The position numbers and the translations under genes are program-made. A DNA stretch of 64,000 nt from Flavisolibacter tropicus (GTDB lineage Bacteria; Bacteroidota; Bacteroidia; Chitinophagales; Chitinophagaceae): NCBI RefSeq assembly GCF_001644645.1, contig NZ_CP011390.1:620001-684000 (forward strand). Reading direction: 5' to 3'. Positions 1 to 64,000 of the stretch are shown one piece after another (the first letter of the stretch is position 1; the number at the start of each line of letters is the position of its first letter). A model generated the notes under the pieces. It made no database searches, was not told where the DNA came from, and saw nothing but the letters and a program-made list of their open reading frames with translations.

Positions 1-53
1 GTTTGAAGAAGTGAAATAATTCTTTGAATTCATTAATTCATATTGTTTTGTTT

Positions 54-83
54 AAAGCCCACAGGTCATCTGTGGGCTTTTTT
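54..83 (+). terminator. Rho-independent terminator of the gene left of the window
   Basis: The stem AAAGCCCACAG pairs with CTGTGGGCTTT around a five-base loop and is followed by a T run. It most likely ends a transcript whose gene lies to the left of the window. The first 53 bases hold no recognisable gene end. Confidence 0.8.
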
Positions 84-132
84 ATTAGTTTTATTGTACC
101 GTCCTATAGCTTATAGAACCTAAACAACTGCT

Positions 133-1575
133 ATGAAAACAAAGACCTTCTCCTTTTTATTGTTGCTATCTGCCTTTTGGGGGTTAGTTGCATTTACTCA
201 CTCAACAGCATCGTCATTTTCTAATACTATCAATGGAGTTGATACTTTTCCTTTTATAGCCAGCCTGAAAGAATTTAAAGGTAAAACCATTACTTCCTCT
301 CATGGGGCTGTTATGTTTTCAAGTGGCTTACACAATGATTACTTTATTGCCGATTCTCTAAACAAGATTGGATACCTGTATGTAGAAACAAAGCTGGGTG
401 CATTTGTTAACCAAAATGCCGAACGGCTGCCTTTAAACATATCTATAGTTATAGACAGAAGTGGCTCAATGGCTGGCGCTAAAATGAAATATGCTAAAGA
501 GGCAGCAAAGACGATTATTGATAAGTTGACTGCAGAAGACTATGTATCTATAGTTATATATGATCATGAAGTAACATTGATTCAACCTGCTGTACATCCT
601 CTTTTAAAAGACTCCATTAAAAAGAAGATTGAAGCTATAGAGGAACGCGGATCTACTAACCTTTGGGGGGGCAGTGAAAAGGGATATGAGCAAGTGAAAA
701 GCAGCTTTAAACCATCTTTCGTCAACCGGGTATTGTTAATCAGTGATGGATTAGCCAATAGCGGGCTCACTAATTCAAGGATCATACAAAACAAAGTGCG
801 TCAATATAAAGATGAAGAAGGAATCACCTTATCCACGTTTGGTGTAGGTCTGGATTATAACGAAGTGTTGATGACTGACATGGCAGAAAGCGGATCGGGG
901 AATTATTATTTTATTAATGACTTAGATAAAATGGCTTCCATCTTGGAAAATGAGATCAATGGATTGTCCAAAATTGCAGCTAAGGATGCCACACTAACTA
1001 TTTCTATTCCTGCCGGCATTGATGTGCTGAAAGTATATGCCTATAAAGCCGACGTAAAAGGGAATACAATAACCATAAAGTTTCGTGACCTTTTTGCTAA
1101 TGACACGAAAGGAGTTTTGATCCAATTTCTGCGTCGCAGTGATACGGGTATGCCATATGTCTTTACATCCAAGCTGGGTTTTACAGATGTAAAAACAGGC
1201 TCAGTTGAACAACTAGAAAATAAAAATATCTTTCAAACCACGCTACTGAAAGATGAGCTAATCACTCACTATAATAGAGCTGTCCTGGAGCAAACGGTAT
1301 TGTTTCAATCCAATGAAGCATTGGAAAAAGCCATGTTGGAGGCGGATAAAGAGTTGTATGAAGGAGCCCGGCAGTCATTAAAAAGGAATGAAGCTTATCT
1401 CTCACTTCATCAGCCGCTGGTTAAAACCTCAACAGAATTGCAGAAAATGGACTCAGCCAATAGAGCTTATTATAATCAGTTATTGCAGGCAGAGCAAATG
1501 AATGCGGATACTATAAAGCTTATGCAGAAGGCAAATAGAGCAGCTTCTTATAAAATACGAGCAAAAAAGAGCTAG
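133..1575 (+). CDS. VWA-domain protein, exported
   Basis: This 480-residue protein starts with a hydrophobic signal segment (residues 5-22). A von Willebrand factor A domain follows at roughly residues 95-270. Its metal-ion-dependent adhesion site is visible as DRSGSMAG, a threonine in RGSTNLWGG and an aspartate in LLISDGLAN. The C-terminal third is lysine- and glutamate-rich and probably helical. VWA proteins of this layout (Ca-activated chloride-channel-like) bind protein partners through a divalent metal in the periplasm or at the cell surface; the partner cannot be read from the sequence. The gene stands alone between two terminators. The VWA fold is secure, the cellular role is not. Confidence 0.85.
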   Translation: MKTKTFSFLLLLSAFWGLVAFTHSTASSFSNTINGVDTFPFIASLKEFKGKTITSSHGAVMFSSGLHNDYFIADSLNKIGYLYVETKLGAFVNQNAERLPLNISIVIDRSGSMAGAKMKYAKEAAKTIIDKLTAEDYVSIVIYDHEVTLIQPAVHPLLKDSIKKKIEAIEERGSTNLWGGSEKGYEQVKSSFKPSFVNRVLLISDGLANSGLTNSRIIQNKVRQYKDEEGITLSTFGVGLDYNEVLMTDMAESGSGNYYFINDLDKMASILENEINGLSKIAAKDATLTISIPAGIDVLKVYAYKADVKGNTITIKFRDLFANDTKGVLIQFLRRSDTGMPYVFTSKLGFTDVKTGSVEQLENKNIFQTTLLKDELITHYNRAVLEQTVLFQSNEALEKAMLEADKELYEGARQSLKRNEAYLSLHQPLVKTSTELQKMDSANRAYYNQLLQAEQMNADTIKLMQKANRAASYKIRAKKS

Positions 1576-1581
1576 AAATTA

Positions 1582-1608
1582 AAAAGCCCTGATATAAGCA
1601 GGGCTTTT
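1582..1608. terminator. Bidirectional terminator between convergent genes
   Basis: AAAAGCCCTG pairs with CAGGGCTTTT around a seven-base loop. A and T runs on both sides allow it to work for the VWA gene on the plus strand and the small membrane protein on the minus strand. Confidence 0.8.
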
Positions 1609-1630
1609 CTATAAAAAGGTAATAATTGGC

Positions 1631-1786
1631 TTAAACAATATCCATTGCTAATACAAAGAATGTAGTAACAAATGGAATAATCAATGTTAACCATTCCCAA
1701 TGAGCAAAAATTGCAAATAGTAAAGCTGCAGTTGAAATAAAGAATAATAACCAGTATATGCCTGTAGATTTCTTTTTTACTTCCAT
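1631..1786 (-). CDS. Small two-helix membrane protein
   Basis: This 51-residue ORF begins MEVKKKSTGIYW and contains two hydrophobic stretches, about residues 9-27 and 30-49, split by the short polar turn AHWEW. A positively charged N-terminus followed by two helices is typical of small inner-membrane proteins. The start at 1786 was chosen because the 13 extra upstream codons lack a signal-like character. It is convergent with the VWA gene and uses the shared terminator. I do not recognise the family, and no function can be assigned. Confidence 0.55.
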   Translation of the reverse strand: MEVKKKSTGIYWLLFFISTAALLFAIFAHWEWLTLIIPFVTTFFVLAMDIV

Positions 1787-1952
1787 TGAAAATAAGTTTT
1801 TGCAAAAGTAGGGGAGAAAAGTCAAAATAAATCTCTCTAAACTATTGGATTTCTTTTCTTACACTTGTACATAACGTTTCTTATTTTCGCCTTCTATTGT
1901 GTTTTTAGTACACAAGAGCTCATCATCCAAACGATTGCATAATTCCAAACGA

Positions 1953-4643
1953 ATGAAGATCGATTTTTACATACGGTTTCGTACGAAATTCGGTGAATCG
2001 CTTGCTATTACAGGCAACTTACCTGTATTGGGTAATCAAGATGTTACCCAGGCGTTACCAATGGAGTTTCTAAATGAAGAATTTTGGCATGCTTCCATTG
2101 ATCTTGACCCTGCTTTGCTGACGAAACTGCACTACCAGTATGTTTTTACTACTGATAATGGCGAAGTAATAAAGGAAGAGGAAAAATTCCGGCAAATCGA
2201 TCTGGAGACAATCAATCAGAAACATATTGTTCTTATAGATACCTGGAATCATGCAGGATCATTTGAAAATGCCTTTTATACAGCACCATTTAAAGAGGTT
2301 TTCTTTACGCAAAAACAGAACTATAAACCTAAAAAGGCAAAAGGAGCTACCCATTTTTTTAATGTAAAAGCACCGCTGTTACAGCCTAATGAAGTGATTT
2401 GTTTGTTAGGTAACACAGAGCCCCTAAATAATTGGCAGACAGAAGCACCTATTATTCTTGAAAAAAATGGCGACTGGTGGACCACAGCGGTCAACCTTTC
2501 AGATTCGGCTTTTCCGGTTGTTTATAAATATGGTGTTTTTGATACGAAGCAAGGAATCTTTGTTCATTTTGAAGAAGGTGAGAATCGCACCATTCATATA
2601 GCTGATTGTACAAATCGGTTAACAATCCTTCACGATGGGTTCACGCAATTACCCAATAATACCTGGAAAGGTGCTGGTATAGCCATTCCTGTCTTCAGCC
2701 TACGTAGTAATAATAGTTATGGCGTTGGCGAATTTTCAGATATTAAGTTATTAGCTGATTGGGCTTCAAATACAGGCTTTAAACTGATTCAGCTGCTACC
2801 TGTTAATGATACTTCTGCCACTATGACCTGGCAGGACAGTTATCCATATGCAGCTATTTCTGCGTTTGCCCTTCATCCTATCTATATTAACTTAAGTAAG
2901 GTCGCGGGAAAACGTTTTGCGAGTGCTTTAAAATCTGCTCTAAAAAAACAAAAGCAGTTAAATAGCTTACCTGAAGTTGACTATGAGGAAGTTATGCATT
3001 ATAAAATGCAGGCTTTACGAGAATTGTACACATTAGATGAGAACGCTTTCCTACAAGAGAAAGAATTCAAAGATTTTTTTGGGGAAAATGCCAGTTGGTT
3101 GAAGTCCTATGCTGCGTTTTGCTTATTGCGTGATAAGTGGGGTACCTCGGATTTCAATAAATGGAAATCACATTCTGTCTACAATGCGGAAGAGGTTGAA
3201 AAATTAGCTTCACCAAAGAACAAGTCGTCTAAAGAAATCCGTTTCTGGTATTTTGTACAATATCATTTACATCTTCAATTAAAAGATGCGGCTTCGTACG
3301 CACATAAAAAAGGGTTAGCGCTAAAAGGTGATATTCCTATTGGTATTTATAGATATGGTGTTGATGCCTGGGTAGCACCTGAGCTTTATCATATGGAAAA
3401 TCAGGCAGGTGCTCCTCCTGATGATTTTGCAGTGAAAGGGCAAAACTGGGGTTTCCCAACCTATAATTGGAAACGCATGCAGGAGGACAACTTTGAATGG
3501 TGGCGCCAACGCTTCCATCAAATGAGTAACTACTTCGATGCGTTCCGTATTGATCACATTCTTGGCTTTTTCCGTATTTGGAGTATTCCATTAGATGCAG
3601 TTGAAGGCATTTTAGGCCGCTTTGTTCCAGCCTTACCAGTAATGGTAACCGAGTTGGGAGAAAAAGGTATTTGGTTTGACTACGAGCGGTATTGCAAGCC
3701 TTACATCACGGATGCAGTACTTGATCAGATTTTTGGAGAGTTGGCTGAAACCGTAAAAACGCAGTTTCTTCAGCCAAATGAAAATGGACGTTATAATTTG
3801 AAGGAAGGTTTTGATAACCAGAAAAAAATTGAAGATTACTTCTCTGGATTAGAAGAAACTTCGGACAATAACCTACTTAAGAATGGGCTATTTGATTTAG
3901 TTACCAATGTGCTTTTCTTTGAAGAACCTGGATCAAATCGTAAAGCGTTACACTTCCGTATTTCAATAGATAATATTACCTCCTTCCAGCACTTGGATGA
4001 GCAAACAAGAGCAAAGCTAAAAGAGCTATATATCGATTACTTCTATCATCGCCAGGATGAATTCTGGAAGCATGAAGCTATGGGTAAGCTTCCTGCTTTA
4101 AAAGAAGCTACAGATATGCTTATTTGTGGTGAAGATTTAGGTATGGTACCGCATTCTGTACCACAGGTTATGCAAAACTTGGGAATTCTAAGTTTAGAAA
4201 TCCAGCGGATGCCCAAAAATCCTGCAACGGAGTTCTTCCATCCAAGCGATGCACCTTATTTATCTGTAATTACGCCATCTACCCACGATATGAGTACTGT
4301 CAGGAGTTGGTGGGAAGAGGATTCAATAAGAACGCAACGCTTTTTTAATACGATCTTAGAGTCACCTGGTGAGGCGCCTGCTCAGTGTGAAGCGTGGGTA
4401 AGCAGAGCTATTATTTTACAGCATCTGTATTCTCCTGCTATGTGGTCTATTTTCCAATTACAGGATCTGTTTGGAATCAATGAAACCCTGCGTCGTGATA
4501 ATCCTGATGAAGAACGGATTAATAATCCTGCTAACCCTAAACATTACTGGCGTTATCGCATGCATATTCCATTAGAGCAACTAATAAAAGAAACTACCTT
4601 TAACGAAGAACTGAGAGACTACATCATCCATAGCAACAGATAA
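1953..4643 (+). CDS. malQ: 4-alpha-glucanotransferase (GH77) with N-terminal starch-binding domains
   Basis: This enzyme moves alpha-1,4-glucan segments between maltodextrins or glycogen-like acceptors (amylomaltase reaction) in the cytoplasm. The 896-residue protein is much longer than E. coli MalQ because two CBM20-like domains occupy about residues 1-110 and 125-230, as in plant DPE2-type disproportionating enzymes. The GH77 barrel follows. The expected catalytic residues are present: nucleophile D534 in FRIDHILGFFR, acid/base E727 in LICGEDLGM, and D779 in STHDMSTV. The ATG at 1953 gives MKIDFYIRFRT, the natural start of the first CBM20; an in-frame ATG at 1899 would add 18 unrelated residues. 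It is followed after 2 bases by the epimerase gene. Confidence 0.92.
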   Translation: MKIDFYIRFRTKFGESLAITGNLPVLGNQDVTQALPMEFLNEEFWHASIDLDPALLTKLHYQYVFTTDNGEVIKEEEKFRQIDLETINQKHIVLIDTWNHAGSFENAFYTAPFKEVFFTQKQNYKPKKAKGATHFFNVKAPLLQPNEVICLLGNTEPLNNWQTEAPIILEKNGDWWTTAVNLSDSAFPVVYKYGVFDTKQGIFVHFEEGENRTIHIADCTNRLTILHDGFTQLPNNTWKGAGIAIPVFSLRSNNSYGVGEFSDIKLLADWASNTGFKLIQLLPVNDTSATMTWQDSYPYAAISAFALHPIYINLSKVAGKRFASALKSALKKQKQLNSLPEVDYEEVMHYKMQALRELYTLDENAFLQEKEFKDFFGENASWLKSYAAFCLLRDKWGTSDFNKWKSHSVYNAEEVEKLASPKNKSSKEIRFWYFVQYHLHLQLKDAASYAHKKGLALKGDIPIGIYRYGVDAWVAPELYHMENQAGAPPDDFAVKGQNWGFPTYNWKRMQEDNFEWWRQRFHQMSNYFDAFRIDHILGFFRIWSIPLDAVEGILGRFVPALPVMVTELGEKGIWFDYERYCKPYITDAVLDQIFGELAETVKTQFLQPNENGRYNLKEGFDNQKKIEDYFSGLEETSDNNLLKNGLFDLVTNVLFFEEPGSNRKALHFRISIDNITSFQHLDEQTRAKLKELYIDYFYHRQDEFWKHEAMGKLPALKEATDMLICGEDLGMVPHSVPQVMQNLGILSLEIQRMPKNPATEFFHPSDAPYLSVITPSTHDMSTVRSWWEEDSIRTQRFFNTILESPGEAPAQCEAWVSRAIILQHLYSPAMWSIFQLQDLFGINETLRRDNPDEERINNPANPKHYWRYRMHIPLEQLIKETTFNEELRDYIIHSNR

Positions 4644-4645
4644 AA

Positions 4646-5689
4646 ATGAAAGTATCCTATAAAACGTATAATCTTAAATTCAAACATCCTTTTGGGATAT
4701 CAAAAGGCACAAAGACACATCAGCCCTCTATTGTAGTTGAACTAGAGCATATGGGCTGGAAAGGCTATGGTGAAGCACCTGCCATTACGTATTATGATGT
4801 TACGGTAGAAAAAATGGCGCAGCATCTGGAGTTTAAAAAGCTGATGGTAGAGAAGTTTGCTTTTACTGATCCAGAGCGCTATTGGCACTACTTACATCAT
4901 TTATTTCCTAATAATCCTTTTTTAGTATGTGCGTTAGACATTGCAGGATGGGATTTATGGGGTAAAATGAGAGGTAAGCCCTTAAAAGAGTTTTGGAAAC
5001 CTGCACACCCTAAATCTCCAGTTACGGATTATACTATTGGGATTGATACGATTGATAAGATGGTATCTAAAATGCAGGAAAAGCCCTGGCCTATTTATAA
5101 GATAAAATTAGGTACCGCCAATGATATTGCGATCATTGAGGCTTTACGAAAACATACCGATGCTACTTTTCGCATAGATGCTAATGCTGCCTGGAAGGCT
5201 GATGAAGCACTAGAAAAGATAAATGCCTTTAAGGATTTAGGTGTTGAGTTTATTGAACAACCTTTGGCGAAAGATGACTGGGAGGGAATGAAGTTATTGT
5301 TTGAAAAATCACCTTTACCACTTGTTGCAGATGAAAGCTGTGTGTTTGAGCAGGATGTTGACAAATGCCTGAACCATTTTCATGGTATCAATATAAAATT
5401 GACAAAATGTAGCGGTATTACGCCTGCACTGCGAATGATCGATAGAGCGCGTGAGCTGAATATGAAAGTAATGGTAGGTAGTATGAACGAATCTACTTTA
5501 GGTTCAGCTGCTATAGCACACTTAATGCCTTTGATTGATTATGTAGATGTAGATGGACCTTTATTATTAGAAGAAGATATTGCTACAGGTTTAACCTATA
5601 ATTCAGATGGTACTGTATTTACTTCAGCATCTCCGGGTTTAGGGATAGAATATGCTGGTCTTTATCAAAAAGAAAAAGCTCCTCTTTAA
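4646..5689 (+). CDS. Dipeptide epimerase (L-Ala-D/L-Glu epimerase type, enolase superfamily)
   Basis: This 347-residue protein belongs to the mandelate racemase / muconate lactonising subgroup of the enolase superfamily. The catalytic pair is K154 (in the KxK motif YKIKLG) and K251. The magnesium ligands are D178, E204 and D229 (RIDAN, FIEQP, VADES). The DVDGP segment near residue 300 matches the substrate-binding DxD of Ala-Glu epimerases, which recycle murein peptides. It starts 2 bases after malQ, so the two are probably co-transcribed, although the pathways are not obviously linked. Exact dipeptide specificity is inferred. Confidence 0.87.
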   Translation: MKVSYKTYNLKFKHPFGISKGTKTHQPSIVVELEHMGWKGYGEAPAITYYDVTVEKMAQHLEFKKLMVEKFAFTDPERYWHYLHHLFPNNPFLVCALDIAGWDLWGKMRGKPLKEFWKPAHPKSPVTDYTIGIDTIDKMVSKMQEKPWPIYKIKLGTANDIAIIEALRKHTDATFRIDANAAWKADEALEKINAFKDLGVEFIEQPLAKDDWEGMKLLFEKSPLPLVADESCVFEQDVDKCLNHFHGINIKLTKCSGITPALRMIDRARELNMKVMVGSMNESTLGSAAIAHLMPLIDYVDVDGPLLLEEDIATGLTYNSDGTVFTSASPGLGIEYAGLYQKEKAPL

Positions 5690-5701
5690 GGAGCTTTTTC
5701 T
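5671..5701 (+). terminator. Terminator overlapping the epimerase stop codon
   Basis: AGAAAAAGCTCCT pairs with AGGAGCTTTTTCT around a five-base loop and runs into further T residues. The stem includes the last codons and the TAA of the epimerase gene. Confidence 0.85.
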
Positions 5702-5805
5702 TTTTGAAACCTTGAGAAAACAGGGCTGATATAAAATTTCCAACTTCACATACCAAAGCCCGCATTAAAGCGTTATAAGTATTTTACCCTAACGCCGAAC
5801 CCTTT

Positions 5806-6681
5806 GTGAAATACATTACTGTATTATTTCTTTCTTTTATTAGCCATCAGCTAATTGCACAAGACGTTGATAAAGGCTGGCATGTAGGTCTTTTGGGAGG
5901 CCTTGTTAACTATCAGGGAGATCTGCAACCCAATAGTTTTTCCTTTGAACGTTCTCAGTTTTTAAGTCAAGCCTGGATTCGTAAAAATCTAAACAATAGA
6001 ATAGCTGTTAAAACGGGTATTGGTATTGGGCTGATCACAGCAGCAGATAAATACAATCGTGATTATTTGCAGGTACGCAACTTAAGTTTTCAAACTAATA
6101 TCAAAGAAGCCTTTTTAAATCTTGAATTAGCAATTTTAGATATCCAGCGTTCGCGTTGGACACCATATGGTTATGGAGGAATAGCTGCTTTTCATTTTGA
6201 TCCATATGCATATGATCAAACGGGCAATAAGATTTACCTGAAGCCTTTAAGCACAGAGGGCCAGGGAATAAGTGACTTTCCGGATCGTAAACCATATAAG
6301 TTAACCCAAATGGCATTAGGTTTTGGAGGAGGCGTACATTTCCTGGTTGGAGAAGGCCTAACGGTTAGTCTGGAGACAGGGCAACGGAAAACATTTACTG
6401 ATTATTTAGACGATGTGAGCGACAGTTATGTAGATAAGGATAAACTACTGGCTGCCAGAGGAACAAAAGCAGTAGAGTTGGCATTTAGAGGCGATGAATT
6501 AAACAGCAATATTCCTTATCCAGCTCACGGTGAACAACGCGGTACTCCTAAAGAAATGGACTGGTACTATTACATTGGTTTATCAGTTGAAGTAAACCTT
6601 TCAAAAACCAATTATTTGCTTTCTTCTATTTTCAATGGAAGAAAAGAAAATAATTATACTCGGTGCCCTTCAGTTTTTTGA
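5806..6681 (+). CDS. Outer-membrane beta-barrel protein, DUF6089-like (first copy)
   Basis: This 291-residue protein has a signal peptide ending near LIAQ. It continues with alternating amphipathic strands that start with glycine-rich WHVGLLGGLVNYQGDL, the usual opening of Bacteroidota porin-like barrels. Shared blocks with the next gene are LKPLSTEGQG, KPYKLTQ and FTDYLDDVS, so the two arose by tandem duplication. The only start in register with the signal peptide is GTG at 5806. The DUF6089-like family assignment is from memory of the motif pattern. The barrel is expected in the outer membrane; cargo or partner is unknown. Confidence 0.78.
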   Translation: MKYITVLFLSFISHQLIAQDVDKGWHVGLLGGLVNYQGDLQPNSFSFERSQFLSQAWIRKNLNNRIAVKTGIGIGLITAADKYNRDYLQVRNLSFQTNIKEAFLNLELAILDIQRSRWTPYGYGGIAAFHFDPYAYDQTGNKIYLKPLSTEGQGISDFPDRKPYKLTQMALGFGGGVHFLVGEGLTVSLETGQRKTFTDYLDDVSDSYVDKDKLLAARGTKAVELAFRGDELNSNIPYPAHGEQRGTPKEMDWYYYIGLSVEVNLSKTNYLLSSIFNGRKENNYTRCPSVF

Positions 6682-6731
6682 ATGTTTAATGAAATGGCCT
6701 AAAATTTGTTAACGTGTGCGTAAAACGCATC

Positions 6732-7589
6732 ATGCGCATCGTACATACCCTTTGCTTTTTACTTCTTACTCAATTCGCCTTCTCTCAATCTTTTCATGTT
6801 GGATTATTTGGTGGCATTAGTAATTACCAAGGAGACCTGATAGATAAATATTATATAGGGAAATTGACCAAGCCTGCAATTGGTCTAACAGGAATGTACG
6901 ATATATCAGATCGTGTTAGTTTAAGAGCTGGACTAACCTTTGCCAAGATTGCCGGTAGTGATAAATATATTTCAAAGGATTATTTAAAGGCGCGTAACTT
7001 AAGCTTTGAATCAAAAATAACGGAGTTCAGCCTGTTAGGGGAGTTTAATGTATTTAACCTTAACAGTATCCGCTGGACGCCCTATATTTTTGGTGGATTG
7101 GCTGTATTTAAATTCAACCCTTACACCTATGATACTACTAATACAAAATACTTTTTAAAACCCCTTAGCACTGAAGGTCAGGGGCTTGATCAATATCCTG
7201 GAAGCAAGCCATATAGCTTGACGCAGTTTGCTATTCCTTTTGGTGGAGGTATTAAATATGCATTATCTGATCGTGTACGTATCGGGTTAGAAGTAGGATT
7301 CCGCAAAACCTTTACCGATTATTTGGATGACGTGAGCACTAACTATGCAGATGCAGCTGATCTTTTAGCCGCCAAAGGCGCAAAAGCTGTGGAATTAGCT
7401 TACAGGGCTGGTGAATTACCTGGAGGAAATACAACTTACCCAGCTAAAGGCGCACAGAGAGGCGGTTCAAAGGAACATGATGTTTATTATTTCACTGGCC
7501 TGCATTTAACCTACCGCCTGGGTGGAGGTGATGGCTTTATGGGCGGTGGTAATAAAAAAGGTTTAGGTTGCCCGGTTGTTAGACCATAG
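6732..7589 (+). CDS. Outer-membrane beta-barrel protein, DUF6089-like (second copy)
   Basis: The paralogue of the preceding gene is 285 residues from the ATG at 6732, which gives a clean signal peptide (MRIVHTLCFLLLTQFAFSQ). An in-frame GTG at 6714 would add six residues before it. It shares the opening FHVGLFGGISNYQGDL and the blocks FLKPLSTEGQG and KTFTDYLDDVS with its neighbour. It differs in a glycine-rich C-terminus (GGGDGFMGGGNKKG). The spacer of about 50 bases has no terminator, so both copies may be on one transcript. Confidence 0.78.
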   Translation: MRIVHTLCFLLLTQFAFSQSFHVGLFGGISNYQGDLIDKYYIGKLTKPAIGLTGMYDISDRVSLRAGLTFAKIAGSDKYISKDYLKARNLSFESKITEFSLLGEFNVFNLNSIRWTPYIFGGLAVFKFNPYTYDTTNTKYFLKPLSTEGQGLDQYPGSKPYSLTQFAIPFGGGIKYALSDRVRIGLEVGFRKTFTDYLDDVSTNYADAADLLAAKGAKAVELAYRAGELPGGNTTYPAKGAQRGGSKEHDVYYFTGLHLTYRLGGGDGFMGGGNKKGLGCPVVRP

Positions 7590-7604
7590 CTTCTCTTTGG
7601 TTGT

Positions 7605-7612
7605 TACCTTTG
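7605..7612 (+). promoter_or_regulatory. Bacteroidota -7 promoter box TACCTTTG
   Basis: TACCTTTG is an exact match to the Bacteroidota -7 element TAnnTTTG and ends 7 bases before the ATG of the decarboxylase gene. If used, the transcript would be nearly leaderless. No clear -33 TTG element was found at the usual distance. Confidence 0.5.
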
Positions 7613-7619
7613 CAACCGC

Positions 7620-9536
7620 ATGGCTTACAAAAATCTTCAGCAGTTTATTCAAGTATTAGAGCAGGAAGGGGAATTAGTGCGTATCAAAGCATTTGTTGAC
7701 CCTCACTTAGAGATCGCAGAAATTACTGATCGCATTAGCAAAACACCCGGAGGGGGAAAGGCGCTTCTTTTTGAAAATACAGGTTATGACTTTCCTGTAC
7801 TCATGAATGCGTATGGTAGTGAGAAGCGTATGTGCCTGGCTTTGGGCGTAAAGCATTTAGATGAAGTAGCTGAAGACATTGAACATTTATTTCAGTTACT
7901 TGCTTCTCCTAAAGAAAGTATACTGGATAAGCTAAAGCTATTGCCTAAACTAGGGCAATTCGCTTCCTGGATGCCGAAAGTGAAAGCAGGTAAAGGAGAA
8001 TGCCAGGAAGTAATTATAAAGGATAATCCCGATATCACAAAGCTCCCCGTTATTACTTGCTGGCCAAAAGACGGTGGGCCGTTTGTAACCTTACCAATTA
8101 TTAATACCAAAGATCCAAATACAAATGCCCGTAACGTAGGCATGTATCGTATGCAGGTATTTGGACCAACACTAACCGGTATGCATTGGCATAAGCATAA
8201 GGTATCTGCCAAGCATTTCAACGAATATAAAAAGTTAGGTAAGAAGATGCCCGTAGCCGTAGCGCTTGGTGGAGATCCTGCCTATGCTTATTCCGCAACA
8301 GCACCGTTGCCTGAAAATGTTGACGAGTACATGTTGGCTGGCTTCTTACGCAAGAAGAAAGTGGAGTTAGTTAAATGCATTACGCAACCTGAAATAGAAG
8401 TGCCTGCTGACGCTGACTTTGTTATAGAAGGATATGTAGATCCTAATGATGAGTTGATATGGGAGGGCCCATTCGGCGATCATACAGGCTATTACTCTTT
8501 ACCTGATTGGTATCCTCGTTTTCATATTACCTGTATCACGCACAAGAAAAATGCTGTTTATCCAGCTACCATTGTTGGTATTCCGCCACAGGAAGATGCA
8601 TGGTTAGGAAAAGCCACTGAACGCATTTTCCTGGCTCCAATGAAGATGACAATGGTTCCTGAGATCTTGGATATGGATATGCCAGTAGAAGGCGTATTCC
8701 ATAACCTAGTTATTGCACAAATTAAAAAGGAATATGCCGGACAAGGTCAAAAGGTGATGAACGCGATGTGGGGTGCTGGGCAAATGATGTTTAATAAGAT
8801 CTTAGTCATAGCTGATGAAGGTGTGAAGATCCAGGATTACGAAGCGTTGACACGTTATGTATTTAAGAATTTAAATCCAGCAACCGATTTCTATTTTTCA
8901 CAAGGCCCAATGGATGTATTGGATCATAGCTGTAGCAAGTTAGGCTTTGGAGGTAAAATGTGTATTGACGGTACCTTTAAACACGATGAAGAAAAGGATG
9001 AAACTTTTGATTTGAAAATTCAATCTGCTGATTTGAATATCCTTAAGGAAAGGTTTTCGGAGATCAGTTCATTGAATGTCTCTTTATTAAAGAAAGATAT
9101 TCCTGTATTAATGGTTGCCTTAGAAAAGAACCGGAAAGGGCATGTACGCGAGTTACACCAGGCTATCTGTGAGCATAAAGAAGTAGAAGGTATAAAGTTG
9201 ATCTTATATGTTGAACATACTGTTGATGCCAATGATTTGGGAATTGCTCTTTGGCGCTTTTGCAATAACCTTGATCCTAAAAGAGATTACAACTTGGTTC
9301 AACGAGCATCGCTTATACAGCCAGATCATCAGTTTGCATGCATGGGATTGGATGGTACACGCAAAACGAAAGAGTTTGACAACTTTCAACGCGATTGGCC
9401 AAACATCATTATTGCTGATGAGAGTACCATAAAATCTGTAGACCAAAAATGGGATCAATTAAATCTGGGGCAATTTATTCCCTCTCCATCCCTGAAATTC
9501 CAAGGTCAAGTGTATGGTTCTGAAGCAATGGTATAG
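7620..9536 (+). CDS. UbiD-family decarboxylase, about 640-residue type
   Basis: This 638-residue protein matches the UbiD family of prenylated-FMN-dependent (de)carboxylases, seen from LLFENTGYDFPVLMNAYGSEKR near the N-terminus, then EIPVTIVGIPP-like and AGQGQKVMNAMWGAGQMMF segments. It is longer than E. coli UbiD (about 500 residues) because it has a long C-terminal extension, as is common in Bacteroidota homologues. Those are often annotated as menaquinone-biosynthesis decarboxylases, but no men or UbiX (prenyl-flavin synthase) gene is nearby, so the substrate stays open. It has its own probable promoter. Confidence 0.85.
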   Translation: MAYKNLQQFIQVLEQEGELVRIKAFVDPHLEIAEITDRISKTPGGGKALLFENTGYDFPVLMNAYGSEKRMCLALGVKHLDEVAEDIEHLFQLLASPKESILDKLKLLPKLGQFASWMPKVKAGKGECQEVIIKDNPDITKLPVITCWPKDGGPFVTLPIINTKDPNTNARNVGMYRMQVFGPTLTGMHWHKHKVSAKHFNEYKKLGKKMPVAVALGGDPAYAYSATAPLPENVDEYMLAGFLRKKKVELVKCITQPEIEVPADADFVIEGYVDPNDELIWEGPFGDHTGYYSLPDWYPRFHITCITHKKNAVYPATIVGIPPQEDAWLGKATERIFLAPMKMTMVPEILDMDMPVEGVFHNLVIAQIKKEYAGQGQKVMNAMWGAGQMMFNKILVIADEGVKIQDYEALTRYVFKNLNPATDFYFSQGPMDVLDHSCSKLGFGGKMCIDGTFKHDEEKDETFDLKIQSADLNILKERFSEISSLNVSLLKKDIPVLMVALEKNRKGHVRELHQAICEHKEVEGIKLILYVEHTVDANDLGIALWRFCNNLDPKRDYNLVQRASLIQPDHQFACMGLDGTRKTKEFDNFQRDWPNIIIADESTIKSVDQKWDQLNLGQFIPSPSLKFQGQVYGSEAMV

Positions 9537-9724
9537 TAATCTATAGGCTATAATTGTAATTTTACTTTGTTGCCAAGGAATTCAACCCGGCATAGCTATT
9601 GAATTGCATATTTAAATCATTAGTTGGAGATATTGTTTTTAAAATACAGGCATGGCTCTTTTACATTCCACCTGGCTACACCAATTATTGATGTAAATGT
9701 TTATTTACTCCTAAATAATTTACC

Positions 9725-10633
9725 ATGAAGCGGATGATTTTGTGGGTAACTACTACATTACTCTGCGTGTCCTGTTTCTCTCAAACCGTTGATAAGAACA
9801 ATACATTGCTTTGGCGTATCTCCGGCAAAGATTTAAAAACGCCTTCTTATTTATTCGGTACCATACATATGCTGTGTGGCGATGATGTATTTGTTAGCGA
9901 CAGTTTAAAGTCCGCTATAAAGCAAGCTGATAAAGTTTACTTAGAACTGGACATGGATAACATGTTTGAGTTAATAAGTGTGATGAGTAAAATGAAAATG
10001 CGTGGTGATACTACTCTTGCTCAATTACTGAAACCAGAAGAGTATGAAAAGGTCAAAGCCTTTTTTACAACCAATAAGGGTTTTATTCCTTTCTCCATGC
10101 TGGAGACTTATAAGCCTATGTTAGCGGCTTCCACACTCATGCAGAATTCTGTTGATTGTAGCCATCCCATGGCTATGGAGCAACTTATAATGAAAGAAGC
10201 CAAACATGAGGGTGTTGGAATAAAGGGGTTGGAAACGATGGCCTTTCAAATGAGTATTTTCGACAGTATTCCTTATGGGATACAAGCAAGACAACTACTG
10301 AATTACGTTGAGAACTACGAAAAAAAGGATGATAATAAAGAGTTTGAAGAACTAACCAAAGCCTATAGAAATCAAGACCTCAAATTGCTTGAAGAATTAA
10401 CAGAAAAGGAAGATGCCGGTGTTGAAAAGTTCACAGAGATCATGTTGTACAGGCGTAATGAAGATTGGACTCAGAAGTTAAGCCTAATCATGCCCAATGG
10501 TCCAATTGTAGTAGCTGTAGGAGCTGGTCACTTACCAGGAGAGAGAGGCGTTATCAACTTGTTACGCAAAGCAGGATATAAAGTGGAACCCGTTGAAAAC
10601 AAAATGATCAAAAACTACGAAAAGACATTATAA
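9725..10633 (+). CDS. TraB/GumN-family protein, exported
   Basis: This 302-residue protein begins with a signal peptide (MKRMILWVTTTLLCVSCFSQ). The family's two marker motifs follow: GTIHML with an upstream SYLF near residue 45, and GAGHLPG near residue 268. TraB/GumN proteins have a fold related to the Tiki metalloproteases, which use the N-terminal GTxH and a C-terminal histidine. Proteolytic activity of bacterial members is mostly unproven. The gene stands alone, with 188 bases of empty spacer before it and a strong terminator after it. Confidence 0.8.
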   Translation: MKRMILWVTTTLLCVSCFSQTVDKNNTLLWRISGKDLKTPSYLFGTIHMLCGDDVFVSDSLKSAIKQADKVYLELDMDNMFELISVMSKMKMRGDTTLAQLLKPEEYEKVKAFFTTNKGFIPFSMLETYKPMLAASTLMQNSVDCSHPMAMEQLIMKEAKHEGVGIKGLETMAFQMSIFDSIPYGIQARQLLNYVENYEKKDDNKEFEELTKAYRNQDLKLLEELTEKEDAGVEKFTEIMLYRRNEDWTQKLSLIMPNGPIVVAVGAGHLPGERGVINLLRKAGYKVEPVENKMIKNYEKTL

Positions 10634-10635
10634 AG

Positions 10636-10662
10636 AAAAACCCCGCAAGAAGCGGGGTTTTT
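10636..10662. terminator. Bidirectional terminator
   Basis: AAAAACCCCGC pairs with GCGGGGTTTTT around a five-base loop. It lies 3 bases after the TraB/GumN stop and 5 bases after the end of ndk on the other strand, so it serves both. Confidence 0.9.
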
Positions 10663-10666
10663 AGTA

Positions 10667-11083
10667 TTAGAACTGCTCCAGTCCGGAGAAGAAGAAGTTA
10701 CCTTCAATTTGTGCGTTTTCATCGCTATCGCTACCGTGTACAGCATTCTCGCCAAGAGAAGTAGCAAATAATTTACGGATTGTACCTTCATCAGCTTTTG
10801 CTGGGTCAGTTGCACCAATCAGCGTTCTGAAATCAGCTACAGCGTTTTCTTTTTCTAAAATAGCTGCAATGATAAGTCCGCTGCTCATAAATTCAACTAG
10901 CTCACCATAGAAAGGACGCTCTTTATGCACTGCATAAAACTCACCAGCTTTCTCCGTAGTTAAACGAGTTTGTTTTAAAGCTACAACACGGAAACCCGAT
11001 TTAATAATCTTATCCAGGATAGCACCAGCGTGACCATTTTTCATGGCATCTGGCTTAATCATCGTAAATGTTCTATTGCTCAT
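10667..11083 (-). CDS. ndk: Nucleoside diphosphate kinase
   Basis: The enzyme transfers the gamma phosphate of ATP to nucleoside diphosphates through a phosphohistidine. The 138-residue length is standard. The family signature ENAVHGSDS contains the catalytic H116, and the N-terminal TMIKPDA motif is intact. It stands alone on the minus strand with a TACCTTTG promoter box 20 bases upstream. Confidence 0.97.
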
Positions 11084-11103
11084 TACTGTTATAATTTTCG
11101 GCG

Positions 11104-11111
11104 CAAAGGTA
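11104..11111 (-). promoter_or_regulatory. Bacteroidota -7 promoter box of ndk
   Basis: On the minus strand the sequence reads TACCTTTG, an exact TAnnTTTG match, 20 bases before the ndk start codon. Confidence 0.55.
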
Positions 11112-11158
11112 GGGCGATAGCAATAGAATTCATAGAAAAAGAGCGATTATAACAGCAT

Positions 11159-12079
11159 TTAAACGCTTTCTTTGGCGCTTGGCAGGCTCGTAGTTGATTT
11201 ATTTGCTTGCGACGAGACAGTTTGATTGCGTAATTGCTTCGTTGTCAGAGTGCTGCTATCATGACTCCATCCGGGTGATTCAAAGAAATAACGAAATCGG
11301 TTTTTCCAGGATGGGCAGTCTTTAGCACTTTTAATCAACTCTCCCCATGTTTTAAAAGCAATAACAGCAGGATTGAAAGAATGAATGTTTTTTGTAAGTC
11401 CATAGGTTGGACGTTCTTCTTCTTTTTGGAAGGTGCCAAATAAGCGGTCCCAGATGATTAACACACCTGCATGATTCTTATCAAGGTATTTTAGATCACT
11501 CCCGTGATGTACGCGATGATGGGAGGGCGTGTTGAATAAAAACTCAATTGGCTGGGGAAGTTTGTTAACCGTTTCCGTATGAATCCAAAATTGGTAGATC
11601 AGACTTATTTGTTGCATAAATAACACCCATATAGGATGAAAGCCTACGAGAGGCATCCATGCCCAAAATAAGAATGAACCAGTGGCATTGCCTGTCCAGG
11701 TTTGTCGCAAAGCTGCCGCCAGGTTATATCTTTCAGAGGAATGGTGTACAACATGAGAGGCCCAAAACCAGTTGACAGAATGGGCAATCCGGTGAAACCA
11801 ATAATAGGAAAAATCGTCAGCCAGGAAGAGTAATAGCCAAAACCACCATACCTTTTCGTTTAACTCAAATAGCCGAAACTTGTAAATAAAGGTGAACAAA
11901 CCAAAGATCATGACCTTGGTAAGAAAGCCTACTAATACATTGCCTATTCCCAGTCCTAAACTGGCAAACGTATCTTTTACTTCATACAAATGCTTGTTTT
12001 CTTTATAAGAAAACCATGCTTCTATAGATAATAGAAGAATAAAACCGGGAATGGCGTAAAGTAAAATGGCAGGAGGCAT
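11159..12079 (-). CDS. Sterol-desaturase / fatty-acid-hydroxylase superfamily membrane protein
   Basis: This 306-residue protein has several hydrophobic segments and the three histidine clusters of the membrane di-iron hydroxylases: HRIAHSVNWFW with HVVHHSSERYN, and HHRVHHGSD followed by NHAGVLIIWDRLFGTF. Such proteins use O2 and a di-iron centre to hydroxylate lipid or sterol-like substrates in the membrane. The substrate here is unknown. The last 60 residues are polar and not typical of the family core. It has a -7 type promoter box just upstream. Confidence 0.85.
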   Translation of the reverse strand: MPPAILLYAIPGFILLLSIEAWFSYKENKHLYEVKDTFASLGLGIGNVLVGFLTKVMIFGLFTFIYKFRLFELNEKVWWFWLLLFLADDFSYYWFHRIAHSVNWFWASHVVHHSSERYNLAAALRQTWTGNATGSFLFWAWMPLVGFHPIWVLFMQQISLIYQFWIHTETVNKLPQPIEFLFNTPSHHRVHHGSDLKYLDKNHAGVLIIWDRLFGTFQKEEERPTYGLTKNIHSFNPAVIAFKTWGELIKSAKDCPSWKNRFRYFFESPGWSHDSSTLTTKQLRNQTVSSQANKSTTSLPSAKESV

Positions 12080-12093
12080 ATAGCAAGTAAAAC

Positions 12094-12101
12094 CAAATTT
12101 A
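12094..12101 (-). promoter_or_regulatory. Possible -7 promoter box of the hydroxylase gene
   Basis: The minus strand reads TAAATTTG, matching TAnnTTTG, 14 bases before the hydroxylase ATG at 12079. Confidence 0.4.
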
Positions 12102-12195
12102 ATTGAAGTTTTGAAGGAATAGAAGCATTATCTATTCTTTAAGACCTCAATAACCAGCTAAAAAAGTAGGAATAAGAAGAGTAAGATGTATAAAG

Positions 12196-12226
12196 AAAAA
12201 GCCCGCCAAGCAGAGGCGGGACTTTT
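12196..12226 (-). terminator. Terminator of hppA
   Basis: Read on the minus strand, CCCGCC and GGCGGG form a stem with a seven-base loop followed by CTTTTTCTTT. It lies 25 bases after the hppA stop codon. Confidence 0.8.
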
Positions 12227-12251
12227 AATTCTCACAGTAAAGCAAAGCTTT

Positions 12252-14468
12252 TTATTTCAATTGAATAGTGTTTAATCCTGTTGTCTTAGCAGAAGACATA
12301 ACAGTAGACTGCTCTGTGCGCACTTTCGCTGCTTCAGCATCAACATTTTTTGTATGAAACATTTCAGCCAATGTAGGAGCGATAACTAATGACACAATTG
12401 ACATCAACTTGATCAAGATATTCATAGAAGGACCAGAAGTATCTTTAAACGGATCACCAACAGTATCACCAGTTACAGATGCTTTATGTGGATCTGATCC
12501 TTTAAAGTATTTCTGACCATTGATATCAACACCTTTTTCAAAGCTTTTCTTAGCATTATCCCATGCACCACCAGCGTTGTTCTGGAACATACCCATTAAA
12601 ACACCGCTTACTGTAGCACCTGCTAAGAAACCACCCAATGCTTCTGGGCCTAGCAAGAAACCAATAATAAGTGGAGCAACGATAGCGATTGCGCCAGGTA
12701 ACATCATCTTTTTGATAGATGCTTCTGTAGAGATAGCCACGCACTTATCGTACTCAGGCTTGCCTTTACCTTCCATGATACCTGGAATTTCGCGGAACTG
12801 GCGACGAACTTCCTCTACCATGGCCATTGCAGCTTCACCTACAGCGCGGATGGCTAATGAAGAGAAGATAAATGGAATCATACCTCCAATAAACAGAGAA
12901 GCCAATACATCAGCTTTGTAGATATCGATACCACGGATACCAGCAACACCTACGAAAGCTGCAAAAAGAGCTAAAGCTGTTAAAGCGGCAGAGGCAATAG
13001 CAAAACCTTTACCAGTAGCAGCGGTAGTGTTACCTACTGCATCCAGTGTATCTGTTTTTTCACGAACTTCTTTAGGTAATTCACTCATCTCAGCAATACC
13101 ACCAGCATTATCGGCAATAGGGCCAAACGCATCAATGGCCAACTGCATAGCAGTAGTTGCCATCATACCAGCTGCAGCAATAGCCACACCATATAAACCA
13201 GCGAAATAATAAGAACCATAAATACCACCAGCTAAAACCAGAATAGGAAGGAAAGTAGATTCCATACCTACCGCCAAACCACCAATTACGTTGGTAGCGT
13301 GGCCAGTTCCAGATTGGCGTATGATAGAATTTACCGGACGCTTACCCATTGCAGTGTAGTATTCTGTAATGATGCTCATTAAAGTACCAACTACTAGACC
13401 TACTATGATAGCACCAAAAACACCATTCTTTGTGAATTCGAAACCACGTAAGGTCATGGTATCAGGTAATAACCAATTCACCAGGAAGTAAGAAGCTATA
13501 GCTGTTAAGATAATAGAACCCCAGTTACCCATATTTAAGGCATTCTGTACAGCAGAGGTATTAACACCTGCTTTTTCAGAAATGCGAACAAAGGCAGTTC
13601 CAATTATAGAAAACAGGATACCTACACCTGCAATCAACATCGGTAATAGGATAGGAGCAAAACCTTCAAAATTGTCGCTTGACAGTGTTTCTTGTCCCAA
13701 TACGATGGTTGCCAATACGGTAGCCACATAAGAACCAAACAAGTCAGCACCCATACCAGCCACGTCACCTACGTTATCACCTACGTTATCGGCAATAGTA
13801 GCAGGGTTACGCGGATCATCTTCTGGGATACCTGCTTCTACTTTACCTACCAGGTCAGCGCCTACGTCAGCAGCTTTTGTATAAATACCACCACCAACAC
13901 GCGCAAAAAGAGCAATGCTTTCAGCACCCAGAGAGAAACCAGTTAGTACCTCAATGGCTTTCAGCATTTCTGGAGAATTAGCAGCAGTACCTGCAGCGAA
14001 ATAATGATATAAAACAATGAATAAACTACCTAAACCTATTACTGCCAGACCGGCAACACCCATACCCATAACGGCACCACCAGTAAAGGATACATTCAGG
14101 GCTTTAGAAAGAGATGTACGGGCTGCATGTGCTGTACGTACGTTAGCTTTTGTAGCCGCACGCATACCAATATAACCTGCCAATGCACTGAAGAAAGCAC
14201 CAATAATAAAGGCTACAGCAATCAACCAATGAGAATGCTCATTACGGCTGGCCATAAAACCCAACAACAAGGCAACGATCAACCCGAAATAGGTCAAGAT
14301 CTTCCATTCTGCTCTCAAGAAGGCCATAGCGCCTTCAGCGATGTAAGTGGATATTTCTTTCATCCGGTCGGTACCGGCATCTTGCTTACTTACCCAAGAA
14401 AATTTCCACAAGGTGTACAAAAGTCCAATTAAACCCATGACAGGGACGAGATACACGTACGAATTCAT
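12252..14468 (-). CDS. hppA: Membrane-bound ion-pumping pyrophosphatase, K+-dependent type
   Basis: The 738-residue integral membrane protein, with about 16 hydrophobic segments, couples pyrophosphate hydrolysis to pumping H+ (or Na+). The pyrophosphate/Mg site is clear: [20 protein letters not shown] and [18 protein letters not shown]. In the segment [18 protein letters not shown], alanine stands where potassium-independent enzymes such as the Rhodospirillum one have lysine (GNTTKA). The protein is therefore assigned to the K+-dependent subfamily. H+ versus Na+ preference cannot be decided by eye. It is a single-gene unit with its own terminator and a TATCTTTG promoter box 85 bases upstream. 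Confidence 0.95.
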
Positions 14469-14553
14469 GTGCTAAGTTTGTTTTTTTCATTCACATGGAA
14501 TAGCCCGCAGACTATTTCACAACGATGTATTAGTTAAAAATTTTAACAGTCGG

Positions 14554-14561
14554 CAAAGATA
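14554..14561 (-). promoter_or_regulatory. Bacteroidota -7 promoter box of hppA
   Basis: The minus strand reads TATCTTTG, an exact TAnnTTTG match, giving a leader of roughly 80 bases before the hppA ATG. Confidence 0.5.
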
Positions 14562-14769
14562 GGGGTTGAGAGTCATTCTTTTTACCCCGTCAAAAATGCC
14601 CAATTCTTCCTATTCTATCCAGCTTTTGGTTTTGGGCCCAAAATATAAATCAAACTTTTCTTATTTCCCCAATTGTTGAGCTATATATTCTTATAGAACA
14701 GCAATTTCTATGTTAATCTAGAGCCAGGTAATCCTTTTACTTAGGAATTGCTTTACCCATCGTCGTACT

Positions 14770-14813
14770 TTGTTCGAGACTTCTTCGAAGCGCTTCGAAG
14801 AAGTCTCGAACAA
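14770..14813. repeat. 44-bp perfect palindrome without loop
   Basis: The half TTGTTCGAGACTTCTTCGAA continues with GC and is followed by its exact reverse complement, with the centre between 14791 and 14792. No base is mismatched over 44 positions. Partial copies of the same motif (TTCTCGAAG, CCCGAAG) follow at 14814-14835. It could be the nnr terminator, a dispersed extragenic palindrome or a protein-binding site. Confidence 0.9.
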
Positions 14814-15022
14814 TTCTCGAAGAACTCCCGAAGCGGTCTTGACAATGAGTGCAACAAAAGGTGGAAGAATGGTGTTCTGTATTTTCTTAGAAAGAGACTT
14901 TACTGCGTAGCTAAAAGGTAAACAATTACATGGGAAGCTTTGAAGTGCTGCAATTGGTATTCTTTATATGGAGAAATCAGAAACTACATTAAACTTTTAT
15001 GTACGTTTTTGCTTAGGGCTTT

Positions 15023-16534
15023 TTAAGCTTTTTGTAAATACCGAAATGCAAAACTCAGCGAATCAATAAGGTCCGATGCGATCATCGTTTCTTGTGTAAG
15101 ATTCTGTGCATTATGATCGCCGGCAGCTCCGTGAAGATGTACTCCCAGAAGGGCTGCAGTTTCTGGTGAATAACTTTGGGCCAGTAAGGATGTTACAATA
15201 CCTGTAAGTACATCTCCGCTTCCTCCTTTAGCCATGCCGGCATTCCCTGTCATATTAAAATAGGCTCTACCATTGGGTAGTGCAATCAATGTATGGTGAC
15301 CTTTTAATATTATGATCACTTGTAGGGCTTGCGCATTTTGCACTGCTTTTTGAATCCGCTCCACCTCATTAGGGCTTTCTCCAAACAAGCGATCAAACTC
15401 TTTTGGATGAGGAGTTAAAATAGAATAGGAGGGAAGCTGATTCAGTAGTTCTTTATTGAGAGAAAGACAATTTAATCCATCTGCATCTACTACCAAGGGT
15501 TTACTTATTGATTGCAGCAGTGCAGCTACCGCATGCTGAGTAGCTGGGGCTGTGCCTAAGCCTGGCCCTAAACCTATTGCTGAAAATGTACTTAAATCTA
15601 TAGTTGGTATGTGTGAAATTAAGCGGTCTTCGCTGTCTACTAATGCCATTGCTTCAGGTAAAGCTGTTTGCATAATAGTATATCCACAGGAAGGCATATA
15701 CGTAGTAGTAAGACCACAGCCCGTGCGAGCGCAAGCTGTGGCCGCTAATACCACAGCGCCTATCTTCCCAAAACTGCCACCTATAATTAGTGCGTGTCCA
15801 AATGTACCCTTGTGTGAAAAACGATTCCGAGGCTTATATAAAGATGATACAAGTGAAAAGTCTATTGTTTCAAAGGTTGTTGGCTCAGCTTCATAAAATT
15901 CTATATTTAAGCCAATATTCAGTACTTGCACCAAACCCAGATAGGAAGCATTTTCTGCTAATAGAAGTCCTAATTTATAAGTTTGAAATGTAAGCGTGAA
16001 TGTGGCTTCAATAATGGTATTCCCTTTTGATGACTGACTCAGAAAAAGTCCGCTAGGAACATCGACAGCTATAATAGTAGATCCCGATCGATTGATATGG
16101 TATACTAATTTTTGGCTTAGTCCCTCTAGCGGTTTGTTAAGCCCAGCGCCAAACAAAGCATCTATTACTACAGATGCGGGCTGAATGGGTGGAAGAGAAA
16201 CACCCTCTTGTATATAGTTTATAGTTACAGGTAAATCATGTAAACGCTCCAGATTAGCTTGGAAATCATCGGAGCCTTTTTTACCAAACTCAAGAATATA
16301 TACCTCTACATTCTCGCCTTGCTGTGCAAGTAACCGGGCAATAGCCAATCCATCACCGCCATTATTACCTTTTCCACAAAAGATAACAAAGTTGTAATTG
16401 GTGTATCCATGTTCCGTGAGCCAGTTTACACACTTAGTAGCTGCACGTTTCATTAACTCTAATGAAGAAATGCCTTGATGTTGAATGGTGAACGCATCCC
16501 AGCGTTTTATTTGCTCAGCAGTAAATAACTTCAC
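15023..16534 (-). CDS. nnr: Bifunctional NAD(P)H-hydrate repair enzyme (epimerase + dehydratase)
   Basis: The enzyme restores damaged NADHX/NADPHX in the cytoplasm. The 503 residues carry the N-terminal YjeF_N epimerase domain (about 1-215, with FCGKGNNGGDGLAIARLL) fused to the ribokinase-like ADP/ATP-dependent dehydratase domain (about 230-500). The latter has the signature GNAGMAKGGSGDVLTG and LTPHPKEFDRLFG. Length and domain order are those of the usual bacterial fusion. It starts 11 bases after the serine hydrolase gene, so the two are probably co-transcribed. Confidence 0.95.
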   Translation of the reverse strand: MKLFTAEQIKRWDAFTIQHQGISSLELMKRAATKCVNWLTEHGYTNYNFVIFCGKGNNGGDGLAIARLLAQQGENVEVYILEFGKKGSDDFQANLERLHDLPVTINYIQEGVSLPPIQPASVVIDALFGAGLNKPLEGLSQKLVYHINRSGSTIIAVDVPSGLFLSQSSKGNTIIEATFTLTFQTYKLGLLLAENASYLGLVQVLNIGLNIEFYEAEPTTFETIDFSLVSSLYKPRNRFSHKGTFGHALIIGGSFGKIGAVVLAATACARTGCGLTTTYMPSCGYTIMQTALPEAMALVDSEDRLISHIPTIDLSTFSAIGLGPGLGTAPATQHAVAALLQSISKPLVVDADGLNCLSLNKELLNQLPSYSILTPHPKEFDRLFGESPNEVERIQKAVQNAQALQVIIILKGHHTLIALPNGRAYFNMTGNAGMAKGGSGDVLTGIVTSLLAQSYSPETAALLGVHLHGAAGDHNAQNLTQETMIASDLIDSLSFAFRYLQKA

Positions 16535-16545
16535 CGTAGTAGGGT

Positions 16546-17703
16546 TTATTCTTCAGCCGGTCCCTCATGCTCATCGTAACTGCCAAACAAGTTATACATT
16601 TTACGAGTTATACCATAGATGCTACGGTTAAATTTATTCGTTAGCACAATGATTGTTACCTTCTCATCTGTTAATCGTGCAAAGCATGAGTTGAATCCAT
16701 GCCAACGACCATGATGGTAAATGACCTTCTTACCATTTGGTAACATCAATAAACGCCATCCCAGTCCATAATTATGCATAGACGGTTTTTCGTTACTGTA
16801 AGGCAAAAATGCAGAGTCCATTAAAGAATTGCTTATGATGCCATTGTACCAACCCTGATCCCATTTTAATAGATCTTTTGGAGTAGAGTAGATATTCTTA
16901 TCACCATAAGGGCCATCGCTAAAGTCTAACGCCCATTGCGCACCGTAGCCATCAAAGGATGGTACAGTATGTGCAGAGTCTTGTATAGTATGAACATATG
17001 TATTGGTCATACCCAATGGCTCAAAGAAGTTTTGTTTTAAAAACTCAGGGAATGTTATTCCGCTTACCTTTTCTACTATAGCGGCAAGCAGCACATAGTT
17101 GGTATTACAATAATTAAAAGCTGTATTAGGCTTAAAGGCTCGCGGGGGCTGCCAGTTTTGTAAGGTATTAATAACGTCTGCATTAGTTGCCAGTACTTTT
17201 CTATCCCAATCGCCCTTATCCATATAGTATAGATAGTTAGGCAAACCACTGCGGTGCGTAAGCAAGGATTTAATAGTTACCTCGGGATAAGGGAAGCCTG
17301 GCAGATATTGACTTACAAGAGCGTTAAGATCAATTTTATTTTGTTCTGCTAATTTTAAAACCGCTGCGGCAGTAAATGGCTTACTGGTAGAGGCTATTTG
17401 GAACACCGAATTTTCAGTAAGGGTATCTGTTTTCTTACGAATATCCTGGTATCCTAAGTAAGCTTCATATACGGGAACCCCATTCTTAGCCACTAGAATA
17501 GATCCGTTAAAGGAGCCACGCTTGAACGTGGATTCTACAAAATGGGAAACAAGGTCGTGGTATTTCTTTTTTTCTTCTTCAGGAAGGGTAGGTGTAGGTG
17601 GTTTGCTAATTGTAGTAGCAGCAAACAGGTCTTTACCTTTTTTCTCTGACTTACAACCCCACAACATCACAAAAGCGCAGCAGGTAAGGAATATAGTTTT
17701 CAA
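16546..17703 (-). CDS. Serine hydrolase of the class C beta-lactamase family, lipoprotein
   Basis: This 385-residue protein has a lipoprotein signal (lipobox LWGC, Cys17), so it is probably anchored in a periplasm-facing or outer membrane. The beta-lactamase / penicillin-binding fold is shown by the SxxK motif S105-T-S-K108, the YxN motif in FNYCNTNY, and HHGRWHG as the third motif. Members include peptidases, esterases and beta-lactamases, and the substrate cannot be predicted. It lies upstream of nnr in a probable two-gene unit. Confidence 0.87.
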   Translation of the reverse strand: MKTIFLTCCAFVMLWGCKSEKKGKDLFAATTISKPPTPTLPEEEKKKYHDLVSHFVESTFKRGSFNGSILVAKNGVPVYEAYLGYQDIRKKTDTLTENSVFQIASTSKPFTAAAVLKLAEQNKIDLNALVSQYLPGFPYPEVTIKSLLTHRSGLPNYLYYMDKGDWDRKVLATNADVINTLQNWQPPRAFKPNTAFNYCNTNYVLLAAIVEKVSGITFPEFLKQNFFEPLGMTNTYVHTIQDSAHTVPSFDGYGAQWALDFSDGPYGDKNIYSTPKDLLKWDQGWYNGIISNSLMDSAFLPYSNEKPSMHNYGLGWRLLMLPNGKKVIYHHGRWHGFNSCFARLTDEKVTIIVLTNKFNRSIYGITRKMYNLFGSYDEHEGPAEE

Positions 17704-17836
17704 AATAAGATGTTACGTTTTCGATGCAATAAATTATTGGGTATAGCATAGCAAAAAAGAAACCAAACCATTTTTCATTAAGCTGATTAGAAAAAACTAG
17801 CAACTATTCAGTAAAATTTATTTAGCATATTTGCTT

Positions 17837-19069
17837 ATGGACCCTAAGACGAGCTATCCCAAAGACAAAATTAATGTAGTGCTGCTAGAAAACATTAGTG
17901 AAAATGCTGTAAAAAACTTTAAAAATGCTGGTTACAGCCAGGTTACGAAGCTAACGAAAGCCTTACCAGAAGAAGAGTTGATTCAAGTCATTCGAAATTG
18001 TCATATTCTAGGCATCCGATCAAAAACCAGTGTTACCCCTAAGGTTCTGGAAGCAGCACAAAAGCTTCAGGCAATTGGTTGTTTTTGTATTGGAGTGAAT
18101 CAGGTGAATCTGGATGCCGCGATTCAGCATGGCGTAGCGGTTTTTAATGCCCCATATAGTAATACACGCTCAGTTGCTGAGCTTGTAATAGGCGCTTCAA
18201 TTATGCTCATCCGTAGAATACCTGATAAAAATAAAGCAGCCCATTTGGGCATCTGGCAAAAGGAAGCGAGTGGCAGCTATGAGCTTAGAGGTAAAACTTT
18301 AGGCATAATAGGATATGGTAATATTGGAACGCAAGTGAGCGTATTGGCTGAGGCCTTGGGTATGAAGGTGTTATTTTATGATGTGGAAACCAAACTACCC
18401 TTAGGAAATGCGGTTGATGCCCGTTCATTGAAGGAACTGATGAGTAAAGCAGACATCATTACACTACATGTACCTGAAACGGCTCAAACAAAAGGGTTAT
18501 TAAATAAAAATAACCTGAAGTACTGTAAGAAAGGGGCGATCGTGATCAATTATGCCAGGGGAGAGGTAGTGGACTTAGCAGCTTTACGTAAAGCGTTGGA
18601 GTCTGGTCATATAGGCGGCGCTGCAGTTGATGTGTTTCCTGTTGAACCTGAAAAGAATGGAGATAGTTTTGAAACACCGCTTCAAAACTTACCCAATGTA
18701 TTGTTAACGCCGCATGTTGGTGGATCGACAGAAGAAGCACAACAAAATATTGGGGAAGATGTTAGCAGCAAACTTCTGAATTTTTTGGAGAAAGGTATTA
18801 CACTTGGTTCTCATACCGTACCGGGATTGTCACTTCCTCCTCAGGAAGGCGCCCATAGAATCCTACACGTTCACCGAAATGTACCTGGTGTATTATCACA
18901 AATTAACGGGCAGCTTTCAAAATATAAGATCAATATCGTAGGGCAGTATCTGAAAACCAATGAGGAGATTGGTTATGTGGTAGTGGATGTAGATAAACAG
19001 TTATCGCAGCAAGCTGCCAAACTATTGAGAGCTGTGCCTGAAACTATTAAGGTTAGATTATTGTATTAA
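17837..19069 (+). CDS. serA: D-3-phosphoglycerate dehydrogenase with ACT domain
   Basis: The first enzyme of serine biosynthesis oxidises 3-phosphoglycerate with NAD. The 410-residue protein shows the Rossmann motif GIIGYGNIGTQ, the catalytic arginine in NYARGEVVD and the histidine in LTPHVGGSTEEAQ. A C-terminal ACT domain (about 335-410) usually senses serine. The ATG at 17837 (MDPKTSYPK) is preferred over an in-frame TTG at 17831. A near-consensus -7 box CATATTTG lies at 17826-17833, 3 bases before it. Confidence 0.95.
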   Translation: MDPKTSYPKDKINVVLLENISENAVKNFKNAGYSQVTKLTKALPEEELIQVIRNCHILGIRSKTSVTPKVLEAAQKLQAIGCFCIGVNQVNLDAAIQHGVAVFNAPYSNTRSVAELVIGASIMLIRRIPDKNKAAHLGIWQKEASGSYELRGKTLGIIGYGNIGTQVSVLAEALGMKVLFYDVETKLPLGNAVDARSLKELMSKADIITLHVPETAQTKGLLNKNNLKYCKKGAIVINYARGEVVDLAALRKALESGHIGGAAVDVFPVEPEKNGDSFETPLQNLPNVLLTPHVGGSTEEAQQNIGEDVSSKLLNFLEKGITLGSHTVPGLSLPPQEGAHRILHVHRNVPGVLSQINGQLSKYKINIVGQYLKTNEEIGYVVVDVDKQLSQQAAKLLRAVPETIKVRLLY

Positions 19070-19078
19070 TAAACAAGG

Positions 19079-19116
19079 ATCAAAGTGTCTGTACTAAATC
19101 CTAAAGACACTTTGAT
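19079..19116 (+). terminator. Hairpin after serA
   Basis: Twelve-base arms ATCAAAGTGTCT and AGACACTTTGAT pair perfectly around a 14-base loop, 9 bases after the serA stop. There is no T run, so it is either a weak terminator or an RNA-stabilising hairpin. Confidence 0.55.
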
Positions 19117-19206
19117 TCTCAATCAAAAAAGTTCACGGAAATACTTAACCGGGAACTTAAATAATGAAATTTTACAAATGGCGTTGATTATTTAAGGCAA
19201 TAAGCG

Positions 19207-19662
19207 TTACGGTTTACTCAAACGCTCTTGTTCTCCTTTGGCCCATTGAATAATGATATTACGTTCCTGTTCATTCAATTTGGCATCTGTATGAATTAGG
19301 GTATATGATTTTAAGGGCATATCACCTTTCTCTACTTGTTCCGCTACTTCCTGTAGTTTATGAGCCATTTTCTTTTTATCCCATTTTGAAAAATCAGAAA
19401 AATTAATCTCTCTTTTTCCGTCATCTATGTGATTATTCAGCCATAGCCCTACAGGGTTGATATAGCTATACCATGGGTAATTGGTATGATTAGAGTGGCA
19501 ATCGTAACAAGACTTCTCTAATAACTGTTGAACATTGGTAGGAACTGATACATAATGCGTATAGTCTGTACTTTGAAGTGCAGCACCATTATTGGCTTTA
19601 GGTCTGATAAATTGAATAGCAATAAATAAGACCAATAGGGTGATTAAAATTTTCCGTTTCAT
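19207..19662 (-). CDS. Haem-binding-domain protein (CxxCH), membrane-anchored
   Basis: This 151-residue protein has an N-terminal anchor (ILITLLVLFIAIQFI) and a single c-type haem motif, SCYDCHSNH. The segments YPWYSYINPVGLWLNNHI and FSDFSKWDKKKMAHKL are typical of the haem-binding domain found in Bacteroidota (PF14376-like). The ATG at 19662 sits directly before the signal segment; the longer reading from 19698 adds an unlikely leader. It is divergent from the GbsR-like regulator, and an inverted repeat between them may control both. Confidence 0.85.
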   Translation of the reverse strand: MKRKILITLLVLFIAIQFIRPKANNGAALQSTDYTHYVSVPTNVQQLLEKSCYDCHSNHTNYPWYSYINPVGLWLNNHIDDGKREINFSDFSKWDKKKMAHKLQEVAEQVEKGDMPLKSYTLIHTDAKLNEQERNIIIQWAKGEQERLSKP

Positions 19663-19708
19663 AATTAGTGTAAGTGTATTTATAAAATCATACCACATTT
19701 CCTTATTA

Positions 19709-19732
19709 AACTTTCAATAATATTTGAAAGTT
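19709..19732. promoter_or_regulatory. Operator 1: AACTTTCAA-N6-TTGAAAGTT
   Basis: A perfect nine-base inverted repeat with a six-base spacer lies in the 95-base divergent region, 25 bases before the regulator's ATG and 46 bases before the haem protein's ATG. The same half-sites and spacing recur at 20281-20298. Confidence 0.65.
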
Positions 19733-19757
19733 AAGAAATTAATATTATTTTTACTTT

Positions 19758-20261
19758 ATGAAGTTGCAAGAGGCTAAGCGTCAATTCATACAAACATGGG
19801 CGAGGTTAGGTACAGAGTGGGGGATCAATCGCACGATGGCTCAAGTACATGCCTTGCTTTTAGTTACTGACAAGCTTTTAAGTACTGAAGATGTAATGGA
19901 AGAGCTAAGTATCTCAAGGGGTAATGCTAATATGAATTTACGTGAGCTAATGAATTGGGATCTTATTTATAAAGAACTGGTTCCTGGTGATCGTAAAGAA
20001 TATTTTAAGGCCGAAAAGGATGTATGGGAAATTGCTAAACGTATAGCCCGCGAGAGAAAGAAAAGAGAAATAGAACCTGTATTACGTGAGTTAAAAGAAT
20101 TGCAGGATATTGAAGATAAGAGTTCGGCAGAGAGTGCCCGTTTTTTGAAAACAGTAAAAGATATTCATGGCTTTGCCACAAAGATTGATAAGAGTGCCGA
20201 ATCAATGTTAAAGGCAGATGAGAACTGGTTTTTTGGTGCTATTCTAAAGCTATTAAAATAG
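19758..20261 (+). CDS. GbsR/MarR-family transcriptional regulator
   Basis: This 167-residue protein has a winged-helix domain (about 20-90). Its recognition region reads LSTEDVMEELSISRGNANMN followed by the wing LVPGDRKEYFKAE. A lysine/arginine-rich helical C-terminus for dimerisation comes next. The pattern matches the GbsR branch of the MarR superfamily. Two copies of an inverted repeat flank the gene, one before it and one before the next gene, which suggests autoregulation and control of the downstream genes. The inducer is unknown. Confidence 0.85.
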   Translation: MKLQEAKRQFIQTWARLGTEWGINRTMAQVHALLLVTDKLLSTEDVMEELSISRGNANMNLRELMNWDLIYKELVPGDRKEYFKAEKDVWEIAKRIARERKKREIEPVLRELKELQDIEDKSSAESARFLKTVKDIHGFATKIDKSAESMLKADENWFFGAILKLLK

Positions 20262-20280
20262 CTTTTTTTTGATTCCTATA

Positions 20281-20298
20281 TTTCAAAAAATATTGAAA
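20281..20298. promoter_or_regulatory. Operator 2: TTTCAA-N6-TTGAAA
   Basis: The repeat has the same core half-sites and the same six-base spacing as operator 1. It ends 2 bases before the ATG of the DCC-family gene, where a bound repressor would block transcription or initiation. Confidence 0.6.
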
Positions 20299-20300
20299 GT

Positions 20301-21116
20301 ATGAAAACATTGAGAGAACATGTTATACTTTATGATGAGGCCTGCCCTATGTGTAATTTATATACAAGCGCCTTTGTGAAATATAAGTTTTTGGATAAAC
20401 AGGGTAGAGCATCCTACCAAAATATGCCTAAACAATTTACTTGTAACATAGACGCAAAACGAGCTGTTAATGAAATTGCCCTGGTTAATAAAAAGACTGG
20501 TGAAGTAACCTATGGAGTAAACAGTTTAATCAAAATATTATCGCAACGGTTTCCTGTTTTTAAACTCGTATTCCAATTCAAGGTTTTTAACTGGCTGGCT
20601 ACCAAAGCGTATCGGTTTGTGTCGTATAACCGGCGTATTATAATGCCAGCCCTGCATAAACAAGAAGAGCAACATGAGCCTTCACTTCATAAAGGTTATC
20701 GCATTGCTTATTTGCTTTTAACCTGGCTTTTTACTGCTCTTGTGCTAAATGCCTATAGCAAGACATTCACTGAATTATTACCACCCTCTACTATTGCACG
20801 AGAGCTTTTCATTTGTGGCGGGCAAATGTTATGGCAAGGAGCAATTCTCTATTGCTTTAATCGAAAGAAAATTTGGGATTACCTCGGTAACATGATGACC
20901 ATCTCTTTTGCTGGTGCCTTGCTTTTGAGTATATGTCTTTTGTTTCAATCACTGTTTATTACCTATAATAGTTTGATTGCCATAATTCTCTTTTTTGTCG
21001 TAGTCGGATTGATGTTTCTAGAACATATTCGACGTACAAAATTGCTTCAATTGCCATGGTTGCTGACAGCCAGTTGGGTTTTATACAGATGTATTGTATT
21101 GATCTTCATTTTATAA
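20301..21116 (+). CDS. DCC-family (DUF393) thiol-oxidoreductase-like protein with membrane domain
   Basis: The N-terminal 110 residues resemble the DCC/DUF393 domain, with a thioredoxin-like cysteine motif in DEACPMCNLY (CxxC). After about residue 135 there are four to five hydrophobic segments, so the 271-residue protein is a fusion of the DCC domain to an integral membrane part. It starts directly after operator 2 and is followed after 9 bases by the SDR gene, probably in one transcript. A redox role is inferred only from the CxxC. Confidence 0.75.
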   Translation: MKTLREHVILYDEACPMCNLYTSAFVKYKFLDKQGRASYQNMPKQFTCNIDAKRAVNEIALVNKKTGEVTYGVNSLIKILSQRFPVFKLVFQFKVFNWLATKAYRFVSYNRRIIMPALHKQEEQHEPSLHKGYRIAYLLLTWLFTALVLNAYSKTFTELLPPSTIARELFICGGQMLWQGAILYCFNRKKIWDYLGNMMTISFAGALLLSICLLFQSLFITYNSLIAIILFFVVVGLMFLEHIRRTKLLQLPWLLTASWVLYRCIVLIFIL

Positions 21117-21125
21117 TTCAACTCT

Positions 21126-22049
21126 ATGTACAATAAAATAATACTAGCAGGCGGTTCGGGTTATTTAGGCCAAGTGTTGGCTGATTATTATAAGGATAAG
21201 GCTAAAGAGATCATTATTTTGAGCCGAAAAGCTAATGCTACCAATGGGAATATAACTTATCATCAATGGGACGCAGAAACGAAAGGTGAGTGGGTAAAGC
21301 AATTGGAAGGAGCCGATCTATTGGTTAACCTTTGTGGCAAAAATGTAAACTGCCGGTATACCCCTGAAAATCGGCGAGCTATTTTAAGCTCCCGCATTTT
21401 ACCAACCGAATTGCTTGCTGCGGCTATAATGGATTTAACGCATCCACCTAAACTATGGCTTCAGTGTGCATCTGCTACTATTTACCGACATGCAGAGGAT
21501 AGATACCAGGATGAGGAAAACGGCGAAATAGGGGAAGACTTTTCTGTTGAAGTTTGTAAAGCCTGGGAAGCGTGCTTTATGAAAGCAGAAGTGCCAGGAG
21601 TACGAAAAGTAGTCTTACGAGTTAGTATGGTTCTAGGATGTAAGGATGGTGTATTTCCCCGCCTAAAAAATCTTGTGCTTTCCGGAATAGGGGGCTGTCA
21701 AGGCAAGGGGAATCAATATGTTTCCTGGATTCACGAACAGGATTTTGCAAGAATTACTGAATGGATATTGTTGAATGAATCATTTAACGGCGTACTTAAC
21801 GTTTCTGCTCCAGAGGCGGTTACTAATAAGTCGTTTATGCAATTATTACGAAAAGCATATCGCGTACCCATTGGCATTAATACGCCACAGTGGTTATTAG
21901 AAATAGGTGCTATTCTAATTGGCACAGAAACGGAACTAGTTTTAAAAAGTCGATGGGTATATCCTAAGCGTCTTTTGAACTTGGGGTTTCAATTTCAATA
22001 TCTAAATGTGCAAGACGCAATAAAAGATTTATCTAGAAAGAAGGAATAA
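21126..22049 (+). CDS. TIGR01777-family SDR protein (YfcH-like epimerase)
   Basis: This 307-residue protein has an N-terminal dinucleotide-binding motif (AGGSGYLGQ). It also has the TIGR01777 hallmarks: NLCGKNVNCRYTPENR, SSRILPTELL, WLQCASATIYRHAED and the C-terminal VYPKRLLNLGFQF. The family is an extended short-chain dehydrogenase group of unsettled reaction. It is the last gene of the probable regulator-DCC-SDR unit. Confidence 0.87.
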   Translation: MYNKIILAGGSGYLGQVLADYYKDKAKEIIILSRKANATNGNITYHQWDAETKGEWVKQLEGADLLVNLCGKNVNCRYTPENRRAILSSRILPTELLAAAIMDLTHPPKLWLQCASATIYRHAEDRYQDEENGEIGEDFSVEVCKAWEACFMKAEVPGVRKVVLRVSMVLGCKDGVFPRLKNLVLSGIGGCQGKGNQYVSWIHEQDFARITEWILLNESFNGVLNVSAPEAVTNKSFMQLLRKAYRVPIGINTPQWLLEIGAILIGTETELVLKSRWVYPKRLLNLGFQFQYLNVQDAIKDLSRKKE

Positions 22050-22070
22050 AGTTCCAGGTGAAAGTGTTTT

Positions 22071-22098
22071 CAATTCTATGGAAATCCATTTAGAATTG
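22071..22098. terminator. Hairpin between the SDR gene and nuoN
   Basis: CAATTCTA and TAGAATTG enclose a second stem TGGA/TCCA with a two-base bulge. It lies between convergent genes. There is no T run, so termination is only inferred. Confidence 0.4.
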
Positions 22099-22124
22099 GG
22101 TCATTATACCTGATTTCATAGTAC

Positions 22125-23564
22125 TTACCTAATTAGAAGAAATGCTTTAATACTATCAATAGCAATTCTGGGATAAACACCAAGACCTATCAACAATAAG
22201 GTCAGCGTTATTAGTGCTGTATAAGTGCTGTAATAAAAGAAAGGATGCAATCTGTTTTCATTCATTAAAGCAGGAGCTGATTCAGCAAAAAGTATACTTA
22301 TTACCCGCAGGTAATAAAACGCTCCAAATACACTTGTAAGTACCAGTGTAATAACCGGTAACCATAATGTTTGTTGTACGCCAGAGGCTAGTACATAGAA
22401 CTTTCCAATAAAACCAGCGGTTAGAGGAATACCTGCTAAAGAAAGGAGTGCAAAGGCTAGAACAGTTGCCATAACCGGATTTCTCCAAAATAATCCTCTA
22501 TAGAATTCTAAGTCTTCTGCATCCCGTTGTCGATTAGATAAGAGCGTTATAACGCCAAAAGCAGCAAGAATAGTAATTGAATAAGCCAATAGATAAAAAA
22601 CTGCAGCTTCTACACCGGCCTCATTGCCCGGCAAAAAAGCAACAAGCAGATAGCCCAGATGAGCAATAGAGGAGTAGGCTAAGAGGCGTTTAATATTATT
22701 CTGCAAAAGTGCCAGTATATTACCACTGATCATGGTAATAACAGCAATTACTATAAATATCAACTGAGCTAAAGAAAATGTTTGTAGTGATACGGCTAGT
22801 CCAAAACGAAGCAATACGGCAAACACGCCAATTTTGGAAACTGTTGCAATAAAAGCTGTAACTGGAGCTGGTGCCCCCTGGTAAACATCTGCAGCCCATA
22901 AATGAAATGGAACCAGTGCTAATTTAAAACCAATGGCTACTACCATCAACCCAATACCTGTTATAAATAAGCCAGAAGTAGGCTGAGTAGCTAAATGATG
23001 TGCTATGTTGCTAAAATACATGCTACCTGTTTCCATATAGATCAACGCCATACCAAATAAAAGAAAAGCTGATGATAGTGCTGCCAATACCAGGTACTTC
23101 ATACCGGCCTCAATCGCATTATTTCGATTACGCAAATAAGCTATTAACGCGTAAAGACTTACGCTTAATATTTCCAATCCAATAAAGAATGAAATAAAAT
23201 GCTGGCTGATGGTTAGTATAGCTGATCCTAATGTACTTAGGAACAAAAGAATGTAATATTCCTTAGGGTTCTCTTCACGTTCTTCAAAGTAGATATATGA
23301 AAGCAACCCGATAGCGAGTACGGAAAGAACAATCAAACCTGTAAATAGGGCAGCAAAGCCATCTACAATAAATAATGGATCTAGTTTTACAGGGAGCAAG
23401 TCTCGCACATACCACATTGTAAAAATTACCAGGCACATCATTACAAAGCCTGTTATTTGTATAACTGTATGGCTCTGTTTAAAAGCAATTAATAGAATTA
23501 CTATAATGGAAGCTGCTGCAAGCAACGTAAAGGGTAATAAAGCATAAAATTGGACTTCATTCAT
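22125..23564 (-). CDS. nuoN: NADH-quinone oxidoreductase subunit N
   Basis: This antiporter-like membrane subunit of complex I is a 479-residue protein with about 14 hydrophobic segments. The conserved proton-channel lysines lie in GFKLALVPFHLW and in NNIKRLLAYSSIAHLGY. It is the last gene of the nuo operon and follows nuoM after 36 bases. Confidence 0.95.
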   Translation of the reverse strand: MNEVQFYALLPFTLLAAASIIVILLIAFKQSHTVIQITGFVMMCLVIFTMWYVRDLLPVKLDPLFIVDGFAALFTGLIVLSVLAIGLLSYIYFEEREENPKEYYILLFLSTLGSAILTISQHFISFFIGLEILSVSLYALIAYLRNRNNAIEAGMKYLVLAALSSAFLLFGMALIYMETGSMYFSNIAHHLATQPTSGLFITGIGLMVVAIGFKLALVPFHLWAADVYQGAPAPVTAFIATVSKIGVFAVLLRFGLAVSLQTFSLAQLIFIVIAVITMISGNILALLQNNIKRLLAYSSIAHLGYLLVAFLPGNEAGVEAAVFYLLAYSITILAAFGVITLLSNRQRDAEDLEFYRGLFWRNPVMATVLAFALLSLAGIPLTAGFIGKFYVLASGVQQTLWLPVITLVLTSVFGAFYYLRVISILFAESAPALMNENRLHPFFYYSTYTALITLTLLLIGLGVYPRIAIDSIKAFLLIR

Positions 23565-23600
23565 AGCAAAACATTTATTTATGAATGTTTAAGATGATTG

Positions 23601-25088
23601 TCAATTTATTACTACAGACTCGCCACTACTGACAAATTGTAGTACAACATTTCTCGTCATATCAAATACTAGTTGCGGATATAAGCCAAGTAAAACAATC
23701 GCAATTGTTAAAGAGGAAAGTATAATGATCTCTCTTATGGACAGATCATTAATATGCCGCTCACTGATATTTGTACCTAAGAATACTTTTTGCATTAAGC
23801 GCAAGGAGTACAAAGCAGAAAATACCAAGCCTAGCGTAGCAATGATCGTAAGTGGGACATTGACTGTAAAGGCACTCATTAAAATGAGGAATTCAGCTAT
23901 GAAGTTTCCTAATGCGGGTAAACCTAAAGAGGCCATAGTAAAGATCATCGCTATACTTCCCATAGCTGGCATGGAAGTCCAAAGTCCTCCCATCTGGCCA
24001 ATATCTCTTGTGTGAAGCCGCTCTTTTATCATTCCTGCTAATAAGAAAAGCGCGCCTGTACTAATACCATGGGTGATCATTTGCATAATCACTCCCTGCA
24101 TGGCCATTTCCCGAAAAGCAAAAATGCCTACTAGAACAAAGCCCATATGGCTTACTGAAGTGTATGCGATCAGCCGCTTTATATCTGTTTGTGCAAATGC
24201 CAGCATAGCTCCATATACAATGCCGACTACTCCCAGAAACATGGCCAACCAGGCTACTTCTATAGATGCTTGAGGGAAAAAAGGAAGTACAAACCGGATG
24301 ATACCATACGCTCCTGTTTTAAGTAATAGTCCAGCCAAGATCAAACTGCCTGCTGTTGGTGCTTCACTATGTGCATCTGGCAACCAATTGTGAAAGGGTA
24401 CCATTGGTAGTTTGATGACAAAAGCTATCATAAATCCCAATAGAAGCCATCGGGCTGTAGATGGCCTTATTGAAGTAGTTAGTAAACTTTCATAATCAAA
24501 TGAGTAAATCCCAGTTTGTGCTCCATGCATAAAGTATAAAGCAAGTATTGCTACCAACATTAATAAACCACCGACCTGTGTAAAAATGAAAAATTTAAAA
24601 GCAGCATAGCGTCGGTTATTATCTCCCCAAAGGGAAATCAAAAAATACATAGGTATTAGCATGATCTCCCAGAAGAAATAAAACAGGAATAGATCAAGTG
24701 CCATAAAGACGCCACAAATGCCAGCTAATGTCCAGAGGAGATTGAAAAAGTAAAAGCCGACTCTTTGTTGTATTTCGTTCCAGGAACATAAAACAGCCAA
24801 ACTTCCTAAGAAAAAAGTTAAGAGTAACAATACAAGACTTAGGCCGTCAATGGCTAAATGAAATCCAATACCAAATGTAGGAATCCAGCTGGCTTGATAA
24901 TTCACCAGCCACGTGTTTGCATTTATAGGAAGATCAGGTTTATATATCCATAAACTACACCCCAGAACAAGGCATGTGAGAACACTTACCAATGCAATCC
25001 ATTTAACCAAATCTGGCGCCCAACGATCAAACAGCCAGCAAAGGATGCCTCCTAAGAGCAAGGTTGTTATTATCATTATTAATATCAT
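23601..25088 (-). CDS. nuoM: NADH-quinone oxidoreductase subunit M
   Basis: This antiporter-like proton-pumping subunit is 495 residues from the ATG at 25088. That ATG overlaps the nuoL TGA as ATGA, a coupling typical of this operon. Longer in-frame starts reach back into nuoL and were rejected. Key segments are KLPMVPFHNWLPDAHSEAPT and DIKRLIAYTSVSHMGFVLVG, and the glutamate in FYFFWEIMLIPM is also present. Confidence 0.95.
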   Translation of the reverse strand: MILIMIITTLLLGGILCWLFDRWAPDLVKWIALVSVLTCLVLGCSLWIYKPDLPINANTWLVNYQASWIPTFGIGFHLAIDGLSLVLLLLTFFLGSLAVLCSWNEIQQRVGFYFFNLLWTLAGICGVFMALDLFLFYFFWEIMLIPMYFLISLWGDNNRRYAAFKFFIFTQVGGLLMLVAILALYFMHGAQTGIYSFDYESLLTTSIRPSTARWLLLGFMIAFVIKLPMVPFHNWLPDAHSEAPTAGSLILAGLLLKTGAYGIIRFVLPFFPQASIEVAWLAMFLGVVGIVYGAMLAFAQTDIKRLIAYTSVSHMGFVLVGIFAFREMAMQGVIMQMITHGISTGALFLLAGMIKERLHTRDIGQMGGLWTSMPAMGSIAMIFTMASLGLPALGNFIAEFLILMSAFTVNVPLTIIATLGLVFSALYSLRLMQKVFLGTNISERHINDLSIREIIILSSLTIAIVLLGLYPQLVFDMTRNVVLQFVSSGESVVIN

Positions 25089-26974
25089 AGCAAAAGCTGT
25101 AAGGTTAAAATGAATAAAATACCGAACAGTACGCCAGCCAGGTACCAACGTAAGGAACCATTCTGTGTGGTAGAGATTAATTGATTCATCCAACGACTAC
25201 CAGAGGCAATTCCTTTATTTATTTGATCAAACAGATCGGATTTATTGATGCTTGTGAGGAATAAAAAAGGGCGTACAAAAAGCCAATTGTAAAAATGATC
25301 AAATCGCCATCCATCCAATAAAAAGCTGCGGAGACTCTCCATTCCCTGTGACTGCTTCCATCTTTCCACTATTGAAAGGTTTCGGTAGTAAAGCAGATAG
25401 CCAATGTAAACGCCACTTAAAGTTGCTAGAATAGCAATGAGTTGGACAATAGCTTCTGGAATTGCAGTTTCGTTTACTATAGTTGCCGGTAGGGTGTTTT
25501 GTACAAAATTTGAAAACAAAGTCAAATGGATCATATTATGTGGCCATTCAATAAAACCTGCAGTAAGACTTAGTATTGCAAGAATCAGAAGCGGTATGGT
25601 CATTAATCCATTAGGTGGTGCGCCAATGTGCGTTTTAGGCTCACCCCAGAAAACAACCAATATGAGGCGTGTCGTATAAAAAGCTGTAATGAGCGCGCCA
25701 CTTAAAGCGATTAGCCATAGCAGGGGATTGCCATTGTTGGCCGTCAAGGAATACCAAAGAATCTGGTCTTTACTAAAAAAGCCTGAGGTTATAAATGGCA
25801 AGGCCGCCAAAGCTGCTGCACCTGCAAGGAACGTCCAAAACACCAGGGGGAGCCTTGTACGTAAACCACCCATTCTGAAAATATTGTGTTCATGATGTAG
25901 TGTTTCGATAATTGCCCCAGCAGCTAAGAATAGAAGGGCTTTGAAAAAGGCATGTGTAAAAAAGTGAAAGATAGCTGCACCCCATGCGCCTACACCTAAT
26001 GCCAGGAACATATAACCTATCTGACTCATAGTGGAATATGCCAGAATGCGCTTAATATCTGTTTGTACCATTGCACTACAACCAGCAACCAATAAAGTAA
26101 GAGCGCCAATTACAGCGGTAATATTCATGGCTATTGGAGCTAGTTGAAAAACAATATGCATGCGAGCAATAAGATAAACACCTGCTGTTACCATGGTTGC
26201 GGCATGAATCAATGCACTTACTGGCGATGGGCCAGCCATGGCATCTGGAAGCCAGGTTTGCAATGGTAGTTGTGCTGATTTTCCAATACCACCTGCCAAT
26301 AGAAGTAATGCTATAGCTGTGATTGTTGGTGAACCAATATTGAAATGCATCGGAGCAGAAGCTGCTATCTGTTGTATATCTAAAGTGCCTAGTTCCTGGA
26401 ATATTAAAAATAGACCAATTGCCATGGCTGTATCCCCGATGCGTGTAAGGTAGAAAGCTTTGTTTGCTGCTCTATTATTGGCGGGTGTCTCATACCAGAA
26501 GCCAATTAATAAGTAACTGCATAACCCTACACCTTCCCATCCTAAATACAGCAACAAAAGATTATCTGCTAATACTAGTATCAGCATGGAGCAGACAAAT
26601 AAATTCATGGAAGCAAAGAAGCGGGCATAGTCTCTGTCGTGTTGCATAAAAGCAGCCGAATAGAGATGAATTAATGCCCCTACAAATGTGATTACGAAAA
26701 CAAAAGTTAATGACAAAGAGTCGAGTCGCAAGGTAATAGTGCTGGAGAAGCTGGATGTATTAAACCAATGCCATAATGTTTGAGTGTAAGCACCATTGGG
26801 AGGCGGAGATTGTAAATACTGAATCCATAAAACAATGGTAAGCAAGGCTGCAATACTTATTGTTCCTGTACCTATTATGGCAATCATTGTTCTAGACAAA
26901 TAGCGTCCCGCAAGAAACAGGATAAAGAATCCCAAAAAAGGTAACAACGGAATAAATGCCAGAAAGTTGTACAT
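25085..26974 (-). CDS. nuoL: NADH-quinone oxidoreductase subunit L
   Basis: The distal antiporter-like subunit has 629 residues. It shows the conserved LYLGWEGVGLCSYLLIGFWY, SAQLPLQTWLPDAMAGPSPV and DIKRILAYSTMSQIGYMF segments, and the long C-terminal part that forms the lateral helix. It overlaps nuoM by 4 bases. Confidence 0.96.
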   Translation of the reverse strand: MYNFLAFIPLLPFLGFFILFLAGRYLSRTMIAIIGTGTISIAALLTIVLWIQYLQSPPPNGAYTQTLWHWFNTSSFSSTITLRLDSLSLTFVFVITFVGALIHLYSAAFMQHDRDYARFFASMNLFVCSMLILVLADNLLLLYLGWEGVGLCSYLLIGFWYETPANNRAANKAFYLTRIGDTAMAIGLFLIFQELGTLDIQQIAASAPMHFNIGSPTITAIALLLLAGGIGKSAQLPLQTWLPDAMAGPSPVSALIHAATMVTAGVYLIARMHIVFQLAPIAMNITAVIGALTLLVAGCSAMVQTDIKRILAYSTMSQIGYMFLALGVGAWGAAIFHFFTHAFFKALLFLAAGAIIETLHHEHNIFRMGGLRTRLPLVFWTFLAGAAALAALPFITSGFFSKDQILWYSLTANNGNPLLWLIALSGALITAFYTTRLILVVFWGEPKTHIGAPPNGLMTIPLLILAILSLTAGFIEWPHNMIHLTLFSNFVQNTLPATIVNETAIPEAIVQLIAILATLSGVYIGYLLYYRNLSIVERWKQSQGMESLRSFLLDGWRFDHFYNWLFVRPFLFLTSINKSDLFDQINKGIASGSRWMNQLISTTQNGSLRWYLAGVLFGILFILTLQLLL

Positions 26975-27027
26975 ACAACGTGCTTTATAGTGTAAGACGG
27001 CTTTGTGTTGACTACTCCTTTTAACTC

Positions 27028-27354
27028 TTAAATAGTAACTGGTTCGTCTCTTAAAGCTGTCAATTGATCTACATCCAAGGTTTTATGCTGGTGATAGGCT
27101 TGCATTATTAATGCTAGGCCTACTGAAACCTCCGAAGCAGCCATAGCTAGTATAAAAAGAAACATTATTTGGCCATCCGGTTGTCCCCATTTAGCACCGG
27201 CTGCTATAAATGCCATACCAGCAGCATTCAGCATGATCTCTAAAGAGACCAGGATAAAAATGATATTCTTTCTGGTAAGAACACCAACAAGTCCCAGGAT
27301 AAAAAGAATAGCTGCCACAATTAAAATGGCTTGCGCTGTGATTGGCATATTCAT
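27028..27354 (-). CDS. nuoK: NADH-quinone oxidoreductase subunit K
   Basis: This 108-residue three-helix membrane subunit shows the membrane glutamates in LVSLEIMLNAAG and ALAASEVSVGLAL-like context (MAASEVSVGLALI). It lies between nuoJ and nuoL in the standard order. Confidence 0.95.
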   Translation of the reverse strand: MNMPITAQAILIVAAILFILGLVGVLTRKNIIFILVSLEIMLNAAGMAFIAAGAKWGQPDGQIMFLFILAMAASEVSVGLALIMQAYHQHKTLDVDQLTALRDEPVTI

Positions 27355-27427
27355 TAGTTTTTTATCAGAAGTTCATAAGTTTTAGTTCAATAGGGTTTGA
27401 ATTCTATTAAAATCTTTCTACTTACTT

Positions 27428-28054
27428 CTAACGACCACGCTTACTATTTTCATTAGCTATTGGCATTTGCGTTGATGACTCTTTATCAAGAATAACAATG
27501 GACTTTGCATTATTTGCTGGTTTTTCCATAGTTCCTTCATTTTGTAAAAAGCGGTGCAAATGCTTTTTAGAGTGTTTGCCAATATGAGCTGCGCCAACAA
27601 TTCCTGCCATCAATAAAAAACCAGCTAACTCAACTGCTATAATGTATTCGCGATAAAGCGATAACGAAACCTGGCGGGCATCAACAACTGTTATATTCAT
27701 AGAAGCTGGGCTTGCCTTTAACAAAAGCGCCCCTAACTCTGCGAGGAGTATTAAGGCTAGTATAGATGGACCTGCCCAAACTTTTGGTTGTAACCATTGT
27801 TTTTCCTGTTTTGCTGTCTCTTTTCCAAGATTTAGCATCATTACCACGAATATTAACAGCACAACAATAGCTCCTGCATATAAAATGACTTCCAACGCAG
27901 CAATAAAAGGGGCTCCTAACGATAAAAAGATCATTGATACAGCCATGAAAGAAACAACCAGGTACAAAAGCGCATGAATAGGCTGATGGCGTGTAATAAC
28001 CATTAATGTAGCCAATACTGCAATAAAGGATGATATGTAGAAAAGCAAAGACAT
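27428..28054 (-). CDS. nuoJ: NADH-quinone oxidoreductase subunit J
   Basis: This 208-residue membrane subunit has five hydrophobic segments, including the conserved HALLYLVVSFMAVSMIFL and LEVILYAGAIVVLLIFVVMM. The ATG at 28054 is preferred over an in-frame TTG at 28060. The C-terminal 50 residues are polar and longer than usual. A tandem heptamer array starts 11 bases upstream of the start codon. Confidence 0.93.
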   Translation of the reverse strand: MSLLFYISSFIAVLATLMVITRHQPIHALLYLVVSFMAVSMIFLSLGAPFIAALEVILYAGAIVVLLIFVVMMLNLGKETAKQEKQWLQPKVWAGPSILALILLAELGALLLKASPASMNITVVDARQVSLSLYREYIIAVELAGFLLMAGIVGAAHIGKHSKKHLHRFLQNEGTMEKPANNAKSIVILDKESSTQMPIANENSKRGR

Positions 28055-28064
28055 GATCAATGTG

Positions 28065-28092
28065 GGTGAGTGGTGAGTGGTGAGTGGTGAGT
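28065..28092. repeat. Tandem repeat, four perfect copies of GGTGAGT
   Basis: Four exact heptamer copies (ACTCACC on the coding strand of nuoJ) occupy the nuoI-nuoJ spacer just upstream of the nuoJ start. They replace the usual ribosome-binding region. Confidence 0.95.
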
Positions 28093-28146
28093 TTTATTCC
28101 GCATATTTACAAGTGTCTGTAAGTGGTTTAAAATATATTCTGAATC

Positions 28147-28662
28147 TTAGGGTAATAAACTATGCGTATCAACTGGAGTTTCTTCCTGTTCCCCTTGACC
28201 TTTTGCTTTTACTCCGGCTTCCATGCCTGCCACCCGATAAAAATTATAACCAGGATACTTTCCTTCACTATTTATCAATAGATCTTCCTTTTCAAAAACC
28301 AGGTTTTGTCTTTTGTACTCCGCCATTTCAAAGTCAGGGATCAACTGAATTGCGTATGTTGGACAAGCCTCTTCACAGTAACCACAAAAAATGCAACGGG
28401 AAAAATTAATACGGAAGAACTCTGGATATCGTCTTCCATTTTCATCTTCAGTAGCCTGCAAGGCAATGCAATCTACTGGGCAGGCTGCTGCACAGAGATA
28501 ACAACCCACACAGCGTTCACCGCCGTCCGGATCTTTCGTTAAAACTATACGACCTCTCCAACGTGGATGTAGTTCTACTTTTTTTTCAGGATACTCTATA
28601 GTGGCCTTCTTTTTAAAAATGTGTAAGAAGGTTAACCATATTGTCCGGACGTGACTAATCAT
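28147..28662 (-). CDS. nuoI: NADH-quinone oxidoreductase subunit I (two 4Fe-4S clusters)
   Basis: This 171-residue ferredoxin-like subunit carries clusters N6a and N6b, visible as [15 protein letters not shown] and [15 protein letters not shown]. It links NuoG and NuoB in the electron path. The C-terminal 40 residues are a family-variable tail. It sits between nuoH and nuoJ. Confidence 0.96.
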
Positions 28663-28708
28663 ACTTGTTGTTTTTAATAATTAGTACATAGTTCTAATCA
28701 ACAAAAAA

Positions 28709-29668
28709 CTAGTGATCTCTCAGCCAAAGTGCTATTCCTCCAGTAACTAGTAAATTCAATAAAACCAATGGCAGCAATACTTTCCAGCCATATTCCATCA
28801 ATTGATCATAGCGGGGACGGGGTAGGGAAGCTCTCAATAGGATAAAGAAGAGAATAAAAGCAAATGTTTTTAAAAAGAACCAAACCCATGGTGGTAGGAA
28901 TGCAGGACCAAGCCAACCTCCAAAAAATAAGGTAGTCATCATTGCCGATATAAGTGTAATACCCAAGTATTCACCAATAAAGAACATTCCGAACTTCATT
29001 CCTGAATATTCAGCATGGTAACCGGCTATTAATTCGCTTTCTGCTTCTGGTATATCAAATGGTAGGCGATGGGTTTCTGCTATTCCTGCGATCAGGAAAA
29101 TAACCGCAGCTACAGGTTGTTTAACAATAAACCACATATCCTGTTGGGCTGCAACAATATCGCTTAATTTAAAAGAACCTGTTAACATGACTACACCCAT
29201 TAAGCTTAGTCCCATGAAGACCTCATAAGCTATCATTTGTGAAGCACCTCTCAAGGCGCCCAACAAGGAATATTTATTATTAGAGGCCCAACCGCCTAGT
29301 ATAATGCTAAATACACCTAGTGAAGACATGGCTAAAAAAAACAGTATGCCAATATTCAAATCCGCTACAACAATATTAGGCGCAAAAGGAATAATAACGA
29401 AACTCATTAATACACTTGCTACTACTATAGCAGGTGCTGTAATAAATACCCACTTATCTGCGAAAGGAGGGATCCAATCTTCTTTAAAAAAGAGTTTTAG
29501 CGTATCTGCCAAAACAATTAGTATCCCAAAAGGTCCAGCACGGTTAGGACCAAGCCTTTCTTGCCATAAAGCCAGCATCCTGCGCTCTACCCATATTAAC
29601 CCTGCCGCAATATTTAGCAGAACAAATAAAACGCCTAATACAATCCAAACATGTTGCATGGTAGTCAT
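28709..29668 (-). CDS. nuoH: NADH-quinone oxidoreductase subunit H
   Basis: This 319-residue membrane subunit forms the quinone channel at the junction of the two arms. The conserved ERRMLALWQERLGPNRAGPFG, RLPFDIPEAESELIAGYHAEYSG and LRASLPRPRYDQLM segments are all present. It follows nuoG after 29 bases. Confidence 0.96.
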   Translation of the reverse strand: MTTMQHVWIVLGVLFVLLNIAAGLIWVERRMLALWQERLGPNRAGPFGILIVLADTLKLFFKEDWIPPFADKWVFITAPAIVVASVLMSFVIIPFAPNIVVADLNIGILFFLAMSSLGVFSIILGGWASNNKYSLLGALRGASQMIAYEVFMGLSLMGVVMLTGSFKLSDIVAAQQDMWFIVKQPVAAVIFLIAGIAETHRLPFDIPEAESELIAGYHAEYSGMKFGMFFIGEYLGITLISAMMTTLFFGGWLGPAFLPPWVWFFLKTFAFILFFILLRASLPRPRYDQLMEYGWKVLLPLVLLNLLVTGGIALWLRDH

Positions 29669-29697
29669 GGCTATAGCTATTTATCAGATGAATCTCT

Positions 29698-32412
29698 TCA
29701 CTTTTCTTCTACTTTTTCAATTTTTGACCAGTTGCCCCAACTCAAAGCACCTCTATCCTTTAAACCAGCACTTACTAATACTAACCCATTACTTAAATGG
29801 TTATTTATTTTTACTGGAAATGAATATTCATTTCCTTCCGTTAAAAGTTTAATCCAGCCACCTTCTTTGATACTCAATTGTTCAGCATCATGTACTGAAA
29901 TGCTAACAAAAGGCTCAGGAGAAAGTGATGCAAGTGCTTTTGTATAGCTGCTTAATTCTCCTGAACCAAGTACGTGGTATTGAGGCAATAGCAACCATTT
30001 CTCACTTCTTGCTTTAAAAGCTTCCGGTATATCTTTAAATAAAATTGACTTCTGCTCTTTTTTGCCATTTAAGAGTCGAATACCAGGGTCTCCACCACGT
30101 AAACTACCACCAGGCTCCTCCTGGTACTTTAATACTGATTGTACAGAGTTCCATCCAGGTGACCAAAAAAACGGTATTAATGGTGATGGGGGATAGCCTT
30201 TTAATCCCTCCATTGTAAAAGAGAGGGGTGAGTCATTGTCTTGTAAAGGCTTAGGCTCACTTACTTGTATATTCGCACGCATAGCTGTTCGGCCACTATA
30301 TCGATGTGGCTGCCTGGGAATGCGCTCTCCATGAATAGTAAAATTATGCGATGGAGCTACTTTTGTTAATCCTTTGAATTGTGGTAACGCCGCTTCCAGC
30401 TGTTCTTCAAACCGGTCCAAATAAATATGCTTGCCATTACTTGTACCGTTTTTTATCAATAACATTTCACTCAGCCATCTCCAGCTTTCCTTTATGAAAG
30501 GATTATCTGGCATGAAAACCTGATAGAACCTTTGTGCCCGACCTTCATAATTAATGAGTGTTCCATCAGCTTCAGCAAATGTGGCCGCGGGAATTAGTAT
30601 ATCCGCTTTTTCGGTTGTTCTATTGTGCAGGTGATCTATTACGATCACCTTTCCACTTAACTTGAAAAGTTCATCTGCAATAGGGGCGTTAGTAGAATGG
30701 TACAAGTCATTTTCTAAAATGACTACTGTGGTTTCTTCTTGTCGCTTGAGTCTAGAAATAGCCTCTTGTAGGAAAGGTGCTTGCATCATGGTTAATCCCA
30801 CACTATTGCACTCTTGCATTATATAGGCAAGTTTGGCTTTTCTCTCTGGGGAATTTAATGTGGCAGCAATATCAAATGCTGCTTTAACAATCCCTTCGTT
30901 AAAGCATGTAATGCCACTAATAATAACAGGATGTTGTGCCTGGCGTAAAGCATGGGCAATACTGGCAACCTTTTGGGTAAGCTCTTCGCTTAAGTTTGAA
31001 ACTGAAGGCAATGAGTCATTTAATTCATGAGCAATTGCAAAGCCTAATCGGGCGATATCATCTGGCGCAGCATAACAGGTTTCTGTTGTTATTTCATCTA
31101 ATGGACTACCTGCTATGGTTATATTGGCCAGAAACCCATTTGATTCCTGCACTTGTTCTTTAATAGCTGCATCATTCCATAATGGTAAATGACCTTTTTG
31201 AGAAACTTGAAGTGCAGCTGTTTTTTTAACAGCCTGCCGAACGGCTAATGCCATCATAGGTGCCGTATTCCAAATGTCTTCACCTAATATCAATACGGCA
31301 TCAGCGCTTTCAATCTCTTTTAAAGAGGCCGTTTGAACCTCACCAAAATTTAAAAGCTGCAAAACTTTGCGATTTAAATAAGCTTCATCTTCTGAAACAC
31401 CTTGATAAAAATTATCACTGCCTACCAATTGACGAAGTGCAAAGTTGCTTTCTAAAGAAGCTCTTGGTGACCCAATTCCAATAATATTAGTGTTGGAAAG
31501 TGTTGTTCTAAGCTGAATGCTTAATTCGGCATCGCTTACCGCTTCATTTCTTTGATGGCGAATTAAGGGACGTTGTACCCTGTTTTCACTATTTACAAAC
31601 TCGTAACCAAAACGTCCTCGGTCACACAAGAAATAACCATTTACTTCTCCATTATACCGGTTTACAACACATCTTACTTCTCCGTAGCGTTCGCCTGCAA
31701 TTGTATTACAGCCAACACTGCAGTGGTGGCAAATGGATGGAGACATGGTTAGGTCCCATTTCCGGGTGTAGTGTTCTTTTAGTGTTTTATCGGTAAATAC
31801 TCCTGTTGGACAAACCTCTGCTAGGTTTCCACTAAATGGGCTTTCTAAAACGCCATCTTTTTCTCTACCAAAATAAACATGATTATGGGCAGAAAATACA
31901 TTCAAATCATTTCCACCTGCATAATCGTGGTAGTAGCGAACACAGCGATAGCACTGAATGCACCGGTTCATTTCATGATGGATCAATGGGCCGAGGTATT
32001 GATTACGATAGGTGCGTTTTTTAAACTCGTAACGCCTGTAATCATGGCCCGTCATAACAGTCATATCCTGCAGATGACAACTGCCACCTTCATCACAAAC
32101 CGGACAATCGTGTGGGTGATTGGTCATTAGCCATTCAATGACTTGCTCTCGGAAAGCTTCTGCTGTTGGGTCAGATATAGACAAGTATTGTCCTTCCTTT
32201 ACTTCCTCCATGCAGCTCATTATCAGTCGCCCTTGTGTATCTGAGCTGTCTTTAAATACTTTAACAGCACATTGCCGACATGCACCTACACTTCCCATTG
32301 CCGGGTGCCAACAGAAATAGGGCAGATTAAAGCCAAGCGTCAGGCAGGCCTCTAAAAGTGTTTTACCTGCTTTAACGTTATACGGAACCTTATCAATGTA
32401 AATAGTAGGCAT
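29698..32412 (-). CDS. nuoG: NADH-quinone oxidoreductase subunit G (Fe-S, molybdopterin-like)
   Basis: The 904-residue peripheral-arm subunit shows the 2Fe-2S site (YFCWHPAMGSVGACRQC, then a cysteine in MSCMEE) and the H/C site DCPVCDEGGSCHLQ. It also has the 4Fe-4S set CIQCYRC plus a distal CPTG, and the extra N7-type cluster CHHCSVGC with a later FLCDRG. The rest is the degenerate molybdopterin-oxidoreductase domain. N7 is found in E. coli-like NuoG. A SnoaL-like gene lies between it and nuoF. Confidence 0.95.
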   Translation of the reverse strand: MPTIYIDKVPYNVKAGKTLLEACLTLGFNLPYFCWHPAMGSVGACRQCAVKVFKDSSDTQGRLIMSCMEEVKEGQYLSISDPTAEAFREQVIEWLMTNHPHDCPVCDEGGSCHLQDMTVMTGHDYRRYEFKKRTYRNQYLGPLIHHEMNRCIQCYRCVRYYHDYAGGNDLNVFSAHNHVYFGREKDGVLESPFSGNLAEVCPTGVFTDKTLKEHYTRKWDLTMSPSICHHCSVGCNTIAGERYGEVRCVVNRYNGEVNGYFLCDRGRFGYEFVNSENRVQRPLIRHQRNEAVSDAELSIQLRTTLSNTNIIGIGSPRASLESNFALRQLVGSDNFYQGVSEDEAYLNRKVLQLLNFGEVQTASLKEIESADAVLILGEDIWNTAPMMALAVRQAVKKTAALQVSQKGHLPLWNDAAIKEQVQESNGFLANITIAGSPLDEITTETCYAAPDDIARLGFAIAHELNDSLPSVSNLSEELTQKVASIAHALRQAQHPVIISGITCFNEGIVKAAFDIAATLNSPERKAKLAYIMQECNSVGLTMMQAPFLQEAISRLKRQEETTVVILENDLYHSTNAPIADELFKLSGKVIVIDHLHNRTTEKADILIPAATFAEADGTLINYEGRAQRFYQVFMPDNPFIKESWRWLSEMLLIKNGTSNGKHIYLDRFEEQLEAALPQFKGLTKVAPSHNFTIHGERIPRQPHRYSGRTAMRANIQVSEPKPLQDNDSPLSFTMEGLKGYPPSPLIPFFWSPGWNSVQSVLKYQEEPGGSLRGGDPGIRLLNGKKEQKSILFKDIPEAFKARSEKWLLLPQYHVLGSGELSSYTKALASLSPEPFVSISVHDAEQLSIKEGGWIKLLTEGNEYSFPVKINNHLSNGLVLVSAGLKDRGALSWGNWSKIEKVEEK

Positions 32413-32492
32413 GTCTATATAAATGATGGTTATTCATTTTCATAGAGCCTGGGTTACCGGTTATTGCAAGAGATTCGATTTTCCTATTGCTT

Positions 32493-32921
32493 TCAAAACA
32501 CTTTTTCCTGGTCGTCTATCTGTGCCATTACTTTATCTAAATCCATTAAGCTCCACTGTTCTATGATCTTGCCATTTCTTAATCTAGAGATGTCAATAAT
32601 ATCTATAAGAACTTCTTTGTTTGTTGCTGCCATATCTAGAAAGTTGCCTTTATGTGTAGCATGAATGGATTTATGTGTAACTACTTTATCTCCTTCTGCT
32701 ATCTGGTCATAAATTTCAATTTTTATATCCGGGAATGCTTTTCGTAGGAAGAAATTGAAAAAATAAAGAACACCATCTGGTCCTCTTCCGACATCAATTG
32801 GATAGGAGTGATTTATAAAGTCTGGATCTATAAGTTCATACAATGTTTGAATATTATCTTCCTCTATAAATTCCTTATTGTAACGATTGACTATCTGTTT
32901 ATTTGCATCTGGATTAATCAT
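32493..32921 (-). CDS. SnoaL-like / ester-cyclase-like protein inside the nuo operon
   Basis: This 142-residue protein has the NTF2-like fold pattern of the SnoaL polyketide-cyclase family: ANKQIVNRYNKEFIEEDN, LIDPDFINHSYP, GPDGVLYFFNFFLRKAFPDIKIE, and GKIIEQWSLMDLDKVMAQI. Such proteins are small lyases, isomerases or binding proteins, and the ligand here is unknown. The ATG at 32921 is chosen over an in-frame TTG at 32945 that would overlap the nuoF end. It is no known part of complex I; the placement suggests recent insertion or a Bacteroidota-specific accessory. Confidence 0.8.
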   Translation of the reverse strand: MINPDANKQIVNRYNKEFIEEDNIQTLYELIDPDFINHSYPIDVGRGPDGVLYFFNFFLRKAFPDIKIEIYDQIAEGDKVVTHKSIHATHKGNFLDMAATNKEVLIDIIDISRLRNGKIIEQWSLMDLDKVMAQIDDQEKVF

Positions 32922-32937
32922 TTTGGACAGTTTAGGG

Positions 32938-34259
32938 TTATTCAATAATCATTTGCCTCCTATCTTGTTGCGTTGAATGGTGCGTTTCATGCCAAGGACA
33001 TCTGCCTTGAACAATATGCTGAATAAAATCTTCTTTGAAATATTTCAAGGCACTTTGCAAAGGTTCCATTGCTCCAGGTGCCAAGGCGCAAAATGTATTT
33101 CCAGGACCTAACATTTTTGTATGCAGCTCTAATAAGTCCAGATCACTTAATTGTCCTGTGCCATTTTCAATTCTTAATAAGATCTTTTCAATCCAAGGCA
33201 ATCCTTCTCTACATGGTGTACACCAACCACAACTTTCTTGAGCAAAAAAGTGCTGCAGGTTATGAACAAAGCCAACAGGGCATGTGGCATCGTCTAAAAC
33301 GACCATTGTACCCGTTCCTAATCGGCTTCCAGCAGCTGCTACCGATTTGAAGTCTAGCTTAATATCCAGGTGTTCAGCTGTTAAAAATCAGTAGACGCTC
33401 CTCCGGGCAATACGCCTCTGAATTGATAGCCATCTAACATTCCACCGGCATAATTTTCCAGGAGTTCTCGCATGGTAATTCCCATAGGTAGCTCCCAAGC
33501 TCCGGGGCGTTTAACTCTTCCACTTACACCATAAATCTTTGTTCCTGCATCCTCGCTATTACTTAGACCCTTGAACCAATCTGCGCCATTATTTATAATA
33601 TGTGGTAAGCAGCAAAAGGTTTCAACATTATTCACAATAGTAGGCTTGCCAAATAGCCCACTTACTTGAGGGAAAGGAGGTTTGGCTCTGGGTGTTGCAC
33701 GCTTGCCTTCCAGTGCATTTAACAAAGCTGTTTCTTCGCCACACATATAACGGCCCACACCTGTATGCAAGTGCATTTCTAAAGACCAGTCACTTCCTAA
33801 AATATTCTTACCCAAATAGCCTGCTTCATACGCTTCCGAAATGCTTTTAAGTATTAATGTCGCGGCTTCCTTGTAGGCCCATCTTAAGAAAACATATGAG
33901 ATATCTGCCTGAATAGCATATGCGGCCACGATCATACCTTCAATCAGTTGATGTGGATTTCCTTCCAATAACAACCGGTCTTTAAAAGTACCGGGCTCCA
34001 TTTCATCTGCGTTAGCAATAAGGTACTTGGGGTGAGGAGCATCTGGACCCATAGGGACAAAGCTCCACTTCATACCAGTGCTAAAGCCTGCACCACCACG
34101 GCCTTTCAAATTACTGTCTTGTACTAGTTTCTGAACCCCAGCTGGGTCCTTTTGCTGTAAAACCTTTCGAACAGCTGAATAGCCACCTACCTTCTCGTAC
34201 TCTTTAAGGGAAAGCGGTGGACGATTTGCGTTTATATGTTGCGTTAAAGGTTGCTCCAT
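32938..34259 (-). pseudogene. nuoF: NADH-quinone oxidoreductase subunit F, interrupted by a -1 frameshift
   Basis: The first frame (34259 to 33381) encodes the FMN and NADH site (LKGRGGAGFSTGMKWSFV, GVGRYMCGEETALLNALEGKR). It stops at TAA directly after LPGGASTDF. Reading on with one extra T (or a -1 slip) at the run TTTTTAA gives FLTAEHLDIKLDF and then the normal C-terminal half, with the N3 cluster cysteines ESCGWCTPCREGLPW, to 32938. No other stop interrupts the joined frame of about 440 codons, the usual NuoF length. It may be a sequencing or assembly error, a fresh mutation, or a programmed frameshift. Without NuoF, complex I cannot oxidise NADH. Confidence 0.85.
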
Positions 34260-34312
34260 AATAGTAGGTTACGCTATGACTGATTACTTTAATTTGAGTT
34301 CATTTGTTGTCA

Positions 34313-34777
34313 TCAGCTGTATTGATTCAATATTGTTTCTAATTCTTCAGTTTTTACATTGCGATATAAGTTCTCATCGATCATTAATGCAGGTGCTCTA
34401 TCACAACAGCCAAGACAAGCATTTGGCAAAAGGGTAAAACGGTTATCTAAGGTTGTTTCTCCAAAACTGATTTCGAGTTGACTTTGTAAAGCTTTATATA
34501 GATCCTGATAACCCATTACATAGCAGGAAATACTATCACATAATAATATTATGTGGCGGCCAACTGGCTTCCGAAATATGAGGTTATAGAAAGTAGCTAC
34601 GCTATCCACTTCTGCCGGACTCATTTCCAAGTAAGCTGCTATAGCCTCAATACTATCATCACTGATCCAACTGCGTTCTTTTTGTACAATTTTCAATGCT
34701 TCAATAACTGCTGCTTTTTTATGAGGTAGCAATGAAACTTCATGGTCTATAGCTGTTCTTTCGGTTGCACTAAGCAT
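34313..34777 (-). CDS. nuoE: NADH-quinone oxidoreductase subunit E (2Fe-2S)
   Basis: This 154-residue thioredoxin-like subunit carries cluster N1a, with cysteines in LLCDSISCYV and NACLGCCDRAP. The TFYNLIFRKPVGRH segment is typical. It sits between nuoCD and nuoF. Confidence 0.95.
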   Translation of the reverse strand: MLSATERTAIDHEVSLLPHKKAAVIEALKIVQKERSWISDDSIEAIAAYLEMSPAEVDSVATFYNLIFRKPVGRHIILLCDSISCYVMGYQDLYKALQSQLEISFGETTLDNRFTLLPNACLGCCDRAPALMIDENLYRNVKTEELETILNQYS

Positions 34778-34819
34778 GTCGTTGTAATTATATAATGGTC
34801 AATGCTTCGTATTCATAAT

Positions 34820-36565
34820 TTACCTGTCAATATCTGCTAACACAAAATCCATTGCTCCCAGAATCGATAACAAATCAGCTACCGTATATCCCTTGCTGAT
34901 GTATGGCAGCATCTGCATATGTGGGAACGATGGAGTGCGAATGCGTACCCTATAAGGTGAAGTATTACCATCACTGGTAAGGTAATAGCTATTGGCACCT
35001 TTTGTAGCTTCAATACAACTCATGGCCTCACCTGCAGGAATCACAGGTCCCCAGCTAACATTGAGAAAATGTGTGATCAATGTCTCAATATCCTTCATTG
35101 TATATTTTTTCAATGGGGGAGTAGTAAGAGGGTGATCTGCTTTATAACTTCCTTCTGGCATATTATTCAGGCATTGTTCTATAATCCGTAAGCTTTGCCA
35201 TAGTTCTTCTAAACGAACAACAGCACGATCATAACAGTCGCCATTTTGAGCAGTAGGAATATCAAACTCAAACTGATCATAACCAGAGTAGGGGCGTTGC
35301 TTTCTAAAGTCCCACTCGTAACCGCAAGCACGTAGTCCAGGCCCGGTAACGCCCCATTCAATAGCTTCATCTAAAGTGAAGATGCCGATACCTTTAGTGC
35401 GGCTTTTGAACAGGCTGTTTCGTAATACCATATTCTTGTATTCTCGTAGTTGTTTGGGGAAATGTTTGATAAAGTCTCTGACCAAGCCTTCCCAACCATT
35501 GGGTAGATCCTGTGCTACGCCGCCAATTCTGAACCAGTTGGGGTGCATGCGGCCACCGCATATAGCCTCAACTATATCAAATACTTTTTCCCGATCAGTA
35601 AACATGTAAAAAACAGGCGAGAGCTGGCCGACGTCCTGCGCAAAGGTGCCAAACCAAACTAAATGGCTGGAAATGCGAAACAGTTCACAAAGCATTACCC
35701 GGATTACTTTCACGCGATCAGGCACTTCAATGCCAGCCAGTTTTTCAACGGCTAATAAATACGCCAGGTTGTTCATGACACCACCCAGGTAATCAACGCG
35801 ATCTGTATATGGAATATAGGTGTGCCAGCTTTGACGTTCGCCCATTTTTTCTGCACCACGATGGTGGAAACCAATTTCCGGAACCGCATCAACAATATCT
35901 TCTCCGTCTAATTGTAAAACAACGCGCAGTACGCCATGTGTTCCGGGGTGCTGTGGCCCAATATTCAAGAACATAAAGTCTGAATCTTCGCCTTCCTTTT
36001 TCATGCCCCATTCTTCGGGCTTGAATTTTAAAGCAGCTTGTTCCCGGTCTTGTAGTTCATTATAAAGCTGGAATGGCCCGAGCTCCGTTGCTCTTGCCGG
36101 ATGTTCTTTTCTTAAAGGGTGTCCTTGCCAGGTAAGAGGCATTAAAATGCGTTGCAAATGTGGGTGGCCGTCAAAGTGAATACCAAACATATCATAGACT
36201 TCGCGCTCATACCAGTTGGCATTTTTGAAAACAGACGAGATAGATGGTATTGATGGATTATCACCTTCCAGTGCAACTTTCAAGCGGATAAAGTCATTCC
36301 GTTGAAATGAAAAAAGATGATAGACAACGGTGAAATCTTTAATGGGCAATCCATCCTTTTTCATCCGATCTCTTTCATCTATACCGCATAAGTCATAAAG
36401 TAAATTGAAAGGTTGATTTAGCGATTTAAGGTATTGGATGGCCGGTTTTATTGAGTTGACCGGAATCCAAATGGTGAAAATGTCATCGGCAGTTTGTTGC
36501 TGACGAATAGCATCCTGTCCAAATTGTTTTTGCAGATCTTGTAATATATTGCCGCTATCTACCAT
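34820..36565 (-). CDS. nuoCD: NADH-quinone oxidoreductase subunits C and D, fused
   Basis: The 581-residue protein joins a NuoC domain (about 1-175, with [20 protein letters not shown] and LRKEHPAR) to a NuoD domain (about 195-581). The NuoD part carries [30 protein letters not shown] and [11 protein letters not shown]. NuoD forms much of the quinone site. The C-D fusion is known from E. coli and several Bacteroidota. The protein ends with the usual VLADIDR. Confidence 0.96.
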
Positions 36566-36637
36566 AGTGTCGGTTTTAACCTTTTAGGCTCAGGGCACGA
36601 ACTGCTTACCTATTTTTTTGCTCCACACTACTTCATT

Positions 36638-37276
36638 CTAAACTTCATCTATCGTTTTAAAATTCACCATATTCATTCTTTCTTCTCTTTTTTGGACTTT
36701 CATCGGTGTCATCTCTGGTTTGATAATGCCTTGGTCACCAATCACCCAGCTTAAGGGACGTTTTTCATGTCTTACGGCTTCACTGAGAAGTATCAGACCT
36801 TGCATAAATGCATCTGGTCGGGGAGGGCACCCTGGTACATATACATCTACCGGTAAAAATTTATCTACTCCTTGAACTACGCTATAGATGTCATACATGC
36901 CACCGCTATTGGCACAGCTACCCATGGATATAACCCAGCGAGGCTCCATCATTTGCTCATGTAATCGTTTAATGATGGGAACCATTTTTATAAAAACAGT
37001 ACCAGCTATGACCATCACATCAGCCTCACGCGGAGTGCCTCTAATAACCTCAGCACCAAACCTGGCTACATCGTATTTACTGGTTATGCTGGTGGCCATT
37101 TCCACAAAACAGCAACTAAGGCCAAAGTGGAATGGCCACAGGGAATTTTTTCTTCCCCAAGCTACCAAGCTTTGAACGGAGGTAAGCATAATACTTTTGC
37201 TTACAGCTTCTTCCATACTTCCGGTGCCGCTAATTCTATGGGTAGAATCATCTGCTTTATTGAGCCACCATTTCAT
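36638..37276 (-). CDS. nuoB: NADH-quinone oxidoreductase subunit B (cluster N2)
   Basis: This 212-residue subunit has the adjacent-cysteine motif [10 protein letters not shown], the later cysteine in [13 protein letters not shown] and the one in [11 protein letters not shown]. Together these ligate the terminal 4Fe-4S cluster N2. The start and end carry short extensions (residues 1-35 and the lysine/arginine-rich tail) beyond the core. Confidence 0.96.
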
Positions 37277-37409
37277 TTTAACTTGTATATGTGGTTTGCA
37301 ATGAAGAAAACTGTGCTTAACAATCAGTAAGACATAGGATGGGATTGTGTTTTTTACGGGTAAGAATTGTAATATAAAAATTGGGTATTTATAGGTGCTG
37401 TAGTTCTAA

Positions 37410-37844
37410 TCAATGATCTGGTTGGTTTACCAGTTGCTTATATCTTTTAAAAATCCCTTTAATATTAGGACCGATGTCCAAGGCTCCGATACCCCATTCA
37501 TAAATGAGTACAACAACTAGTTGGCCTATGAAAACAGCTACACCAATATATCCGGGCCAGCCTAGTTCATAGAACCCTAATGCCCATAATATTATAAACG
37601 CAGCTTCTACATCGAAAATTACAAATAGCATGGCAACCAGGTAAAATTGGGAGGAAAAGCGGAGTCGAGCTGATCCAGTCTGTTCAATACCGCCTTCATA
37701 TGGCAGATTTGTTTCCCGTTCCTGATGGCGTTGGCCTAAAAAGTATGATAATGTCAAAATGGCAAGGAGAAGAAATACAACCAATGCTGCGAATAGCAGC
37801 AACGGCCAAAGCAAGACTGTGTCATTAGGTTCGTTACCTGGCAT
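37410..37844 (-). CDS. nuoA: NADH-quinone oxidoreductase subunit A
   Basis: This 144-residue three-helix membrane subunit contains the conserved loop ETNLPYEGGIEQTG and RFSSQFYLVAMLFVIFDVEAAF. It is the first nuo gene. A doubled heptamer TTAGCGA lies about 11-24 bases upstream, and the CBS gene ends 70 bases before it, so the CBS transcript might read in. Confidence 0.95.
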   Translation of the reverse strand: MPGNEPNDTVLLWPLLLFAALVVFLLLAILTLSYFLGQRHQERETNLPYEGGIEQTGSARLRFSSQFYLVAMLFVIFDVEAAFIILWALGFYELGWPGYIGVAVFIGQLVVVLIYEWGIGALDIGPNIKGIFKRYKQLVNQPDH

Positions 37845-37914
37845 TTACACATTTTTAGCGATTAGCGAATACAAGGAACAGAGTATCAGTCTTTTAAAGG
37901 ACGGTGGTTAGTGA

Positions 37915-38343
37915 TCAGCTGGAGATATAATGTCGAAGATTTTCGATGATATATTCTTTCTCATCGATTATATACTTGACGATATCACCAATAGAAATAA
38001 CGCCAATCACTTGATTATTTTCAATCACAGGCAGATGACGCACAAATTTGTCGGTCATCAGTTGCATGCAATCTTCAATGGAGGTATGTGGATTAACAAA
38101 GATGGGGCGGTCGGACATTATATCCGCAACCAAGGTTTCTTTAGAGGATCGGCCTTTCAAAACAACTTTACGTGCATAATCTCGTTCTGTAAAGACTCCG
38201 ATAAGTTTCCCTTTGTCAATAACTACCAGTGCGCCTAGGTTTTTTTCTTCTAATACTTCCAGGGCATCGTAAACGGAGCTATCAGGACTTATACTATGCA
38301 CTGTCTGACCTTTTATTTCCAAAAGATTTTTAACAGTGCTCAT
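37915..38343 (-). CDS. Two-CBS-domain protein
   Basis: The 142 residues form a Bateman pair. CBS1 spans about 8-65 (PDSSVYDALEVLEEKNLGAL, GVFTERDYARKV). CBS2 spans about 78-135 (VNPHTSIEDCMQLMTDKFVRHLPV, GVISIGDIVKYII). Such stand-alone proteins sense adenine nucleotides or similar ligands. Related proteins occur in hypoxia regulons (mycobacterial Hrp1), which fits the stress island to its right, although no TGAT-N4-ATCA box was found before it. It is followed on the same strand by nuoA. Confidence 0.9.
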   Translation of the reverse strand: MSTVKNLLEIKGQTVHSISPDSSVYDALEVLEEKNLGALVVIDKGKLIGVFTERDYARKVVLKGRSSKETLVADIMSDRPIFVNPHTSIEDCMQLMTDKFVRHLPVIENNQVIGVISIGDIVKYIIDEKEYIIENLRHYISS

Positions 38344-38373
38344 AACAGTAAGTTTAAGAACTTGAATAGTAAG

Positions 38374-38397
38374 TTAAATCAAATTTGTTGAATTTAA
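38374..38397. promoter_or_regulatory. AT-rich inverted repeat upstream of the CBS gene
   Basis: TTAAAT and ATTTAA enclose an inner TCAA/TTGA pair. The repeat lies 31 bases before the CBS start codon and could be an operator. Such a motif can also arise by chance in AT-rich DNA. Confidence 0.3.
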
Positions 38398-38755
38398 AAT
38401 AGTAGTAAGTAGAGACAGGATATTATTTTTCTTAAACGTTTAGAATTTAAGAGAAGTATTATTAGTTCAGAACTAGTGGTTTAAATATATAAAATATCCT
38501 CATAATTTATATTATGTTAAATAGGCGCACCGGCTGTATTGCCTTGTTTTCTTGCCCACGCTTCTTTTCGTGCTACGATAAGTAATTTCTTTATTACATT
38601 TGATGAGGTTAAAAATCGCAGTAACTGTAGCGTTATTGCCAACAGTCGCACAACCTCCTATTGTTCGGTGCATAGTCTTTCTAAATCTTGACAAAATCAA
38701 GGTGTAGGTGTTCGAGTTCCATTAGGTGTTTTTATAGGATACCTCATTAAAGATT
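38398..38755. other. Spacer with first direct repeat, no clear gene
   Basis: Apart from direct-repeat copy 1 (38512-38564), I see no gene here. A 62-codon minus-strand frame at 38512-38700 has no family resemblance and overlaps the repeat. Confidence 0.5.
38512..38564. repeat. Direct repeat copy 1 (53 bp)
   Basis: It begins TTATGTTAAATAGGCGCACC and ends GCCCACGCTTC. It matches 39390-39441 except for one extra T. The two copies are 878 bases apart. Confidence 0.9.
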
Positions 38756-38935
38756 ATGATTAACACCAATAACAGGCATTGTTCGTGCCCTGTGTGCCGC
38801 CAGCGGCGGAAGCACAAAAGACCGATTATTATCCTAGAAAAAGGTATGGCCACCATTTACGGCAGCCACCTTGATAATAATTGTAGTTGTTGTAATTGCA
38901 ATTCAGACGCCAATCAGAAATTGCAGATTTTGTAA
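38756..38935 (+). CDS. Cysteine-rich 59-residue protein, possible zinc-binding microprotein
   Basis: The ORF starts MINTNNRHCSCPVCRQRRKH and ends with CSCCNCNSDANQKLQIL. Two cysteine clusters, CSCPVC and CSCCNC, flank a basic and hydrophobic middle, as in small zinc-binding or metal-binding proteins. It is followed after 10 bases by a terminator-like hairpin, which supports expression. It lies between the two direct repeats. I do not recognise the family, and no function is claimed. The absence of a good upstream promoter is the main doubt. Confidence 0.45.
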   Translation: MINTNNRHCSCPVCRQRRKHKRPIIILEKGMATIYGSHLDNNCSCCNCNSDANQKLQIL

Positions 38936-38945
38936 CCGTTCAAAG

Positions 38946-38973
38946 CAGCCTCCCACAAGGGGGCTGTTCTTTT
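38946..38973 (+). terminator. Terminator after the cysteine-rich ORF
   Basis: CAGCCTCCC pairs with GGGGGCTG (one T/G wobble) around ACAA and is followed by TTCTTTTT. Confidence 0.65.
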
Positions 38974-39162
38974 TGGTTACTGCAAATGTAATGCCTGCTG
39001 CATTATAATCATAGTGCCCAATATTAGGAGAATGCTAAATTAAGTACAACCACTCCGTAAATTCACCTTATTTGCCCTAGCGGGCATGAAGCCTATCGGC
39101 TAGTTTGCTATGAGTAAGAAAAAAGGCAAAACAGCCCCCTTGCGCACAGGGCTCACCCTTCA

Positions 39163-39196
39163 GCGTGTTTTGGTAGAAAAAACTTACAAAACACGC
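39163..39196. repeat. Inverted repeat, 10-bp arms
   Basis: GCGTGTTTTG and CAAAACACGC pair perfectly around a 14-base loop. It lies just left of the large nested palindrome. Confidence 0.8.
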
Positions 39197-39219
39197 CCCT
39201 TCGCGCGCCAACCTATTGG

Positions 39220-39397
39220 TAACATAATATAGAGTTATCGGCTGCGCTTGGTGAACTATAACTCTCATGGCGTGGTGGCCGCTGCCCTATACGACCGCGC
39301 TTTACGGCTAACGCTACAAAAAACCATGTGCTGCAGGTAAAGCGCGGTCGTATAGGGCAGCGGCGGTCGCTACGCCGATAACTTGGATTTTATGTTA
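39220..39397. repeat. 178-nt nested palindrome, integron attC-like shape
   Basis: Three successive arm pairs face each other: TAACATAA/TTATGTTA (39220-39227 with 39390-39397), AGTTATCGGC/GCCGATAACT (39233-39242 with 39374-39383), and a perfect 28-bp pair (39278-39305 with 39337-39364) with a 31-base loop. The left side has a 35-base bulge with an alternative small hairpin AGAGTTAT/ATAACTCT. The right end runs into GTTAAAT, which fits the attC R' consensus GTTRRRY. The left end does not fit RYYYAAC well. Confidence 0.85.
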
Positions 39398-39441
39398 AAT
39401 AGGCGCACCGGCTGTATTGCCTGTTTTCTTGCCCACGCTTC
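39390..39441. repeat. Direct repeat copy 2 (52 bp)
   Basis: It begins at the right end of the nested palindrome (TTATGTTAAATAGGCGCACC) and matches 38512-38564 with one missing T. Confidence 0.9.
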
Positions 39442-39636
39442 CCCTTGAGGTCTACTGCCCGGCTTACGGGTATCGCTGAGGTGTGCTAGGATTGATAGAG
39501 TCATTACAGAAAAAGAAAGGTACCTTAACTCAGACTACATTTAGGGTACTATTAAACCCTTCCAATCTTACTATTCCACGCTTCCTTGCCTGTTACTCCT
39601 CTGTATATTCATTGCTCTGCCTCTGCGAAGTCTAGG

Positions 39637-39692
39637 TTACTCCGTATAAAATACTTAGTTACTCCGTATAGCATCTTCCCTTACTCCGTATA
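39637..39692. repeat. Three 12-bp direct repeats at 22-bp period (iteron-like)
   Basis: TTACTCCGTATA occurs at 39637, 39659 and 39681, exactly 22 bases apart, with unrelated spacers. Two-helical-turn spacing places all copies on one face of the DNA, as in plasmid iterons or multimeric operators. The array ends 177 bases before the next gene. Confidence 0.9.
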
Positions 39693-39765
39693 AGGGCCTC
39701 TTCAGGGATAGTTATGAGTCAGAAAGAATTATGAAACAATAGGTATTAAAACCCGCTAACATGTG

Positions 39766-39813
39766 TATAACTAAGGTGAGTAAATCGCTTGTAAACCTAG
39801 CGATATAGTTATA
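39766..39813. promoter_or_regulatory. Nested inverted repeats before the gene at 39870
   Basis: TATAACTA/TAGTTATA (39766-39773 with 39806-39813) encloses ATCGCT/AGCGAT (39784-39789 with 39799-39804). It ends 56 bases before the ATG and may be an operator or a 5' leader structure. Confidence 0.5.
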
Positions 39814-39869
39814 AATTTACTAAATTATTTAGTATTAAGCAGTAGCTAATCATCAATAAACCACTCCCC

Positions 39870-40391
39870 ATGGCACGACAGTCTGGCCCTATTTACCTTA
39901 CCGGCACCATCGATAGCATTACCTTCTACAAGATGGGCGACCAGTATTTGGCCCGCAAGAAAAGCTCGCTCAATCGCAAGCAGTTCCACAAAGATCCACG
40001 CTTCGCGCGCTCACGTAAAAGTGCCCTTGCCTTTGGCGATGCCTCTAAACTGGCTTCCGCTATATACTGGAAATTACCCAAGGAACAGCGTGGCAAAGGC
40101 GTCGTCAACCAACTCACCGGCCAGGTGGGTCGCTTGCTAAAAGAAGGAAAGACCATGGAAGATATAATTAAACAATACCAACAACATAACCAGCATCCGA
40201 GTACACAAGCGTCTATTCAATCCCAGTCCAACGAAGCTACTCACAAGCAAGAAAGCATTTCAGCTTGGAAAGTAACTCCCACTGGAAAATTGATCGGCAC
40301 AAGCCTTGAGCCAACTCTTTCTATTAATTTGGTAACTTCTTTTGTTAATGCGACTAGACTAAACAGTTATCTTGTTCCAATGAGAGAGTAA
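39870..40391 (+). CDS. Unrecognised basic protein of about 170 residues
   Basis: The protein starts MARQSGPIYLTGTIDSITFYK. It has a strongly basic first 110 residues (RKKSSLNRKQFHKDPRFARSR, ALAFGDASKLASAIYWKLPKEQRGKG) and a helical VVNQLTGQVGRLLKEGKTM segment. After a glutamine-rich linker (about 110-130) the tail is less basic. I recall similar conserved hypothetical proteins in Chitinophagaceae but no function. The charge and compact helices suggest nucleic-acid binding, which is inference. It lies just right of the iteron-like array and nested inverted repeats, so it may bind them. Confidence 0.75.
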   Translation: MARQSGPIYLTGTIDSITFYKMGDQYLARKKSSLNRKQFHKDPRFARSRKSALAFGDASKLASAIYWKLPKEQRGKGVVNQLTGQVGRLLKEGKTMEDIIKQYQQHNQHPSTQASIQSQSNEATHKQESISAWKVTPTGKLIGTSLEPTLSINLVTSFVNATRLNSYLVPMRE

Positions 40392-40436
40392 AAGTGCCAG
40401 TTGTTAGTTTTTTTTGTTAGGAAAAGTAGCCTTTGA

Positions 40437-40613
40437 GCAATCGAAGCAGGCAATAGTAATGTAGTAAATGCTTTCTTAGCTAGATCCATAAAACTGACTG
40501 CAAGGGAATGGAAATTCAGGGAAGATTTTCAAGTAATGCCTGGCGCCTACTTAAAATACAGTAAGAATGGTATCAAACCTCAAAATAAAGTCGACCCCGA
40601 CCCTGCATTTTAG
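40437..40613 (+). pseudogene. Possible ORF relic without start codon
   Basis: A 58-codon open frame between a TGA and a TAG reads like protein (AIEAGNSNVVNAFLARSIKL, then TAREWKFREDFQVMPGAYLK). It has no upstream start and no recognised family. It may be the remnant of a gene lost next to the repeat-rich region. Confidence 0.2.
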
Positions 40614-40776
40614 AAAGACTTTATTGCAGCCAAGTTAAATCATCAATAATTTAAGCCGAACGAAGATCAACATGAAATATAAAGTGCATCAACATGAATA
40701 TCATCGAAGCTCTTAGCCCATGGGTTAGCAGATTAATACAATAATTGGAATGTAAGTTTAATTGCTTGGCTGATAA

Positions 40777-40788
40777 TGACCAGCATCA
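40777..40788. promoter_or_regulatory. FNR-like box, one mismatch (TGAC-CAGC-ATCA)
   Basis: The reverse strand reads TGATGCTGGTCA, close to the TGATGnnnGTCA boxes at 45091 and 59352. It lies far (227 bases) from the BON start, so its role is doubtful. Confidence 0.3.
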
Positions 40789-41014
40789 TTGATAACCTTG
40801 ACTACACTCATTCAGACAGATTATAAAACAACCTTTCTTTGAATTAGTTATGAGGTAGTAGATCTATCATAATTCACTTTTCGCTACCAGATGGTAAACA
40901 CGCTCTCCCCTACCTTTTGTATTGAAACTTCTTGGAACAGATATACCCATGAATAACATTAGCAAGTTATTGCTTTAACGTTGAGGTCTTTTCTAAATAC
41001 TTAAATATACCAGT

Positions 41015-41686
41015 ATGAAAAGTGATCTTCATATTCAACATGATGTGCAAGACCAAATTATGTGGGAACCTATACTAAACCCTGCACAGATTGGAGTTGC
41101 AGTAAAAGATGGTATCGTTACATTATCGGGAATAGTTGATACATATGCAAAGAAGCTGGCTGCAGAAAAAGCAGCAAAGAAGGTAGCTGGCGTAAAAGCC
41201 GTAGCATTAGACTTACAAGTAGGTATCTCACCTTTATATCGAAAAACCGATTCAGAACTAGCAGACGCGGTGATACATGCTTTAAGCATGAATGTATCTG
41301 TTCCACAAGAAGCGATACAGGTCAAAGTAGATGACGGGATTGTAACATTAGACGGAGAAGTAGATTGGGACTACCAACGTGCTGCCGCTAAAACAGCCAT
41401 TGAGGGCTTGATAGGCATTAAAGCTGTTAATAACAATCTAACTATAAAGCCTATGTTGTCATCTGAAAACATTAGTAGAAAAATAAGTGAAGCCCTACAT
41501 CGTAGTGCCACTATTGATGCACAAAGAATCAGTGTAGAAGTAATTGGAACAAAAGCAGTTTTAAAAGGGAAAGTGCGATCCTTTGCTGAGCGGGATGATG
41601 CAGAAGACGCTGCATGGGCAGCACCTGGCATTACCAGTGTAGAGAATAAACTTGACTTGGAATCTGAAGAAATACTGACTTTCTAA
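41015..41686 (+). CDS. BON-domain protein, three repeats
   Basis: The 223 residues contain three BON domains at about 5-70, 78-145 and 150-218. Each has the pattern of V-(K)-DGIVTLSG/DGEV followed by an AAxxAAxxVxGVxxVxNxL helix-strand. BON domains bind phospholipid surfaces or other membrane components. No signal peptide is visible, so a cytoplasmic location is likely. Similar proteins accompany universal stress proteins in stress-response clusters, as here. It starts the island at 41 kb. Confidence 0.9.
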   Translation: MKSDLHIQHDVQDQIMWEPILNPAQIGVAVKDGIVTLSGIVDTYAKKLAAEKAAKKVAGVKAVALDLQVGISPLYRKTDSELADAVIHALSMNVSVPQEAIQVKVDDGIVTLDGEVDWDYQRAAAKTAIEGLIGIKAVNNNLTIKPMLSSENISRKISEALHRSATIDAQRISVEVIGTKAVLKGKVRSFAERDDAEDAAWAAPGITSVENKLDLESEEILTF

Positions 41687-41751
41687 TTCAAATAGACTAC
41701 CCTATTAAGCACATTGTTAGATAAAGTTTTCACCTCATAAATCCAGGTATC

Positions 41752-42576
41752 ATGAATAAGATAATTATAGCCTTTGATGGAACACAGTTTTCGGAAGGCG
41801 CTTTTGAACTGGCCCGTGAGTTAAACGAGATGCACGCCATTTTACTAACAGGTGTATTTATTCCTCAGGTTAGTTACTCCAGCTTATGGAGTTATGGAAC
41901 GGCCATGGCTGGACCTGGCTTTATTCCATTAGTAGAAGCAGAAGAATCAGAAGCTATACAAAAAAATATTCATCATTTTGAAGAGTTATGTAGTGAACAT
42001 GGCATAAAGTACACCATACACAAAGACTTCTACGACTTCGCTCTTCCAGAGTTAAAAAAAGAGTCTCGATTTGCAGACCTGCTAATTATTAGCAGTGAGA
42101 AGTTTTACGAACATATGCTGGATGATATCAATAACGAATACATGGAAGAAGCCATTCATCATTCAGAATGCCCTGTAATTGTTATTCCAGAAGAATTTGA
42201 GTTTCCCAATCGCAATATACTAACCTATGATGGCAGCGGTTCTTCAGTCTATGCCATTAAACAATTTGCCTATTTGTTTCCAGATTTGTGTAAAAATGAA
42301 ACCCTATTGCTTTATGTAAAAGATGACAAATCAGACAACCTACCTGAAGAAGAATATATTAAAGAGTTAACAAATCAACACTACCCCAATATAACTATTG
42401 AGAAACTGCACTTAAATCCCAAGAAATACTTTACAACATGGTTGGCAGAAGAAGGTAATGTACTACTAATTAGCGGCGCATATGCCAAGTCCAATATAGC
42501 TACCATGTTTCATAAAAGCTTTATTAGTCAGGCTATAAGCACACATAAGCTACCTGTTTTTATTGCACATAAATAA
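41752..42576 (+). CDS. Universal stress protein, tandem-domain (first of three)
   Basis: This 274-residue UspA-family protein has two domains, about 1-145 (MNKIIIAFDGTQFSEGAFEL) and 155-274 (RNILTYDGSGSSVYAIKQF). The first ends in a typical HHSECPVIVIPEEF strand. The ATP-binding G-x2-G-x9-G motif is not well conserved in the C-terminal domain, so ATP binding is uncertain. It is the first of a three-gene run of diverged usp genes with spacers of 16 and 7 bases. Confidence 0.9.
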   Translation: MNKIIIAFDGTQFSEGAFELARELNEMHAILLTGVFIPQVSYSSLWSYGTAMAGPGFIPLVEAEESEAIQKNIHHFEELCSEHGIKYTIHKDFYDFALPELKKESRFADLLIISSEKFYEHMLDDINNEYMEEAIHHSECPVIVIPEEFEFPNRNILTYDGSGSSVYAIKQFAYLFPDLCKNETLLLYVKDDKSDNLPEEEYIKELTNQHYPNITIEKLHLNPKKYFTTWLAEEGNVLLISGAYAKSNIATMFHKSFISQAISTHKLPVFIAHK

Positions 42577-42592
42577 CAATCAAACACCACAA

Positions 42593-43417
42593 ATGGAAAA
42601 GATCCTTTTAATCATGAATAGCCATAAAGCAGATACAAAGATCATAGATTTTGGCTGTTATATTGCTTTACTCACCGAATCGAAGCTGACAGGAGTGCTA
42701 GTAGAAGATACTACTCTAGAGCTGGCCTCGCATGATCACCAGCAATCGTATTACAGAAAGGTTAAGGTCCGGGATGACCAATCGATCCTAATGGATTCTG
42801 ATCAATTAATGCGCTATTTCTCACAAGAATGTCGACTAAGAGGGATTAGTAGTATAATTTACAGTGATAAAGGATCGCCAATGGAAGAGGTGCTGTACGA
42901 AAGCCGTTTTGCAGACTTGATGATTGTAACACCTAACCTTTTCAATAAAAGCACAAAGGAGGAAATCCCTTCAACGTTTGTAAAAAAAATCCTATCAAAA
43001 GCTGAATGCCCAGTTGTTGTAGCTCCTAATGAATTCAAAGGAATTGAAGAAATTGTCTTCTGCTTTGACGCCAGTGCATCATCACTATTCGCCATTAAGG
43101 AATTCACTTACCTTTTCCCACAATTTCAATCCAAAAAGATTACAGTTCTCGAAGTTCGCAATGATATACTCGAAGAAATGGGTGAGGATGTTGCTAAAAC
43201 TCGTGAATGGCTAGAAGCGCATTATCAAAATGTTCATTTTCGATTTTTAGAGGGCGATGTAAAGGATGAACTTTTCACATATTTTCTTCTAAAGAAGGAC
43301 ACCTTTATTGTAATGGGTTCTTTTGGAAGAAACATGATCTCTCAGCTATATAAAAAGAGCGCTTCGGAGACGATTATTAAAACTATTGATTTACCCATCT
43401 TTATCACCCATCACTAA
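42593..43417 (+). CDS. Universal stress protein, tandem-domain (second)
   Basis: This 274-residue UspA-family protein starts at the ATG at 42593 (MEKILLIMNSHKADTK). The upstream in-frame start at 42563 lies inside the previous gene. The second domain (EEIVFCFDASASSLFAIKEF) ends in VMGSFGRNMISQLYKKS, with G-x2-G but no later glycine of the nucleotide motif. It diverges from its neighbours while keeping the same domain plan. Confidence 0.9.
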   Translation: MEKILLIMNSHKADTKIIDFGCYIALLTESKLTGVLVEDTTLELASHDHQQSYYRKVKVRDDQSILMDSDQLMRYFSQECRLRGISSIIYSDKGSPMEEVLYESRFADLMIVTPNLFNKSTKEEIPSTFVKKILSKAECPVVVAPNEFKGIEEIVFCFDASASSLFAIKEFTYLFPQFQSKKITVLEVRNDILEEMGEDVAKTREWLEAHYQNVHFRFLEGDVKDELFTYFLLKKDTFIVMGSFGRNMISQLYKKSASETIIKTIDLPIFITHH

Positions 43418-43424
43418 TCTAATT

Positions 43425-44270
43425 ATGCAAAAATTTATTGCTGCTTTTGATGGGTTGAGATTTTCACAGAGTACTTTAGATTATGCAGTTCATCTGGCAA
43501 AATTATCCAACACACACTTAATAGGAGTATTCCTAGACAACATACTATACAATAGTTATCAGTATGCTGAACTGGTGGATGAGGAGGAAGGTGGTGTTTC
43601 GGAAAGAAAACGACGCCTATTAAATGAACAGGACAAAATCAAAAGGGATGAAGCCGCACTATCATTTGAACAGGCTTGCCACCAAGCAAAAATTACTTTT
43701 GCTGTACACCGGGATCGAAATGCCTCTTTGCAAGAGCTGTTGCACGAATCCATTTATGCGGACTTGCTAGTAATTAATCAAACAGAAACCTTTACTTATT
43801 TTGAAGAGGAGGCGCCTACTGCCTTTATCCGGAATTTACTTTCTGATGTTCAGTGCCCTGTACTGGTTGTTCCAAAATCGTATCACCCCATTGAAAAACT
43901 AGTTTTGCTTTATGATGGAGAGCCATCATCAGTATATGCTATAAAGATGTTCGGTTATCTCCTACCCCAGCTTGGCCAATTACCTACCGAGGTCCTTACT
44001 ATAAAAAGCCATGATCAGCCAATTCATGTTCCTGAGTCCAGATTAATGAAGGAATTTATAAAACGCCACTTTTCAAATGTAGAATATATTGTTAAGCAAG
44101 GCATTGTTGAAGAACAGATCCTGGGTCATCTCCAGTATTATAATCCCCACTGCCTGATTGTAGTTGGCGGCTACCAGCGAAGTCGTGTTTCCAAATGGTT
44201 CAGACGCAGTATGGCTGATCATCTGTTACAATATACTAAACTGCCATTATTTATTGCACATAATAAATAA
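43425..44270 (+). CDS. Universal stress protein, tandem-domain (third)
   Basis: This 281-residue UspA-family protein starts at the ATG at 43425 (MQKFIAAFDGLRFSQSTLDY). It has a glutamate/lysine-rich insertion around residues 45-75 (DEEEGGVSERKRRLLNEQDK), and the second domain begins EKLVLLYDGEPSSVYAIKMF. It is 7 bases behind the preceding usp gene. The three are likely one transcript. Confidence 0.9.
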   Translation: MQKFIAAFDGLRFSQSTLDYAVHLAKLSNTHLIGVFLDNILYNSYQYAELVDEEEGGVSERKRRLLNEQDKIKRDEAALSFEQACHQAKITFAVHRDRNASLQELLHESIYADLLVINQTETFTYFEEEAPTAFIRNLLSDVQCPVLVVPKSYHPIEKLVLLYDGEPSSVYAIKMFGYLLPQLGQLPTEVLTIKSHDQPIHVPESRLMKEFIKRHFSNVEYIVKQGIVEEQILGHLQYYNPHCLIVVGGYQRSRVSKWFRRSMADHLLQYTKLPLFIAHNK

Positions 44271-44392
44271 TGGCATGAAAGCTTCATTAACTGCTTTGTT
44301 GGAAATTGAAAATACTCAGTTATAGAAGTTGAACGATATTGTCCATACAGCTATTGAAGAAGACTAACTATCCTTCCAAAAAAAATTTCTGA

Positions 44393-44404
44393 TGATGCAT
44401 ATCA
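44393..44404. promoter_or_regulatory. FNR-like box TGAT-GCAT-ATCA
   Basis: An exact TGAT-N4-ATCA palindrome is centred about 71 bases before the small membrane protein start at 44470. Confidence 0.6.
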
Positions 44405-44469
44405 TTTGTTAACGTCATCGCCCTCATTAAGCAGGGAAATAAAAAGGCAGACATTATAAAGAAAATAGT

Positions 44470-44670
44470 ATGGCACTATCAATTTACCCCAGGTCTTTAT
44501 TAACTCAAATGAGTTCTTCCAGTAACAAGGTACCCCTTTATAAAATCTTGCCTTGGACGTTAGCCTTCGTGGTAATAGGTTTAGGGGCATCAATAATAAA
44601 AAGTACTATTAGCATTTTTATGATGAAACTATATGAATTTTTTATTGAAAAAAATGCCTTGAAGTTATGA
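44470..44670 (+). CDS. Small membrane protein upstream of the interrupted gene
   Basis: The 66-residue ORF has one hydrophobic helix (about 29-51, WTLAFVVIGLGASIIKS). Its TGA overlaps the next start codon as ATGA, which argues that it is translated. An exact FNR-like box precedes it. I do not recognise a family. Confidence 0.45.
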   Translation: MALSIYPRSLLTQMSSSSNKVPLYKILPWTLAFVVIGLGASIIKSTISIFMMKLYEFFIEKNALKL

Positions 44671-45026
44671 TCCTGCACATTGATGATTCGATGACTGTCT
44701 CGGATGTTTAAGACAAATTCTCGCGATGTTTCCCCAACTTGAAAATTGAGTTTTATGCAAAACAACACCATTTTAAAGAGGGGTCATCAGACGTACAAAG
44801 ATTAGATTCTAGTATAGCACTATCAATCATCAGACAGAATCATACCCCAGAAAACCTCGCCATTATATCAAGTGATCGAGCTGGAGACATTGAACGGAAG
44901 TTTATGAAGGTCTTTGGTTTGAATATTCAGGTGTTCCGAAAAGAAAATGGCTCTTGGAAACAAACAGGTAACTCGGACACTTGTACCCTTAAAGAGCTTA
45001 GTGATCTTTCAACCCATTCCTCCTGA
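44667..45026 (+). pseudogene. Small Bacteroidota-type protein with in-frame TAA at codon 15
   Basis: Starting at ATG 44667 the frame reads MILHIDDSMTVSDV, then TAA (44709-44711), then DKFSRCFPNLKIEFY and on to VFRKENGSWKQTG. It aligns without a gap over 30 residues with the paralogue at 52152-52550 (MQLYLAPTTKVGDVKEAF and PFLKLEFF). The paralogue has lysine at the stop position. One base change (CAA or AAA to TAA) would explain the stop. The remaining frame is intact, so the mutation is recent, or the TAA is read through, or translation restarts at TTG 44739. Function unknown. Confidence 0.6.
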
Positions 45027-45090
45027 TAAGCCATGTTATCCGTATTAGCCGAGCAACTGTTTATCTAATGACAGCTATCACGAGCCACCT

Positions 45091-45102
45091 TGATGCCAGT
45101 CA
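45091..45102. promoter_or_regulatory. FNR-like box TGAT-GCCA-GTCA
   Basis: One mismatch from TGAT-N4-ATCA. It is centred about 55 bases before the ppsA start and shares TGATGnnAGTCATTGA with the box at 59352. Confidence 0.5.
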
Positions 45103-45151
45103 TTGAACTTGTATCATTTACACACCAACTTTACTATTACAAACCAGCAAA

Positions 45152-47551
45152 ATGCAACCCTTTATAAAGAAATTCAACCAGGTAAATTTGGCAGACATAA
45201 CAGCAGTGGGTGGTAAAAACGCGTCTTTGGGTGAGATGCTAAACCAGCTTTCATCCAAGGGTATACGTTTGCCCGACGGTTTTGCCGCCACTGCTTCTTG
45301 CTTTTGGAATTTTCTTGAAAGTTATAATCTCACCACCGCCTTGCAACAATTAATGGATCGCCTGGACCGGAACAACTATGTCAATTTAAAAGAAATTGGT
45401 AAAGCTGCAAGAGAATTAATTCTTAGTCATGAGTTGCCCCCAGCAACCCAGGCACAGATTATAAATGCCTACCGGGAACTAAGCGGTACTGAAGATATTG
45501 CTGTAGCCGTTCGCAGTAGCGCCACAGCAGAAGATCTACCGGAAGCCAGTTTTGCCGGCCAGCATGACTCCTTCCTTCATATTGAAGGCGGAGAAGCTGT
45601 TATACGTGCGGTACACAAATGCTTTGCCTCTTTATATACTGACCGGGCGATCAAATACCGGGAGGATAAAGGTTTTGACCATAGCAAAGTGGCTATATCA
45701 GTTGGTATCCAGAAAATGGTTCGCTCAGACAGAGGCAGTGCCGGTGTTTGTTTTACATTAGAACCCGAATCCGGTTTTCGTGATATTATTCATATCAGCG
45801 GTGTTTGGGGATTAGGTGAAAATATTGTACAAGGTACTATCAACCCTGATGAGTTTTTGGTATTCAAGCCTACTCTGGCTCAAAATAAAAATGCCATCAT
45901 CCAAAAAAGATTAGGCGATAAGGCACAAACAATGATCTATGCTACAGACAGTAGTTCTACTACCTATAACATAGACACGCCGCTTAACAAGAGAGAACAA
46001 TTTGTTTTAGCTGACCATGAAATCAAGCAATTGGCAGAGTGGTGCCTGATTATTGAGGAGCATTACAAAAAACCCATGGACATTGAATGGGCTAAGGACG
46101 GCATAACAGGTGAAATGTTTATCATTCAAGCCCGACCTGAAACGGTGCATTCACAGAAAAAACTAAATACCGTAACGGAATACGCTCTCCAGGAAAAAGG
46201 TGAAAAAATTACTTCTGGAAATGCCATTGGATTTAAAATAGCTTCCGGGAGAGCACGTATTGTACACTCTCCGAATGAGGACAGTCAAATTGAAAAAGGT
46301 GACATTATTGTTACCGATACCACAAGTCCCGATTGGGACCCTATTTTAAAAAAAGCAAGCGCTATTGTTACAAATAAAGGCGGGCGGACCAGCCACGCCT
46401 CCATCATTGCACGCGAATTGGGCATCCCTGCCGTGGTTGGCTGTGGAAACGCTACTGAAGAAATTAATAATGACATGCCAATAACCGTTTCTTGCGCTGA
46501 AGGGAAAACGGGAAATGTTTATAGAGGCCTGCTGAAATGGAAAGTAGAAGAACATGACTTTAATAACATGTATTTGCCCCGCCATACAAAACCCTTATTA
46601 ATAATAGGAGAACCGGAAAAAGCATTTCAGCTTTCCTTTTACCCTAACGAAGGCGTTGGCTTAATGCGTCTGGAATTTATTGTCAACCATTATATGCAGA
46701 TACACCCCATGGCATTAGTCAAGTTTGATGAATTAAAAGACCAGGCGGCAAAACATAAAATTGAAGAATTAACCCACAGCTACAAACATAAGCAGCAGTA
46801 TTTCATAGACAAAGTATCACAGGGTATCGCCACAATTGCCGCAGCATTTTATCCCAAAGATGTTATTGTAAGGCTTAGTGATTTTAAAACAAATGAATAT
46901 GCCAACCTCATTGGAGGAAAAGAGTTTGAGCCAAAAGAAGAAAACCCTATGATTGGGTTTCGGGGAGCCTCCCGCTATTACCACCCTTTGTATAAAGACG
47001 CTTTCAAACTGGAATGTAAAGCCGTACTTAAAGTGCGAAATGAAATGGGATTCACTAATGTGAAAGTAATGATTCCCTTTTGTCGTACGCTACAAGAAGG
47101 TAAACGTGTTATAGAAGAAATGGAAAGACATGGCTTATCCAGAGACTATAGTCCATCACTGGAAATTTATCTTATGGTGGAGATTCCTAGTAATGTGATT
47201 CTTTTAAATGAATTTGCTCAAGTATTTGATGGCTTCTCTATTGGTTCAAATGATTTAACCCAATTAACATTGGGTATTGACCGCGATTCTGCTATTGTTA
47301 GCCAGCTGTTCAGTGAGCAGGACCAGGCTGTCAAAACCATGCTTTCTATGGCCATTCACCGAGCCAACGAAGCGGGCATTAAAATTGGGTTATGTGGCCA
47401 GGCCCCCAGTGATATGCCTGATTTTGCCCAGTTTTTGGTTGAGCAAGGTATTACTAGTATTTCCTTTAATCCCGATGCACTACTTAAGGGTATACAGAAT
47501 ATTGTAGAAGCAGAAAATAAATTAAAATCACCCGCAAACCTTTCATTGTGA
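45152..47551 (+). CDS. ppsA: Phosphoenolpyruvate synthase
   Basis: The enzyme makes PEP from pyruvate and ATP. The 799-residue protein has the ATP-grasp N-terminal domain (about 1-345, AVRSSATAEDLPEASFAGQHD), the swivelling phosphohistidine domain (KGGRTSHASIIARELG, His415) and the C-terminal PEP-binding barrel (GSNDLTQLTLGIDRDS, GLCGQAPSD). The length is normal. It begins a three-gene unit with overlapping starts (GTGA and ATGA) running into the dehydrogenase and a split-barrel gene. PEP synthase also occurs in DosR-like dormancy regulons. Confidence 0.95.
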   Translation: MQPFIKKFNQVNLADITAVGGKNASLGEMLNQLSSKGIRLPDGFAATASCFWNFLESYNLTTALQQLMDRLDRNNYVNLKEIGKAARELILSHELPPATQAQIINAYRELSGTEDIAVAVRSSATAEDLPEASFAGQHDSFLHIEGGEAVIRAVHKCFASLYTDRAIKYREDKGFDHSKVAISVGIQKMVRSDRGSAGVCFTLEPESGFRDIIHISGVWGLGENIVQGTINPDEFLVFKPTLAQNKNAIIQKRLGDKAQTMIYATDSSSTTYNIDTPLNKREQFVLADHEIKQLAEWCLIIEEHYKKPMDIEWAKDGITGEMFIIQARPETVHSQKKLNTVTEYALQEKGEKITSGNAIGFKIASGRARIVHSPNEDSQIEKGDIIVTDTTSPDWDPILKKASAIVTNKGGRTSHASIIARELGIPAVVGCGNATEEINNDMPITVSCAEGKTGNVYRGLLKWKVEEHDFNNMYLPRHTKPLLIIGEPEKAFQLSFYPNEGVGLMRLEFIVNHYMQIHPMALVKFDELKDQAAKHKIEELTHSYKHKQQYFIDKVSQGIATIAAAFYPKDVIVRLSDFKTNEYANLIGGKEFEPKEENPMIGFRGASRYYHPLYKDAFKLECKAVLKVRNEMGFTNVKVMIPFCRTLQEGKRVIEEMERHGLSRDYSPSLEIYLMVEIPSNVILLNEFAQVFDGFSIGSNDLTQLTLGIDRDSAIVSQLFSEQDQAVKTMLSMAIHRANEAGIKIGLCGQAPSDMPDFAQFLVEQGITSISFNPDALLKGIQNIVEAENKLKSPANLSL

Positions 47552-48588
47552 GAACCCTGTTTTATAATACAAAAAGTTACGAACGCAACTTTCTAGAGCA
47601 CGCTAAGGCAGAACATACTGTTTTGTATACATCTGAAGGCCTTACAACTCAGACAGTTGGACTGGCAAAAGGATTTGAGAGCATTAGCATTTTTGCCACC
47701 GATACCGCTGATGCTCCTGTCCTTCGTGCATTAAAGATGATAGGCGTTCGCTATATTACCATACGTTCACCTAATTATGAAAATGTGGATATAGCGGAAG
47801 CAAACAGTCAAGGTATTCATGTTGCAAACGTACAGGAATATTCGCCGCATGCCGTTGCTGAACATGCTCTTTGTTTATTGCTAGCCTTAAGTAGAAAAAC
47901 GATTCAGGCACATGAGCAGGTACAACAGTTGGATTTCACCTTGGATCACTTAATTGGTTTTGATCTTATGGGGAAGAAAGTAGGCCTGTTAGGTACGGGA
48001 AAGATTGGAAGCGCTATGGCTAAAATCCTTCATGGTTTGGGTTGTACGATACTGGCCTATGATGTAGACCGTAACCAGCAACTGGAAAACAACTATAATG
48101 TCTATTATGTTGGGCTTCATACACTGTGTAGTATGTCGGATATTATCTCCATTCATTTACCACCAAATAATGAATCCTATCCCCTTGTGACCAGCAGTTT
48201 CTTCAGTAAAATGAAAAGAGGGGTTATCATAATTAATACGGCTAGTGGTGCTGTGCTAGACACTATGGCCTTGATTGAGTACTTGGAGAGCGGTCATATA
48301 GGTGCGGCTGGGCTGGATGTGTATGAAAATGAAAAAGAGATTTTCTACCAAGATTTATCACAAAGTATGCTAAAAGATCCTATCCTGTTAAAACTAATGA
48401 GCTTTCCAAATGTAATTATTACTCCCCATCAAGGCTTTGCCACTAAAGAAGCATTGACTAAAATGGCAATGACCACTTTTGAAAATATCAGCTGCTGGGA
48501 ACAAAAGAATAGTTGTGCAAACCAAATTACGTATGGTTTGCAAAATGAGCTAGCCACTAAGTTTCAATCAAACAATATCGAATCATGA
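47548..48588 (+). CDS. D-lactate-dehydrogenase-like 2-hydroxyacid dehydrogenase, catalytic Arg replaced by Ser
   Basis: The 346-residue protein follows fermentative D-lactate dehydrogenase (LdhA). It shows the NAD motif GLLGTGKIGSAMAK, GLDVYENEKEIFYQDLS, and TPHQGF with the catalytic His294. The substrate-binding arginine of the family, expected in NTSRGA, is serine here (NTASGA, S233). The codon is AGT, one base from an arginine codon. E262 is conserved. It starts with GTG overlapping the ppsA stop. Loss of the arginine would strongly lower activity on a 2-oxoacid, so it may act on another substrate or be crippled. Confidence 0.85.
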   Translation: MRTLFYNTKSYERNFLEHAKAEHTVLYTSEGLTTQTVGLAKGFESISIFATDTADAPVLRALKMIGVRYITIRSPNYENVDIAEANSQGIHVANVQEYSPHAVAEHALCLLLALSRKTIQAHEQVQQLDFTLDHLIGFDLMGKKVGLLGTGKIGSAMAKILHGLGCTILAYDVDRNQQLENNYNVYYVGLHTLCSMSDIISIHLPPNNESYPLVTSSFFSKMKRGVIIINTASGAVLDTMALIEYLESGHIGAAGLDVYENEKEIFYQDLSQSMLKDPILLKLMSFPNVIITPHQGFATKEALTKMAMTTFENISCWEQKNSCANQITYGLQNELATKFQSNNIES

Positions 48589-49043
48589 TAGGCCACCTTA
48601 CAGAAACAGAATGCAAGGGCTTCTTAAAAAAAGAGATCGTAGGGCGTATTGGATGTAGTGTTAATGATGAGACATATGTAGTACCAGTTAACTATTTGTT
48701 TGATGGCAACAATATCATTGCACATTCACAGGAAGGAAAAAAGATTGAGATGATGCGGTTAAACCCGAAGGTGTGCTTTGAAGCGGATGATATGAAAACT
48801 TTAAAAAACTGGAGAAGTGTAATTGCCTGGGGGACATATAAAGAGATAACGGACGATACAGAGAAATGGGATACTCTTCACAATTTTGTTAACCGAATGA
48901 TGCATTTTAAGTTCAGTGAAACAGCGCTTCCCCCTGAAATAATGCCACAGCGTATGCATCCCAGAAGTGGAAAGCTAAAGACAGTAGTCTTTAAAATTAT
49001 AATTGACAAACTAACTGGTAGGTATGAAATTGAAGATGAGTAA
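48585..49043 (+). CDS. Pyridoxamine-5'-phosphate-oxidase-like FMN split-barrel protein (first copy)
   Basis: The 152 residues carry the split-barrel pattern IVGRIGCSVNDETYVVPVNY, IAHSQEGKKIEMMRLNPKVC and WRSVIAWGTYKEI. Such proteins bind FMN, F420 or haem and are common in stress regulons. It is a paralogue of the gene at 55341 over its whole length. It starts in ATGA overlap with the dehydrogenase stop, so it is translationally coupled. Confidence 0.88.
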   Translation: MIGHLTETECKGFLKKEIVGRIGCSVNDETYVVPVNYLFDGNNIIAHSQEGKKIEMMRLNPKVCFEADDMKTLKNWRSVIAWGTYKEITDDTEKWDTLHNFVNRMMHFKFSETALPPEIMPQRMHPRSGKLKTVVFKIIIDKLTGRYEIEDE

Positions 49044-49075
49044 AAAACTATGTTATCCCTTCTATTCTACTAGCA

Positions 49076-50137
49076 TTAATTCCTCATATTTTTCAACTTT
49101 ACTTCATTTAAGATAGTTACGTTTCCATCTTTAATATCAATAAGCTTCTCATTACGGAAGTCAGTTAGTGTCCGTATAAAAGATTCTGTGGCCGTTCCTG
49201 CGAGTGCTGCCATGTTTTCGCGGCTCAACTGGATAGCAGGAACTCCGCTGGGTTGTTGCTGTGACACCTTTTCTTTCATCACTAATAAAGCGTTCGCCAC
49301 CTTTTTTCGAAGCGAGTTGTAAGCAATATCCAGCAACTGCTGCTCTTTTTCAGCTATGTTGTGCGAAAGCAACTTGATAATTGTTTTAGTCACTTCTGTA
49401 TTATGATAGATTATCTCTTCAAACTCTGACTTGGGAAGCATGATCAGTTCCGTTTCTTCAACAGCTTGCGCCGTTTCTTTATAGGTCACTCCTTCAAGGA
49501 GAGGTACATAACCAAAAAACTCTCCTTCTTTATACAAGCCTGTAATGAATTCTTTTCCATCATCATTAATTTTAAAAGTTCTTACTCCTCCTTTTTGTAT
49601 ATAGAAAAGGTAATGGGGGTGATTGCCAGAAAAGTAGATGATCTGCTTTTTTTTGTACTGACTGGTTCCTCTTCCGTCTATGAATTCATGAAGGGCCTGT
49701 TCACCCGACATGTGCATATGAATCTGATTGATACCCTTTATGCCTTCAGCAATCTCCTGCTTCACCAAATCAGACTTTTGCAGCCGTTTTTGTATTGCAT
49801 TCAACAGCTCTGTAGCAGTAAAGGGCTTTGTGATATAATCATCTGCACCTAGCTCCATTCCCATTCTAAAGTCGCTTCGTTCTGACTTGGCTGAAAGAAA
49901 AATAAATGGTGTATGGCTTAAATCAGAATGCTTATTTAGCATATGAAATACCCCATACCCATCCACCTCTGGCATCATTATATCGCATAAGATGAGGTCT
50001 GGCTTTTCCTGCACAGCAACTTCAACTCCCTTCTTACCATTCTCAGCCTTTAGTACATGATAATTAGAAAGCTCCAGCAGTTCTGCCGTATTTTCCAGTA
50101 ATGGCACATTGTCTTCAATTACAAGAATCTTTTTCAT
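49076..50137 (-). CDS. Response regulator with REC, cNMP-binding-like and Crp-type HTH domains
   Basis: This 353-residue transcription factor joins a phosphoreceiver (about 1-120; D9, phosphoacceptor D52 in LILCDIMMP, K104 in YITKPF) to a cupin-like Crp/Fnr sensor domain (about 145-265, IQKGGVRTFKINDDGKEFI, EGEFFGYVPLLEG). A Crp-type winged helix follows (about 290-350). Its recognition helix, TATESFIRTLTDF, keeps the Glu and Arg that contact the core G:C pair in Crp/Fnr proteins. No N-terminal cysteine cluster for oxygen sensing is present. It is encoded next to a PAS histidine kinase, the likely partner. The TGAT-N4-ATCA boxes in the island are its most likely targets. Confidence 0.9.
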   Translation of the reverse strand: MKKILVIEDNVPLLENTAELLELSNYHVLKAENGKKGVEVAVQEKPDLILCDIMMPEVDGYGVFHMLNKHSDLSHTPFIFLSAKSERSDFRMGMELGADDYITKPFTATELLNAIQKRLQKSDLVKQEIAEGIKGINQIHMHMSGEQALHEFIDGRGTSQYKKKQIIYFSGNHPHYLFYIQKGGVRTFKINDDGKEFITGLYKEGEFFGYVPLLEGVTYKETAQAVEETELIMLPKSEFEEIIYHNTEVTKTIIKLLSHNIAEKEQQLLDIAYNSLRKKVANALLVMKEKVSQQQPSGVPAIQLSRENMAALAGTATESFIRTLTDFRNEKLIDIKDGNVTILNEVKLKNMRN

Positions 50138-50336
50138 AACGACTCTTTAATCTGAATTAAATAATGGGAATAGATCTACTGTTTTCGAGATAGGGTTATT
50201 TATGAAGTACTGTAAAGCTAGAAAATTCTTTAGTGTAATTCAACCTACCATACTATCAGCTTTATACACCAAAAGTTTTTTGATCGCCAATACCCGTTTG
50301 GTAACAAATAGCAAGAATATTTTTTTCAGGATTAAA

Positions 50337-51905
50337 TTATGATTCCAATATAGGATTAGGCAATTCTACAATAAAAGAAGTGCCTTTGCCAATATTGCTT
50401 TCAATTTGAATCCGTCCACTCATTAACTCGACATACTTGGCTATAATATGCAAACCCAGCCCTGTTCCTTGTATAGTGGCGGCATTAGGTGCCCTAAAAA
50501 AGCGTTCGAACAAATGCTGCTGGTCTTCTTCTGAAATTCCTATGCCTTTATCTGTAACCACCAGGTTTAACAGGCCATCTTTTATCTCACACACCACATT
50601 TATACAAGAATTCTCAGGGGAAAATTTTATGGCATTAGACAGTAGGTTAGTTAAGATATTTCGCACCAATGCCCTATCTGTATAAACACTACTTTCTCCA
50701 GAATGGTGAAATGCTATCACCTGACCAGGCTTGACTATTTGCTGTAATTCCTGAACCAGTTTTTCAATCTCCGTTATATAATCACGGAATTCTATTAATT
50801 CCATCTTTGGTTTTACAGTACCTTCTTCAAGCTTACCCAGTGACAGAAAATCTTCCAAAATTGTTTTCATGCCAATAACGCAATCTTTAATGCGTAGGAT
50901 TTGTTTTTCAACTTTCTCGTTCTTATCAATGGTATTGTACTTCTCCAATATGTCTGCAGAAGAAAGGATGGTACTAAGAGGGGTTCGAAACTCATGAGAA
51001 GCCATAGTGACGAATCTCGACTTTAAGTCACCTAACTCCTTTTCCTTTTCCAAAGCATCACTTAATTCTTGTTTCGACTTTTCCAGTTCAATTAAGGCAT
51101 CTTTTAGTAGTTGCGTACGACTCTCTACTTTTGTTTCTAATTCCTGATTATTTTGTCTGATGCGAAATGCTGTATGCTCCAACTCTACCTTTTGTTGAAG
51201 CACCACCTGTTCGTTTTCTTTACGGAGTGTAATATCCACTACAAAAGCGATGACATAAGTTTCATTACCTAATTTGTAATAACTCAAACTTACTTCTACC
51301 GGGAACTCTTCTCCAGCTTTATTGCAAGCGTAAAGCTCCCTACCCGCCCCCATTATACGAGGCTGCAAATGATGATAGAAATTTTCTCTATGCTTAATGT
51401 GACGCGCTTGAAAGGTGGTTGGAATCAGTATTTCCACACATCTGCCCACCACTTCTTGCTCTGTATAACCAAATTGAGATTCTGCATATTTATTGAAATT
51501 CCGGATAATACCTTCTTTATCAGTTACAACTATACCAATTGTTGCATAATTAAAGAGTGATTCAAGTTTCAACAAATTCATAGCGGCCTCATTGGTCAAA
51601 TTCTTACTAAGTAAAATGATAATACAAGTGAAGGCTATGCCGAAAGCTAAATTTAAAAAGATAGCCAGTGATGAAAAATTACTTTCTTCATGTAAAACAT
51701 AAAAATCAAGAAACATGACTCCTAACCCTGCAATGCTAATAATTAAAGTATGGAGCCTTCTTACAGAAAAAAGTGTACAGACAATCGCAACAATGTAGAA
51801 GACTTTAATATGATAACTGGGAAATAGGAATGTATTGATAAGCCCCAGGCTTAAAAATATATAACCAATGATCAGCCAATAGTCGTTCTTCCTGGAAAGT
51901 GACAT
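50337..51905 (-). CDS. PAS-domain membrane sensor histidine kinase
   Basis: From the ATG at 51905 the protein has 522 residues. Four hydrophobic segments occupy about 1-115, a PAS domain about 125-245 (YATIGIVVTDKEGIIRNFNK), and a coiled-coil linker (ELETKVESRTQLLKDALIEL) follows. HisKA comes next, with the phospho-histidine in ASHEFRTPLSTI, then the HATPase domain with NLLSNAIKFSP, DKGIGIS and GTGLGLHI. The longer reading from 52004 adds 33 residues of doubtful value. It is upstream of the REC-cNMP-HTH gene on the same strand, forming a probable two-component pair. The signal is unknown. Confidence 0.9.
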   Translation of the reverse strand: MSLSRKNDYWLIIGYIFLSLGLINTFLFPSYHIKVFYIVAIVCTLFSVRRLHTLIISIAGLGVMFLDFYVLHEESNFSSLAIFLNLAFGIAFTCIIILLSKNLTNEAAMNLLKLESLFNYATIGIVVTDKEGIIRNFNKYAESQFGYTEQEVVGRCVEILIPTTFQARHIKHRENFYHHLQPRIMGAGRELYACNKAGEEFPVEVSLSYYKLGNETYVIAFVVDITLRKENEQVVLQQKVELEHTAFRIRQNNQELETKVESRTQLLKDALIELEKSKQELSDALEKEKELGDLKSRFVTMASHEFRTPLSTILSSADILEKYNTIDKNEKVEKQILRIKDCVIGMKTILEDFLSLGKLEEGTVKPKMELIEFRDYITEIEKLVQELQQIVKPGQVIAFHHSGESSVYTDRALVRNILTNLLSNAIKFSPENSCINVVCEIKDGLLNLVVTDKGIGISEEDQQHLFERFFRAPNAATIQGTGLGLHIIAKYVELMSGRIQIESNIGKGTSFIVELPNPILES

Positions 51906-52151
51906 TGCATTGATTGAACACCATAAAATTACGCCAAACCTGAGACGTATCACGCAACATAAAGAGGAATAGATCAGGTTGAAGGTAATGGTCGCCTTTT
52001 CCAATTAATAATAAGCACTACTGCAAAACGAAACAATCTTTATGAGATGGATTGTAAATAATTTATTCTGTAAAGTGACCCGGAGAATATTTAAAGCTAT
52101 GCATCTTCAATATCATAGCTTTAACATTAGTTAATAGCAATTTCTTTACCC

Positions 52152-52550
52152 CTACCCTTCATCATAAAACTGTTCATTCTGGGGTGCCATCAATGAAGCT
52201 TCACGCCCCATTTCATTTTGATGTTCCAACGAAAGATTGTCCGTTTCTGTAGTTTCAATCCAAAGATTGCCCATTTTGCGAAATACCTGAACCGGAAGGT
52301 TGAATTTTCGCTGGAACAATTGTTCTACCTCATTTACACTCTGGGATGGAATAATATCTATATCGCCTTCCCTCATTACTCCAAGCACTTCTACCAACAG
52401 GGTATAATCAGTTGCTTTATCGCTTAAAGGAGTGCCTTTACCTGGCTGGTGTTTACTTTTGAAAAACTCTAGTTTTAAAAAAGGAAATTCTAAATGAAAT
52501 GCTTCTTTAACATCGCCTACTTTGGTAGTGGGAGCCAAATACAGTTGCAT
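52152..52550 (-). CDS. Small conserved protein (paralogue of the interrupted gene at 44667)
   Basis: This 132-residue protein is of a type I have seen repeatedly in Bacteroidota. An N-terminal MQLYLAPTTKVGDVKEAFHL resembles the start of a ubiquitin-like fold. It is followed by PFLKLEFFKSKH, a VNEVEQLFQRKFNLPVQVFR segment and NLWIETTETDNLSLEHQN. It is divergent from the P-type ATPase gene, with an exact FNR-like box between them. Function is unknown. Paralogy with 44667-45026 was established by direct alignment. Confidence 0.8.
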   Translation of the reverse strand: MQLYLAPTTKVGDVKEAFHLEFPFLKLEFFKSKHQPGKGTPLSDKATDYTLLVEVLGVMREGDIDIIPSQSVNEVEQLFQRKFNLPVQVFRKMGNLWIETTETDNLSLEHQNEMGREASLMAPQNEQFYDEG

Positions 52551-52625
52551 ACAATATTTATTCTATTGAATTAAAGTTCATTTGTTTTCAAGGCTTTTAC
52601 AATGACGGGCCTCAGCTGCCTTTGC

Positions 52626-52637
52626 TGATTGATATCA
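52626..52637. promoter_or_regulatory. FNR-like box TGAT-TGAT-ATCA
   Basis: An exact TGAT-N4-ATCA in the divergent spacer, centred about 82 bases before 52550 (minus) and 115 before 52747 (plus). The 12-mer is identical to that at 62468. Confidence 0.6.
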
Positions 52638-52746
52638 TTGGCCCCACTAGTATGCGACATGAGCTGTGTCAGTAAATAGGTTAACTTCTATTTGTAATTT
52701 AATAGTGACAGCCTGTGGGCCGATCAAGTACAATAAATAAATCGTT

Positions 52747-55218
52747 ATGGGAGGCTTACAAGGATTAACCAAAGCAGATGCAGAAAAACTACAGCAGCAA
52801 TATGGAAAGAATACTTTTCAAATGGAGGGAAAGAATCAGCTATGGGATACGATTGTAAATACTATTAAGGAGCCGATGTTTTTGATGCTGCTGGCTGCGT
52901 GCCTTCTTTATTTTTTATTGCAGGAATACAAAGAAGGTTGGATGATGATTGCCGCCATGAGTATTGTAAGTGGTATTTCGTTGTACCAGGAAGGAAAAAG
53001 TAATAAGGCGTTGACAGCCTTACGCGACTTAACAGAACCTAAAGTTTTTGTGATAAGAGATGGCAAGGAATTGCAGGTAGATACAGCAGAATTGGTACCA
53101 GGAGATATTGTGCGGCTGGAGGAAGGCAATAAAGTACCAGCCGATGCTACTATACTGCAGCAAAATGATTTAACTATTAATGAAGCTGTTATTACCGGAG
53201 AGTCGTTACCAGCCATTAAGGAGAACAACCAAATGGTGTTTCAAGGTACTACAGTAAATACAGGAGGCGCTTTTATATCAGTTATAGCCATAGGCAATGA
53301 AACCAAGCTTGGTAAACTGGGTAAGCTTGTTACTTCCTATAGCGAACAAAAAACCAACCTGCGAAATAGTATAGACCAACTGGTACGTTTTCTTTCAGGC
53401 TTTGGCATCTTTGCTTTTATTGCCATTTTTCTTATGAACTACTTTTCGGGTGTTCATATTATAGCCAGCTTACTTTTTGCACTTACTCTGGCTATGGCAG
53501 TTCTCCCGGAAGAGATACCGGTCGCGTACACCTCCTTCATGGCCTTGGGTGCTTACCGACTTTCCCGCAAAGGCATCATTACCCGAAAGCCACAAACTTT
53601 GGAACATTTGGGCCGTGTAAGTGTTATCTGTATGGATAAAACCGGCACGATAACCGAAAACAAAATGAGCGTCAGGCACGTATACAATCATCATAGTAGT
53701 CAACTGACAGAGTTGGAAATGCGTCCCTTAAAAAAAGACGAGGCGCTACGTGTATTGACGTATGCAGTGTTGGCCAGTGAGACAATTCCTTTTGATGAAA
53801 TGGAAAAAGCTATACTACGTGGTTACGGAGCACTTTCAAACGATATACATTGTGAGCCAATTGTATATGAATACCCTTTACAGGGGCGCCCACCAATGAT
53901 GACGCATGTGTATAAAAATGCTGGACATTTTATTGTAGCCGCAAAAGGAGGCTTGGAAAGAATAATGGAAGTTTGCCAGCTACCTGAAACAATTAAAACA
54001 CAGACAAATACACTGTCAATGCAACTGGCACGCGAAGGTTATCGCATTTTGGGTGTAGCCAGTGCTATCTATCCAGATAAAGTAATGCCAGCACACCAGG
54101 ATGACTTCCCATGGCAGTTTGAAGGATTCATTAGCCTGTATGATCCTCCGCGTAAAGATGCACCTCTTTTAATGAAGCAGTTTTATAAGGCTGGCATAGA
54201 TCTAAAGCTACTTACCGGCGACCTGGCAGAAACGGCGGCCACTATTGCTCAACAGGTTGGCATTAAAAAGCAAGGAAAAATATATACAGGTGAAGAGATC
54301 ATGGAAATGACTGATAATGAACTGGAGTTTCAAATCAAGCGAAACAACATCTTTGCGCGCATGTTTCCTGAAGCAAAGATCCGAGTTGTAGAAGCTCTGA
54401 AAAAGTCAGGAGAGATAGTAACTATGATTGGCGATGGGGTGAATGATGGTCCCGCCATTAAAGCAGCGCATATTGGCATTGCTATGGGCAAGAGCGGTAC
54501 TGAGGTGGCTCACCAAGCCGCCGACCTGGTATTAACGGATGATGCGATCGGCAAAATGATAGCAGCTATAGAACAAGGCCGCCGTATCTTTTCAAATCTG
54601 AATAAAGCGATACGCTACATTGTATCTATTCATATTCCCATACTACTTACTGCATCAATTCCGCTCTTGCTTGGCTGGAAATACCCTAACCTGTTCACGC
54701 CTATCCATATAATCTTTTTGGAACTAATTATGGGGCCTACCTGCTCCATCTTTTTTGAACGCGAGCCCTTGGAGCCTCAACTCATGCAACAAAAGCCAAA
54801 TGCCTTCCCTTCTAAAATGTTTAAGAAAGATGAGTTAATGATCAGCATTACACAAGGCTTGATCATTACAGCGGGACTTTTTATTCTTTATCAAAGCTAT
54901 GCACCCCAGTACTCGCTAGAGACAGTACGAACCATATTATTTACTACTCTCCTAATAAGTAATATTGGTCTCACGTATGTTAACCGTTCTTTTAAAGAGC
55001 CATTTTATGTAACGATGAGATACCGGAACAACCTGGCATTTCCCATTCTAATTCTTTCATTGACTTTTCTGACATGTATTCACGCAATACCTTATTTGCG
55101 GCTGCTATTTGGATTTACATCTATAAGAATGGTCGATATTTTTATTTGCACCGGCGTAGGTATAATGTCTGTTGCTTGGTTTGAAATATATAAAATGAAC
55201 CTGAATGAAATTGAATGA
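52747..55218 (+). CDS. P-type cation ATPase (Ca2+-ATPase-like, P2 type)
   Basis: This 823-residue pump shows the actuator motif VITGESLPA, the phosphorylation site CMDKTGTITEN (D297), the MIGDGVNDGPAIKAA hinge and about ten hydrophobic segments. The helix-4 ion motif is PEEIPV. In helix 6 the usual N-x3-D ion ligands of calcium pumps are not conserved (LELIMGPT instead of NLVTDG), so the transported ion is uncertain. An exact FNR-like box lies in its divergent promoter region. P-type ATPases such as CtpF belong to the mycobacterial dormancy regulon. Confidence 0.9.
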   Translation: MGGLQGLTKADAEKLQQQYGKNTFQMEGKNQLWDTIVNTIKEPMFLMLLAACLLYFLLQEYKEGWMMIAAMSIVSGISLYQEGKSNKALTALRDLTEPKVFVIRDGKELQVDTAELVPGDIVRLEEGNKVPADATILQQNDLTINEAVITGESLPAIKENNQMVFQGTTVNTGGAFISVIAIGNETKLGKLGKLVTSYSEQKTNLRNSIDQLVRFLSGFGIFAFIAIFLMNYFSGVHIIASLLFALTLAMAVLPEEIPVAYTSFMALGAYRLSRKGIITRKPQTLEHLGRVSVICMDKTGTITENKMSVRHVYNHHSSQLTELEMRPLKKDEALRVLTYAVLASETIPFDEMEKAILRGYGALSNDIHCEPIVYEYPLQGRPPMMTHVYKNAGHFIVAAKGGLERIMEVCQLPETIKTQTNTLSMQLAREGYRILGVASAIYPDKVMPAHQDDFPWQFEGFISLYDPPRKDAPLLMKQFYKAGIDLKLLTGDLAETAATIAQQVGIKKQGKIYTGEEIMEMTDNELEFQIKRNNIFARMFPEAKIRVVEALKKSGEIVTMIGDGVNDGPAIKAAHIGIAMGKSGTEVAHQAADLVLTDDAIGKMIAAIEQGRRIFSNLNKAIRYIVSIHIPILLTASIPLLLGWKYPNLFTPIHIIFLELIMGPTCSIFFEREPLEPQLMQQKPNAFPSKMFKKDELMISITQGLIITAGLFILYQSYAPQYSLETVRTILFTTLLISNIGLTYVNRSFKEPFYVTMRYRNNLAFPILILSLTFLTCIHAIPYLRLLFGFTSIRMVDIFICTGVGIMSVAWFEIYKMNLNEIE

Positions 55219-55258
55219 GGCTATCAAGTCTAACATAAAATATAATAACCTAATGCCA

Positions 55259-55270
55259 TGATACCAATCA
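55259..55270. promoter_or_regulatory. FNR-like box TGAT-ACCA-ATCA
   Basis: An exact TGAT-N4-ATCA centred about 77 bases before the split-barrel gene at 55341. It overlaps the left end of a 22-bp palindrome. Confidence 0.6.
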
Positions 55271-55286
55271 CTTTATAAAGTGATTG
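55265..55286. repeat. 22-bp perfect palindrome
   Basis: Half-site CAATCACTTTA is followed directly by its reverse complement. It lies 46 bases after the ATPase stop and 54 bases before the next start. Without a T run it is more likely an operator than a terminator. Confidence 0.7.
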
Positions 55287-55340
55287 ACCTCATTCAATAA
55301 TAAGTAGTGATAAAATAATTTAACTGATAAATAGAGTGTC

Positions 55341-55814
55341 ATGATTACACTATTAGAAAATCAACAGATTGAGCAACTCCTCTCCCGGCAAATTGTAGGA
55401 AGGATTGCTTGTCATGTTGACAACCTGCTTTATCTTGTTCCTGTTAGTTATGCATATGATGGCAAATATGTTTATGTGCATTCACATGAAGGCACTAAAA
55501 TAAATATGATGCGTAAAAACCCTGAAATTTGCTTTGAAGTTGATGATATTACCGATATGGCTAATTGGCAGAGTGTTATTGCCTGGGGGCGTTTTGAAGA
55601 ACTGAAAAAAGAAGAAGACAGGCAAAAAGCATTAAGGACTTTACTCAACCGGAAATTACCTTTAAGCTCAAGTATTACAACACATTTAGGAAAAACCTGG
55701 CCATTCTCTGAAGATGACCTTGATGATATTACCGGCATTGTTTACCGCATAGAACTAACAAAGAAAACAGGCCGGGCTGAACAAACATCGTTTTCACATT
55801 CCGATTGTCAATAA
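55341..55814 (+). CDS. Pyridoxamine-5'-phosphate-oxidase-like FMN split-barrel protein (second copy)
   Basis: This 157-residue paralogue of the gene at 48585 shares IVGRIACHVDNLLYLVPVSY, VHSHEGTKINMMRKNPEICF and WQSVIAWGRFEEL with it. It has its own FNR-like box. The differing C-termini (DDITGIVYRIELTKKTGRAE here) suggest separate ligands or partners. Cofactor binding is inferred from the fold only. Confidence 0.88.
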   Translation: MITLLENQQIEQLLSRQIVGRIACHVDNLLYLVPVSYAYDGKYVYVHSHEGTKINMMRKNPEICFEVDDITDMANWQSVIAWGRFEELKKEEDRQKALRTLLNRKLPLSSSITTHLGKTWPFSEDDLDDITGIVYRIELTKKTGRAEQTSFSHSDCQ

Positions 55815-56025
55815 CCTGTCCATCTTGCTAACCTTGTATTGGTTGTTTTTACTATTCCAGGATCATAATTCAATTAAAAAGAGCTTAAACCATTTCTTTT
55901 TCTGTAAGAAATTTCGTTTTACCTTACCAATAGAAACCTGCTAATTTATTCCTCTTAATCAATTGCTATGCGCTAATATACCTAAATGCATATAGCGCAT
56001 ACATAATTTAAAGTAACAACCAGCA

Positions 56026-56508
56026 TTAGATTGATAAGGCATATTCTTGAATTAGTTGGGGGATCTGCAAAGGTTCGGCCACATGATCTACTGAACCACC
56101 TTCTATGGCATGCTGTGGCAAGTACTTACATGTACTTGAAAGCGGGTCTTGAGCAATCTCCAATCCGCCGGCACTTTTAATGGCCTGTGCCCCAGAAACG
56201 CCATCAAAGCCGCTTCCAGAAAGTATAACACCGATGGCCCGCTTTCCAAGTTCCTGCTTAGCCATTGAGCCAAAAAAGCGATCAACACACAAATTTTGTC
56301 CGGCAACAGGTCTTGCTACCAGTTCAAGTTTACTGTTTTTTAAAATGAGGTCCTGTGCTGAGGGCGCTATGTAGACCGTATTTGCCCTCAATGGCATTGA
56401 TTGAGCAACATTTATCAGTTGCAGTTGAGAGTGTTGCTGCAGGATATCTTTCAGGTGACTTTGAAAATTTCTGGGAATATCCTTTGTTCTGCCTTTATTA
56501 AATATAAT
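56026..56508 (-). pseudogene. cheB: CheB-type methylesterase catalytic domain, N-terminally truncated
   Basis: The frame is open from 56508, after a TAA. It encodes FNKGRTKDIPRNFQSHLKDI, then MPLRANTVYIAPSAQDLIL, VDRFFGSMAKQELGKRAIGV, ILSGSGFDGVSGAQAI and QHAIEGGSVDHV, the C-terminal two thirds of a CheB methylesterase domain. The N-terminal portion with the active-site serine motif (G-x-S-A-G-G) is absent. The first ATG, at 56397, is internal to the fold. No receiver domain, CheR or other chemotaxis gene is nearby. It is probably a remnant. Confidence 0.7.
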
Positions 56509-56574
56509 TTACTAACAAACAAGATCATTGTTGAAGGTTACTTCATCTCATAACCCATCAAAATGATAAGGACG

Positions 56575-57396
56575 TTATTTATCTTCTAAAACTAGTAGCG
56601 GGACCTTGGTCTCATATGTTATCGATCGGGTATATATTTTGCCTATTATCCGCTCTATAATTTTGTGGCGGTGTGCTATCATTACCAACAAGTTTATCGG
56701 ATGATTGTCCATGTAAATCTGAATGCCACTTTCCACATCATCATCTTCAACTTCTTCATGCGAAAATGAATGAATTTTAGAAAAAGTCTGGCCAAGTTGT
56801 ACTCTGCCGGGTACCTCCATACCTGACATTACCGCACCACTCTTTTGTATATGTAACAAGCGCAAAGAAGCTTCAAATTTCTCAACCATGTCTAAGAGTA
56901 TACTAAAGCAAGTTGCGTCTTCTACTCCTTCAAAATCAGTAGCCAGAACAATATTTTTGATCGGACTGAACTGGGATTGTTCTGGGACCAACAACACAGG
57001 CAAATTGGATTTACGTATGATTGACAGGACTGTACTTCCAAAAAACCTGTGAGGATGATCTCGTTTCATACCCATTACAATTAAATCTGTACTCATTTTT
57101 CTGGCAGTTTCCATGATGGAGTCGCCCTTGTACCCCATTACTACAGATCCGCTGACATCAATGCTATAAGTTTCTTTTAAAAAATGAATCTCTTTTTGAA
57201 GTTGGGTTTCGTTAGCCTGTTGCTGCGCATCATTTATTATCATCCAGGCTGAAGGATCCTCCCCTGTCGGTCCTGGTTCCATGTATACATGAACTAAATA
57301 CAATTTTGCTAAGAAGAGCTGCGCCAGAGAAGCTGCATAATTACTGGCAGCACGTGAGGCATCTGTAAAATTGATTGCCACCAATATTCTTTTCAT
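56575..57396 (-). CDS. Universal stress protein, tandem-domain (fourth)
   Basis: This 273-residue UspA-family protein has two domains (MKRILVAINFTDASRAASNY and KNIVLATDFEGVEDATCF). The first keeps a near-canonical nucleotide motif, MGMKRDHPHRFFGSTVLSI, so ATP binding is more plausible than in the cluster at 41.7-44.3 kb. An exact FNR-like box lies 71 bases upstream, and the divergent SDR gene has another box. Confidence 0.92.
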   Translation of the reverse strand: MKRILVAINFTDASRAASNYAASLAQLFLAKLYLVHVYMEPGPTGEDPSAWMIINDAQQQANETQLQKEIHFLKETYSIDVSGSVVMGYKGDSIMETARKMSTDLIVMGMKRDHPHRFFGSTVLSIIRKSNLPVLLVPEQSQFSPIKNIVLATDFEGVEDATCFSILLDMVEKFEASLRLLHIQKSGAVMSGMEVPGRVQLGQTFSKIHSFSHEEVEDDDVESGIQIYMDNHPINLLVMIAHRHKIIERIIGKIYTRSITYETKVPLLVLEDK

Positions 57397-57467
57397 GTTG
57401 CAATTTTCACTAAGTAAAACTGGAAATTAGTCCCGCAGAAAAGAATGACCTCTATTTGCATGATTAC

Positions 57468-57479
57468 TGATACCTATCA
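57468..57479. promoter_or_regulatory. FNR-like box TGAT-ACCT-ATCA
   Basis: An exact TGAT-N4-ATCA centred about 77 bases before the usp start at 57396. With flanks it reads CTGATACCTATCAA, one base from the E. coli FNR consensus TTGAT-N4-ATCAA. Confidence 0.65.
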
Positions 57480-57571
57480 ATAAATAGAAAGGTAATAGTA
57501 AAGTCTCCGATAAATACCCTGTTTCTATTTGGCATTTATTTTTGCATTCCACTTGCAATCAGTATTCCTGT

Positions 57572-57583
57572 TGACAATTATCA
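57572..57583. promoter_or_regulatory. FNR-like box TGAC-AATT-ATCA
   Basis: One mismatch (on the other strand TGAT-AATT-GTCA, as in the ppsA and mgtA boxes). It is centred about 53 bases before the SDR start at 57631. Confidence 0.5.
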
Positions 57584-57630
57584 TTGCTCTGGCTTTTCTG
57601 GTCTGCTAGCTTAAGATCAAATTCGTGTAT

Positions 57631-58392
57631 ATGGAATTGATATTTCAAAACCAGGTAGCCTTGGTAACCGGTGGCAGCTTTGGTATTGGCCGGGCGGCGG
57701 CTATAGCTTTTGCACAGCGAGGTGCCAAAGTTGCAGTAGCAGATTGGATTAAAGACGAAGAGAATACAACCTTGGAAAGGATCAATGAAGCGGGTAGTGA
57801 AGGAATATTTATTCAGTGCGACGTTTCCAAACATGCAGACGTAAAAAAACTCATTGACCAAACTATAGCCACTTTTGGTAGACTCGATTGTACCTTCAAC
57901 AAGGCTGGTATTGAAGGCATTATTGCGCCTACACATGAATGCACCGAGGAGAATTGGGACAAAACCATTGCTATTAATCTGAAGGGAGTATGGCTTGGCA
58001 TGAAGTATGAACTAACGCATATGCTTTTATTAGGCAAAGGGGTGATCGTCAATTGCGCTTCGGTAGTCGGATTGACCGGTTTCAAGGGATTACCTGCTTA
58101 TGTAGTCAGTAAGCATGGATTGGTAGGCCTAACAAAAACGGCCGCGTTGGAATATGCCAATGCAGGTATAAGGATAAACGCAGTCTGCCCTGGTGTAATT
58201 CATACGGCTATGATAGATAGGATTACCGGCCGAGACAATGAAGTGGAAAAACAATACACAGTTATGGAACCAATTAGCCGCATGGGGGATCCCAAAGAAG
58301 TAGCCGAAGCCGTGGTATGGCTATGTTCTGATGCTGCTTCCTTTGTAACAGGACATGCCATGACAGTTGATGGTGGATTCACGGCTGGATAG
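57631..58392 (+). CDS. Short-chain dehydrogenase/reductase
   Basis: The classical SDR of 253 residues has the cofactor motif TGGSFGIGRA, the catalytic serine in NCASVVG and YVVSK (Tyr and Lys). The C-terminal end is typical (SFVTGHAMTVDGGFTAG). The usual NNAG motif reads NKAG, an uncommon change of the second Asn. The ATG at 57631 is preferred over GTG at 57625. The substrate is not predictable. Its own FNR-like box places it in the putative regulon. Confidence 0.9.
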   Translation: MELIFQNQVALVTGGSFGIGRAAAIAFAQRGAKVAVADWIKDEENTTLERINEAGSEGIFIQCDVSKHADVKKLIDQTIATFGRLDCTFNKAGIEGIIAPTHECTEENWDKTIAINLKGVWLGMKYELTHMLLLGKGVIVNCASVVGLTGFKGLPAYVVSKHGLVGLTKTAALEYANAGIRINAVCPGVIHTAMIDRITGRDNEVEKQYTVMEPISRMGDPKEVAEAVVWLCSDAASFVTGHAMTVDGGFTAG

Positions 58393-58472
58393 AAACTGTT
58401 TTAATGAAACTTGTCTTCAAATTAATTTGCAGTTAAGAAAAATACTCTTTGTCATCTATATGGCTTTAAAAT

Positions 58473-58510
58473 ACAATAACCCCACTATTTATAAATAGTG
58501 GGGTTATTGT
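58473..58510. terminator. 38-bp perfect palindrome, bidirectional terminator
   Basis: ACAATAACCCCACTATTTA is followed directly by its exact reverse complement. It lies between the convergent SDR and hsp20 genes and forms a long GC-centred hairpin with AT-rich ends. Confidence 0.75.
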
Positions 58511-58528
58511 TGTAGGTGGAAAAGGATA

Positions 58529-58975
58529 CTACTTTACAGTAACATGTTTGGAAACTTTTGGCTTTCGTGCTTCTTCCTTTTTAGGAAGAGTCAGATTCAG
58601 TACCCCATCTTTGTAATTTGCCTCAATACTATCCTGCTTTACATCATCGGGTAGTGTAAAACTACGTGAGAAAGAAGTGTAGTTATATTCTCTTCTTGTA
58701 TAGCGCTCATCCTTTTCTTCCATTTTATCTTCCTTTTCTGCACTAATGGTGAGAACATTATTTTCTACATCAATATTAAAATCTTTGCTTTTTAGTCCTG
58801 GAGCAGCAACAGTAACTTTATATTCATTTCCATTTTCAATAATATTTACTGCTGGCAAATTGGCTCCCTTACCCAATAAGCGGCTGCCTTCAAACATATC
58901 AGTCCAAGGCCGGAAAAAATCATCGAAAAGACCAGAGAAACCTGATTCAGGCCTCATTAATGCTTTAGTTGCCAT
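58529..58975 (-). CDS. Small heat-shock protein, Hsp20 / alpha-crystallin family
   Basis: This ATP-independent chaperone holds unfolding proteins. The 148 residues contain the alpha-crystallin domain (about 45-135, PAVNIIENGNEYKVTVAAPG, NVLTISAEKED, YKDGVLNLTLPK) and a short C-terminal tail (VSKHVTVK) with a VxV that may stand for the IxI oligomerisation motif. A one-mismatch FNR-like box lies about 92 bases upstream. Confidence 0.95.
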   Translation of the reverse strand: MATKALMRPESGFSGLFDDFFRPWTDMFEGSRLLGKGANLPAVNIIENGNEYKVTVAAPGLKSKDFNIDVENNVLTISAEKEDKMEEKDERYTRREYNYTSFSRSFTLPDDVKQDSIEANYKDGVLNLTLPKKEEARKPKVSKHVTVK

Positions 58976-59061
58976 GATTGTAGGTTTTAGAGTGAAGTAA
59001 TAAGAAATTAAAACTACTTCTTACAAGTACAGGCGCCAACGATGGTTGTCAGCCAAAAGGG

Positions 59062-59073
59062 TGAGTTCAATCA
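59062..59073. promoter_or_regulatory. FNR-like box, one mismatch (TGAG-TTCA-ATCA)
   Basis: Centred about 92 bases before the hsp20 start. Only one of the eight fixed bases differs. Confidence 0.4.
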
Positions 59074-59351
59074 GTATCTTACAACCGTACACTCCTTTTG
59101 CTAACAACCACTATTTCTTTCTTATTGTTCAGCGGTCTTTTGTAAAAAGAAATAAGACATAGACCTGCGCTAAAAAACATTTGGTTATAAAAAATATAGT
59201 TAATGTTGTTTCAAATTGAAGACACCACTTTTACCATTGGATTGACAAATGTGTAAAGGCATATAGTTTTCATTTCTGATTCCTCTTACATTATCAGTTT
59301 AAAGCCAAAGCTTCGTTTGACCGGCAGGCCAATAACAAATTCCTTTATTGC

Positions 59352-59363
59352 TGATGAAAGTCA
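59352..59363. promoter_or_regulatory. FNR-like box TGAT-GAAA-GTCA
   Basis: One mismatch, centred about 88 bases before the mgtA start. It shares TGATGnnAGTCATTGA with the ppsA box. Confidence 0.5.
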
Positions 59364-59445
59364 TTGATAAGAGAATACTGAAATTGTACTTTTCTTAGTA
59401 AGTATTCTTCTCTTTTAGATATTCTGTTCTCAAACAAGGCATTAT

Positions 59446-62040
59446 ATGAAAATAGTAAGGGGCAGATCATTGACAATGAAAAGTATATCCAACGAGATGG
59501 GATTACCTCTAAACGAACTGAAAACAAGGATGGGTTTTTTTAGAGAAGGACTGACTACACAGGAAGCCACGAAACGCCTGCAACAATATGGCTTTAATGA
59601 AATTGCAAAAGAGAAACCTTTATCTGCTTTAAAACGACTGTGGAACCACCTGAAAAACCCATTGGTCATCTTGCTTTCCGTTCTGGGTGTTGTTTCCTGG
59701 CTTACCAGTGATATCAGAGCAACCATTGTCATTTTTGTAATGGTGTTGCTCGGCATTATCTTACGATACTTCCAGGAAATGCGGGCCGATAAAGCTGCTG
59801 AAAAATTAAAAGCAATGGTCAGCACCCATGCCTCTGTACGAAGAGATAACAAAGACATAGAAATACCCCTGAAAATGTTGGTGCCTGGAGACATTATTAT
59901 GCTTGGTGCTGGCGACATGGTTCCTGCTGATGTACGGATACTTTCAGCCAAAGACCTTTTTGTAAATCAAGCTGCCCTTACCGGCGAATCTCTTCTAGTG
60001 GAAAAGAATGACAAAGAAAGCCATTCAGAAAACAATAATCCACTGGAGCTTTTGAATACCTGCTTCTTAGGTACCAATGTAATAAGTGGTTCAGCAACGG
60101 CACTGGTGATCCATACCGGAGATGATACTTATTTTGGCAACATCGCTTATAATTTGGCGGGTGAGCGACAACCAACAAGTTTTGATAAAGGTATAAATCG
60201 TTTCACCTGGCTGATGATCCGGTTTATTTTTATCATGGTGCCTGCTGTTTTTCTAATTAATGGGCTGAGCCGGCACAATTGGGTAGAGGCTTTTCTATTC
60301 GCTTTGGCAGTAGCAGTGGGACTAACGCCGGAAATGCTTCCAATGATTATTTCGGTCAACCTTTCAAAAGGGGCCATTGCGATGTCCCGTAAAAAAGTAA
60401 TTGTTAAGCGCTTAAACTCTATACAGAATTTTGGTGCGATGGATGTTTTGTGTACAGATAAAACAGGAACTATCACCAGAGGCAAAATTGTTTTGGAACA
60501 ACACCTTGACGTAAAAGGTGGTGAAAGTCAGAAGGTGCTGGACTTTGGCTACCTGAACAGCTTTTATCATACCGGATTAAAAAACATCATGGATGATGCA
60601 ATTCTGGATCACGAAGAATTGGAAACGGCTTTAAAGATCAAGGATACCTACAAAAAAATTGATGAAATTCCTTTTGATTTTGTGCGTAAGCGAATGTCGG
60701 TAGTAGTGGAAGACAAAACAGGTTTAAACATGTTGATTTGTAAAGGAGCGGTGGAGAATTTACTTGATTTATGCACACAAGTAGAAGTAGGCAGAGAAAT
60801 GAAGGTAATGAAAAATGAAGACAGGGAAGAGTGCCTTCAGTTGGTGCACCGCTTAAATAGCAATGGCTTTCGTGTGTTAGCAATTGCCTATAAATACATT
60901 CCGGGTGGATCAGATGAACAGGTTTACAAAACAGCTGATGAAAGTGACCTCGTGCTGCTTGGTTATCTCTCTTTTTTTGACCCTCCAAAAGAAACAGCCT
61001 CTGAGGCTTTGCAGCGGTTAGAGAAATTAAATATAGAGGTAAAGATTCTCACCGGCGACAATGAGGCCATTACTGCTTACATCTGTAAAAAAGTGGGCAT
61101 AAAAACGGAGCAAGTTTTGCTTGGGCCTGCTATTGAAAATATGACCGAAGAACAACTGAAAGAGGCGGCGGGGAATTATAATGTGTTTGCACGGTTGGTA
61201 CCGACTCATAAAAAAAGAATCATTCAGGCATTACAGAAGAGTGGCCATGTGATCGGATTTATGGGTGATGGCATTAACGATGCTCCTGCACTGAAAGCTG
61301 CCGATATTGGTATTTCAGTTGATAGCGCAGTGGATGTAGCAAAAGAGTCCTCGGATATTATTTTACTGGAAACCAGTTTGTTGGTTTTAGAGCAGGGCGT
61401 GGCTGAAGGAAGAAGAGTATTTGGTAACATCATCAAATATATTGAGATGGCCGCCAGTAGCAATTTTGGTAATATGTTCAGTGTAGTTGGCGCCAGTGCC
61501 TTTCTCCCTTTTGTACCCATGTTACCTATTCAGATCCTTACAAATAACCTGCTATATGACTTTTCACAAACTACTATACCAACCGATAACGTGGATAAGG
61601 AGTGGTTAATAAAGCCTCGAAAATGGGCCATCGGTGAACTGCAACGATTTATTCTTTTTATTGGTCCAATTAGCTCTATATTCGATTACATCACGTTTTT
61701 CATTATGTGGTTTATCTTTCATGCAAAGAATAATGAGGCTTTATTTCATACAGGTTGGTTTGTTGAATCCTTGTTTACACAAACACTGATCATCCATATC
61801 ATTCGTACTAATAAAATTTCTTTCATTCAAAGCCGTGCTTCCTGGCAGTTAATTACAAGTTCTATTATCATTGTTTTTGTGGGTGCGTGGCTGACGGTAT
61901 CACCCCTTGCTACAACGTTAGGCTTTGTATCCTTACCACCACTTTATTGGTCATTACTTGTCTTGATTTTATTCTGTTACATCATACTTACGCAACTGAT
62001 GAAAAGCTGGCTAATCCGCAGGTACGGTGCGTCCCGTTAA
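59446..62040 (+). CDS. mgtA: Magnesium-transporting P-type ATPase
   Basis: This 864-residue P3B-type pump imports Mg2+ along its gradient at ATP cost. The order is AALTGESLLVEK actuator motif, LCTDKTGTITRGKI with D338, MGDGINDAPALKAADIGIS, then VDVAKESSDIILLE and the C-terminal helices with SNFGNMFSVVGASAFLPFVPM. These match MgtA/MgtB. An alternative start at 59476 (MKSISNEMG) would drop ten residues. The mgtA leader regulators of enteric bacteria are not evident. A one-mismatch FNR-like box is upstream. Confidence 0.93.
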   Translation: MKIVRGRSLTMKSISNEMGLPLNELKTRMGFFREGLTTQEATKRLQQYGFNEIAKEKPLSALKRLWNHLKNPLVILLSVLGVVSWLTSDIRATIVIFVMVLLGIILRYFQEMRADKAAEKLKAMVSTHASVRRDNKDIEIPLKMLVPGDIIMLGAGDMVPADVRILSAKDLFVNQAALTGESLLVEKNDKESHSENNNPLELLNTCFLGTNVISGSATALVIHTGDDTYFGNIAYNLAGERQPTSFDKGINRFTWLMIRFIFIMVPAVFLINGLSRHNWVEAFLFALAVAVGLTPEMLPMIISVNLSKGAIAMSRKKVIVKRLNSIQNFGAMDVLCTDKTGTITRGKIVLEQHLDVKGGESQKVLDFGYLNSFYHTGLKNIMDDAILDHEELETALKIKDTYKKIDEIPFDFVRKRMSVVVEDKTGLNMLICKGAVENLLDLCTQVEVGREMKVMKNEDREECLQLVHRLNSNGFRVLAIAYKYIPGGSDEQVYKTADESDLVLLGYLSFFDPPKETASEALQRLEKLNIEVKILTGDNEAITAYICKKVGIKTEQVLLGPAIENMTEEQLKEAAGNYNVFARLVPTHKKRIIQALQKSGHVIGFMGDGINDAPALKAADIGISVDSAVDVAKESSDIILLETSLLVLEQGVAEGRRVFGNIIKYIEMAASSNFGNMFSVVGASAFLPFVPMLPIQILTNNLLYDFSQTTIPTDNVDKEWLIKPRKWAIGELQRFILFIGPISSIFDYITFFIMWFIFHAKNNEALFHTGWFVESLFTQTLIIHIIRTNKISFIQSRASWQLITSSIIIVFVGAWLTVSPLATTLGFVSLPPLYWSLLVLILFCYIILTQLMKSWLIRRYGASR

Positions 62041-62317
62041 ACATGTATCTAGAAATGGAGTTCTCTTATTCTTTTGTGTTAGCCTTGGAGCTCCTGTCAG
62101 TGTAGCTATTATGGTAACCTAGCTATTCAGGCTACTGGCATTTTGGCTACATATGCCGATTAGCCTCCTTTTGTATAGTGGCTTACTTAAAAAGGCAACC
62201 TACAAAGCTAGAGCCCTTTAAATTGATACATACTACCTATTACAAAAATTCCAGTTGTAGTTTATGCACAATTGGCGGAGAAGCAACCATTCGCTAATTG
62301 TTGCTACAAAAAATGAA

Positions 62318-62337
62318 CACATTTGATATCAAATGTG
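62318..62337. promoter_or_regulatory. 20-bp perfect palindrome CACATTTGATATCAAATGTG
   Basis: The sequence equals its own reverse complement and contains the TGATATCA core that also appears in the boxes at 52626 and 62468. It may be a related or independent operator. Confidence 0.5.
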
Positions 62338-62467
62338 AATCGTAAATCATAATTACTGTTTTCAAGACTTTACTACAATCTTATCATTGGCAGGTTAATA
62401 CTCCGGTAATCTAAAATAAAAATACACTAGATGTTTCCAACTTTGGTTGGGTACTACTATCAGTGAA

Positions 62468-62479
62468 TGATTGATATCA
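62468..62479. promoter_or_regulatory. FNR-like box TGAT-TGAT-ATCA
   Basis: Exact match, identical 12-mer to the box at 52626. It is 169 bases before mlaE, farther than the other boxes, so its target promoter is uncertain. Confidence 0.5.
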
Positions 62480-62648
62480 GCACATTCAGTGATAGTTTCT
62501 ATTAAAAATATTTTTAGAAGAGAATGCAAATCAATGGTTGGATTGACGGACATCATTGAAATCTGCTTAAAGGTAGAATAGTTTTATAAACACATTAATA
62601 AGAAGATGGATGAGTAAGCACATTTATGTAGCTGAATAATGATACATC

Positions 62649-63455
62649 ATGGAAACGATTTCCCATATCCCCCATTACCCATCGATTGTTCACAAAAGAA
62701 AGCAACGCATTCCGCTTTTCTTTATAAGTATTTATAATGTCTATCGCTTTATCCTTCGTTTTATTAAAGAAAGCGTTTCCTATCCATTTGAAGGAAAAGA
62801 AGTGGTGCGGCAATGTTATGAAATCGGCTGCAAGTCACTTCCTATTATTTCACTCACAGCTTTTATAACTGGGATTGTATTTACTAAGCAGTCGCGACCC
62901 TCTTTAGCTTCTTTTGGCGCTAGTTCTTGGCTGCCTGGATTGATAGCTATTGCTATAGTTCGAGCGCTCGCACCATTAATAACGGCTCTTATTATTGCGG
63001 GTAAAGTAGGCTCTAATATGGGTGCAGAATTGGGTTCGATGAAGGTCACCGAACAGATTGATGCCATGGAAGTATCCTCTACCAATCCTTTCAAGTTTCT
63101 AGTAGTAACGCGTATAATGGCCATTACTATTATGCTGCCTTTATTAGCGGGCTACTTTGCATTTATTGGCTTATTGGGTGCTTACCTGAATGTGCATGCT
63201 AATGAACAAACTAGCTATATTCTATTTATGCACCATGCCTTTTCCAGTCTTTCTTTCATAGACCTATTTGGCTCTATCCTAAAATCTTTTGTTTTTGGTG
63301 CAACTATTGGGGTTACGGGATGTTTTAAAGGCTTTTATGCTTCACATGGCACTGTAGGAGTTGGCCGTGCGGCAAATGCGGCTGTTGTGATTTCGATGTT
63401 TCTTGTTTTTATTGAAGAAATGTTTATTGTTCAAATCATTAATTACTTCCGCTAA
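62649..63455 (+). CDS. mlaE: MlaE-family ABC transporter permease
   Basis: This 268-residue membrane protein of the MlaE/YrbE family moves phospholipid between the membranes of the envelope. It shows the family blocks LTAFITGIVFTKQSRPSL, ALAPLITALIIAGKVGSNMG, AELGSMKVTEQIDAM and GVGRAANAAVVISMFLVF. It is followed after 16 bases by the ATPase gene mlaF. Confidence 0.92.
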   Translation: METISHIPHYPSIVHKRKQRIPLFFISIYNVYRFILRFIKESVSYPFEGKEVVRQCYEIGCKSLPIISLTAFITGIVFTKQSRPSLASFGASSWLPGLIAIAIVRALAPLITALIIAGKVGSNMGAELGSMKVTEQIDAMEVSSTNPFKFLVVTRIMAITIMLPLLAGYFAFIGLLGAYLNVHANEQTSYILFMHHAFSSLSFIDLFGSILKSFVFGATIGVTGCFKGFYASHGTVGVGRAANAAVVISMFLVFIEEMFIVQIINYFR

Positions 63456-63471
63456 AAAGAGTAATACAATA

Positions 63472-64000
63472 ATGACAAATCAATCAATAAGCACTCAACA
63501 GGAAGAGGCTGTAGTTTCAATACATGGCCTTAGAAAGTCGTTTGAAGACCTGCACGTTTTAAATGGTATTGACTTAACTGTGCATAAAGGGGAGAATGTA
63601 GTTGTCCTAGGGCGCTCGGGAAGCGGAAAGTCTGTTCTGATCAAAATTATTGCAGGCCTACTAAAGCCAGATCTGGGCACTATTGCTGTTTTGGGCGAGG
63701 ATATTGATCAATTGGATGAAGAGGAGTTAAAGCGTTTGCGCTTGAAAATTGGCTTTTCCTTTCAAAGTAGCGCCCTGTATGATAGTATGACCGTGCAGGA
63801 AAACCTGGAATTTCCACTTATAAGAAACAAACCAGAGTTAAGCAAGCAACAAGTTAATGAGGCCATTGAACAGGTGCTAGAAGATGTGGGCCTATTACAT
63901 ACCATTTATCAAATGCCGGATGAGCTTTCCGGCGGCCAGAAAAAACGCATTGGTATTGCTCGTATGTTGATTCTGAATCCAGAGATCATTTTGTATGACG
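63472..64000 (+). CDS. mlaF: MlaF-family ABC transporter ATP-binding protein (cut by window end)
   Basis: The gene is open to the last base of the window. The 176 visible residues include Walker A (GRSGSGKSVL), the Q-loop FSFQSSALYDSMTV and the signature LSGGQKKRIGIARML. The Walker B aspartate is just reached in EIILYD. It pairs with mlaE as the energising subunit; an MlaD-like substrate-binding gene would be expected beyond the edge. Confidence 0.92.
   Translation, partial: MTNQSISTQQEEAVVSIHGLRKSFEDLHVLNGIDLTVHKGENVVVLGRSGSGKSVLIKIIAGLLKPDLGTIAVLGEDIDQLDEEELKRLRLKIGFSFQSSALYDSMTVQENLEFPLIRNKPELSKQQVNEAIEQVLEDVGLLHTIYQMPDELSGGQKKRIGIARMLILNPEIILYD

Follow-up and report, generated by a model that had tools for sequence, protein, structure and literature searches.

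Oxygen shortage and redox state are read in bacteria by several described systems that resemble the locus analysed here. The FixL–FixJ–FixK2 cascade of rhizobia offers the same ingredients: a PAS kinase, which the kinase of the present locus resembles, a receiver, a DNA reader of the CRP/FNR type and a TGA-N6-TCA core. FNR, Anr and FnrN, the Fe–S or redox oxygen regulators of the CRP family, share the TGAT-N4-ATCA core, the class II position at -41.5 and oxygen-related targets. In Mycobacterium, DosR places usp, hsp20 and P-type ATPase genes under two-component control in low oxygen. A small heat-shock gene of Rhizobium lies under an anaerobox according to PMC11784457. ArcA is likewise a response regulator of redox or oxygen state with helically phased repeats; PMC3798270 describes its E. 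coli elements as repeated one or two helical turns apart (11 or 22 bp). The open-licence PMC literature, represented mainly by titles and abstract openings, yielded no account of receiver–CRP operators or of CRP/FNR dyads paired at 22 bp, and none of such a regulator of cbb3 oxidase or low-oxygen survival in the phylum.

In the window (the whole stretch of DNA analysed, 64,000 nucleotides), a set of TGAT-N4-ATCA boxes had been proposed to form an FNR-like regulon. The boxes are probably operators of a receiver–CRP fusion response regulator encoded among them, controlling a predicted low-oxygen regulon. The two presumed signalling proteins are:

49076–50137, minus strand: response regulator, presumed reader of the boxes (Pfam Response_reg, cNMP_binding, HTH_Crp_2)
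50337–52004, minus strand: PAS histidine kinase, presumed partner and sensor (Pfam PAS, HisKA, HATPase_c)

Boxes in the island

The boxes and the -7 boxes that accompany them are the following:

40777–40788, plus strand: distal dyad of the BON-usp-usp-usp promoter, exact tandem match, matrix score 26.7
40799–40810, plus strand: proximal dyad of the same promoter; -7 box TTTCTTTG at 40834–40841, predicted leader about 169 nt
44393–44404, plus strand: exact dyad, distal, with a degenerate proximal box at 44415–44426; score 16.6, good -7 box not found
45069–45080, plus strand: distal dyad of the ppsA promoter, exact tandem match
45091–45102, plus strand: proximal dyad of the ppsA-LDH-PNPOx group, score 26.7; -7 box CAACTTTA at 45126–45133
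52603–52614, minus strand: proximal dyad of the 52152 gene, found by reading the sequence, 23 bp from 52626; -7-like GAACTTTA at 52572–52579
52626–52637, minus strand: exact dyad, distal, of the 52152 gene, exact match
52660–52671, plus strand: weak single box of the first ATPase, score 9.0; -7 box TAATTTAA at 52695–52702
55259–55270, plus strand: distal dyad of the second PNPOx (split-barrel) gene, exact tandem match
55281–55292, plus strand: its proximal dyad, score 27.7, the best in the window; -7 box TAATTTAA at 55316–55323
57446–57457, minus strand: proximal half-box of usp4; -7 box CAGTTTTA at 57415–57422
57468–57479, minus strand: exact dyad, distal, of usp4; pair score 20.5
57572–57583, plus strand: single box of the SDR gene (ATG 57631), score 22.1; -7 box TAGCTTAA at 57607–57614
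59040–59051, minus strand: proximal box of hsp20; -7 box TAGTTTTA at 59009–59016
59062–59073, minus strand: distal box of hsp20; pair score 26.4
59352–59363, plus strand: single strong box of the Mg-type ATPase, score 24.5; -7 box TACTTTTC at 59387–59394
62468–62479, no strand assigned: exact dyad lacking a -7 box, 76 bp before the mlaE box; minus-strand score 17.7
62544–62555, plus strand: proximal box of mlaEF, score 24.4; -7 box TAGTTTTA at 62579–62586

All five exact palindromes of the original prediction (44393, 52626, 55259, 57468 and 62468) and its four one-mismatch copies (45091, 57572, 59062 and 59352) are present, three of the latter reading TGAT-N4-GTCA on either the plus or the minus strand. 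The nine boxes all lie in spacers, as claimed, if a 125-aa minus-strand frame over 57572 (57559–57936) is spurious. Measured by hand on the coordinates, the centres of eight boxes lie about 53–93 bp before a start codon when 52626 is given to the 52152 gene, close to the 54–93 stated for most; the ninth, 62468, departs at about 175 bp. A search for a minus-strand gene served by this last dyad found none in that direction. The single weak boxes at 44393, 52660 and 62468 may be chance matches; downstream of the 44393 and 44415–44426 boxes lies a short open frame starting at 44470.

The boxes are confirmed, and their number far exceeds chance. The island spacers (3184 bp) contain five exact TGAT-N4-ATCA sites, where 0.18 would be expected from a background of 52 kb of spacers taken from 400 kb of the same genome, so unrelated spacers of this genome are not as rich in the motif; TGAYN4RTCA occurs ten times in the island spacers against 0.49 expected from the same background. 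The whole window holds six exact sites against 1.78 expected, a number reached by 2 of 100 shuffles; the sixth, at 11472, lies outside the island within the open frame 11159–12079. Genome-wide (5.94 Mb), 169 exact copies correspond to about 0.51 per 18.1 kb, where five are observed. Of the 75 genomic TGAYN4RTCATT matches (strands counted apart), ten, two of them a single site counted on both strands, fall in the 21.8 kb island against 0.28 expected.

Since the motif was picked by eye and post hoc after viewing one window, independent testing relied on other genomes: de novo scans there, and a scoring matrix trained on them with the genome under study left out and pair spacing assumed to be 22 bp. 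At a score of at least 16, this matrix finds 10 sites in the 22.3 kb island against 2 in 400 kb of background from the same genome. The dyad at 52603 is missing from its matches because the spacing there is 23 bp, and none of its 30 best window matches lies ahead of the kinase or regulator gene itself.

Paired dyads and the -7 box

De novo scans for gapped palindromes with 3-base half-sites ranked TGA-N6-TCA first in two sets of spacers, one drawn from 16 stretches of 14 other genomes (92 versus 15.9 expected) and the other from 80 named loci (314 versus 52.5). Around response-regulator orthologues of other genomes, a second dyad lies at a distance of exactly 22 bp from 164 of the 287 canonical TGAY-N4-RTCA sites. 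Partner boxes with at least 7/8 matches, sought on both sides of these 287 sites, number 168 at 22 bp, 9 at 21 and 8 at 23, the remaining offsets reaching at most 7 (mean 1.84). This recount used equal thresholds and left out the genome under study, because a tally of 191, 6 and 6 at 22, 21 and 23 bp had favoured 22 bp through its laxer partner threshold at that spacing. Under that definition, an operator has at least one box at 8/8 matches, and a partner is accepted at 6/8 at 22 bp or at 7/8 at 21 or 23 bp (n = 258, or 241 without the genome under study).

For the orientation test, 83 operators flanked by genes on both sides and 6 flanked by none were left out. Counted from the start of the proximal box, TAnnTTTG stands at +35 in 43 of the 169 oriented operators, compared with a mean of 0.18 and a maximum of 5 elsewhere; this sigma-A -7 box begins 29.5 bp downstream of the proximal dyad centre. 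The -7 box of Flavobacterium sigma-A occupies -12 to -5 according to PMC9723704, which places the proximal dyad at -41.5, the class II position on predicted start sites, and the distal one at -63.5. The FNR site TTGAT-N4-ATCAA is not reproduced in full: the inner TGAT-N4-ATCA is present, but among the 159 oriented proximal boxes from other genomes just 34 carry the outer T ahead of TGA.

Thus, the exact palindrome originally proposed as the box is real but incomplete, the operator usually being two dyads 22 bp apart with a fixed -7 box, and the palindromes at 44393, 52626, 55259 and 57468 occupy the distal place of a pair. TGAT-N4-ATCA alone was rejected as the unit, although 63 of 241 operators elsewhere consist of one box, and tandem duplication was rejected as the source of pairing (N4 identity between paired boxes 0.283). 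The outcome is a promoter grammar that can be spelled out and carried over to other genomes (dyad, 10 bp, dyad, 23 bp, TAnnTTTG); it describes a regulon seen in numerous genomes within a single large bacterial class and is tied to one protein architecture, the receiver–CRP fusion.

Predicted targets, cue and reader of the boxes

Boxes with a -7 or -7-like box were found for the ppsA group, the 52152 gene, the second split-barrel gene, usp4, the SDR gene, hsp20 and the Mg-type ATPase, all of which had been predicted. The list had missed the BON-usp-usp-usp group (40777/40799) and mlaEF (62544), and its first ATPase (52747) is weak. Lack of conservation at orthologous promoters, which would have spoken against the proposal, is not what is seen, since at some of them the operator recurs: it stands ahead of 15/16 HSP20, 20/25 Usp and 11/13 52152-family homologues, against 134/591 genes of the same loci without an island homologue (the matrix was partly trained on these loci, which affects both groups). 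Conservation does not extend to most P-type ATPases (4/16), and ppsA, BON and mlaE were rejected as conserved targets (0/4, 0/3 and 0/2 sampled homologues).

Elsewhere in the genome, among the matches listed and the stretches sampled, predicted targets include cbb3 oxidase, HemN, cytochromes c and an acyl-CoA transferase, with ccoN and hemN passing NCBIfam cut-offs. Scans covered 120 of 176 two-box target proteins (up to 700 aa) and, from the 1097 other genes in these loci, a further 120. ScdA/hemerythrin (RIC-like) genes are also among the predicted targets.

The cbb3 oxidase, HemN and cytochromes c point to low oxygen, so that the suggested oxygen link of an FNR/FixK-type regulon is plausible. 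A real regulon answering another cue (redox, nitric oxide or energy), with Usp, Hsp20 and the ATPases as general stress genes, is the strongest alternative, though a rather unlikely one. The RIC-like targets are compatible with nitric oxide too, and heme ligation by the kinase is putative. The kinase PAS domain matches FixL heme-PAS structures (E 1.7e-14), and H202 and R222 align with a His and an Arg of FixL that we take to be its heme ligand and distal Arg. The FixL-type His occurs in 70 of 82 aligned kinase rows, in which the kinase of the window is present twice, but the distal Arg in 15, and this PAS subtype may retain the His for other reasons; naming the kinase a heme sensor was therefore dropped. 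Against another cue stand the oxygen-independent HemN, the oxidase and the cytochromes, together with published responses: cbb3 and heme genes are raised by oxygen limitation in Flavobacterium (PMC9723704), and Usp, PEP synthase, glucokinase, MlaE and Hsp20 are microoxia-induced in Bradyrhizobium (PMC6515984).

As to the reader, the fusion protein combines a two-component receiver, with phospho-acceptor Asp and conserved Lys (D9, D52 and K104), with the cNMP-binding fold and Crp-type HTH of the CRP/FNR superfamily; these three residues and E318 and R322 of the helix are invariant in 34 aligned sequences. It matches the solved structures 2gau, NtcA, CRP and FixK2, and its output domain is CRP-type rather than the LuxR/NarL-type of FixJ. 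Its only cysteine, C51, lies in the receiver, and the N-terminal Fe–S cysteine cluster of FNR is absent. The label "FNR-like" thus holds in part: the class of site and the set of genes agree with it, whereas the regulator itself is a receiver–CRP fusion. A single-chain structure model (mean pLDDT 79, pTM 0.49) is informative for neither dimer nor tetramer contacts. The full regulator occurs in 96 of 100 sources, with a kinase homologue immediately beside 81 regulators. The genome under study has three paralogous regulators, all of which could read the sites.

Tandem operators track the fusion gene. Their density per Mb is 1.33 in 114 genomes with the regulator only, 1.73 in 24 that also have an Fnr-like protein, 0.55 in 27 with the Fnr-like protein only and 0.15 in 30 with neither; a reversed-pattern control gives 0.01–0.04 in the same groups. 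These tallies, in which one genome with a partial regulator at a contig end (G078) was moved from the weak to the regulator group, ignore kinship among species, and P values are therefore too small. In 62 genomes of the same class outside the family, 35 with the regulator hold 111 tandem sites (control 1), and 27 without it hold 10 (control 9), as background predicts; 223 genomes of other classes were left out of this tally, and G456, which belongs to another class and lacks the regulator, has 7 tandem matches. Within genus g108, at least two tandem sites occur in 4/4 regulator-positive and 0/13 negative genomes. Regulator-positive genomes without an exact tandem site number 6/138 in the family and 11/35 outside it.

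It is improbable that the boxes are read instead by an ordinary Fnr-like member of the CRP family carrying N-terminal cysteines, with the fusion gene as a mere neighbour. Seven of eight receiver-less CRP-family proteins of other genomes do combine such cysteines with a fusion-like recognition helix (GTATE[ST]xIRxLSE), and Fnr-like-only genomes carry tandem sites above background, so that paired sites also occur apart from the receiver fusion, and the idea that pairing depends on the receiver was rejected. However, regulator-only genomes are denser in these sites, and a search at E 1e-50 found no Fnr-like protein in the genome under study or both congeners searched. The only other HTH_Crp_2 matches there within reach of the search are L251, which has N-terminal cysteines but a different helix (TYETVFKF), and L254, a sub-threshold match (PETLSR). 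Chance or the base composition of AT-rich spacers has almost no claim left: the finding was picked by eye, and the 169 exact copies genome-wide are near the ~173 calculated by hand at 40% GC, but the excess in island spacers and the repetition of motif, pairing and -7 spacing at independent loci already refute chance at the level of the motif.

Proposed mechanism and known systems

In the favoured reading, the adjacent PAS kinase, a putative oxygen sensor that may sense through heme, would phosphorylate the receiver–CRP regulator, a dimer of which would bind each TGAY-N4-RTCA dyad. In a full operator, two dimers centred at -63.5 and -41.5 would share one helix face across a distance of two turns (22 bp). 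Activation of sigma-A polymerase by the proximal dimer would follow the class II mode, and the TT directly 3' of the dyad lies at the place expected for a -33 element. The predicted regulon would be a microoxia or anaerobic set, represented here by Usp, PEP synthase, Hsp20, PNPOx-like proteins, a P-type ATPase and MlaEF, and elsewhere in the genome by the oxidase, HemN, cytochromes c and acyl-CoA transferase. Together with those of relatives, the island boxes suggest how Bacteroidota turn on genes at oxygen shortage, and the receiver–CRP regulator may be the master switch behind cbb3 oxidase and survival at low oxygen.

The gene set overlaps that of FixL–FixJ–FixK2 in cbb3, HemN, Usp, PEP synthase, Hsp20 and MlaE. 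Since receiver and CRP domain form one protein here, FixJ and FixK appear collapsed into one; the outer T of TTGA-N6-TCAA is unconserved, the dyads are paired at 22 bp, and phylum and promoter type differ. Tentatively, aerobic Bacteroidota class-wide may have compressed FixL, FixJ and FixK into a heme-PAS kinase and a receiver–CRP regulator whose receivers lock two CRP dimers on dyads two helical turns apart, a cooperative four-subunit switch. Unlike FNR, Anr and FnrN, the regulator has a receiver instead of an N-terminal cysteine cluster, and its operators add a second dyad at -63.5. ArcA differs in its OmpR/PhoB-type output domain and in binding direct repeats rather than CRP dyads, and DosR in its LuxR/NarL-type output domain and unrelated box.

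Boxes and operators in the island

The original prediction took TGAT-N4-ATCA as its unit, and both its exact palindromes (44393, 52626, 55259, 57468 and 62468) and its one-mismatch forms (45091, 57572, 59062 and 59352) were all found. The source genome (5.94 Mb) contains 169 exact copies, from which about 0.51 would be expected in the 18.1-kb span concerned, against 5 present. With spacers in 400 kb of this genome as background, 0.18 exact sites and 0.49 TGAYN4RTCA sites would be expected in the 14 spacers of the island (3184 bp), where 5 and 10 occur; the motif is thus not equally frequent in unrelated spacers of this genome. TGAYN4RTCATT has 75 genome-wide matches with strands counted separately, 10 of them in the island, including both strands of one site. 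Exact tandem pairs, two boxes 22 bp apart, number nine in the genome, three of them in the island, and the reversed-pattern control has no match in this genome.

The island encodes a BON protein, four Usp, PEP synthase, a 2-hydroxyacid dehydrogenase, two PNPOx-like proteins, two P-type ATPases, an SDR, Hsp20, MlaE, a CheB fragment, a response regulator and a PAS histidine kinase. Window features discussed here are:

49076-50137 (-): regulator, a receiver–cNMP–Crp response regulator
50337-52004 (-): PAS histidine kinase
52152-52550 (-): 132-aa protein without a match in Pfam or NCBIfam
56026-56397 (-): CheB-like frame spanning profile positions 61-174 alone, apparently truncated or broken
38500-39450: non-coding; by eye it contains a repeated segment as well as a long inverted repeat, possibly mobile-element remnants

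Training on 159 operators from other genomes, including two congeners, yielded a 70-bp matrix with 10 hits at threshold 16 in the 22.3-kb island and 2 in 400 kb of own-genome background; of these 2, one stands ahead of the gene for an acyl-CoA transferase and is possibly a real operator. Predicted leaders are about 8 to 169 nt long. Among the proposed targets, ppsA, the second split-barrel gene (PNPOx2), hsp20, usp4, the SDR and the Mg-type ATPase scored 20.5-27.7, but the first ATPase has no more than a weak box. The 52152 gene has a box pair spaced 23 bp.

Matrix scores of window promoters
PNPOx2: 27.7 (best window hit)
ppsA: 26.7
BON-usp: 26.7
hsp20: 26.4
Mg-type ATPase: 24.5
mlaEF: 24.4
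SDR: 22.1
usp4: 20.5

Paired architecture and conservation in other genomes

In a de novo scan of every gapped palindrome with 3-base half-sites, run on spacers of loci around regulator orthologues without the window, TGA-N6-TCA ranked top both across 16 stretches belonging to 14 other genomes (92 versus 15.9 expected) and across 80 named loci (314 versus 52.5); other palindromes lead in own-genome background spacers. With 4-base half-sites, TGAT-N4-ATCA came first in the 16 stretches and second to TGAC-N4-GTCA in the 80 loci.

The box was confirmed, but its pairing had been missed: 164 of 287 sites, from all other-genome sources, have a 22-bp partner on at least one side. With equal thresholds on both sides of these sites, partner boxes number 168 at 22 bp, 9 at 21, 8 at 23 and at most 7 at any other offset. 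Similarly, for 223 canonical spacer sites in the 80 loci, partner boxes matching 7/8 or better were counted in 69 cases at -22 and in 64 of 222 at +22 (median over offsets, 1); pairing was weaker within coding frames (10 and 4 of 124). The 258 operators comprise 177 with two boxes, 68 with a single box and 13 with three. Within a pair, the variable bases are hardly more identical than chance (0.283), and a near-identical linker recurs in another operator in 6 of 180. At G151:C333:5122-5221, in another genome, four overlapping tandem matches form five boxes at 22-bp steps; the usual array is a pair.

TAnnTTTG starts exactly +35 bp from the proximal box start in 43 of 169 operators with one clear direction (mean 0.18, maximum 5, at other positions). 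This is the sigma-A -7 box, which lies at -12 to -5 in Flavobacterium (PMC9723704); the dyads would thus be centred at -41.5 and -63.5. A T directly 3' of the proximal dyad, where the -33 element would lie, occurs in 113 of 159 operators.

Box conservation at orthologous promoters (other genomes, 75 bp or more of upstream spacer, score 12 or above) held before Hsp20 (15/16), Usp (20/25) and 52152-family genes (11/13), but not before ppsA (0/4); the comparison group, genes of the same loci without an island homologue, gave 134/591. Operators also precede kinases in 30/73, the regulator gene itself in 9/21, P-type ATPases in 4/16, PNPOx in 3/5 and SDR in 1/1; none was found before BON (0/3), LDH (0/3), mlaE (0/2) or mlaF (0/2). 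The 52152-52550 protein is a candidate uncharacterised core member of the regulon.

The probable reader of the operator

Named loci closest to those of the island belong to Chitinophagaceae and other Bacteroidota, from which the family and phylum referred to here are taken. At E 1e-30 the regulator is matched in 152 of the 195 family genomes, in 137 of them at 1.7e-88 or better; at E 1e-50 it is matched in 43 of the 296 phylum genomes, every one of the same class. Across the 195 family genomes, exact tandem matches total 958, versus 24 for the reversed control. The density of the tandem pattern per Mb is 1.33 with the regulator only (114 genomes), 1.73 with regulator and an Fnr-like protein (24), 0.55 with the Fnr-like protein only (27) and 0.15 with neither (30). 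Outside the family, same-class genomes show 0.68 per Mb with the regulator (n=35; 111 sites, control 1) versus 0.09 without (n=27; 10 sites, control 9; P 3.6e-5). In genus g108, at least two tandem sites occur in 4/4 genomes with the regulator and 0/13 without. Three genomes carry unusually large regulons (G163, 32 exact tandem operators; G035, 29; G074, 27); the median for family genomes with the regulator is 5.

Of the Fnr-like sequences inspected, 7/8 combine N-terminal cysteines with a recognition helix resembling the regulator's; these proteins are plausible second readers in other genomes. At E 1e-50, none was found in the source genome or in two congeners searched.

Two regulator paralogues occur in the source genome, 77% and 49% identical. 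The first lies in a second island (G000:C1:1.205-1.240 Mb; L053, L054) with a usp gene 74% identical. That island has tandem operators too, and one that scores 17.3 sits ~300 bp ahead of the paralogue, beside which no kinase homologue was seen. The second (G000:C1:858-876 kb; L055) has an adjacent kinase and hemN, cytochrome c, COX2 and RIC-like genes.

Predicted targets and the probable oxygen cue

Own-genome operators among the loci sampled
cytochrome c: 31.0 (divergent Rrf2 gene, 21.4)
ccoN of cbb3 oxidase: 30.8
acyl-CoA transferase: 26.3
COX2 protein: 24.6
glucokinase: 22.8
hemN: 22.7
second cytochrome c: 17.9
RIC-like protein: 13.9 (weak; protein below its NCBIfam cut-off)

Further operators in these loci precede PBP, DUF892, DUF4342 and YiaAB proteins, with no clear oxygen link. 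By protein family, Usp make up 12/120 targets versus 3/120 other genes of the same loci, kinases 20/120 versus 8/120 and receiver domains 6/120 versus 16/120, the non-target sample containing FixG and FixH genes, which are cbb3 assembly neighbours.

In Bradyrhizobium, microoxia induces Usp, Hsp20, cbb3, PEP synthase, glucokinase and MlaE (PMC6515984); the FixK2 targets marked there include some Usp, the cbb3 subunits and Hsp20 but none of PEP synthase, glucokinase and MlaE. On the strength of the predicted targets and this induction, oxygen limitation is our best guess for the cue, and probably the right one. The PAS domain of the window kinase is similar to that of FixL, with the heme His and distal Arg positions aligned; because the distal Arg is rare among kinase homologues (15/82 rows), the kinase is at most a putative heme sensor. 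The regulon is FNR-like, as originally predicted, in function and site class; its proposed regulator is of a different kind and its operator is paired.
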